DNA of 32,795 nucleotides. Origin: an uncultured Eubacteriales bacterium. Lineage in GTDB: Bacteria; Bacillota; Clostridia; Peptostreptococcales; Anaerovoracaceae. A program made the translations under genes and the position numbers. The notes beneath the pieces are model-generated. The model was not told where the DNA came from and ran no database searches. It was given only the letters and a program-made list of their open reading frames with translations. Location: the NCBI GenBank assembly GCA_900315895.1, contig ONAY01000019.1:1-32795 (forward strand), read 5' to 3'. This document shows, piece by piece, positions 1-32,795 of this stretch (its first letter is position 1; each line of letters begins with the position of its first letter).

Positions 1-99
1 GAAAAATCATATCAAAAGCATGTCCGAAAACCGGGTGTGACCAGGAAAAATCATACATTTTTTGTGCTTCCGCGTGTCCACTTTCTGGGGTACAGTTTA
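1..99. repeat. 99-bp inverted repeat, copy 1 (IS3-like tip, interior off the window)
   Basis: These 99 bases match 31493-31591 perfectly in inverted orientation. Read on the minus strand, the outer tip at 94-75 is TGTACCCCAGAAAGTGGACA. It starts with TG and contains a CCCC-AAAGT-GGACA pattern like the terminal repeats of IS3-family (IS150 group) elements. The interior of the putative element would run left, off the window, so the transposase cannot be checked. Identity stops at base 100. The repeat identity is seen directly; the IS3 assignment is inference from the tip only. Confidence 0.75.
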
Positions 100-109
100 G
101 CGCCAATTC

Positions 110-249
110 TACGGCTTGATCGCAAAAAATAAAAATCAGCCGTAAATCCCTTCCCACCAATTTACGGCTGATTCTCGTTTTTTTTAATGAAGCCGTAAAA
201 CAGCTCATTTCGTTACGGCTGAAATTAAAAAAATGTGATCCAGCCGTAA
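110..249. repeat. Left hairpin array, three units with about 51-bp period
   Basis: Three stem-loops follow one another. Unit A pairs ACGGCTTGAT (111-120) with ATCAGCCGT (135-143). Unit B pairs TTTACGGCT (161-169) with AGCCGTAAA (191-199). Unit C pairs TTACGGCTG (213-221) with CAGCCGTAA (241-249). The shared TACGGCT starts at 110, 163 and 214, giving steps of 53 and 51. Each long loop is A- or T-rich. Arms of neighbouring units also pair across the short spacers; for example, 134-147 and 160-173 form a perfect 14-bp stem. The layout matches the larger array at 31191-31483. No coding potential is evident. Confidence 0.75.
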
Positions 250-251
250 AC

Positions 252-276
252 CCAGGTTCAAGTCCTGCTCTGAACC
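252..276 (+). other. tRNA 3'-end-like fragment
   Basis: Directly after the last array arm lies CAGGTTCAAGTCCTG, identical over 15 bases to the T-arm of the tRNA-Leu at 320-404 but on the opposite strand. It is followed by CTCTGAACCA, which looks like an acceptor 3' strand with CCA. No D-arm or anticodon arm precedes it, and the acceptor portion is about two bases short. It is therefore a fragment and not a working tRNA. It could be a relic of integration or of a lost tRNA gene. Confidence 0.45.
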
Positions 277-291
277 AACATGATAAATCAA

Positions 292-313
292 AAGCCCCTC
301 TTTTGAGGGGCTT
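292..313 (-). terminator. Terminator of the tRNA-Leu gene
   Basis: On the minus strand, seven bases after the encoded CCA, a perfect 9-bp stem AAGCCCCTC / GAGGGGCTT with a four-base loop is followed by TTTGATTT. Its position and form fit a rho-independent terminator of the tRNA transcript. Confidence 0.8.
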
Positions 314-319
314 GATCAA

Positions 320-404
320 TGGTGCGGACAACAGGACTTGAACCTGCAAGGTGTTACCCACACGGTCCTTAGCCGTGCGCGTCTGCCAATTCCGCCATGT
401 CCGC
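320..404 (-). tRNA. tRNA-Leu, anticodon AAG
   Basis: This is a class II tRNA of 85 nt with encoded CCA. Acceptor strands GCGGACA and TGTCCGC pair fully. The D-arm GGCGGAATTGGCAGACGCG is typical of bacterial tRNA-Leu. The anticodon stem CACGG/CCGTG encloses the loop CTAAGGA, which gives anticodon AAG. A short variable arm (GGT-AAC-ACC) and the T-arm GCAGG-TTCAAGT-CCTGT follow. A34 would normally be deaminated to inosine so that CUU and CUC, and perhaps CUA, are read. Most bacteria use GAG for this box, so the anticodon is noteworthy. A terminator follows at 292-313. Confidence 0.93.
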
Positions 405-468
405 ATGTGCGGTCTTTTTTGGACTGCCCTATCATATTACTCTTTTTATGCCAAAAGGTCAAGAAGTT

Positions 469-549
469 TTTTGCGGGAATTGGCGGATTTCATTAAGATA
501 TGTGAACTGTGCTTTTTTTCAATACTAAAGTTCCGCCAGGTCCGCAAAA
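469..549. repeat. Imperfect inverted repeat resembling the tRNA-Leu 5' end
   Basis: The arms 469-487 (TTTTGCGGGAATTGGCGGA) and 531-549 (TTCCGCCAGGTCCGCAAAA) are imperfect reverse complements. Bases 531-546 match the complement of the tRNA-Leu 5' end at 390-405 in 15 of 16 positions. The interval has no gene on either strand and ends just before the promoter at 555. It may be a decayed partial duplication of the tRNA. Confidence 0.4.
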
Positions 550-554
550 TATCT

Positions 555-583
555 TTGGTCTTGAGCTCCATATATGATAAAAT
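555..583 (+). promoter_or_regulatory. Promoter of the aldo/keto reductase operon
   Basis: A -35 TTGGTC and a -10 TAAAAT are separated by exactly 17 bp, upstream of a leader of about 95 nt. The leader holds a weak GGGTG/CACCC pairing but no riboswitch that I recognise. The start at 686 has the ribosome binding site AAGGAGAG. Confidence 0.55.
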
Positions 584-685
584 TATATTGGGTGAAGGGG
601 CGCCCGCCAAAGGTTAACACCCAACCATAATAGGCAACCCCGCACCACGGAAGATCGCTATCTAACACTTAAGGAGAGTGACCAT

Positions 686-1813
686 ATGGAAAACATCGTT
701 AAAGACGGACTTAAATTAGGATTTGGACTCATGAGGCTTCCAAGGCTTGGAGCCGGCAGCGAAAAAGATCCCTTCGACATGGAACAGACTAAGGCCATGG
801 TGGATAGATTCATCGCTGCAGGCGGCAAGTATTTTGATACAGCCTATGTGTACACCGGTTCAGAGGAGGCCACCAAGGAGGCTCTTTGCGACAGGTACCC
901 AAGAGACTCCTACTATTTGGCCAGCAAGCTGAACGCCACCGATTGGGCTGTCAAGTCCAAGGAGGAGGCCCTGGCACAGCTTGAGATCAGCCTCGAAAGG
1001 ACCGGAGCCGGATACTTCGACTTTTATCTTTTGCACTCTCTGGATCACGAGTGCGTGGACAGGTACGAGGATTACGGCGTATGGGACTTCGTCTGGGATG
1101 CCAAGGCAAAAGGCCTTGTAAAACATGCCGGTATCTCCTTCCACGATACGGCGGACGTCCTGGACAAGATCCTCACAGATCATCCTGAAACTGAGTTCGT
1201 ACAGCTTCAGATAAACTATCTTGACTGGGAGGATCCCGATGTTCAGTCCAGAGCCTGCTACGAAGTCTGTGTGAAGCATAATAAACCCGTGATCGTCATG
1301 GAACCCGTGAGAGGCGGACTTCTGGCCAACCTTCCGGAAAGGGCCACTGAGGTCTTCAAAGAGGCTGATCCCGACGCTTCCACCGCATCCTGGGCGGTGC
1401 GCTTCGCCGCATCCCTTCCTAACGTAAGCGTGGTCCTGAGCGGCATGTCCACCATCGAACAGGTAGAAGACAATCTTTCATATATGCAGGATTTCAAGCC
1501 CCTGAGCGACGAGGAACGTGATGTGATCAACAGAGCCTTGGAGGCACTTCTGGACGTGGACCGCATCCCCTGCACGGCTTGCCGTTACTGCACCCCGGGC
1601 TGCCCCATGGAGATCGACATTCCCAGGATATTCAAGGTCATGAACAATTACAAGATCTACGGCGACCTGGAGAAGTACAAGGAGATCTATCAGAGGCGCT
1701 TTAAGGATGTCAAGGCATCTGACTGCATTCAGTGCGGACAGTGCGAAGGAGCATGCCCCCAGCACCTTCCCATCGTGGAACTTCTTCAGGAAGTTGCTGC
1801 CACTCTGGAATAG
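686..1813 (+). CDS. Aldo/keto reductase with C-terminal 4Fe-4S domain
   Basis: This 375-residue protein is predicted to be a cytoplasmic NAD(P)H-dependent oxidoreductase. The N-terminal barrel keeps the aldo/keto reductase tetrad: D51 and Y56 in FDTAYVY, K81 in ASKL and H117 in LLHS. The C-terminal part has two ferredoxin-type motifs, C296-x2-C299-x2-C302-x3-C306-P and C347-x2-C350-x2-C353-x3-C357-P, which should bind two 4Fe-4S clusters. This matches the 'predicted oxidoreductase of the aldo/keto reductase family' common in anaerobes (COG1453 type). The substrate is unknown. Start is set by AAGGAGAG eight bases upstream. A radical SAM gene follows after 11 bp, so the two are probably co-transcribed. 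Confidence 0.92.
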   Translation: MENIVKDGLKLGFGLMRLPRLGAGSEKDPFDMEQTKAMVDRFIAAGGKYFDTAYVYTGSEEATKEALCDRYPRDSYYLASKLNATDWAVKSKEEALAQLEISLERTGAGYFDFYLLHSLDHECVDRYEDYGVWDFVWDAKAKGLVKHAGISFHDTADVLDKILTDHPETEFVQLQINYLDWEDPDVQSRACYEVCVKHNKPVIVMEPVRGGLLANLPERATEVFKEADPDASTASWAVRFAASLPNVSVVLSGMSTIEQVEDNLSYMQDFKPLSDEERDVINRALEALLDVDRIPCTACRYCTPGCPMEIDIPRIFKVMNNYKIYGDLEKYKEIYQRRFKDVKASDCIQCGQCEGACPQHLPIVELLQEVAATLE

Positions 1814-1824
1814 CGAGGTAATAC

Positions 1825-2433
1825 ATGGAGTACATAGGAGACGTTTTTTACGAGTACGGCGGAGGACTTTACGCCAATATCACCAATAAATGTCCTGACA
1901 GATGCGAGTTCTGCATCAGGTACATGGTGGATTCCCTGGGCGGGGCGGATTCCCTCTGGCTCAAGCGGGAGCCCACCATGGAGGAGATCCTGGAGCTTCT
2001 GGACCAGTGGGACTTGAGCAAGTTTGAGGAGCTGGTTTTTTGCGGTTACGGAGAGCCTACCGAAAGGCTTCCCGAGCTGATCGAGACCGCCGAGTATGCA
2101 AGGTCCAAGGCTCCCGGTCTGAAGATCAGGCTCAACACCAACGGGCTTTCTGACCTGATAAACGGCAGGGACACTCTGCCGGAACTGAACAGCGTGCTGG
2201 ACCGCATATCAGTCAGCTTGAACGCCAAGGGGCCCGAGGAATATCTGGCCCTCTGCCACCCAAGATTCGGCATCGGAGCTTTTGAGGCCATGCTGGACTT
2301 TACCAGACGGGCCAAGGAATGCATCCCGGACGTGACAATGTCCGTGGTTTCCGGCTCCATCCCCTATCAGGATATCGAACCCTGCAGGCGGATCGCCGAG
2401 GAGGAGATCGGGGTGAAGTTCAGGGTGCGCTAA
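1825..2433 (+). CDS. TatD-associated radical SAM protein
   Basis: This 202-residue protein carries the radical SAM cluster motif CPDRCEFC (C23-x3-C27-x2-C30) and GYGEP at 74-78, which corresponds to the GGE SAM-binding motif. Size and N-terminus fit the family named for frequent linkage to TatD nucleases (TIGR04038 type), whose reaction is unknown. No tatD gene is in this window. It is shorter than most radical SAM enzymes because the C-terminal half of the barrel is minimal. It sits 11 bp behind the Fe-S aldo/keto reductase, suggesting linked redox roles. Confidence 0.8.
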   Translation: MEYIGDVFYEYGGGLYANITNKCPDRCEFCIRYMVDSLGGADSLWLKREPTMEEILELLDQWDLSKFEELVFCGYGEPTERLPELIETAEYARSKAPGLKIRLNTNGLSDLINGRDTLPELNSVLDRISVSLNAKGPEEYLALCHPRFGIGAFEAMLDFTRRAKECIPDVTMSVVSGSIPYQDIEPCRRIAEEEIGVKFRVR

Positions 2434-2524
2434 AGGCGACCCGTGACCCGTCTGACAAACAGAATAAATAAAACAGTTGCGGTGCCCGGGCTGCCGGGCG
2501 CGCCGCAAAAGGAGGAACATAAAT

Positions 2525-3442
2525 ATGAACAAACCGACTTTGGTCATCATGGCCGCAGGAATGGGCTCCCGCTACGGCGGACTCAAGCAGATCGACAAGA
2601 TTTCAGGAGAGGACATAATCCTGGACTTTTCCCTTTACGATGCCCTTCGGGCAGGCTTCGGGAAGGCCGTGATCATAATCAAGAAGGAAAACGAGGCGGA
2701 TTTCAGAGCGCTGGTGGATGACCGCGCAGGCCGCCACATGGATATAGAGTATGCCTATCAGGATCTTTATGCCATCCCCGATGGCTTTCAGGTTCCCGAG
2801 GGAAGGGTCAAGCCCTGGGGCACCGCTCACGCGGTGATGTCCGCAGCTGACCACGTACACGAGAACTTCGCCGTTATAAACTCCGATGACTACTACGGCC
2901 CCGAGGCCTTCAAGGTCATGGCTGAATTCCTCAGCCAGGCGGATCCCGACGGAACGCCCTATCCCTTCTCAATGGTGGGCTACAAGGTAGAAAACACCCT
3001 GACCGACAACGGCTCGGTCTCCAGAGGAGTCTGCACCGAGACCGAGGACGGCTTCCTCTGCGACATAGTCGAGAGGACCAAGATCATGAGGCAGGACGGG
3101 CAGATCGTATTCCAGGACGAGGCAGAAGAGCTGCACCAGGTAGCTGAGGGTACTCCGGTATCCATGAACTTCTGGGGCTTCACCCCCGCCATGATGGACG
3201 AGATCAAGGCAGGTTTCCCTGCTTTCCTTGAGAATGCCATAGAGAACAACCCCATGAAGGGTGAATACCTCCTTCCCGAATGCGTGGACAAGCTGGTCAA
3301 AGCCGGCAAGGCCACCGTCAGGATGCTCAAGTCTCACGACCGTTGGTACGGCGTGACCTATAAGGAAGATAAGGAGAGCGTCTCCGCCTCCCTGAATTCC
3401 CTCAAAAAATCCGGGCTCTACCCCGACGATCTCTGGAAGTAA
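2525..3442 (+). CDS. Nucleotidyltransferase family protein (NDP-sugar pyrophosphorylase-like)
   Basis: This 305-residue protein starts with MNKPTLVIMAAGMGSRYGG, the nucleotide-binding loop of sugar-1-phosphate nucleotidyltransferases (GMGSR at 12-16, K21). KPWGTAHAV (96-104) and NSDDYYG (119-125) are the expected base-contact and metal-binding segments. It should transfer a nucleotide to a phosphorylated sugar or related acceptor; the acceptor is not evident. The start at 2525 is chosen because AAAAGGAGG lies just upstream; an ORF start at 2477 precedes that site and is less likely. A GC-rich imperfect hairpin occupies 2481-2508 before the gene. Confidence 0.85.
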   Translation: MNKPTLVIMAAGMGSRYGGLKQIDKISGEDIILDFSLYDALRAGFGKAVIIIKKENEADFRALVDDRAGRHMDIEYAYQDLYAIPDGFQVPEGRVKPWGTAHAVMSAADHVHENFAVINSDDYYGPEAFKVMAEFLSQADPDGTPYPFSMVGYKVENTLTDNGSVSRGVCTETEDGFLCDIVERTKIMRQDGQIVFQDEAEELHQVAEGTPVSMNFWGFTPAMMDEIKAGFPAFLENAIENNPMKGEYLLPECVDKLVKAGKATVRMLKSHDRWYGVTYKEDKESVSASLNSLKKSGLYPDDLWK

Positions 3443-3453
3443 AGGTGAATGAA

Positions 3454-4008
3454 ATGATCAAGAACATGGAACAATCAAAGGAGGCCGGCATCCTTCAGGC
3501 TGCTGACATGATGGTCTGTGCAGCCCTCACCGCTCCCAAGGGAAGCGGCAAGGACACCATAAGAGCCAGTGTGGTCACAGGCGAGGAAAAGGACAGATTG
3601 AGAGACAAGATGCTGGCTCTGTCCGAAGCCTATGGCATGCCCAACTTCGCAAGAGACGCCGGAAACGTTGATAACGCTCAGGCGGTGGTTCTCATCGGCT
3701 GCACCGGAACCTATTTCGGCATGTCAAACTGCGGGATCTGCGGTTTTGAGGATTGTGGACAGTGCCGCGCCGCTGGAGCCAGATGCGTCATTACTGTGTC
3801 CGACCTGGGCATAGCCGTTGGAAGCGCAGTTTCCAAGGCCTCTGACATGAGGATCGACAACCGCGTCATGTATACCGCAGGCAAGGCCGCACTTAAACTG
3901 GGCTTCATCACTGATGACACCGCCATCTGCTACGGCATTCCCCTTTCGGTCTCCAACAAGAGTATTTTCTTCGACAGAGGCCCCGGCGCAGTGATCAACC
4001 TTAAATAG
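3454..4008 (+). CDS. DUF2148 ferredoxin-domain protein
   Basis: This 184-residue protein has clustered cysteines: C83, C93, C96, C101, C104 and C111, including CGICGFEDCGQC. That fits the DUF2148 family of uncharacterised proteins with a ferredoxin-like cysteine region; Fe-S binding is likely but the role is unknown. I prefer the ATG at 3454, with AAGGTG six bases upstream. A GTG at 3445 lies inside that ribosome binding site. The gene begins 11 bp after the nucleotidyltransferase stop, so the two are probably one transcript. Confidence 0.8.
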   Translation: MIKNMEQSKEAGILQAADMMVCAALTAPKGSGKDTIRASVVTGEEKDRLRDKMLALSEAYGMPNFARDAGNVDNAQAVVLIGCTGTYFGMSNCGICGFEDCGQCRAAGARCVITVSDLGIAVGSAVSKASDMRIDNRVMYTAGKAALKLGFITDDTAICYGIPLSVSNKSIFFDRGPGAVINLK

Positions 4009-4033
4009 TAATCAGACATTCAAGGAGAAAACA

Positions 4034-5353
4034 GTGTTACCAGATAAAGACATTCTCATGCCCCTCATCGAAGAGGCGGCTCAAAAGGCCGTAGAGATCA
4101 GGCGTGATCTTCACATGCACCCTGAGGTGTCATCTCACGAGGAGCGCACAGCCAAGGTCATCGCCGACACCCTTAAGGATCTCGGCGTGGAGACCAGGGA
4201 GAACCTCGGAACACCCCTTCCCCCCGATCCGGAACACGTCAAGGCCGTTCTCACTTCCATAATCGCAGCAGATTCCCTGAAGGATATGGGCATCAGCATG
4301 GAGGATCTGGCCAACATGACCCTGCCTCCCGGACATGGAGTCATGGGCACTCTATACGGCGATGACTCGACCCGGGCTATTGCCTTAAGAGCGGATATTG
4401 ACGCCCTCCCCATTACAGAGGTGACGGATTCTCCGTTCAAATCTCAGAACCCCGGCGTCATGCACGCCTGCGGTCATGACGTCCACACCGCGTCCCTTCT
4501 CGGAACAGCCATGGTGCTCAAAAAATATGCCGCCCAGGGCGGCCATCTGCCCCTCTCCGTCAAGTTCCTCTTCCAGCCCAATGAAGAGGGCACAGGAGGC
4601 GCAGCTTCCATGATCGCAGAGGGCGTCCTTAAGGACCCCGAGGTAGAGAGCATTCTGGCCTTCCATGTGGATCCCACCCAGGAGTACGGCAAGGTGCGGT
4701 TTTTCCCCGGCATCATGTACGCAGCCTGCACAGATTTCAAGATCACGGTCCGGGGCAAAGCCTCCCACGGCGCTCACCCCGACCTGGGCATCGATCCTAT
4801 CCCCTGCGCCTGCGATATAGTGCTGTCTCTCCAGACCATACTGACCAGGAGGCTGGACCCTGCAAGCCGTGCAGTGCTCACCATCGGCGCCATCAAGAGC
4901 GGATCCACCACCAGCCAGATCCCAGGTGAATGCGAGATGATCGGTACCATTAGGACCTTGGACGAGAAGTCCAGAGACCTGATCGAAGATGAGATGCGCA
5001 GGCTCACAGATTCCATCGCCAACGCCTACGGCTGCACCTGCGAGACCGTCATCGGCGAGATGTATCCCGTGCTTCGCAACGACCCCGAAGTCTATGACAC
5101 CATCCACTCCGTGGCCGAGGACCTTGTGGGCGAAGAAAACCTGGTGGCAAGCGACGCTCCAAGCTTCAGCACAGATGACTTTTCATTCTTTACGAGCCAG
5201 GTAAAGGGCTGCTACTTCCATCTGGGAAGCACAGTGCCGGGATCCACTGAGATCCACGACATCCACAGCGACCTCTTCGACCCCGACGAAAGGGTGATCA
5301 AGATGGCCATTGCCATGGAAGTCTTCTCATGCCTGAGGCTGATGGGAATGTAG
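4034..5353 (+). CDS. M20D-type amidohydrolase with an internal insertion
   Basis: This 439-residue zinc- or manganese-dependent hydrolase belongs to the IAA-amino-acid/hippurate amidohydrolase group, which releases acyl groups from N-acyl amino acids or trims peptides. Metal ligands are visible in HACGHDVH (H144, C146, H148) and PNEEGTG; LRADIDALP (118-126) is the family's strand. Compared with typical members there is extra sequence at about 58-100, rich in Pro, Met and Asp, before the strand leading to the active site. The start is GTG with AAGGAG upstream. It follows the DUF2148 gene by 25 bp. Confidence 0.9.
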   Translation: MLPDKDILMPLIEEAAQKAVEIRRDLHMHPEVSSHEERTAKVIADTLKDLGVETRENLGTPLPPDPEHVKAVLTSIIAADSLKDMGISMEDLANMTLPPGHGVMGTLYGDDSTRAIALRADIDALPITEVTDSPFKSQNPGVMHACGHDVHTASLLGTAMVLKKYAAQGGHLPLSVKFLFQPNEEGTGGAASMIAEGVLKDPEVESILAFHVDPTQEYGKVRFFPGIMYAACTDFKITVRGKASHGAHPDLGIDPIPCACDIVLSLQTILTRRLDPASRAVLTIGAIKSGSTTSQIPGECEMIGTIRTLDEKSRDLIEDEMRRLTDSIANAYGCTCETVIGEMYPVLRNDPEVYDTIHSVAEDLVGEENLVASDAPSFSTDDFSFFTSQVKGCYFHLGSTVPGSTEIHDIHSDLFDPDERVIKMAIAMEVFSCLRLMGM

Positions 5354-5382
5354 ATATTTTGGATAAAACAGGAGATCAAAAA

Positions 5383-6018
5383 ATGAAAAACATTCGTAAA
5401 TTTTTTGCGTTAAGCCTTATCATAGTCATGGCCTTCACCCTGGCCTCTTGCGGAGGCGCTCAGACGCCGGCTGAACCGGAAGAGCCGGAGGCCACTCCGA
5501 CCATGGCATTGGACACCATGCTCAAGTCCATTCAGGACCTGGATTTTGAGACTGCCCAGCAGTACTACTCAGGAGACATGGGCTCCCTTGAGGGCATGAG
5601 CGAGAACGCCTCATCTGAGACTGCTGAAGTGGTGGACAAGATGCTCAAGGATGCTCTGAATTTTGAATATGCCCTGGACAACGAAGTCATCTCATCCGAC
5701 GGCCAGACCGCTACCGTAGACATAGTATTTACCACCTACAACATGGGCGAGATCTTCGAGAAGATCATCGAGGAACTCACGGCCAGGGCAACCGTTCTCC
5801 AGGAGGGCGGCATGACTGCGGACCAGTTCCAGACTGAGATGAACAATATCGTCATCGGCATCTACAACGACATCCTCAAAACAGCCGAAAAGAATCTTGA
5901 GATATCCCTCACTGTCAACCTCACCAAGGTCGACGGACAGTGGAAGGTGGACGACCTGAAGGATTCCACAGAATTCCTTGACGCCCTCACCGGCGGACTT
6001 ATCAGCTACAACAGCTGA
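5383..6018 (+). CDS. Putative lipoprotein
   Basis: This 211-residue protein has a type II signal peptide: KNIRK, a hydrophobic run, then the lipobox LASC with Cys near residue 23. A Pro/Glu-rich linker follows the lipidated cysteine. The body, with alternating charged helices and a C-terminal VDGQWKVDDL strand, recalls NTF2-like DUF4878/DUF5105 lipoproteins, but I cannot assign a function. The start is fixed by AGGAGA at 5370; an upstream in-frame ATG at 5329 lies inside the previous gene. The stop codon falls inside the hairpin 5998-6022, which lacks a clear U-tract. Confidence 0.82.
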   Translation: MKNIRKFFALSLIIVMAFTLASCGGAQTPAEPEEPEATPTMALDTMLKSIQDLDFETAQQYYSGDMGSLEGMSENASSETAEVVDKMLKDALNFEYALDNEVISSDGQTATVDIVFTTYNMGEIFEKIIEELTARATVLQEGGMTADQFQTEMNNIVIGIYNDILKTAEKNLEISLTVNLTKVDGQWKVDDLKDSTEFLDALTGGLISYNS

Positions 6019-6021
6019 TAA

Positions 6022-6055
6022 GCGCAAAAAATTATGGCAAAAGAGTTTTTTGCGC
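6022..6055. repeat. Perfect inverted repeat GCGCAAAAAA / TTTTTTGCGC
   Basis: Ten-base arms at 6022-6031 and 6046-6055 flank a 14-base spacer between the lipoprotein and threonine aldolase genes. The right arm runs into GCCGTATTTCTGA, which is also found in the 31191-31483 array. It may be a solitary relative of that repeat or a terminator-like hairpin. Confidence 0.5.
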
Positions 6056-6063
6056 CGTATTTC

Positions 6064-6072
6064 TGATATAAT
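6064..6072 (+). promoter_or_regulatory. Extended -10 promoter of the threonine aldolase gene
   Basis: TGATATAAT is an extended -10 element about 40 bp before the start codon. No good -35 lies at 17 bp; the T-run at 6046-6051 is the nearest candidate. The 29-kb promoter shows the same TGATATAATGG. Confidence 0.5.
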
Positions 6073-6110
6073 GGAAGTGTGTTACGATCATCCAATCAAG
6101 GAGGCTCGAT

Positions 6111-7136
6111 ATGATCTATTTTAACTGCGACTACATGGAAGGGGCTCACCCCAATATTCTCAAAAGACTCCAGGAGACCAACATGGATAAGACCGTGGGT
6201 TACGGTGATGATCCATACACCGAAAGTGCCAAGGCCCGCATCCGTGAGGCCTGCGGTGCACCGGATTCCGAAGTCATGCTTCTCGTGGGCGGCACTCAGA
6301 CCAATGACGTTGTCATCGCGTCTTTTCTTCAGCCCTATCAGGGGGTGATCGCGCCCACCAACGGGCACATCGCAAGGCACGAAGCCGGAGCCATTGAGCA
6401 CAGCGGCCACAAGGTCCTGGCTCTTCCCGGAGAGAATTACAAATTAAGCGCTGAGCAGATCCGTGAATACTGCTGGCTCTACTACAAGGATGCAAGCAAG
6501 GATCACATGGTGATGCCCGGCATGGTATACATTTCTCAGCCCACCGAATACGGCACCCTCTATTCTCTGGAGGAGCTGACCGCCATCCGTAAGGTGTGCG
6601 ATGAATATAACATGGCTCTCTACGTTGACGGAGCAAGACTGGCCTACGCCCTTGGTTCTCCTGAAAACGATGTGACCCTGAAGGATCTTGCCAGGCTGAC
6701 CGATGTGTTCTACATCGGCGGCACCAAGTGCGGCGCCCTCTTCGGAGAGGCAGTGGTGGTTCGCGATCCAAAGAGAGTTCCTCACATGTTCATGATCGCC
6801 AAGCAGCACGGCGCAGTCCTGGCCAAGGGCAGGCTCCTGGGCATCCAGTATGATGAGCTCTTCAAGGATGACCTTTACCTCAAGATCGGTCAGCACGCCA
6901 TCAACATGGCCATGAAGATCAAGAACGCCTGCAAGGAAAAGGGCTACGTATTCTACAATGACTCCCCCACCAACCAGCAGTTCGTCATCATTTCCAACGA
7001 GAAGGAAAAAGAGATGTCTGAGTGGCTTGAGATCGAGATGGACGATACCTATGATGAGGATCACATCGTAATGCGTCTCTGCACCAGTTGGGCCACCAAG
7101 GAGGAGGACGTGGACGCTCTCATTGAGAGGCTGTAG
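6111..7136 (+). CDS. Threonine aldolase family PLP enzyme (low-specificity type)
   Basis: This 341-residue fold-type I PLP enzyme should split L-threonine or allo-threonine to glycine and acetaldehyde, or act on a related beta-hydroxy amino acid. The N-terminal DYMEGAHPNIL is characteristic of the beta-eliminating lyase/threonine aldolase family. YVDGARLAYAL (171-181) holds the PLP-contacting Asp and Arg, and YIGGTKCGAL places the Schiff-base lysine at K206. Length is as usual for the family. Start is set by CAAGGAGG eight bases upstream. It has its own promoter and terminator, so it is probably monocistronic. Confidence 0.9.
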   Translation: MIYFNCDYMEGAHPNILKRLQETNMDKTVGYGDDPYTESAKARIREACGAPDSEVMLLVGGTQTNDVVIASFLQPYQGVIAPTNGHIARHEAGAIEHSGHKVLALPGENYKLSAEQIREYCWLYYKDASKDHMVMPGMVYISQPTEYGTLYSLEELTAIRKVCDEYNMALYVDGARLAYALGSPENDVTLKDLARLTDVFYIGGTKCGALFGEAVVVRDPKRVPHMFMIAKQHGAVLAKGRLLGIQYDELFKDDLYLKIGQHAINMAMKIKNACKEKGYVFYNDSPTNQQFVIISNEKEKEMSEWLEIEMDDTYDEDHIVMRLCTSWATKEEDVDALIERL

Positions 7137-7164
7137 CTGAAGCGGATGTTTTCAAAGCATATTA

Positions 7165-7194
7165 AAAGACCGGCTGTGAAAGCCGGTCTTTTTA
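7165..7194. terminator. Bidirectional terminator
   Basis: An 11-bp perfect stem AAAGACCGGCT / AGCCGGTCTTT with loop GTGAA is followed by T residues on both strands. It separates the convergent threonine aldolase (+) and YfcC transporter (-) genes. Confidence 0.85.
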
Positions 7195-7237
7195 GTTATG
7201 ATTCGTCGTCTAATTGAAGTCTTATCTTGTAGAGATA

Positions 7238-8662
7238 TTAATAAGCGCCACCAAATCCTGTAAGAACAGCGACTACGATCAGTACGCACTGTGCAGCGAG
7301 CAGAGCGAAGAAGATCTTGAATGCAAGCTTCCAGTACTTATCAAGAGGAACACCACCGAGACCGGCAACAACAGCAGCGAATGCTGTGGGCCAGATAACG
7401 TTGGATAATCCGTCACCAAACTGGTATGCAAGAACTGCAACGTCTCTTGTGATTCCAAGAAGGTCTGCCATGGGAGCCATGATGGGCATGGATACGGCAG
7501 CCTGGCCGGAACCTGACGGGATGAAGAAGTTCAGCACGGTCTGGAAGAGTACCATGAAGATAGCGCTGAGCCATTCAGGCAGGTGTGAAAGCGGAAGTGT
7601 AAGTCCGTAAACTACGGAGTCGATGATGCCGCCCTCTGTAAGGACGAGCTTGACGCCACGAGCAATACCGATCATGATGGCTGCTGTTGTAGCATCCTGG
7701 AATCCTTCGACGAAGGTATCTCCGATCTTCTTGAGGTTCCATCTCATGATGATGGCGCAGATGATAGCCATGATCAGGAAGATAGCGCAGATCTGGGAGA
7801 AGTACCATTGCCACTTGATAACGCCGACGACTACGAGAGCGATGGTTGCTACCAGGTCAAGAAGAACCAGCTTCTCCTGCCAACCAAACTTCATGTTCTC
7901 GATGTCAGCCTGCTGTTCTGCAGAAGCCTCGCCGATCTCTGTTCCATAGAGATAAGAAGCGGTCGGGTCAGCCTTAACCTTTGCAGCATAGCGAAGGATG
8001 ATAACGGAAGCGATAGCTACCATCACCAGGTGGCAGATCAGACGGAAGCCTGTTCCGGACATGTACGGAATTTCCGCAATACCCTGAGCTACACCTACGG
8101 TGAAGGGGTTCATCATTGCTCCTGCGTATCCGCAAGCAGCACCGAATGCGATGGTGCAGACACCTACCAGAGCGTCATATCCCATTCCTACATAAACTGC
8201 AGCGAATACGGGAATGAACGGCAGCCACTCTTCGAACATACCGATAGTGGAAGAACCCATACCGATAAGAACGAGGAAGATGGGGATGGTGACAAGTGAG
8301 CTGTTTCCCTTGAATATCTTAAGAAGAACAGCAACTGCTCCGTTGAAGCATCCGGACTTGATGATGAAGAATACGGAAGCATATGTGATGAATACCAGGA
8401 ATGAAATGTCAGCGGCATTCACCATGCCTTCGTAGACCAGCTCGAACATCCTGAAGGGTCCTACCGGACTTACGTCGTCAACGGTGTGATATGTGCCAGC
8501 CACGGCAACATTTCTGCCCTGATCATTCTCTACATAATCATAGGATCCTGCAGGAATGACCCAGGTAAGAATCGTACAAATAACGATAATAGCGAATAAA
8601 ATAATAAATACGTGTGGAAGATCAAATTTCTTCTTTTCTCCCACTTTTGGGCCTTTACTCAT
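7238..8662 (-). CDS. YfcC-family transporter (DcuC-like)
   Basis: This 474-residue integral membrane protein has about a dozen hydrophobic segments after a short charged N-terminus. The early LTWVIPAGSYDYVENDQGR and repeated Gly/Ala/Met-rich helices such as FGAACGYAGAMMNPF and FFIPSGSGQAAVSMPIM match the YfcC branch of the C4-dicarboxylate carrier superfamily. Members are often found with peptidases and are thought to move amino acids, dipeptides or organic acids; the substrate here is unknown. AAAGGAGG lies just upstream of the start. It has its own predicted promoter at 8732-8759 and follows an M20 deacylase on the same strand. Confidence 0.87.
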   Translation of the reverse strand: MSKGPKVGEKKKFDLPHVFIILFAIIVICTILTWVIPAGSYDYVENDQGRNVAVAGTYHTVDDVSPVGPFRMFELVYEGMVNAADISFLVFITYASVFFIIKSGCFNGAVAVLLKIFKGNSSLVTIPIFLVLIGMGSSTIGMFEEWLPFIPVFAAVYVGMGYDALVGVCTIAFGAACGYAGAMMNPFTVGVAQGIAEIPYMSGTGFRLICHLVMVAIASVIILRYAAKVKADPTASYLYGTEIGEASAEQQADIENMKFGWQEKLVLLDLVATIALVVVGVIKWQWYFSQICAIFLIMAIICAIIMRWNLKKIGDTFVEGFQDATTAAIMIGIARGVKLVLTEGGIIDSVVYGLTLPLSHLPEWLSAIFMVLFQTVLNFFIPSGSGQAAVSMPIMAPMADLLGITRDVAVLAYQFGDGLSNVIWPTAFAAVVAGLGGVPLDKYWKLAFKIFFALLAAQCVLIVVAVLTGFGGAY

Positions 8663-8731
8663 CTCTTTCCTCCTTTCAGATTGAAGACAATTTGAGTAAC
8701 GAAACGAATCATAGATATATTTAAAGCTACC

Positions 8732-8759
8732 GCTATAAATACCGAAATTGAATTGTCAA
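8732..8759 (-). promoter_or_regulatory. Promoter of the YfcC transporter
   Basis: On the minus strand, a consensus -35 TTGACA (8759-8754) and a -10 TATAGC (8737-8732) have a 16-bp spacer. It lies in the 138-bp gap after the deacylase gene, so the transporter can be expressed on its own. Confidence 0.6.
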
Positions 8760-8800
8760 GGTACAGTTCGGAAGGTCTTTGCCTTCCCCTCCGCAAAAAA

Positions 8801-9874
8801 CTATTTGCAGAGCAGTTCTATCATTTCTTCGTAAAGCCTCTGGGTGTCCTCAAGGGACTTGATGGACACGTGCTCGTTGGCTTCGTGAGCGGTCACGGGG
8901 CCGGGTCCGATGATTATGCGGTCGCCCTCGAAGAAGGAGCCTTCGGTGATGCCGAAGAAGGGGGCACCCGGGGTGCCGGTCTTTTCTTCGTAGACCTTTA
9001 CCAGAGAACTTCTGTTAACGAAGGATGGAATATCATTGATGATCTCATAGGAAGCATCCACTCCCTCCAGCGCATCGTCCACGAACTTCCTGATGATGGG
9101 ATATTCCTTTTCGGAATCGCAGATGCGGAAGTCCAGATAGATCTTGGTCTCTGCGGGGACCTTGTTTATGGATGTTCCGCCGTTTATGATGCCGATGTTC
9201 ATGGTGGGATAGGGGATCCCGAAGAAATCGCTCTTGTTCTTTCTGAGTTCCTCCTCGAAGTCCATCATCTTGTTCAGGAAGCGGACTGCGTTCTTGTTGG
9301 AGCTCTTGCCGTCTATGGGCGTGCTGGAATGGGTGGTCACCCCTCTGAAGGTGAATATATATTCCAGAAGACCCTTGGAACCCACTGCAGGCTTGAAATC
9401 CGTGGGCTCAGCTACCACCACGTGAGGCGGGAACTTGGTGTTTGCGTGGACCAGATCCCAGATGCCTTCGAACATGATCTCTTCATCGTAGGTGTGATAT
9501 GTCCTGATGCCCTTTTTCAGGGACTTGAGATCTGTATTCGCAATGGCTGCCATGAAGCAGGCAGTACCGCCCTTCATGTCGCAGGATCCGAGGCCATAGA
9601 GCATGCCGTCGCCCTTGTCTGTGAGAACGTGGGGATCGGTGGTCCAGCCCTCTGTGATATCAACAGTATCGGAGTGTCCCATGAATCCGATGGCAGGGTC
9701 ATCTCCATAGCTTGCGATAAGGACCTGTTTTCCGGTCTTCTCGTTGGTCATTCTCTCCACGCCGAAGCCCAGCTTGGTGTAGAATTCCTCAAGGTAGTCC
9801 ATGAATTCATGGTTGCATTTGTCTGCAATGGTATTGATGGCTACCAGATCTTTGAGAATGTCTCTTGCTATCAT
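8801..9874 (-). CDS. M20 peptidase / ArgE-DapE-like deacylase
   Basis: This 357-residue dinuclear metal hydrolase probably removes acyl groups from amino acids or cleaves small peptides. The motifs MGHSDTVD, GSCDMKGG, TYDEE and AEPTD carry the expected metal ligands and catalytic Glu, and AHEANEH supplies the C-terminal His. The dimerisation (lid) domain is present between them. The sequence is closer to the ArgE/DapE group than to the three M20D/AbgB-like proteins elsewhere in the window. It precedes the YfcC transporter, suggesting a deacylase and carrier pair. AAAGGAAAGG lies upstream of the ATG. Confidence 0.88.
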   Translation of the reverse strand: MIARDILKDLVAINTIADKCNHEFMDYLEEFYTKLGFGVERMTNEKTGKQVLIASYGDDPAIGFMGHSDTVDITEGWTTDPHVLTDKGDGMLYGLGSCDMKGGTACFMAAIANTDLKSLKKGIRTYHTYDEEIMFEGIWDLVHANTKFPPHVVVAEPTDFKPAVGSKGLLEYIFTFRGVTTHSSTPIDGKSSNKNAVRFLNKMMDFEEELRKNKSDFFGIPYPTMNIGIINGGTSINKVPAETKIYLDFRICDSEKEYPIIRKFVDDALEGVDASYEIINDIPSFVNRSSLVKVYEEKTGTPGAPFFGITEGSFFEGDRIIIGPGPVTAHEANEHVSIKSLEDTQRLYEEMIELLCK

Positions 9875-9951
9875 AGTTACCTTTCCTTTTTCATCCGATT
9901 TTCTGGATAATAATCAGACTTTGTGCGGATTTATCTTTTTTTGCACCTTAT

Positions 9952-9980
9952 ATTATAACAGAAACTGTGGATTCGAACTA
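9952..9980 (-). promoter_or_regulatory. Promoter of the M20 deacylase
   Basis: On the minus strand a TG-extended -10 TATAAT (9957-9952) lies 17 bp from a weak -35 TAGTTC (9980-9975), in an AT-rich gap about 75 bp before the start. Confidence 0.6.
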
Positions 9981-10031
9981 AATGATTTTTTGATTATGTT
10001 GCGATAATACCAAATAATTATGCTGTATCGG

Positions 10032-10646
10032 TCACATTTTTGCCGTCAGCGCAGGTTTGATATTTTCGAAGAACACCCTGTGCCCTTCTTCTGTAAGATG
10101 AACTCCGTCGAAGCAAAGCTCCAGCGGCCAGGACGATGCGTCCATGAAGCTCACGCCGAGATCCGCGGCCACTTCTCTGTAAAGGGGCGCCAGCCTCTTC
10201 ACCTCATCCACGATCCTTTCGTCAGTCCAGGTGCCACGGGCCATTAAGGGAGGTGCAATCAGGACGATCACAGGCGAGGCTTCGCCCGCCAGCCTGCCCT
10301 GCAATTCCCCAAGGAACCTTCCCATATCAAGGGCCACCCGCTCTGCCACCTCTCCGGGAGAGAGCCTCAGGCGGATCTGCTCTGCATAGGCCACCTTTTC
10401 AAGCACATCATTGGAGCCGAACATGATGGTGATCAGGTCCGGACTCTCACTTAAGCAGATCTCCTCCACATAGTTGGCGTTGCGGGGTATCCTTGCCCCG
10501 TTCATCCCAAGATTCCTTACATAGACATCCTGAAGCGCGTTAAGCCGCCCCGTCCAGCGTTGACTTTCCGGGTAGCGGCCGGTGCTTCCCAACCGTGGAT
10601 CGTATCCGTAGGTGTTGCTGTCTCCGAAGCAAAGGATCCGGAGCAT
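10032..10646 (-). CDS. SGNH/GDSL-family hydrolase
   Basis: This 204-residue esterase/lipase-type hydrolase shows block I FGDSNTYG with nucleophile S10, block III GSND at 77-80, and block V FDGVHLT with D180 and H183. No signal peptide is visible, so it should be cytoplasmic. The natural ester or acyl substrate is unknown. Its ATG directly abuts the stop codon of the zinc-ribbon gene (TAAATG), indicating translational coupling at the end of the pepC operon. Confidence 0.88.
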   Translation of the reverse strand: MLRILCFGDSNTYGYDPRLGSTGRYPESQRWTGRLNALQDVYVRNLGMNGARIPRNANYVEEICLSESPDLITIMFGSNDVLEKVAYAEQIRLRLSPGEVAERVALDMGRFLGELQGRLAGEASPVIVLIAPPLMARGTWTDERIVDEVKRLAPLYREVAADLGVSFMDASSWPLELCFDGVHLTEEGHRVFFENIKPALTAKM

Positions 10647-10994
10647 TTACTCTTCCTCTTCCTCGTCCTCTTCATCCTCGGTTCCCAGGATGGCGGTCTC
10701 GTAGAATTTTTTGCTGCTCTCTGACAGGAAGCCGAAGGCTTTGGTGGCTGCGTTCTTTACGGTGGTGCCGGTCTTGATGGCTGTGTCCTTCATCTGCTGC
10801 TTGCGGGCATCCATCTTGGCCTGGCAGTCGGCGCAAAACGCTCCGTCCCCCTCTTCAAGGGGCCTGCGGCACCAGCGGCACACGTAGAATATGGGCTCGC
10901 CGCACTTGGAGCAGTAATAGTCGTCTCCTGCGTAAACGATCTTTTTCCTCTTTGCGATGCATTCGGGGTTGATGCAGCCTTTGATCTTTTTCAT
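10647..10994 (-). CDS. Zinc-ribbon protein with acidic tail
   Basis: This 115-residue protein has four cysteine pairs in its first 60 residues (CINPEC, CSKC, CRWC, CADC), consistent with two zinc ribbons. A helical Lys/Ala-rich middle follows, and the end is a strongly acidic tail of about a dozen Glu/Asp. I do not recognise a specific family beyond double zinc ribbon. The acidic tail could contact basic partners. It lies between the YgjP-like protease and the SGNH hydrolase; AGGAGG precedes the start and the stop touches the next ATG. Confidence 0.75.
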   Translation of the reverse strand: MKKIKGCINPECIAKRKKIVYAGDDYYCSKCGEPIFYVCRWCRRPLEEGDGAFCADCQAKMDARKQQMKDTAIKTGTTVKNAATKAFGFLSESSKKFYETAILGTEDEEDEEEEE

Positions 10995-11004
10995 GGGTCT
11001 CCTC

Positions 11005-11574
11005 CTATTTGATCATGGATATCAGCGGTCTCCCCAGTTCTCTCAGCTGGGCGCGTCGCAGCTTGTAGTCAGGTATCACCTTTCCCACCTCCGCCCAGAA
11101 CCTGGGCGAATGGTTCATCTCTTTCAGGTGGGCCAGCTCATGGACCACCACATAGTCTCTCACCTCGTCCGGCAAAAGCACCAGAAGGCAGTTGAAGTTT
11201 AGGTTGCCCTTGGCGGAGCAGCTTCCCCACCTTGTGCGCTGGGCTCTGATGGCCACCTTGCCGTAATTAAGTCCCATGACCCGGGCGAAGTGCTCCACTC
11301 TGGGAGGTATGTCCTTCCGGGCCAATTTTTTGAGCTCGGTCAGCTCCTTTTCCTCAAAAAACTTGCCTCCCCGGACGGATCTGTTTTCCCGGATCCTGGT
11401 CAGGTGCTTCCTGATCCAGGCTTCTTTGGACCGGACAAGTTCTCTCACAGCCCAGTCCGGCGTAAGGAACGGCACTCTCACCACCACCTCCCCATCCTCT
11501 TTGATCTGGATGGCGGAGCTGTGTCTACGGGACCTCTTCACGGTATAGTTAAAGTCAAATTCCGATCCCTTCAT
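11005..11574 (-). CDS. YgjP-like (DUF45) zinc metalloprotease
   Basis: This 189-residue protein has the signature TRWGSCSAKGNLNFN (114-128) and the zinc site HELAHLKEMNH (H145, E146, H149, H155) of the YgjP/DUF45 family. The N-terminal strand region TVKRSRRHSSAIQI is also typical. Family members are predicted intracellular metallopeptidases, often near restriction genes, but none are here. Its ATG overlaps the stop of the M20 gene as ATGA, so the two are translationally coupled. Confidence 0.88.
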   Translation of the reverse strand: MKGSEFDFNYTVKRSRRHSSAIQIKEDGEVVVRVPFLTPDWAVRELVRSKEAWIRKHLTRIRENRSVRGGKFFEEKELTELKKLARKDIPPRVEHFARVMGLNYGKVAIRAQRTRWGSCSAKGNLNFNCLLVLLPDEVRDYVVVHELAHLKEMNHSPRFWAEVGKVIPDYKLRRAQLRELGRPLISMIK

Positions 11575-12764
11575 ATCTCAGACGCTTCCCTCATGGCAAG
11601 GTTCTCTTGTTTGATGGTCTCCATTAGATCATGGTCTGTGTAGAGCTTGGCCGCCAGTGCCAGCATCAGATCCGCTGAGTTCACCAGGGCTCCGTGAACA
11701 TTGTCCTTCTTCATCTCCCCTGCGAACTCGGGGGTGTGGATCTTGTAGGGCTTCCCTATGGACATGGTGGGCTGGAAGGCCGGGCAGCGGTAGCTGACAT
11801 TTCCCACGTCCGAGGATGCCAGGACTCCCTCCGGAGGATCGATATGGTCTATGCCGAGGGCATCCATGCAGCTCTCCACGGCTTCCTTCTGGGATGGCGT
11901 GATGTGCAGGTCATGGTAGGGAGGGCCGGAAAAAACTTCGAACTCGGTCCTAGACATAACTCCTGCAGCCTTTCCTGCTTCCAGAGCCCATGCGGTTATG
12001 GGGTTCAGATCCTTGCGGTATGGCGCCCTGGCGTAGAACTCTGCCTCAGCATAGTCGGGAATGATATTGGCAGCGTCTCCTCCCTTGTTTATGTTGAACT
12101 GAAGTCTGACGTCGGGCTTCATCTGCTGTCTCATCATATCCACTGCGTCCAGGAAAAGCCTGGCACCGTTCAGGGCATTCCTTCCTTCCCAGGGGCTGAG
12201 CGCCGCGTGGGCGGATTCTCCGTGCCACTTAAAGACGAAGCCGTCTATGGCGCTGCACTCCATGGAGGCTGACGTGAAGTAGTTCATGTGTACCATCACC
12301 GCGAAGTCATAGCCATCGAACACTCCATCCTCTGCCATCATAGCCTTGTCCCCAAGGAACTCTTCGTCCGGAGTGCCGATAATGTCCACGCCGAAATCCA
12401 GCTGGCCCCGGAGTTCATTTAAGGCCAGCGCCGCCAGGACACTGGCGCTGCCGCTGGCGCAGTGGCCGCAGGCGTGGCCCAGGCCCCTTAAGGCATCGTA
12501 TTCGGTCAAGAGGCACATTCTGTGCTCCTTCTCCGGATTGATCACTCCCTTGAAGGCCGTGGGGAATCCGTGGAAGGGATACTCTGTCTCTATCCCGTGA
12601 TTCCTCAGCACATCTACGATCTTTTGTGAACTTTTGTATTCCTGAGCGCTTATCTCCGGCTCGTCTGCGATGGAATCGCTTAAGGCTATGGCCTCGGCTG
12701 CGAATCTTTCAGCCTGGGCCACCAGGGCTTCGCGGAGTTCCCGCTCTCTTTCTTTGTTATCCAT
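11571..12764 (-). CDS. M20 family amidohydrolase (AbgB/PM20D2-like)
   Basis: This 397-residue protein has LLTEYDALRGLGHACGHC, the metal site of this M20D branch (H97, C99, H101), and GTPDEEF with the catalytic Glu. The segment SDVGNVSYRCPAFQP near the C-terminus is shared almost word for word with the M20 protein at 15654, so the two are paralogues. Family members cleave dipeptides or acylated amino acids such as p-aminobenzoyl-glutamate; the substrate here is unknown. It starts 20 bp after pepC and overlaps the metalloprotease by 4 bp. Confidence 0.87.
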   Translation of the reverse strand: MDNKERERELREALVAQAERFAAEAIALSDSIADEPEISAQEYKSSQKIVDVLRNHGIETEYPFHGFPTAFKGVINPEKEHRMCLLTEYDALRGLGHACGHCASGSASVLAALALNELRGQLDFGVDIIGTPDEEFLGDKAMMAEDGVFDGYDFAVMVHMNYFTSASMECSAIDGFVFKWHGESAHAALSPWEGRNALNGARLFLDAVDMMRQQMKPDVRLQFNINKGGDAANIIPDYAEAEFYARAPYRKDLNPITAWALEAGKAAGVMSRTEFEVFSGPPYHDLHITPSQKEAVESCMDALGIDHIDPPEGVLASSDVGNVSYRCPAFQPTMSIGKPYKIHTPEFAGEMKKDNVHGALVNSADLMLALAAKLYTDHDLMETIKQENLAMREASEI

Positions 12765-12783
12765 GTGTTTTTAATGTCTGCCG

Positions 12784-14100
12784 TTAAGCTTCCCAGGGCT
12801 TCAGTCTGATGGGTTCTTTGTCCAGCAGGCTGAGCTGGTCTGCATTCAGATGTTTTTTATTTATTATGACTTCGTAGACGTACTCCCTGAAATACTTCTC
12901 GCTGGCTACGAAATATCCGTTCTTTCCTACTTCCTTGCCCCAGCTGTTCTCTATCTTCCAACGATCCGGGCATCCATTTTCGTCCAGGTTCACCCCTACC
13001 AGAATCATGGCGTGGGTAGCGCCGGACTGCTTGTAGTCAAGCCTCTCCTTCTTCTCCATGGTCCAGTCCATGCCGCCCAGAAGGCCCTGATAGTCGAAGC
13101 TGTCAGGATCCCAGACGCCCATCTTGCGGTCGCCGAAGGCTCCGGAATCGCAGCCGAACCATACCGGAACGCCGTCCTTGAGCTGGGCCAGGGTCAGTTC
13201 TTCCATCTCCTCGGTGGTGAGATTCAGTGCGTGCAGATCCATTCCTGCCTGGCAGCACATGTTGTGGAAAACATAGTACTTGCCTATCTCCATCTTTTCT
13301 GTAGGCGCGTTCATGACTGTCACGTAATCCTGAAGGCTGTGTCCCACGTACTTGTCGTAGAACTCCCTGGGTGTCAAGCCGCGGTCCACGTGATATTCGC
13401 CCTTGCCGTCCCTGTACTCGAAGTCGAATTTGGTAACCGGCTCGCCGAAGGCTATGCACTCCGCCTTGTATACCGCTGCCACCATCTTTTCCTTTTCTTC
13501 TTCAAGGACGTCGTGGCCGACACCGTTGGCTTTGAGCCTTCTAAGCTCACATGCGTACCTCTTCACCGTGTTGTTCAAAAGCTTCATGAACTTCTCGGTG
13601 TGAGAGCTCTGGTAGGATTCGGGCATGACGTACTTTGGCACCAGACCGTACTTCTCGATGAGTCCCACGGCCTGCTCCCAGTATCCGCCGTCGCCGAAAC
13701 CGAAGTCCAGAAGATGCTCCATCATGTGTGAATCCAGCTTCTCATCTGCGCTTTCTATGATCATCTCCAGGAAATTGTTGGTCTTTTCCAGCTTGTCGTA
13801 GAACGCCAGGTAGTTCTCCGAAAACTCGAATTCATCAACTCCCAGCTTCTCCGCTGTGATCTCTCTTAAGATGTTCATGGCGGCGAACATCCAGCATCTG
13901 CCGGACTTCTCCTGGGCGGTGATGCCTCTGGTCTTGATGTCGATGGTGAATTCGCCCATGAGACGGGCAGCGTTCATGGGGATGTAAGCCAGATCCGCAA
14001 GCTCGGTCTTGGCCATGGCAGCATTGGCTGTTCTGGCGGCCCTATCCTCTTCAAAACCTTCTCTAAATCTATTTAACTGTTCAAATGTAAGTTCCTGCAA
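12784..14100 (-). CDS. pepC: Aminopeptidase C (bleomycin hydrolase family)
   Basis: This 438-residue papain-like C1B cysteine peptidase trims N-terminal residues from peptides in the cytoplasm. The catalytic triad is visible: Q63 and C69 in QEKSGRCWMFA, H363 in ATHAMILVGVN and N385 in KIENSWG. Length and C-terminus fit hexameric PepC. ATG is preceded by AGGAGG. It is the first gene of a run with an M20 hydrolase, a metalloprotease, a zinc ribbon and an SGNH hydrolase, so peptide breakdown is the likely shared job. Confidence 0.95.
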   Translation of the reverse strand: MQELTFEQLNRFREGFEEDRAARTANAAMAKTELADLAYIPMNAARLMGEFTIDIKTRGITAQEKSGRCWMFAAMNILREITAEKLGVDEFEFSENYLAFYDKLEKTNNFLEMIIESADEKLDSHMMEHLLDFGFGDGGYWEQAVGLIEKYGLVPKYVMPESYQSSHTEKFMKLLNNTVKRYACELRRLKANGVGHDVLEEEKEKMVAAVYKAECIAFGEPVTKFDFEYRDGKGEYHVDRGLTPREFYDKYVGHSLQDYVTVMNAPTEKMEIGKYYVFHNMCCQAGMDLHALNLTTEEMEELTLAQLKDGVPVWFGCDSGAFGDRKMGVWDPDSFDYQGLLGGMDWTMEKKERLDYKQSGATHAMILVGVNLDENGCPDRWKIENSWGKEVGKNGYFVASEKYFREYVYEVIINKKHLNADQLSLLDKEPIRLKPWEA

Positions 14101-14194
14101 AACAATGACCTCCTGTATTTTGATGATTTCCCCCTCATTATATCAAAAAATTATAGTCTCTGCACATAAATATATATGGGGGCACTTTAAGGAA

Positions 14195-14220
14195 ACAGGG
14201 GGACGTCACCGTCCCCCTGT
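14195..14220. terminator. Strong hairpin between pepC and the C_GCAxxG gene
   Basis: An 11-bp perfect stem ACAGGGGGACG / CGTCCCCCTGT has a 4-base loop. On the minus strand it follows the C_GCAxxG stop by about 35 bases, and the sequence after it is TTTCC, a poor U-tract. It likely ends the upstream operon or protects its 3' end. GCGCAAAAAA precedes it on the same strand. Confidence 0.6.
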
Positions 14221-14252
14221 GAGTTGTATTTTTTGCGCCGTTCAAACCCGCA

Positions 14253-14783
14253 TCAGTTGTACTTCAGTTCTCCGTCCACGATCATCTTTGCCACATAGGA
14301 TGCGCAGTATCCCACCACTTCGGCATCCTTGGGTGTGCCGTCGTGATCGTTGTATGCCTTGAGGCCCTCCGGGGTCTTCCAGTCATAGACTGCCCCCATG
14401 TTGTGGGTAAGCACCTGGCTGCAGAGGATACCTTCATACTTCTGTCTGAAGATCTCCACGAACTCCCGGATCTTGGCGTGTACCGGGTCATATGCTCCGG
14501 TCCAGTCGTCGATGGTCCTGCCCTTGAACAGGCTGATGCAAAATGCCACTGCGTTCAGTGCGCCGCAGGTCCCCTCCAGGCAGCATCCGCAGCCGCCGGC
14601 CAGTCCGAAGCCGGCCTTGATCATCTCAGGTGTAAGTCCCATGTCCGGGAATGTGAGATACAGGCCGTTCAGCACGCTCTGCATGCAGTTTCCGTAGAGA
14701 CTCTCGGTCCTGTGGGCCTCGTCATAGGCCTTCTGGACCAGGGCGTCTTTTTCTTCCTGAGGAAGTGCATAGTAATCTTTCAT
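14253..14783 (-). CDS. C_GCAxxG_C_C family redox protein
   Basis: This 176-residue protein matches the C_GCAxxG_C_C family by its cysteines: C33 in GNCMQSV, the cluster GGCGCCLEGTCGALN (C65, C67, C68, C73), C121 in LCSQVL and a late Cys near 160. In this copy the central motif reads GCCxxGTCGA, slightly modified. The family is common in anaerobes, and its role is thought to be redox or metal related but is unproved. It ends the activase / M20 / SDR / C_GCAxxG run. The ATG follows GGAGGC. Confidence 0.85.
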   Translation of the reverse strand: MKDYYALPQEEKDALVQKAYDEAHRTESLYGNCMQSVLNGLYLTFPDMGLTPEMIKAGFGLAGGCGCCLEGTCGALNAVAFCISLFKGRTIDDWTGAYDPVHAKIREFVEIFRQKYEGILCSQVLTHNMGAVYDWKTPEGLKAYNDHDGTPKDAEVVGYCASYVAKMIVDGELKYN

Positions 14784-14819
14784 GTTTTGCCTCCTTACTG
14801 TCCTTCCTGTGACCGATCG

Positions 14820-15587
14820 CTAGCAGATGGTCTTGCCGCCGTCTGCCACGAAGTTGGTGCCGTTTACGAAGCTGGCTTCGTCAGAGCAAAGGAAGGCAAC
14901 GCAGTTTGCCATCTCCATTGGTGTTGCGGGACGCTCCATGGGTCCGAGAACGATGTTGTCCGTAGGATCTTCGAAGCCATTGCCCTTGTAGGATTCCATG
15001 ACCTCTCTGTACATTCCTGTATCTACCCAGCCCGGGGAGATGGAGTTGATCCTTACGCCGTTTACACCGTTTTCTGCAGCGGCTGTCTTGGTGATCTCGA
15101 TGATGGCCGCCTTGGATGCGCCGTAGGCTACCTCGAAGGTGTATCCGAACATTCCGGAGCAGGAGCCGAAGTTAACGATGGCGCCCTTGCCCTTAGCCTG
15201 CATGATGGGAAGCACATAGTGCATCATGAGGAGAGTTCCGAAGAAGTTGATGTTCATGATCTTCTTCATGTCTTCATATTTATATTCCTCGATCCTGGCT
15301 GTGGGTCCCTGGATGCCTGCTGTGTTCACAAGGATATCGATGGTTCCGAAGTGGTCAATCACCTTCTGTACCATGTCCTTCACCTGCTGTTCATCGGCAA
15401 GGTCTCCTGCGAGGCAGAGGACTCTGTCCTTGTCCAGTCCAAGCTTTTCCACTGTCTTCTCGCAAAGATCTTCTCTGATATCCAGGAGAGCGACTTTAGC
15501 TCCGTTATCAGCGAATTTTTTGACGCAGGCCGATCCGATGCCGCCGGCTGCTCCTGTAATGATCGCTACTCTGTCCTGAAATTCCAT
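14820..15587 (-). CDS. Short-chain dehydrogenase/reductase
   Basis: This 255-residue classical SDR should be an NAD(P)-dependent oxidoreductase. The Rossmann motif TGAAGGIG (11-18), D36 after strand 2 (favouring NAD), NTAG (88-91), S142, and Y155-x3-K159 in YGASK are all present. The C-terminal SFVNGTNFVADGG is typical. The substrate alcohol or ketone is not apparent. It lies 36 bp before the C_GCAxxG gene and 66 bp after an M20 gene; this upstream gap is AT-rich but shows no convincing promoter. Confidence 0.9.
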   Translation of the reverse strand: MEFQDRVAIITGAAGGIGSACVKKFADNGAKVALLDIREDLCEKTVEKLGLDKDRVLCLAGDLADEQQVKDMVQKVIDHFGTIDILVNTAGIQGPTARIEEYKYEDMKKIMNINFFGTLLMMHYVLPIMQAKGKGAIVNFGSCSGMFGYTFEVAYGASKAAIIEITKTAAAENGVNGVRINSISPGWVDTGMYREVMESYKGNGFEDPTDNIVLGPMERPATPMEMANCVAFLCSDEASFVNGTNFVADGGKTIC

Positions 15588-15653
15588 TTTCTTCCTCCCG
15601 TTTTTTGATGTAAAAAGAATAATTCCATATATGTGAGCTTTAATTAATAAACT

Positions 15654-16820
15654 CTACATTGCCGTGGTCTCCACGAATTCCTTCCTCATGGCTTCCACGA
15701 ACTCAGGCTGAGTCAGGGCGTCCTCCGCAGTCATCACGAAGGCTTCCGCCACAAGCTTCATCTGATCATATGCGTAATCCGTGTCCGCAGCCACGCAGAA
15801 CTCATTGGTGTGTATTCCAACCGTCGGGTCTCCCGTGACGTCCCAGAGCTGGTGGATGGTGGGGCAGCGGTAGCTGACGTTTCCGATGTCCGAAGATCCG
15901 CCGAAATCCACGTGTCTTATGGGTGCCTCAGGGGCAACCTCCTTTAAGTGAGCCATGGACCTTTCGGAAAGGGTCTCGTTGGTGTGAAGGTCGTCATAAT
16001 ATCCCTCGAAGTTGGTTATTTTGACCTCGCATCCCGTGGCAAGAGCCGCGCCTCTTGCGCAGTTCTTGATCTTTTCGCTGAAGCCGTGGACGTACTTGGA
16101 GGTGTTGGCTCTGATGTAGAAGTCGCAGCTTGCGTAGTCCGGTACGGCGTTGCCCACCGTTCCTCCGTTGGGAATGATGCCGGACACTCTGGCGTCAGGT
16201 GTCACGTGCTGTCTCAAGGCATTGATGCTGTTGAAGGTCTCGATGACCGCGTTCAGTGCGTTCACTCCGTCCCAGGGCGCTGTGCCGGTGTGGGCAGACT
16301 TTCCGAAGAATTCGAATCTCTGTGAATCCAGGGCGGCCATCATTCCGCTGGGAGCGTGGCAGCCGAAGGGATGTCCCATAATGGCGCAGGCCAGATCGTC
16401 ATAGTAGCCATTTTCCGCCAGGATGCACTTGGCGCCCATGGTCTCCTCTGCCGGAGAACCGATGACTCTCACCTCTCCGCCGTACTCATCCACCGCCTCC
16501 TTCATGGCGATGGCTGACAGACAGGCCAGGGTGCCGATAAGGTTGTGGCCGCAGGCGTGTCCCAGACCCTTCAGGGCATCGTATTCAGCGGGGAAGCCGA
16601 TGACAGGTCCGGGATTCGTGCACTTGTAGGATGCAACGAAGGCGGTCTTGAGCCCGCACACTCCCTTCTCTACTGTGAAACCATGCCTCTCAAGAAGTCC
16701 GGTGAGCTTATCGAAGGCTTCGAACTCCTGGTTTCCCAGTTCAGGATGCTCATGTATGTAATGAGCCGCTTCCCTGATCTCCGGAAAAACTGCTTCTATA
16801 CGTTCTTTGGGACTTTTCAT
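15654..16820 (-). CDS. M20 family amidohydrolase (AbgB/PM20D2-like)
   Basis: This 388-residue protein has FPAEYDALKGLGHACGHN (H88, C90, H92) and GSPAEETMG with the catalytic Glu. It is a paralogue of the M20 protein at 11571, sharing SSDIGNVSYRCP. It probably hydrolyses acyl-amino acids or dipeptides. The start at 16820 is chosen because AAGGAG lies eight bases upstream; a longer frame opening with TTG at 16859 has no such site. It lies 57 bp after the activase and before the SDR gene. Confidence 0.87.
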   Translation of the reverse strand: MKSPKERIEAVFPEIREAAHYIHEHPELGNQEFEAFDKLTGLLERHGFTVEKGVCGLKTAFVASYKCTNPGPVIGFPAEYDALKGLGHACGHNLIGTLACLSAIAMKEAVDEYGGEVRVIGSPAEETMGAKCILAENGYYDDLACAIMGHPFGCHAPSGMMAALDSQRFEFFGKSAHTGTAPWDGVNALNAVIETFNSINALRQHVTPDARVSGIIPNGGTVGNAVPDYASCDFYIRANTSKYVHGFSEKIKNCARGAALATGCEVKITNFEGYYDDLHTNETLSERSMAHLKEVAPEAPIRHVDFGGSSDIGNVSYRCPTIHQLWDVTGDPTVGIHTNEFCVAADTDYAYDQMKLVAEAFVMTAEDALTQPEFVEAMRKEFVETTAM

Positions 16821-16877
16821 CTGAATAACTCCTTTCATGGAAACTTTTAGATCTCGCAAAACATCCCGTCCGGGTTC

Positions 16878-17825
16878 TCACACCTTGCCCAGGACCTCCA
16901 CGTACATGCCGGCCCTATCCTTAAAGATCCGGCCGATCTCCTCCACCCTCTGGTCCGAGGGGGGCTGGAACTCCACCGGTTCTCCCCCGATATTCCTCTT
17001 CTTGGAGGCACCGAGGGTATGATAAGGAAGAAGGGTGACTCTATTTAGTCCGTTCTCCCTGTAGAATTCTGCTGTGCGTCCGATGATCTCATCGGTATCG
17101 TTGACCCCGTGGATCAGGGGCATGCGCATCCATATTTTTTCTCTGAGCTTTGGATCGGAAGCCAAGGTCCTCAGGTTCTCCAGGATGGGTCCGTTGTCCA
17201 CTCCGGTGTACTCCTTGTGCACCTCAGGGTCGATGGACTTCATGTCGAAGAGCACGTACTCCAGGTTCTCATGGGAGGCCAGCCTCAAAAGATCCTCTGT
17301 CCTTCCCAGGCCCGATGTGTCCAGGCACACCTTGATCCCCTTCTCGCCTGCCAGCCTGATCAGTTCCTCGGCGAAGTCTGCCTGTGCCAGGGGCTCGCCT
17401 CCGGACACGGTCATGCCGCCGCCGGTCTCGTCGTAGAAGATCTCATCCTGGCCCACCTTTGCCATGACCTCCTTTGCGGTCATTCTCCGGGCCACCGCCT
17501 TCAGAGCGTTTGCCGTGCAGTTATCTGCGCACTTAAGGCAGTTATCACAAAGCTTCCAATCTATGACTATCTGCCCCTTCTCATCGGCCGATATCGCTCC
17601 CTTGGGGCAGACACCGATACAGTAGCCGCAGTGGATGCAGCTGTTGGGCATCCTGATGAGCTGCTGGTCGAATCTTATGAGTTCCGGATTGTGGCACCAC
17701 TTGCAGTTCAAGGGGCATCCCTTCAGAAACACAGTGGTCCGGATGCCGGGGCCGTCCTCAGTGGAGAACTTTTGTATGCCGCCGATCAGGGCTGTTAAGT
17801 TGTTTTCTTGTGTCTTTTGCTGCAT
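16878..17825 (-). CDS. Glycyl-radical enzyme activating protein
   Basis: This 315-residue radical SAM activase should use SAM and reducing power to install a glycyl radical in a partner enzyme. Radical SAM cysteines are C37-x3-C41-x2-C44 in CPLNCKWC. A ferredoxin insert with C63/66/69/73 and C93/96/99/103 marks the two-extra-cluster class that serves eliminases and decarboxylases. TVSGGEPLAQ is the SAM-binding motif. No glycyl-radical enzyme is encoded anywhere in the window, so the partner is elsewhere or lost. The ATG at 17825 has AGAGG upstream; a TTG at 17843 lies in that region. It is first in its operon. Confidence 0.92.
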   Translation of the reverse strand: MQQKTQENNLTALIGGIQKFSTEDGPGIRTTVFLKGCPLNCKWCHNPELIRFDQQLIRMPNSCIHCGYCIGVCPKGAISADEKGQIVIDWKLCDNCLKCADNCTANALKAVARRMTAKEVMAKVGQDEIFYDETGGGMTVSGGEPLAQADFAEELIRLAGEKGIKVCLDTSGLGRTEDLLRLASHENLEYVLFDMKSIDPEVHKEYTGVDNGPILENLRTLASDPKLREKIWMRMPLIHGVNDTDEIIGRTAEFYRENGLNRVTLLPYHTLGASKKRNIGGEPVEFQPPSDQRVEEIGRIFKDRAGMYVEVLGKV

Positions 17826-17847
17826 TTGGTCATTCCTCTCCAATAAT

Positions 17848-17876
17848 ATTGTATTTCATGCCCGCAGCCTTCTCAA
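17848..17876 (-). promoter_or_regulatory. Promoter of the activase operon
   Basis: On the minus strand -35 TTGAGA (17876-17871) and -10 TACAAT (17853-17848) are 17 bp apart. The divergent AraC-type gene starts about 170 bp away, so this gap is a likely target of that regulator. Confidence 0.65.
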
Positions 17877-18044
17877 CTCAAACCTTGTCATAAAACGTTA
17901 TTTTGTTGCTTAAGAGCCCCTTTCGTGGTATTGTATATATAGCAAATAAATCGATTTTATCCCGTGCAAAACACCTGCGCCCGGAGGTTCAGACTCCCGG
18001 CGGGGCGGATGTTTTGCGCAGGAAACTGCTCACAGGAGAACGAC

Positions 18045-19910
18045 ATGCTTCTTGAAAAAACATCCTACTCAAACGACTTTCCGCTTCAGATCCGTGTCAT
18101 GCAAGTAAAAGACTACCCTCTCCACTATCACCAGGACATTGAGCTTGTGTACGTGCTGGAGGGCGAGATCAATCTCAGAAGCGGCTACTGCACCTATCAG
18201 CTTCACGAAGGCGACCTGTTCTGCAACAATGGCCACGAGGTACATTCCATCAGTTCAGAATCCGGCAATAACGTGATCTGTTCCATAAAGATCAGCAACA
18301 GCTTCTTCACTCAGTATTTCCCCAAGCTGTCACATTCCAGCTACAGGACATACTCCAAGGTGCCCCACGATGAGAAGTTCGACACCTTGAGACGCTACTA
18401 CCTGACCATCCTTCACGACTACCTCAAGCAAAATTTCGACTACAAGAAACAGTGCATCTATCAGATGAACGAGCTGATCAAGTACCTGAACAAGTACTTT
18501 AACCTCTTCTCCGTGTCGGACAAGGTGGTGGTGGGCTTCGAATCCAGCAATCAGATAACCATCGATCGCATCAGCAGGATCATAGACTATATCTATGCCA
18601 ATTATGCGGACAAGATCACCCTGCAGAACCTGTCGGAGGCGGAGCATCTGTCTCCGTTCTACCTGTCCCACCTGATCCACGAGTACACAGGCATGAGCTT
18701 CAGGGACTTCCTCTGCTTCGCAAGGGCCGAGCGGTCCGAGATATCCCTTCTTGAGACCGATAAAAAGATCAGCGCCATCGCCAAGGAATCCGGGTTTTCC
18801 ACCACCGCCTATTACAAAAAATACTTCGAGCAGTGGTTCGGTCACTCCCCCGAGGAGCACAGAGTCCTCTGCCGTCCGGAAATATCCGGTCCGGACCACC
18901 AGGGAGTGATGACAGATGTGCCCCTGAGCAGGGCCATAGCCCTCACTCAGGAGAAACTGTCACTGATCACGTCTCAGGACGTGTCCAGTTCGCGGATCTC
19001 CAAGTCCAAGCTTGATCTGGACATCTCCGGCCATGGAGAGACTTCCACTTCCCTGTGCCCGGTATTTCTGGTGAACATCACCGAAGAAGACTACGAGGTC
19101 CTGGGAAACTCCATCCCATCTCTTCTCAGCGAGCTCTTCGGTCATGCTGAAGTCAGGGTCACCATACCTGACTCCCTGCCCAACAATGAGGAAGGCCTGG
19201 CCAGCCTGCTTAGATCCAGAGGCTTCACCATAGCTTCCTCCCGCACACAATCCGGTCCGCGAACGGTGGTTCCCCACTACGGCAACGACACCTGCATGGC
19301 TCCCATACAGGTTCTCAAGAATTACCTGTTCGGAATGAGCGACGAGATCCGGGTCCAGCTCAGAGACCAGGGCGAACCCGGCCTAATGTTCAAGGGCCAG
19401 CCCGGCTGCCTGACTTCAGGCTGCTCCAGAAAGACTCTTTTCTACGGACACCAACTGCTGTCCCTCATGGAGGGCGACCTCCTGTCCCTGGGCCCCAACC
19501 ACGCAGTGATGAAGCTCAGCAGCGACCGTCCCACATACATGGCCCTCGTCATGAACTACGACGAAAAGTCCGAGCGCCTCATGGAGACCAGCTCCACCGT
19601 GTACCTGGCCTACGATGCCATATCAGGCTGCATGGACGAGCTTGAGGCCAACCTGAGTTTCCCAGTGGAACCGGGCACCTACTATACGGTGAGATATCTC
19701 ATAAATGACGCATCTTCGGTCTTCGGCCTCATGGGCAAGATCGGCTTCCCGGAAGCGGCCCACGACGTGCTGAACCCCTTCAGGCGCCTGATGCCCAGCG
19801 ACCACAAAAGCGAGACCGGGCTGTTTTCCTTCCCCGGCACCGCCAACCTGAACTTCGACCTCCACGGCGTAGGTGTAGAGGTGGTGGTCCTGAGGCTCAA
19901 GGAAGAGTAA
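18045..19910 (+). CDS. AraC-family regulator with large C-terminal domain
   Basis: This 621-residue protein has an N-terminal cupin-like sensor (about 15-110, with YPLHYHQDIELVYVLEG) and a double helix-turn-helix AraC DNA-binding domain (about 173-275, ending GFSTTAYYKKYFEQWFGHSP). It then has about 340 further residues. That region resembles the end of glycoside-hydrolase-39-like domains fused to AraC regulators in Bacillota (for example APIQVLKNYLFG and the strand-rich tail), but it seems too short for a full catalytic barrel; this is tentative. ATG at 18045 has CAGGAGA upstream; an earlier in-frame ATG at 17964 lacks one. It is divergent from the activase operon and probably controls it. 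Confidence 0.87.
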   Translation: MLLEKTSYSNDFPLQIRVMQVKDYPLHYHQDIELVYVLEGEINLRSGYCTYQLHEGDLFCNNGHEVHSISSESGNNVICSIKISNSFFTQYFPKLSHSSYRTYSKVPHDEKFDTLRRYYLTILHDYLKQNFDYKKQCIYQMNELIKYLNKYFNLFSVSDKVVVGFESSNQITIDRISRIIDYIYANYADKITLQNLSEAEHLSPFYLSHLIHEYTGMSFRDFLCFARAERSEISLLETDKKISAIAKESGFSTTAYYKKYFEQWFGHSPEEHRVLCRPEISGPDHQGVMTDVPLSRAIALTQEKLSLITSQDVSSSRISKSKLDLDISGHGETSTSLCPVFLVNITEEDYEVLGNSIPSLLSELFGHAEVRVTIPDSLPNNEEGLASLLRSRGFTIASSRTQSGPRTVVPHYGNDTCMAPIQVLKNYLFGMSDEIRVQLRDQGEPGLMFKGQPGCLTSGCSRKTLFYGHQLLSLMEGDLLSLGPNHAVMKLSSDRPTYMALVMNYDEKSERLMETSSTVYLAYDAISGCMDELEANLSFPVEPGTYYTVRYLINDASSVFGLMGKIGFPEAAHDVLNPFRRLMPSDHKSETGLFSFPGTANLNFDLHGVGVEVVVLRLKEE

Positions 19911-19942
19911 TCCGGGGTGCGGCCGGCTAACAACAATCAAAA

Positions 19943-19966
19943 GCTCCGCCGCAAGGCGGAGTTTTT
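19943..19966. terminator. Bidirectional terminator
   Basis: A 7-bp stem CTCCGCC/GGCGGAG (8 bp if the outer weak pair is counted) with loop GCAA is followed on the plus strand by TTTTTT, and on the minus strand by CTTTTG. It lies between the convergent AraC-type and CoA-disulfide reductase genes. Confidence 0.85.
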
Positions 19967-19981
19967 TGCGCATTTCACATT

Positions 19982-21697
19982 CTAGTTGAAGTTGTATTTC
20001 GTAACGATGGGTTCTCTTCCCTGAGTCTTGTCGTTGAAGTACTCGTAGAGGCTGATGCCAAGGAATGAACCGCTGATGTTAACGATGTTGGTGAAACCGT
20101 TGCCCTGGAGGCAGCAGATTGAGTAGTAGCTCCTCTGGCTGGAGCGGCAGTGGACGTACACCGGCACGTCCTTGGGTATCTCGTCCAGGCGGCCTCTCAG
20201 CTGGCTCAGCGGGATGTTGTGAGCTCCCTTGATGTGGCCTGCGGCATACTCGCTCTCCTCGCGGACGTCCACGATGTATGCGCCGGATTCAACCAATCCT
20301 CTCACATCGCTGACATGTACCTGTCTGTACCTGCCGTTCAAAACATTCAAGGCCACCAGAGCGCCGAAGTTCACCACGTCTTTTGCGGTGCTGAAGACTG
20401 GTGAATAACAAAGTTCCAGAGTCTTCAGATCCTCCAGCGTTGCGCCCATGGTTATCATGGCGGCGATGACGTCGATCCTCTTGTCCGCCTCACCGCGTCC
20501 GATGGCCTGAGCTCCAAGGATCTTGCCTGTGGGCACTTCGAAGATCAGCTTGAAGGCCATGTAGTGGCTGTTGGGCATCATCCCCACCTTGTCATTGGGG
20601 AAGATCATAACAGAATCGAAGCTGTAGCCTGCCTTGGCTGCAGTTTTTTCGTTGAGTCCGGTGGACGCTGCATTCTGGTTGAATACTCTGACGCAGGAGG
20701 AACCGATGAATCCCTTGTACGTATTGCTTATTCCGTACATATGGTCTGCAGCGGCTCTAGCCTCCCACTGGGCAGGTCCTGCCAGGGCGAGACGTCCCGG
20801 CTTGTGGGTAAGCATATTGAAGATCTCGATGGCGTCACCTACAGCGTAGATGTCCGGGTCAGATGTCTGGAAATTGTGATTCACCTTGATGCCGCCGGTC
20901 TCTCCGATCTCAAGGCCTGCGTCCTTTGCAAGGCCTGTCTCGGGAGCAACGCCGATGGACATGATGACGCAATCTGCGGGAACCTGGGATTCCACCTTCT
21001 CACCGTCTTTACCGGTGGTGACTGCCGTGACCACTCCGTCCCCTATGGCGGTCACTGTGCTGGAAAGGCGAAGGTCAATGCCGTTGTCGTCCAGTTCTTT
21101 GTGGAGGATCTGCACCATATCGTAGTCGAAGGGCGCCATGATCTGGTCCAGACCTTCGATAAGGGCCACCTTTTTCCCGGCCTTCACAACGTTCTCTGCG
21201 GTCTCGATGCCGATGAATCCGCCGCCGACCACTACCACGTTCTCCACGTCGGGTCTATCGATGTACTCCTTGACCTTAGCGATATCTGTCACATTTCTGA
21301 TGCTGAATACGTTGTCCCTGTCGATCCCCTCAATGCTCTTCGGCATTATGGGTCTGGCGCCGGGTGCCAATACCAGCTTATCATAGCTCTCCTCATAGAC
21401 CTCTCCAGTGAGGCCATCTTTGACTGTGACGGTCTTACGGTCGCGGTTGATCTTTGTGACCTCGCTCATGATGCGGGCTTCGATGTCATGGGAACGCTTG
21501 AAGGCTCCCGGGGACATGAGAATGAGGCTCTCCTGTCTGGGGACCACATTGCCCAGATGGTAAGGAAGAGCGCAGTTTGAGAATGAGACGTGCTCGCCTC
21601 TCTCAAACATGACGATCTCAGCTTTTGCGTCCAGTCTGCGGACTCTGGCTGCAGCGGATGCTCCGCCGGCCACTCCGCCCACTACTACTAATTTCAT
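19982..21697 (-). CDS. CoA-disulfide reductase-like flavoprotein with rhodanese domain
   Basis: This 571-residue protein belongs to the pyridine nucleotide-disulfide oxidoreductases. It begins with the FAD motif VVVGGVAGGASAAAR and has the single redox cysteine C42 in SFSNCALPYHLG, typical of CoA-disulfide reductase and NADH oxidase/persulfide reductase. A second dinucleotide motif VVVGGGFIGIE follows mid-protein. The C-terminal rhodanese domain has active-site C517 in VHCRSSQRS. Such fusions reduce CoA disulfide, persulfides or polysulfide with NAD(P)H. Start at 21697 has AGGAGG upstream; longer frames back to 21802 would read through a hairpin region. Confidence 0.92.
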   Translation of the reverse strand: MKLVVVGGVAGGASAAARVRRLDAKAEIVMFERGEHVSFSNCALPYHLGNVVPRQESLILMSPGAFKRSHDIEARIMSEVTKINRDRKTVTVKDGLTGEVYEESYDKLVLAPGARPIMPKSIEGIDRDNVFSIRNVTDIAKVKEYIDRPDVENVVVVGGGFIGIETAENVVKAGKKVALIEGLDQIMAPFDYDMVQILHKELDDNGIDLRLSSTVTAIGDGVVTAVTTGKDGEKVESQVPADCVIMSIGVAPETGLAKDAGLEIGETGGIKVNHNFQTSDPDIYAVGDAIEIFNMLTHKPGRLALAGPAQWEARAAADHMYGISNTYKGFIGSSCVRVFNQNAASTGLNEKTAAKAGYSFDSVMIFPNDKVGMMPNSHYMAFKLIFEVPTGKILGAQAIGRGEADKRIDVIAAMITMGATLEDLKTLELCYSPVFSTAKDVVNFGALVALNVLNGRYRQVHVSDVRGLVESGAYIVDVREESEYAAGHIKGAHNIPLSQLRGRLDEIPKDVPVYVHCRSSQRSYYSICCLQGNGFTNIVNISGSFLGISLYEYFNDKTQGREPIVTKYNFN

Positions 21698-21761
21698 GCT
21701 TTTCCTCCTGCTGTTATATATCTTAAGCCGTTTATTTACGTTTTTAGATGTTCCCGGTCGT

Positions 21762-21793
21762 GCCAGGGGCTGCCTAAACGCCGTGCCCCTGGC
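21762..21793. terminator. Hairpin between the PARG-like and CoA-disulfide reductase genes
   Basis: The 9-bp arms GCCAGGGGC and GCCCCTGGC enclose 14 bases. It lies 20 bases after the PARG-like stop on the minus strand. No U-tract follows, so it could be a partial terminator or an mRNA-processing structure. Confidence 0.4.
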
Positions 21794-21812
21794 TGCGCTC
21801 AAACACCCTTCA

Positions 21813-22622
21813 TTATTTTACCGGGGCCTGCAGCACCTTGCTGAACACATCGAAGTTTCTGGAGATCCAGTTGCCCTTTCTGATGGCGAAGATAACGCGC
21901 TTGAAATGTTTTGCGTATCCCTCGTCCAGAAGAACGAATCTGAAGCATTCTGACACAAGGGCCGGCGGGTTGTTGAAAGCTCCGCAGCCGAAGGCTCCCA
22001 GGATCAAAACATCCACGTCATTCTCCATGGCCGTCTCCAGGATATTCACGATCCTGGAATCGAAGGCCTCCACCAGTTTGCCTCTGGGCACCAGTCTGGT
22101 GCGCTCAGGGTGCAGCATAGGTGCAGCGCAGGTGATCACATCCGTCCTGAACCAGTCCTCACGAGCCTTCAATGAATAGTCATCGTTCTTGAAAACCGTG
22201 ACCCCCGGGCTGTAGATCAGCCTGTCGGTACCCAGATCACCCACGTGCTTACGGTTCCAGCCATAGTAGTTTTCCCGGAAGTACCTGCGAGTTATGGCGT
22301 TGTACAGGTTGCTCACCCTGCAGAGATCCTCCTCCTGGGCCCTGGCGCCGTGCTCCACGCCGCCTCCCGGATTGTAGGCGTTGGCGAAGTTCAGCACGCA
22401 GATCCTGCCCTCACCCACGTGGAGGGCGGCCTCCTCGAAGGTGCCTCTTCCCGTCACTTCAATATTGAATTCTTGGCACTTGACGCTGCGGGACTCTGTT
22501 CTGAAGCCCTCGCTGTACATCCAGGACTTCTTCGTCGTCTCTTCAGTGAGCGCCGCAAGTTCCGGATCCTCCTGAATCAGCACCTGCGTATTATTGAATT
22601 CCTTGATAAGGTCGAATAACAT
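21813..22622 (-). CDS. PARG-like macrodomain protein (TIGR02452/DUF2263 type)
   Basis: This 269-residue protein has NFANAYNPGGGVEHGARAQEE-like sequence (about 79-98): GGG at 86-88 and the QEE at 96-98 that holds the catalytic Glu in bacterial-type poly(ADP-ribose) glycohydrolases. LILGAFGCGAFNNPP is the typical second motif. It should cleave ADP-ribose from proteins, nucleic acids or free conjugates. It starts 12 bp after the nitroreductase gene with AGGAGG upstream, so it belongs to the HAD / nitroreductase / PARG-like run. No ADP-ribosyltransferase is seen nearby. Confidence 0.87.
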   Translation of the reverse strand: MLFDLIKEFNNTQVLIQEDPELAALTEETTKKSWMYSEGFRTESRSVKCQEFNIEVTGRGTFEEAALHVGEGRICVLNFANAYNPGGGVEHGARAQEEDLCRVSNLYNAITRRYFRENYYGWNRKHVGDLGTDRLIYSPGVTVFKNDDYSLKAREDWFRTDVITCAAPMLHPERTRLVPRGKLVEAFDSRIVNILETAMENDVDVLILGAFGCGAFNNPPALVSECFRFVLLDEGYAKHFKRVIFAIRKGNWISRNFDVFSKVLQAPVK

Positions 22623-22634
22623 AAGTTTTCCTCC

Positions 22635-23162
22635 TTATTCGACGAAGTAATATCTGTTGGGCTTTCTCTTAGGGGTCTTGGGCTCAGGACCGTCGGCGTA
22701 GCCGATGATGCAGTGACCGATGCCTTCGTAATCCCCTTCGATTCCAAGGCTCTTGAGCCACTCCTTCCATTCGGGCTGCTCGAACTCTTCCCTTGCCCTG
22801 TTGATCCAGCAGCTTCCAAGCCCCTCGGCGTGAGCAGCGTTCATCAGATTCTGCATGGTGCAGGCTCCGTCGTACACGTGATTTGGCGACGACTTGTCCG
22901 CAAGCACCAGCAGCACATCCGGCGCCCCGTAGAACGGATCGAACCCCTCGTCCCATCCGCCCACCAGGCGGTTGGCCTCGGACAGCCTGTCCCTGATTTC
23001 CTTGCTGGTGATGGCGATGATTATGGGAGTCTGCATGTTCTTGCCGCTGGCAGCATAAAGCCCTGCCTCCACGATCCTGTCTATCACTTCTCTTGGCACC
23101 TGCTGATCCTTGTACTTTCTGACGCTCCTTCTGGTCAGCATGTTCTCCATTGCTTCGTTCAT
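22635..23162 (-). CDS. Nitroreductase family protein
   Basis: This 175-residue FMN-binding protein begins with the family pattern MLTRRSVRKYKDQQVP and contains ASGKNMQTP, GACTMQNLMNAAHAEGLGSCWI and IGYADG, as in small nitroreductases. It should reduce a nitro, quinone or flavin-type substrate with NAD(P)H. Three ATG codons in a row overlap the TGA of the HAD gene; GGAGG spaced seven bases away favours the third (23162). The overlap implies translational coupling. Confidence 0.88.
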   Translation of the reverse strand: MNEAMENMLTRRSVRKYKDQQVPREVIDRIVEAGLYAASGKNMQTPIIIAITSKEIRDRLSEANRLVGGWDEGFDPFYGAPDVLLVLADKSSPNHVYDGACTMQNLMNAAHAEGLGSCWINRAREEFEQPEWKEWLKSLGIEGDYEGIGHCIIGYADGPEPKTPKRKPNRYYFVE

Positions 23163-23164
23163 CA

Positions 23165-24049
23165 TCATTCCTCCGCTTCCTTTAAGCACCTCAGACTGGC
23201 ATCCACAAGCCTCTCGTTAAGGGCCGTCCGGTCGATTATGTCTTTTACCAATATGTCCAGTTCCGACCCCTCTTCATAGTTGGCCGGCGCAAAATATCCG
23301 ATCCTGTTGTCCCTCATCATCTGGTGCACCTTGGTCCTGCCCCCGGTTCGGTCATCGTAGACACCGATGGAGTATCCGCCGTAGGCGTTTACCAGTTTCA
23401 TGCAGGGAATGTCCGTGGCGCTGTCGCCGATGTAGACCATGTTTCTGAAGGGCACGCGGATGTCTCCCGGCTGGAAATAGTCGTTGACCGCCGGGTCGTT
23501 CACATCCAGAGTCCCCTTCTCTATCCTGAATAGGAACTGAGTTTTGTTTGTAAAGTTAACCACCTGGGCGGGCCACTCCGCCACTCCCCGGTCATTGTAG
23601 TAGAAAGAGCTGGCATAGATCTTCTCGAAGGCCCCGGCTCTGGCCACGGATGTGCCTTCGATCATCTCCTTAAGGCCTGAAGAGATGATGTAATGCTCCA
23701 CTATCACGCCCTTCTCACGGCCGTATTCTCTGGTACGCTCGAACCAGGTCTCCACTCCCGGGAAAAGCTCCACCCTGGAACCGTAGTCCTCCAGAGTCTT
23801 TCTGGTGAACAAAAGCTTCCCCTCCGCCTCCTGCAACATGAGCCGCATGTAGGCCAGGTTCTGGTCCATCTCGTTCTCAGACGAAAGCCATCCCGTCAGT
23901 TCCCAGAATTCGCTGACGTCGTGGCCCACGGACTGGATGTAGCCCTGGGCCTGCATGTCATCCGGAGATAAAGTTTTATCGAAGTCATAGCAGATGGCCA
24001 CCACCGGGCGGTCTTCCTTGGTCCTTCTCTCGTATTTTAAGTCTGTCAT
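23165..24049 (-). CDS. HAD-family hydrolase (phosphatase-like)
   Basis: This 294-residue protein has the HAD motif I YDFDKTLSP (D22, D24), motif II in YIISSGLKEMI and motif III/IV YIGDSATDIPCM. The large cap region between motifs I and II suggests a phosphoserine phosphatase-like C1 cap, but the substrate is unknown. It is the first gene of the run leading into the nitroreductase and PARG-like genes, and its stop overlaps the nitroreductase start. Confidence 0.87.
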   Translation of the reverse strand: MTDLKYERRTKEDRPVVAICYDFDKTLSPDDMQAQGYIQSVGHDVSEFWELTGWLSSENEMDQNLAYMRLMLQEAEGKLLFTRKTLEDYGSRVELFPGVETWFERTREYGREKGVIVEHYIISSGLKEMIEGTSVARAGAFEKIYASSFYYNDRGVAEWPAQVVNFTNKTQFLFRIEKGTLDVNDPAVNDYFQPGDIRVPFRNMVYIGDSATDIPCMKLVNAYGGYSIGVYDDRTGGRTKVHQMMRDNRIGYFAPANYEEGSELDILVKDIIDRTALNERLVDASLRCLKEAEE

Positions 24050-24127
24050 AGGCTTGTCCTCGCAAATATAGCTATTAATATTTTAGCATAAATATCAAAC
24101 CACCGCTACAAAACTTGGATGTAGCGC

Positions 24128-24159
24128 AAAAGACACCGGCAGCCGGGCCGGTGTCTTTT
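24128..24159. terminator. Terminator after rrf2
   Basis: A 13-bp perfect stem AAAAGACACCGGC / GCCGGTGTCTTTT with a 6-base loop lies one base after the rrf2 stop codon on the minus strand. It separates the Fe-S module from the HAD operon. Confidence 0.85.
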
Positions 24160-24160
24160 C

Positions 24161-24565
24161 TTATTCTTTCATCAGATCCTTTATTGTCACGTTGTCCAGA
24201 TAACCGGTGATCCGGTCATTCAGCTCGCTCCACATGGGAAGTGTCCTGCAGTCCTCGGTTCTGTCGCATCCTGTGGCGTTGCACTCCAGGCAGGCCACCG
24301 GTGCGATGTCTCCTTCGGTCACTCTCAGGATCTCACCCACGGTGTATTCCGAAGGATCTCTTGACAGGCGGTAGCCGCCGCCCTTGCCGTGGACTCCTTC
24401 AACCATGTTGTTGGATACCAGAAGGGGCAGGATCCTCTCCAGATACTTGAGAGATATCTCCTGGCGGGCAGCCACCTCACGCATGGGGATATATCCGTCT
24501 TTGCTGTTTTCTGCGAGATCCACCATCACGCGGAGCGCATAGCGGCCTCTGGTCGATACCATCAT
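24161..24565 (-). CDS. Rrf2-family transcriptional regulator (IscR/CymR-like)
   Basis: This 134-residue protein has an N-terminal winged helix (about 1-70, with MMVSTRGRYALRVMVDLA and the recognition region SLKYLERIL). Its effector region carries cysteines C92, C95, C100 and C106, so Fe-S cluster sensing as in IscR is plausible. The gene lies downstream of iscS and iscU and has its own promoter with ACCTACC/GGTAGGT sites, pointing to autoregulation. Start is ATG 24565 or 24562, since AGGTG lies six bases upstream; a GTG at 24574 overlaps that site. CymR-type control of cysteine synthesis is the alternative reading. Confidence 0.88.
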   Translation of the reverse strand: MMVSTRGRYALRVMVDLAENSKDGYIPMREVAARQEISLKYLERILPLLVSNNMVEGVHGKGGGYRLSRDPSEYTVGEILRVTEGDIAPVACLECNATGCDRTEDCRTLPMWSELNDRITGYLDNVTIKDLMKE

Positions 24566-24571
24566 GTTTTT

Positions 24572-24625
24572 CACCTACCTTCGATGTCCATCATACCATA
24601 CCGGTAGGTGGATTTCAATCCACCT
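24572..24625 (-). promoter_or_regulatory. rrf2 promoter with predicted Rrf2 operators
   Basis: On the minus strand -35 TTGAAA (24618-24613) and -10 TATGAT (24595-24590) are 17 bp apart. CACCTACC (24610-24603) lies in the spacer and GGTAGGTG (24579-24572) lies just downstream of -10; together they are an inverted pair. A separate palindrome AGGTGGATT-TC-AATCCACCT (24606-24625) covers the -35. This layout suits autorepression. Confidence 0.65.
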
Positions 24626-24658
24626 GCCGCCCTGCCTCAAAACACCTGCGGCTCACCC

Positions 24659-25096
24659 TTAATGGTTCTCGGCGCAGCTGGCGCAGTCCACCACTCCCTT
24701 GAATTCTTCGGGATCGTAGGGGATGCCGTTTTTGTCGTAGTAATCCTTGAGAGCCAGCTTGATGGCCTCTTCGGCCAGCACGGAGCAGTGAAGCTTGTGG
24801 ATGGGAAGGCCGTCCAGGGCCTCCGTCACAGCCTTGTTGGTGAGGGCCGCCGCCTCTTCAACGGGCTTGCCCTTGATGAGCTCGGTGGCCATGGAGCTGG
24901 AAGCTATGGCGCTGCCGCAGCCGAAGGTCTCGAACTTCACGTCAGAGATCACGTCGTCGTCTATTTTGAGATATATCTTCATGATGTCTCCGCACACCGG
25001 ATTGCCGGCCTCGCCCACACCGTCAGCGTCCTCGATTACGCCCACGTTCCTGGGGTTGCGGAAATGATCCATTACCTTATCACTGTATAAAGCCAT
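24659..25096 (-). CDS. iscU: Fe-S cluster scaffold protein, IscU/NifU-N type
   Basis: This 145-residue scaffold assembles Fe-S clusters with sulfur from IscS. The three ligand cysteines are C35 in GNPVCGDIM (with D37), C60 in TFGCGSAIASSS and C104 in LHCSVLAEEAI. The C-terminal CASCAENH adds two more cysteines, as in many clostridial forms. It follows iscS by 26 bp with AGGAGG upstream. No HscA/HscB genes are present, as is usual for Bacillota. Confidence 0.93.
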   Translation of the reverse strand: MALYSDKVMDHFRNPRNVGVIEDADGVGEAGNPVCGDIMKIYLKIDDDVISDVKFETFGCGSAIASSSMATELIKGKPVEEAAALTNKAVTEALDGLPIHKLHCSVLAEEAIKLALKDYYDKNGIPYDPEEFKGVVDCASCAENH

Positions 25097-25122
25097 TGTG
25101 TTTTCCTCCTCTTGCTCCGTAC

Positions 25123-26313
25123 CTATTCACTGAATACGTGGGTCCTCTTGCCTGTTACCAGATCTCTCCAGAAGGGCGACATGTTCCTGAGATATGTCAC
25201 CACATCCGTGACCGCCTGAATGATCTGATCCACGTCTTCCTCTGTGGTGTCCTCTCCGATGGTCAGCCTCAGGGACCCGTGGGCGACCTCGTGGGGCCTG
25301 CCGATGGCCAGCAGCACGTGGCTGGGATCCAGCGACCCGGAAGTGCATGCGCTTCCCGATGATGCGCAGATGCCCTTGTCGTCCAGAAGGAGCAGCATGG
25401 ACTCCCCTTCGATCCCCTCGAAGCAGTAGTTCACATTGCCGGGAAGACGATGCTCGCGGCTTCCGTTCAGTTCGCCGTAGGGGATCTTGTCCAGGCCGTC
25501 CATCAGGCGGTCTCTCAGGGCCGTCATCCGGGCAGCGTTCTCCTCCATGTGGTCGCAGGCCTCAGTGAGAGCCGCAGCCATGGCCACGATGGCGGGGATG
25601 TTCTCTGTTCCCGCGCGCTTGCCCCTCTCCTGGGCTCCGCCGTTGATGAGATTGTGGAGCACTATGCCGCGCCTTGTGTAGAGTACTCCGATGCCCTTGG
25701 GCCCGTGGAACTTGTGGGCCGAAAGTGAGAGCATGTCGATGTTTTGCTCTTTTACATCTATCTTTATGTGTCCTGCCGCCTGCACAGCGTCGGTGTGGAA
25801 GACCACGCCCTTCTCCCTGCAGATCTTTCCGATCTCAGCTATGGGCTGGATAGTGCCGATCTCGTTGTTTGCATACATTATGGTGACCAGGCAGGTATCC
25901 TCGCGAATGGCCTCTGCCACCTGTGCAGGGTCGATGATGCCGGTGCTGTGTACGTCAAGAAGGGTCACCTCAAAGCCTTCCTTCTCAAGCTTCTCCAGGG
26001 TGTGGAGCACGGCGTGATGCTCGAAGGCGGTGGATATTATATGTTTCTTTCCTTTTTTCTCTCCGGATCTTGCGGCGGATAAGATCGCCTGATTGTCCGC
26101 CTCGCTTCCGCCTGATGTGAATGTGATCTCCCAGGGGTTGCAGTTCAGGCACTTCGCCACCTTCTCCCTGGCCTCCTCCAGGGCCTCCTTGGCCTTCTGA
26201 CCGAAGGAGTAAAGGCTGGACGGGTTGCCGTAGTACTCGCTCATGTATGGCAGCATTGCCTCGATGGCGGTTCGGCTCATCCTTGTGGTCGCCGCGTTGT
26301 CAGCATATATCAT
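25123..26313 (-). CDS. iscS: Cysteine desulfurase
   Basis: This 396-residue PLP enzyme converts cysteine to alanine and a protein-bound persulfide for Fe-S assembly. It opens with [11 protein letters not shown], has the Schiff-base lysine K201 in [10 protein letters not shown] and the persulfide cysteine C323 in SSGSACTSG, whose loop is of the IscS/NifS long type. Start at 26313 has GAGG upstream; an earlier in-frame start at 26364 would lie within the predicted operator region. The operon iscS-iscU is transcribed from 26397-26369. Confidence 0.94.
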
Positions 26314-26343
26314 TGTCTTTTCCTCTTTCTTTACATGGTTTTT

Positions 26344-26397
26344 ACCTACCTCTGTGGTAGGCAAATAGAATATACTATTATTTACCTACCTAGTCAA
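26344..26397 (-). promoter_or_regulatory. iscS promoter with predicted Rrf2 operators
   Basis: On the minus strand -35 TTGACT (26397-26392) and -10 TATATT (26374-26369) are exactly 17 bp apart. GGTAGGT (26390-26384) lies right after the -35. Downstream of the -10 there is an inverted repeat CCTACC-N5-GGTAGG (26345-26361). Binding at either site should block RNA polymerase. Confidence 0.7.
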
Positions 26398-26441
26398 GGG
26401 GTAAAAGCAAAATATTTTACTCAAAATTTATCAAAACACTG

Positions 26442-26492
26442 TTGACAGCCACCGCAGTTTATTCTATACTACCTACCAAACAGATAGGTAGT
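26442..26492 (+). promoter_or_regulatory. cysK promoter with predicted Rrf2 operator
   Basis: Consensus -35 TTGACA (26442-26447) and -10 TATACT (26465-26470) are 17 bp apart. A perfect inverted repeat ACTACCTA-N9-TAGGTAGT (26468-26492) overlaps the -10 and the expected transcription start. The half-site is the same as at iscS and rrf2. Confidence 0.72.
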
Positions 26493-26507
26493 CAAAGGAG
26501 GCATATC

Positions 26508-27440
26508 ATGTCGAACATCAAAACTAATCTCATTGACCTCATCGGAAAGACACCACTGTTCTTGGCGTCGAGATACAGCAAAGATGCGGGTCTTCATGGC
26601 GCGCTTCTTGCGAAGCTGGAGTATTTGAATCCCGCAGGCTCCGTCAAGGACAGAGTGGCATGGTCAATGATCCTGGACGCGGAGGAGAAGGGCATCCTCA
26701 AGCCCGGTGCCACCATCATCGAGCCCACCAGCGGCAACACCGGAATAGGCCTGGCAGCGGTGGCTGCCTCCCGCGGTTATCAGGCGATCTTCACCCTGCC
26801 TGAGACCATGAGTGTGGAGCGTCGCAAACTTCTGGCAGCCTACGGAGCCCAGCTGGTCCTCACTGAGGGGGCCAAGGGTATGAAGGGTGCCATCGAGAAG
26901 GCCAATGAGCTGAACGCCGAGATCCCAGACTCCGTGATCCTGGGTCAGTTCGTGAACCCCGCAAACCCTGCGATCCACTACAGGACCACCGGCCCGGAGA
27001 TCTGGAAACAGACCGAGGGCAAGGTGGACATCTTCGTGGCAGGCGTAGGCACCGGCGGAACCATCACCGGCGTGGGCCGCTACCTCAAGGAGCAAAACCC
27101 TGAAGTCAAGGTCGTCGCAGTGGAGCCCGCCACTTCTCCCGTACTTTCCAAGGGAACTCCGGGAGCCCACAAGATCCAGGGCATCGGAGCAGGCTTCGTC
27201 CCCGAAGTGCTGGATACCGGCATCTATGACGAAGTCATAGCCATCGAGAACGAGGACGCCTTCGCAGAGGGAAAACGTTTCGCAGTCACCGAGGGAATAC
27301 TCGTAGGCATCTCCTCCGGTGCGGCTCTCAAGGCCGGACAGATCCTGGCCTCCCGCCCCGAAAACCAAGGCAAGTGCATCGTGGTGCTTCTCCCCGATTC
27401 CGGAGACAGATACCTGTCAACTCCTCTGTTTGGAGAGTAA
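26508..27440 (+). CDS. cysK: Cysteine synthase (O-acetylserine sulfhydrylase)
   Basis: This 310-residue PLP enzyme makes cysteine from O-acetylserine and sulfide. The Schiff-base lysine is K47 in NPAGSVKDR, the phosphate/substrate loop is TSGNTG (74-79), and GTGGTITG and GISSGAA follow as expected. The start is ATG 26508 with AAAGGAGG upstream; a longer frame from 26442 would begin on the promoter. It is divergent from iscS, and cysE, which supplies its substrate, lies 4 kb downstream on the other strand. A strong terminator follows. Confidence 0.95.
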   Translation: MSNIKTNLIDLIGKTPLFLASRYSKDAGLHGALLAKLEYLNPAGSVKDRVAWSMILDAEEKGILKPGATIIEPTSGNTGIGLAAVAASRGYQAIFTLPETMSVERRKLLAAYGAQLVLTEGAKGMKGAIEKANELNAEIPDSVILGQFVNPANPAIHYRTTGPEIWKQTEGKVDIFVAGVGTGGTITGVGRYLKEQNPEVKVVAVEPATSPVLSKGTPGAHKIQGIGAGFVPEVLDTGIYDEVIAIENEDAFAEGKRFAVTEGILVGISSGAALKAGQILASRPENQGKCIVVLLPDSGDRYLSTPLFGE

Positions 27441-27450
27441 TATCCATAGA

Positions 27451-27486
27451 AAAGAACCCGGTATACGAAGGTATACCGGGTTCTTT
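27451..27486. terminator. Bidirectional terminator after cysK
   Basis: A 16-bp perfect stem, AAAGAACCCGGTATAC and its complement, with loop GAAG. It ends in TTCTTT on the plus strand and serves both cysK and the convergent small membrane-protein gene. Confidence 0.88.
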
Positions 27487-27505
27487 GCGTCTTTGATCAT
27501 TCAAT

Positions 27506-27871
27506 TTAATCCTTTATGCGTATGACGTAATCGGGTTTGTCGGGCAGATACTTGATCCTGACCACGCTCCCTTCGTGAAGATCTCCGTACCAGTACTCTT
27601 GATCCTTGTAAGTCTCCACGCTCTTTCCGCTGGCAAGCCTGGCCTCCACCGTCTCTCCGTTCTCGGTCCTGTAGGTCACAAAATATGCATAGTCCGTGGA
27701 GGTGGCCAGCGTATCCGGATCTGTACTGGTGTTCTCCCATATCCTGGTCACCACAGCTTCAGCGTCAAGTCCGGCCTCTTTGAGGTCTCTGTTCCTTTTG
27801 GCAGTGATCAGCATCAAGCAGATGACCACCACTACTACTGCAACGATCACGAAAATAATAATCTTATCCAT
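27506..27871 (-). CDS. Small membrane-anchored protein of unknown function
   Basis: This 121-residue protein has one strongly hydrophobic segment at about 4-22 followed by KRNR, so the C-terminal domain of about 95 residues is likely in the cytoplasm with the membrane helix as anchor, or outside if the helix is a signal anchor. The domain is beta-rich (YAYFVTYRTENG, GSVVRIKYLPDKPDYV) and resembles DUF3592-like proteins, but I cannot assign it firmly. It appears to be alone between cysK and the polymerase gene. Confidence 0.65.
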   Translation of the reverse strand: MDKIIIFVIVAVVVVVICLMLITAKRNRDLKEAGLDAEAVVTRIWENTSTDPDTLATSTDYAYFVTYRTENGETVEARLASGKSVETYKDQEYWYGDLHEGSVVRIKYLPDKPDYVIRIKD

Positions 27872-27928
27872 AGTTCAGATCCTTTCATGTATTTATTATA
27901 AGTTTTTGTTCCTTACTGTTCGAAACAT

Positions 27929-29236
27929 CTACCTCCCGCCCCGGCGGATGGTACCAGAGCCGAACTTGCCATTTATCATGTCCAGAAGTCTGTCCATCTC
28001 CGGATCAGCCCTTAGCGCAGCCTGCTCCCGGGCTTTGGCCAGATCCTCCAGAGTCATCTGGCTTTCCTCTTCATCTCCCTGGGTAAGGCTGCTGACGCCC
28101 ACACCCAAAAGCCTGATACCGGACTGCTCTTTGTACAGTCCCTGCTCCCCGCCTTCTCCGAACATGAGAGATCTGAGAAGCTTCATTGAGCTTTGAAATA
28201 TCTCGTTACCGTCATCTGTGGCCCGTTCCAGCCTGGTCTGCCTGGAGTGCCTGCGAAAATCCGATGTCTTCACCGTAACCGTGACGGTAAGACCCTTGAC
28301 CGAGTCTTTTTTAAGGCGGGCAGACACCTTGTCCGAAAGCTTCCTTATGATGACCGGCGCCTGTTCCTCGTAATTGTCTCTTGTTATGTCCTGAGCCGTG
28401 GTGGTCTCGTTGGAGTAGCTCTTGGCCGCCTCGCGCTCCACCCGGACCAACGTGCTTCCCCGGCCGTTGGCGGCCTGGTGGATGTATTCTCCAGAACTCT
28501 CCCCCAGAAGGACCCTTAGGATGGCCGGATCCATCGCAGCAGCGTCGCCGATGGTCCTGATACCCATACCCTCCAGCTTGGCGGCGGTCTTGGGTCCGCA
28601 GCCAAAAAGATCACCGATCTTAAGTGGCCACATCTTGGACGGCACCTGGTCTGGCCAGAGCTCATGGGTCAGGTCGGGTTTTCGGAAGTCCGAAGCCATC
28701 TTTGAGAGAAGCTTGTTGGTGGAGATCCCCACGTTCACCGTGAATCCCAGGGCCCGCCGGACGTTGTCCCTGATCATGTCCGCCACCTTCACCGCAGCCT
28801 CCCGCACCGCAGGATCAGCCGGATCCACCTCACCGATCCCAGGCATCTCAGAAATGAACTCCGTTATGTCCACAAATGCCTCATCTATGGAAGCGGGCTC
28901 CACCAGCCTGGAATAGCTGCGCAAAATATCCATGAACCTGTGTGAATAAGCTCTGTAGGTATCAAAATCCGAGGGTACTAGGATCAGGTCCGGGCATTTT
29001 TTCAGAGCCTGAGCTACCGGCTCTCCGGTGGTCACTCCGTACTTCTTGGCCGGGATGGACCTGGCTGTAATGACTCCGTGGCGGGTGGCCACGTCTCCTC
29101 CAACGGCTGAGGGCACAGTCCTCAGATCCAGAGCCTTTGGGTCCTCCTTGAGTCTCTTCACCGCTGACCAGGACAGGAAGGCGCTGTTCACATCCACGTG
29201 GAAGATTATTCTGTTTTCGCTGTTTTCTCTGTCCAT
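27929..29236 (-). CDS. dinB: Y-family DNA polymerase (Pol IV/DinB-like)
   Basis: This 435-residue translesion polymerase has the palm motif FHVDVNSAF with metal ligand D15 and SIDEAFVD with D118/E119. A helix-hairpin-helix region (GCGPKTAAKLEGMGIRTIG) and a little-finger domain with YSNETT follow. The C-terminal part has a Glu-rich linker and ends in an Arg-rich tail. The start at 29236 is preferred because AAAGG lies upstream; the frame continues to 29383 but would cover the promoter of the divergent gene. No LexA-type box was recognised. Confidence 0.9.
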   Translation of the reverse strand: MDRENSENRIIFHVDVNSAFLSWSAVKRLKEDPKALDLRTVPSAVGGDVATRHGVITARSIPAKKYGVTTGEPVAQALKKCPDLILVPSDFDTYRAYSHRFMDILRSYSRLVEPASIDEAFVDITEFISEMPGIGEVDPADPAVREAAVKVADMIRDNVRRALGFTVNVGISTNKLLSKMASDFRKPDLTHELWPDQVPSKMWPLKIGDLFGCGPKTAAKLEGMGIRTIGDAAAMDPAILRVLLGESSGEYIHQAANGRGSTLVRVEREAAKSYSNETTTAQDITRDNYEEQAPVIIRKLSDKVSARLKKDSVKGLTVTVTVKTSDFRRHSRQTRLERATDDGNEIFQSSMKLLRSLMFGEGGEQGLYKEQSGIRLLGVGVSSLTQGDEEESQMTLEDLAKAREQAALRADPEMDRLLDMINGKFGSGTIRRGGR

Positions 29237-29311
29237 TCCGGAGCCTTTCGTATATTTCAAGTCGATTTTATCATATTGCGCAGGGTTTTGGGGGCTGGGG
29301 GCGCGAATTTT

Positions 29312-29342
29312 TTGCACAATGAAGGGAAGGCTGTGATATAAT
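29312..29342 (+). promoter_or_regulatory. Promoter of the YczE-like gene
   Basis: A -10 TATAAT (29337-29342, with upstream TG) lies 19 bp from TTGCAC (29312-29317). The first start codon usable by transcription from here is the ATG at 29350, about eight bases after the -10, so the mRNA may have almost no leader. Confidence 0.5.
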
Positions 29343-29349
29343 GGCGGAA

Positions 29350-30036
29350 ATGAACTTGAAAACCCTTCCCCAAAATTCAACAACAGGCGAGATAATCCGT
29401 GGCATGATAGTGGCGGCCATCAGTCTTTTCCTCAATGGACTGGGGGTCTACCTGACCATACACGCGGCCATCGGCGTCGGCCCCTGGGACGTGCTTAACA
29501 TAGGCCTGTCCAAGACCCTGGGCATTCTGTACGGCAACGCTTCGATCACCGTGGGATTCATCATCCTGGGGATCGACATCCTGCTTAAGGAGCCCATCGG
29601 CATCGCCATGATCATTGATACACTGGTGGTGGGCAAGGCAGTGGACTTTTTTAACTGGATCGACGTGGTGCCCGTGCCCGGGACCCTGGTGGGCAGTATC
29701 GTCATGATGATCATCGGCCTCTTCATCATGGGTTACACCCAATACGGCTACATGTGGGCATCCCTGGGCTGCGGCCCGAGAGACACCCTTCTCGTGGGCC
29801 TCAAAAGGCATGCCGGCCGCTTCCCCATCGGCGGGGTCAGCATAGTGCTGCTGTCCCTGGTCACCCTGATCGGCTGGCTACTGGGCGGGCCTGTAGGGAT
29901 CGGCACCATCATCTGCGCCTTCCTGGCAGGACCCATCATGCAGTTCGCCTTCTGGACCGTGGGCTTCATCCCCACCGAGGTGGACCACCAGAACATACTA
30001 AAGTCCTTCCGGATCATTTTCGGGAAGACCAGGTAG
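29350..30036 (+). CDS. YczE/YitT-like integral membrane protein
   Basis: This protein of about 228 residues has five to six hydrophobic helices and the signature IHAAIGVGPWDVLNIGLS, then GCGPRDTLLVGLKR, which mark the YczE (COG2364) family. Its function is not established; some relatives are tied to peptide or antibiotic production, but no such genes are here. The ATG at 29341 overlaps the predicted -10 and cannot be used by that promoter. ATG 29350 would be nearly leaderless. A later Met at 29404 is a third option with no good ribosome binding site. Confidence 0.8.
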   Translation: MNLKTLPQNSTTGEIIRGMIVAAISLFLNGLGVYLTIHAAIGVGPWDVLNIGLSKTLGILYGNASITVGFIILGIDILLKEPIGIAMIIDTLVVGKAVDFFNWIDVVPVPGTLVGSIVMMIIGLFIMGYTQYGYMWASLGCGPRDTLLVGLKRHAGRFPIGGVSIVLLSLVTLIGWLLGGPVGIGTIICAFLAGPIMQFAFWTVGFIPTEVDHQNILKSFRIIFGKTR

Positions 30037-30039
30037 CCA

Positions 30040-30068
30040 TTGCCAAGTTCCCGCAGGGAATATATAAT
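30040..30068 (+). promoter_or_regulatory. Promoter of the NYN-domain gene
   Basis: -35 TTGCCA (30040-30045) and a perfect -10 TATAAT (30063-30068) are 17 bp apart. They begin directly after the YczE stop codon. Confidence 0.75.
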
Positions 30069-30105
30069 CGTAATTAAGATAAACATAAGATACAGGAGAA
30101 TATAT

Positions 30106-30912
30106 ATGAGTGACGAAACCAGGATCGCCCTTCTCATAGACGCAGAAAACATCAGCGCCCAGTACGCTGACTACATATTGGACGAGGTTGCCAACTACGG
30201 CACCTGCTCCTACAAGAGGATCTACGGCAGTTGGGACCGCATAGTCAAGACCAAGTGGGAGTCCGAGATCAACAAGAACTCCCTGAAGCCGGTGATGCTC
30301 CTCAACAACACCAGGGGCAAGAACGCATCCGACTCCGCTCTGATCATCGACGCCATGGACATCCTCTATGCCGGAAACATCGACGGATTCTGCATAGTGT
30401 CCACCGACTCCGACTTCACCGCCCTGGCTCGCCGTCTAACCGAGGCAGGCAAGATGGTCATCGGCATGGGCGAGTCCGACAAGGCCACCGAGGCCCTGGA
30501 GAACGCCTACGACAAGTTCGTCTACATCGACGTGCTGGCCCGCCAGGCCGAGGAAGAGCGCGCCGCGGAGCTTGCCGCAGAGGCCAAGGCCCGCAAAGCC
30601 GCCCGGGAGGCTCAGGACGCCAAGTCCAAGGACAGCAAAAAACCCAAGGACGGCAACCTTCCCAGTAAGAAGATGCTGGAGAAGCGCATCAAGGAGATCA
30701 TCATGGACAACGATGACAAGTCCCGTCCCACCGATCTGGGCGAGATCGGCCAGGAGCTGAACAAGACCTTCCGCACCTTCGACGTCCGCTACTATAACCG
30801 CAAAGGCGGTAAGAAATACAAATATCTCAAAGAATTCGTAAGTGACATCAAGGGTCTCTCCCTCGATGAGAGCTCAAGGAACAGGATCTACGTGAGCCTG
30901 GAAAAGAAATAA
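30106..30912 (+). CDS. NYN-domain protein with OST-HTH/LOTUS-like domain
   Basis: This 268-residue protein has an N-terminal NYN (PIN-like) nuclease domain with acidic residues in LLIDAENIS (D12), ASDSALIIDAMD (D76, D82) and STDSDFTALARRL (D101, D103). A charged Ala/Lys/Glu coiled-coil linker (about 145-185) leads to a C-terminal OST-HTH/LOTUS-type domain (about 188-268, with RYYNRKGGKKYKYLKEF), which in relatives binds RNA. It is likely an RNA-processing or RNA-binding protein. The start has CAGGAG upstream. A 63-residue protein follows after 11 bp. Confidence 0.87.
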   Translation: MSDETRIALLIDAENISAQYADYILDEVANYGTCSYKRIYGSWDRIVKTKWESEINKNSLKPVMLLNNTRGKNASDSALIIDAMDILYAGNIDGFCIVSTDSDFTALARRLTEAGKMVIGMGESDKATEALENAYDKFVYIDVLARQAEEERAAELAAEAKARKAAREAQDAKSKDSKKPKDGNLPSKKMLEKRIKEIIMDNDDKSRPTDLGEIGQELNKTFRTFDVRYYNRKGGKKYKYLKEFVSDIKGLSLDESSRNRIYVSLEKK

Positions 30913-30923
30913 AGGAGGAAAAT

Positions 30924-31115
30924 ATGGGTTTCTTAAAGAATCTGGTAAATGCTGCCAAGGAGGCAGATGCCAAGCAAAAGGCTGAACAAGCAAAGCAGAA
31001 AGCAGAAAGAGATGCCATGTTCGGCAACATGGGCAAGGTGGGAAAAGTCCTGAAGTTCATCGATGACCACACCGAGGATGACAAGGAAGATCCCTTCAGA
31101 AACGACGATTTCTAA
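30924..31115 (+). CDS. Small charged protein of unknown function
   Basis: This 63-residue protein begins with MGFLKNLVNAAKEAD, continues as a Lys/Glu/Ala-rich helix with coiled-coil character, and ends in an acidic tail (HTEDDKEDPFRNDDF). The ribosome binding site AAAGGAGG overlaps the intergenic gap right after the NYN stop, so it is surely translated from the same mRNA. I do not recognise a family. A role with the NYN protein is an inference from the operon alone. Confidence 0.72.
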   Translation: MGFLKNLVNAAKEADAKQKAEQAKQKAERDAMFGNMGKVGKVLKFIDDHTEDDKEDPFRNDDF

Positions 31116-31129
31116 TATTATGATTAGGA

Positions 31130-31164
31130 AGCCGGGACCGCAAGGTTCCGGCTGTTTTGGTTTT
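31130..31164 (+). terminator. Terminator of the NYN operon
   Basis: A 10-bp stem AGCCGGGACC / GGTTCCGGCT (one G-T pair) with loop GCAA is followed by GTTTTGGTTTT. Confidence 0.8.
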
Positions 31165-31190
31165 GGGGGTTGATACGCGTAGCGGTGAGC

Positions 31191-31483
31191 TTTACTGCCT
31201 GAGAGCATTTTTTGAATATAAGCAGTAGAAAAATAAGCGGGTTTACTGTCTGTATTGAATTTTTTGCGCGCAGACAGTAAAAGGGATCGGGGTACGGCTT
31301 GAAAACACTTTTTCTCTCTCAGGCCGTATTTCTGAGCGCAAAAATACCGCTTGAAAACCATTTTTCTCTCCCAGGCCGTATTTCTGAGCAAAAAATACCG
31401 CTTGAAAACCATTTTTCTCTCTCAGGCCGTATTTCGGAGCAAAAAATACCGCTTGAAAACCATTTTTCTCTCTCAGGCCGTAT
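31191..31483. repeat. Right hairpin array, six units with 51-bp period
   Basis: Units begin at 31191, 31242, 31293, 31345, 31396 and 31447, so the step is 51 (once 52). Each has two inverted arms around a T-rich loop. Arms are TTTACTGC/GCAGTA in unit 1, TTTACTGTCTG/CAGACAGTAAA in unit 2, TACGGC/GCCGTA in unit 3, and TACCGC/GCCGTA with one mismatch in units 4-6. The stem is kept while its sequence changes between units 1-3, whereas units 4-6 are near-identical recent copies. Because 51 is a multiple of three, both strands show open frames with a 17-residue repeat; I treat these as artefacts. Confidence 0.8.
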
Positions 31484-31492
31484 CACCCTGAA

Positions 31493-31591
31493 TAAACTGT
31501 ACCCCAGAAAGTGGACACGCGGAAGCACAAAAAATGTATGATTTTTCCTGGTCACACCCGGTTTTCGGACATGCTTTTGATATGATTTTTC
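31493..31591. repeat. 99-bp inverted repeat, copy 2 (IS3-like end remnant)
   Basis: This is identical to the complement of 1-99. The tip TGTACCCCAGAAAGTGGACA starts at 31498, and the interior would run to the right, but similarity cannot be followed past 31591 because copy 1 ends at the window edge. No transposase frame follows; cysE ends at 31619. It is therefore a short remnant or a non-autonomous element. It begins 10 bp after the last GCCGTA of the hairpin array. Confidence 0.75.
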
Positions 31592-31618
31592 CGGCCCTGA
31601 CGGCCACGCCTAAGGTTT

Positions 31619-32518
31619 TCAAATTTCCTGCGGTTTGGAGGTCATAGTCTGCTCCTGGTTGCGCACGTTGATCCTGGTGTAAGGCGGTACCGACTTGGTG
31701 ATGAAGGCGCTGCCGCCGATGACTGAATCGTGGCCGATGATGGTCTCGCCGCCCAGGATCGAGGCGCCGGAGTAAATAGTCACATTGTCCTCGATGGTGG
31801 GGTGGCGCCTGCAGCCCCTGAGGTCCTGGCCGCCGGAGGTGGACAGGCCGCCCAGGGTCACGCCCTGATAGATCTTGACGTGATCGCCGATAACGGTGGT
31901 CTCGCCGATGACTACGCCGGTACCGTGGTCGATAAAGAAGTACTCGCCGATCTCCGCTCCCGGATGGATGTCAACGCCGGTCTTGGCGTGGGCGTATTCG
32001 GCCATGATCCTTGGAAGCACCGGAACGTTTAGCTTGGTCAGCTCGTGGGCCAGCCTGTAGACCGTAACCGCATAAAGCCCCGGGTATGAGGAGATGATCT
32101 CCGCCCTGTCCTCTGCGGCGGGGTCTCCCTCGTAAAAGGCCTCCACGTCTTTTTCCAGCTTGGCCCGGACCATGGGGATCCTGTGAAGAAATTCTGCTGT
32201 TATCTCTTCAGCCACAGCTTCGGCCTGGGCCGCAAGCTCGCCGTCTTCGTCCTCTTCGGCGTTCCCCAGCACGATGGCCACCTGTCTCTCAAGGTTGTAT
32301 GCAATATCCTCAACCAGGGCAGCCAGAGTATGCCTGGGGTTATACATTTTTAGTGAGCTGTTGTGGTAATATCCGGGGTAGATAACTTCGAAGAGCTCGT
32401 CCACGATCCTCTCGGTCTTGCGCTTTGAGGGCAGGGAGAACACGTCCATCTGGTCGATAGCCCTAGTCTCGCCGTAGTCGTTCAAGATAAGCTCCGTAAG
32501 TCCGTTTATGTTTTTCAT
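31619..32518 (-). CDS. cysE: Serine O-acetyltransferase (EpsC/SatA type)
   Basis: This 299-residue enzyme makes O-acetylserine for CysK. A helical N-terminal domain (about 1-170) precedes the left-handed beta-helix with hexapeptide repeats: VDIHPGAEIGEYFFIDHGTGVVIGE is the active-site stretch in essence (H158, D143-type pair upstream and H198 in FIDHGTG), followed by VKIYQGVTLGG. The N-terminal domain is longer than in E. coli CysE, as in the SatA/EpsC branch. GGAGG lies upstream of the ATG. The promoter shows no ACCTACC site, so it may not share the control of cysK. Confidence 0.93.
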   Translation of the reverse strand: MKNINGLTELILNDYGETRAIDQMDVFSLPSKRKTERIVDELFEVIYPGYYHNSSLKMYNPRHTLAALVEDIAYNLERQVAIVLGNAEEDEDGELAAQAEAVAEEITAEFLHRIPMVRAKLEKDVEAFYEGDPAAEDRAEIISSYPGLYAVTVYRLAHELTKLNVPVLPRIMAEYAHAKTGVDIHPGAEIGEYFFIDHGTGVVIGETTVIGDHVKIYQGVTLGGLSTSGGQDLRGCRRHPTIEDNVTIYSGASILGGETIIGHDSVIGGSAFITKSVPPYTRINVRNQEQTMTSKPQEI

Positions 32519-32566
32519 GTCCCTTCCTCCATTGGTTCTGGCATTGTTTCTTGTGGTAATGCACCG

Positions 32567-32595
32567 ATTTTAGCACAAAAAATTGTTTTTGTACA
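32567..32595 (-). promoter_or_regulatory. Promoter of cysE
   Basis: On the minus strand a TG-extended -10 TAAAAT (32572-32567) lies 17 bp from -35 TGTACA (32595-32590). The spacer contains an A/T-run palindrome (CAAAAA-ATT-GTTTTTG type). Confidence 0.55.
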
Positions 32596-32602
32596 GTGGG
32601 AG

Positions 32603-32668
32603 AGGCGGAGCCCGGTATTCGGCGGCCGCTCTCGCTCAGTCCTCGCGCAGCGGTTCTAAGCTCCGCCT
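32603..32668. other. GC-rich nested hairpin upstream of cysE
   Basis: The 9-bp arms AGGCGGAGC (32603-32611) and GCTCCGCCT (32660-32668) enclose a second stem CCGCT/AGCGG (32626-32630, 32649-32653). It lies between the cysE promoter and a possible gene end at 32726. It may be a terminator without a U-tract or a repeat; I recognise no RNA family. Bases 32669-32725 show nothing else. Confidence 0.4.
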
Positions 32669-32725
32669 GCGCTTCAGGGCAAAAGATACGAAGTACTGGG
32701 GATATAGGACAAAAAGCGTTGGTGA

Positions 32726-32795
32726 CTAGTCCCAGTAAACAGGATATTTTGAATAGTGATGAAGCTCACTCCAAACTATCGCATCACCCCAGTTG
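32726..32795 (-). CDS. Possible C-terminus of an unknown protein, running off the window
   Basis: One minus-strand frame is open from the window edge to TAG at 32726 and gives 22 residues rich in aromatic and histidine residues, ending YSKYPVYWD. The other two frames on that strand stop within the first 18 bases. The stretch is too short to prove coding, and its AT-richer codons differ from neighbours. I do not recognise the protein. Confidence 0.35.
   Translation of the reverse strand, partial: NWGDAIVWSELHHYSKYPVYWD

What the first reader, a model, noticed from the sequence alone, without database searches (positions are those of the whole stretch)
86..31502. Repeat end sits exactly 10 bp from TACGGCYTGA at both arrays: possible hairpin-loop-targeted element
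At the left the 99-bp repeat ends at 99 and TACGGCTTGA starts at 110. At the right, read on the minus strand, the repeat ends at 31493 and TACGGCCTGA starts at 31482. The 10 intervening bases differ, yet the distance and the motif are the same. That position corresponds to the short spacer between array units, which itself folds as a loop. IS1397 and ISKpn1, IS3-family elements of enterobacteria, are known to insert into loops of palindromic REP/BIME units. This could be an independent analogue in a clostridial genome.
Basis: partly seen in the sequence, partly recalled or inferred. Interest (0 to 1): 0.75.

Follow-up and report, generated by a model that had tools for sequence, protein, structure and literature searches.

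The report
Jumping gene targets hairpin-array spacers
A bacterial jumping gene of the IS3 family sits, at each of its five ends found in this genome, exactly ten bases from a hairpin-shaped repeat, which suggests that it picks landing sites by their palindromic surroundings.

Summary
The window is one whole MAG contig. The "99 bp" is the assembler's overlap length, but the outer end (TAAACTGTACCCC...) is real: it is the left terminal repeat of an IS3-family element, recognised from relatives with both genes and both ends. Three other contigs of the genome begin in what is very probably the right end of the same element, and all three reach a TACGGC palindrome after exactly 10 bp: 5 of 5 ends, at 4 loci. 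One contig pair rebuilds an empty site: a 4-bp duplication (GCGC) lies in the centre of a 16-nt spacer between two hairpin units, and the 51-bp array period is restored. The arrays also occur without the element, here and at the orthologous cysE locus of two related species, so they very probably came first. No consistent link with RAYT transposases was seen. The insertion lies between hairpin units, not in their own loop; neighbouring arms can pair around it, but the predicted fold of the whole site does not do so. Relatives of the element show only a partial excess in large hairpin loops (7 of 38 sites against 3.9% of intergenic positions). Hairpin-targeted IS are known (IS1397, ISKpn1, ISPsy8, IS1272); this is a new variant.

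The parts
75..99 (-). left terminal inverted repeat (TAAACTGTACCCCAGAAAGTGGACA) of an IS3-family element, outer base at 99; the element continues off the contig start
   Evidence: identical 25-base terminus in L013 (open orfA and orfB, both ends, 3-bp duplication) and in six Allobaculum copies, some with damaged orfB
1..99 (-). 99-bp tip of the element's left end; inner limit set by the contig end (assembly overlap)
100..109 (.). 10-nt gap; its first four bases GCGC are read as one copy of the 4-bp target duplication shared with contig C37
110..144 (-). hairpin unit L1 (35 bp), nearest to the left copy
163..197 (+). hairpin unit L2 (35 bp)
214..248 (-). hairpin unit L3 (35 bp)
31193..31227 (+). 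hairpin unit R1 (stem TACTGC..GCAGTA)
31244..31279 (+). hairpin unit R2 (stem TACTGTCTG..CAGACAGTA)
31293..31328 (+). hairpin unit R3 (TACGGC)
31345..31380 (+). hairpin unit R4
31396..31431 (+). hairpin unit R5
31447..31482 (+). hairpin unit R6, nearest to the right copy
31483..31492 (.). 10-nt gap at the right copy
31493..31591 (+). second copy of the left-end tip; fragment without the rest of the element
   Evidence: the cysE-like ORF ends 27 nt later; a terminator seen by eye between array and cysE in two related species is not seen here
31619..32518 (-). cysE-like gene (serine acetyltransferase; name from recall, no family search run), anchor of the right array
   Evidence: ORF; orthologues beside hairpin units in L218 and L187/L226

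Best explanation
The two 99-bp tips are left ends of one IS3-family insertion sequence (two genes, HTH_Tnp_2 orfA and DDE-type orfB, in its relatives). Its transposase inserts it at a fixed place in a family of intergenic hairpin arrays (35-36 bp palindromes, period about 51 bp) of this genus: the centre of the 16-nt spacer between two units, with a 4-bp duplication flanked by 6 nt and then GCCGTA / TACGGC arms. Shown: the terminal repeat, the fixed 10-bp distance at 5 of 5 ends, one rebuilt empty site, arrays without the element. Inferred: that the C15/C21/C37 tip is the right end of the same element, that the other loci share the geometry on their unseen side, and that the transposase recognises the symmetric arms (as sequence or as structure). 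The left copy continues outside the contig; the right copy is a remnant next to cysE.
For: Same 25-base terminus in relatives with both genes. Relatives L003 and L013 exceed the NCBIfam IS3 transposase cut-off and match PF00665 and PF20310. Contig starts C15, C21 and C37 carry an identical 99-bp tip with an orfB-like C-terminus FYEYITTGVYPDLMII* and an end resembling that of L003, each 10 nt from TACGGC. Tips occur at C7, C15, C21 and C37 only among 112 contig ends, 6 of them masked, and no other tip was found in 802 kb; a whole-genome search with the left tip gave the two window copies only. C7-left plus C37 share GCGC; removing one copy restores a 51-bp unit spacing (periods 51, 53, 51, 51). 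By my count the genome has 30 units at 12 loci, 8 of them without an element end; the orthologous array beside cysE has no element in G001 and G006.
Against: No full copy is assembled here: the best orfB hit is 27% identical, a different element, and none passes E 1e-60 with the nearer query. Only one of the four loci shows both flanks, so one duplication and one spacer centre are seen directly. Its 4-bp duplication differs from the 3 bp usual in relatives, and a chance match among the pairs and lengths tried is a few per cent (hand estimate). Relatives are mostly not in hairpin loops: 31 of 38 sites by the measure, including L003, whose right end is nearest to ours. The ends of contigs C1, C11 and C25 are masked, and about half of the genome interior was not scanned for the right-end tip.
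Confidence: 0.85

Rival explanations
1. The hairpins belong to the mobile element, whose true ends lie outside them, so the fixed distance is part of the element.
For: Same distance at all 5 ends.
Against: The 10 bases between end and hairpin differ at every end; relatives end at the terminal repeat, many with duplications beside it; 8 of 12 array loci here carry no element end (own count); orthologous arrays exist without it in two species.
Confidence: 0.03
2. Sequence-specific target: the transposase reads a TACGGC-type motif on double-stranded DNA at a fixed distance; palindromy is a by-product.
For: All 5 ends lie next to TACGGC arms; 4 of 8 TACGGC-type loci but 0 of 4 TACTG-type loci carry the element (own count; about 0.14 by hand, not significant).
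Against: Some relatives lie in hairpin loops with quite different stems: L265, L251, L261, L273, L247.
Confidence: 0.35
3. Structure-specific target: the transposase cuts the loop of a cruciform or single-stranded hairpin formed between neighbouring units.
For: The inter-unit pairing around the target folds alone at -6.3 kcal/mol (DNA parameters), near four of the five single units (-4.1 to -6.6; the fifth -9.8). Stems vary with compensation. Relatives in large loops of other hairpins.
Against: In the minimum-energy fold of the 198-nt rebuilt site the target spacer is an unpaired linker, while the spacers on either side are loops. C15 and C21 show only one unit on the visible side.
Confidence: 0.3
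4. Safe-haven bias: insertions are random, but only those in dispensable arrays survive.
For: The sites seen are intergenic.
Against: Survival cannot fix the distance to the base at 4 loci (about 2e-14 given intergenic DNA).
Confidence: 0.02
5. Assembly artefact: repeat and distance come from misassembly.
For: The 99-bp length equals the assembly overlap; the right copy passes through a 99-mer shared with the left copy.
Against: The outer ends diverge at the same base on five contig sides, and the terminus is a known kind of IS end in other assemblies.
Confidence: 0.05

Closest known systems
IS1397 and ISKpn1 (IS3 family) in palindromic units of enterobacteria
   Same: IS3-family element, intergenic palindromic repeat as target, specificity ascribed to the transposase (as cited in PMC1525189, passages seen)
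ISPsy8 (IS3 family) in Pseudomonas syringae REPs
   Same: all copies at one fixed place, short duplication, insertion on a symmetry axis (PMC1525189, Results section read)
   Different: ISPsy8 breaks the REP itself with a 3-bp duplication; here a 4-bp duplication in the centre of the spacer between two whole units
IS1272 / TnSha1 (IS1182 family) in staphylococcal hairpins
   Same: targets inverted repeats without a sequence consensus (PMC4923244, abstract and passages seen)
   Different: IS1272 deletes part of the hairpin and makes no duplication; here the units stay whole and a duplication is seen
REP/BIME repeats with RAYT transposases
   Same: short intergenic palindromes in clusters
   Different: fixed period near 51 bp, central T run, and no consistent RAYT link

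Membership tests
IS3 family | DDE/rve transposase with orfA-orfB arrangement | tested here: inconclusive
   met in relatives L003 and L013; in this genome only an orfB-like C-terminus on the right-end contigs is seen
IS3 family | related terminal inverted repeats | tested here: met
   left TAAACTGTACCCCAGAAAGTGGACACG, right TAAAGTGCTCCCCATGTCAAGGACACG
IS3 family | short target duplication (3-5 bp, recalled) | tested here: met
   GCGC at the one paired site; mostly 3 bp in relatives, absent at some
REP-targeting IS of the IS1397/ISKpn1 kind | insertion within the palindromic unit | tested here: not met
   the units next to all 5 ends are whole; the insertion lies 10 bp outside
REP-targeting IS of the IS1397/ISKpn1 kind | every copy at the same position relative to the palindrome (type 1 association of PMC1525189) | tested here: met
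   5 of 5 ends found
IS1182/IS1272 hairpin-targeting elements | partial deletion of the hairpin, no duplication | tested here: not met
   one site
REP/RAYT system | associated Y1 (RAYT) transposase | tested here: inconclusive
   Y1_Tnp in 3 of 7 congeneric genomes, this one included (159-aa ORF at the end of contig C22 and a fragment in C31; not tested whether RAYT or IS200-like); none in G001, which has most units and is about 91% complete
Rfam RNA families | match at or above the gathering score | tested here: not met
   one tRNA only in 11 sources holding arrays

The most novel reading that the evidence does not exclude
Part of the IS3 family in Firmicutes selects targets by two-fold (palindromic) symmetry or hairpin structure rather than by sequence: this element uses hairpin-array spacers, a second, different IS3-type element in the same genome lies in transcription-terminator palindromes, and some relatives in other genomes sit in large hairpin loops.
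Probability: 0.4. Interest if true: 0.65.

Novelty: new variant of a known kind. Interest (0 to 1): 0.5.

Why it matters
It adds a case in a clostridial genome to hairpin-targeted IS and gives a clean geometry (6 + 4 + 6 nt between inverted arms) in which sequence reading and structure reading by an IS3 transposase can be told apart by simple arm mutations. It also describes a hairpin-array repeat family with compensated stems, without an Rfam match, that serves as a landing pad.

Tried and rejected
Tip against plasmids: no match; against phages: one weak 27-bp hit, MT836953, which proved to hold a related IS. No match at E 0.001 in 348 other genomes of the family. The TACGGC pattern in 349 genomes gave mostly unrelated background, by eye. 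Relatives: my first reading by eye suggested that most sit in hairpins; the controlled tests cut this to a minority; 8 of 38 sites with p<0.05 and 4 with p<0.01 against control positions in their own flanks, median p 0.49, combined p 3e-4, but Kolmogorov-Smirnov p 0.17 (not significant); 7 of 38 (6 of the 22 intergenic sites) with stem score at least 8, against 424 of 11,026 control positions, which overlap one another. Stem and loop limits were chosen after looking, so both tests are exploratory. Dropped before the count of 38: loci with bit score under 150, sites with either terminal score under 28 or less than 40 nt of flank, and duplicates. The first covariation count on 15 units was weak (2 pairs with changes on both sides, 61 of 500 shuffles as high). 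In the larger set the number of such pairs also does not exceed shuffles (3 against 2.9), while the number of such cells does. Orientation (T-rich strand of the nearest unit runs with the element at 5 of 5 ends, by eye) is weak. Papers: PMC6211511 (IS1447), passages seen, no target preference for hairpins in them; PMC5771124 (ISSau2), none of five terms found; PMC9208149, PMC2817692 and PMC12306157, passages seen, nothing on this question; PMC12306157 counts palindromes in some Bacillota. The IS1397/ISKpn1 papers PMC169884 and PMC95333 are not held. Nothing on IS3 elements in clostridial hairpin arrays appeared in the listings of searches; only openly licensed papers were searched.
Full report
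What is in the window. The window is the whole of contig C7 (32,795 bases) of a 1.74-Mb, 56-contig genome. Its first 99 bases recur as an exact reverse complement at 31493-31591. In this assembly 13 sets of readable contig ends share an identical terminal 99-mer, so the inner limit of the 'repeat' is the assembler's overlap. The outer limit is biological: both copies diverge at the base before TAAACTGTACCCCAGAAAGTGGACA.

What the tip is. A scan of genome contigs with TGTCCACTTTCTGGGGTACAG gave 11 loci. Nine of them (six Allobaculum copies, L011, L012, L013) have the full 25-base terminus without mismatch. L013 has an open orfA, an open orfB, both ends and a 3-bp duplication. Aligned Allobaculum copies, two of which carry a 26-column gap in orfB, show the other end, GTGTCCTTGACATGGGGTACACTTCA. 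L003, a contig in the phage collection, holds a further related element. OrfA of L003 and L013 matches PF20310; orfB matches PF00665 and exceeds the NCBIfam IS3 transposase cut-off. So the window tip is the left terminal repeat of an IS3-family element. No orfB of this group was found in the assembled genome, as can happen with a collapsed multicopy repeat.

The fixed distance. A search of the genome with the left array pointed at the starts of contigs C15, C21 and C37. They share an identical 99-bp tip that ends ...GTGTCCTTGACATGGGGAGCACTTTA and encodes FYEYITTGVYPDLMII*, like the right end of L003. In the first 1000 bases of all 112 contig ends, 6 of which are masked, left or right tips (up to 6 mismatches) occur at C7, C15, C21 and C37 only; in 802 kb of sequence no other was found. 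Each tip continues with 10 different bases and then TACGGC; with the window's right copy, 5 of 5 ends are at 10 nt (two mismatches allowed in the arms; three of five with one mismatch). Expected frequency in intergenic-like DNA is 3.8e-4 per strand-position.

The rebuilt target. C7-left and C37 share GCGC at the junction. Joined with one copy of it they form a five-unit array with spacings 51, 53, 51 and 51, and the duplication lies in the middle of a 16-nt spacer between GCCGTA and TACGGC. C15 and C21, with other first bases (CGTT, AGTT), are read as further insertions whose left flanks are not assembled. The window's right copy is a fragment: the cysE-like ORF ends 27 nt after it, and the terminator visible between array and cysE in G001 and G006 is not seen (by eye).

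The hairpin arrays. Fifteen units were aligned and modelled. The model gives 33 matches in this genome, 58 in G001, 11 in G006, 1 in G004 and none in G002, G003 and G005 at E <= 0.5; only 150 candidates per genome were scored, so these are lower bounds. Counting both-strand duplicates once, I count 30 units at 12 loci here. Units are 35-36 bp palindromes, mostly with a T run in the centre and stems such as TACGGCTG/CAGCCGTA, TACTGCTT/AAGCAGTA and TACTGTCTA/TAGACAGTA. In 71 aligned matches (68 distinct; a few are both strands of one unit) 96.2% of cells pair and 47 cells change on both sides against 20.4 in shuffles; the number of pairs with such changes does not exceed shuffles (3 against 2.9), and the alignment is fitted to the model. 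The right array has orthologues beside cysE with four matches in G001 and one in G006, without the element, so the array there is very probably older than the insertion. No Rfam family matches. A Y1 transposase exists in this genome and in two congeners but not in G001, so a RAYT link is not supported, though not excluded.

Relatives. Transposase relatives were found in 10 of 349 family genomes at E <= 1e-60, 10 of 391 class genomes at E <= 1e-70, one of them the same genome, and in IMG/VR contigs. For 38 distinct sites with both ends, 7 lie in a 6-24 nt loop of a stem scoring at least 8, against 424 of 11,026 intergenic control positions (3.9%); at a score of at least 12, 4 of 38 against 67 of 11,026. 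The strongest are L273, L265, L251, L261 and L247; both copies in genome G587 (L251, L261) are in such loops. The other 31, including L003, are not. So some members of the group lie in hairpin loops more often than expected, and strict array targeting is so far seen only here.

How it most likely works. IS3-type transposases make staggered cuts a few bases apart (recalled). Inverted arms placed symmetrically around the cut would suit a two-fold symmetric strand-transfer complex (inference); the arms could be read as double-stranded sequence or as an extruded hairpin. The data do not separate the two. All five ends lie at TACGGC-type arms, and the fold of the whole rebuilt site leaves the target spacer as a linker, which favours sequence; loops with other stems in some relatives favour structure.

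Placing. Fixed-site insertion in palindromic repeats is reported for IS1397, ISKpn1 and ISPsy8 (PMC1525189: passages and Results section read) and hairpin targeting for IS1272 (PMC4923244: passages). This case is a new variant: the unit is left whole, the target is the centre of the spacer, and the repeat family matched nothing known in the searches made.

Noticed in passing
contig ends C31s, C50s, C15e, C9e (left end) and C9s, C27s, C28e (right end) of the same genome (s = start, e = end): A second IS3-type element (orfA start MSGKKKYSDEFKLKV) whose outward flank looks like half a transcription terminator at 6 of 7 ends by eye, and at 5 of 7 by a rule met by 417 of 92,809 intergenic-like strand-positions (0.45%); C9e and C28e join, with a 4-bp duplication CCGG, to the palindrome AAAGACAGGCC[CCGG]GGCCTGTCTTT with the insertion on its dyad. 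Another possible pair (C50s, C27s; TGA) gives no palindrome. The rule was set after seeing the data.
   Followed up: partly
window 253-277: A tRNA 3'-end-like fragment (CAGGTTCAAGTCCTGCTCTGAACCA, by eye) directly after the left array; ARAGORN finds only the tRNA-Leu at 320-404 minus.
   Followed up: no
window 32697-32795: The right contig end shares its terminal bases with three other contig ends (C36s, C49s, C23e), so another repeated element (ACCAACGCTTTTTGTCCTATA near its edge) cuts the contig there.
   Followed up: no
contig ends C10s, C14s, C6e, C27e, C29e, C36e of the same genome: Another multicopy sequence (TTGACCTAAGCGGTGGGTAGTTGAC near its edge) at six contig ends, not identified.
   Followed up: no
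L011 at 2142 and L012 at 370: The same terminus stands in a Christensenella MAG with no transposase gene apparent in the ORF list and followed by tandem TGGACAGAG-type repeats, and in a Eubacteriaceae MAG with what looks like a decayed element.
   Followed up: no
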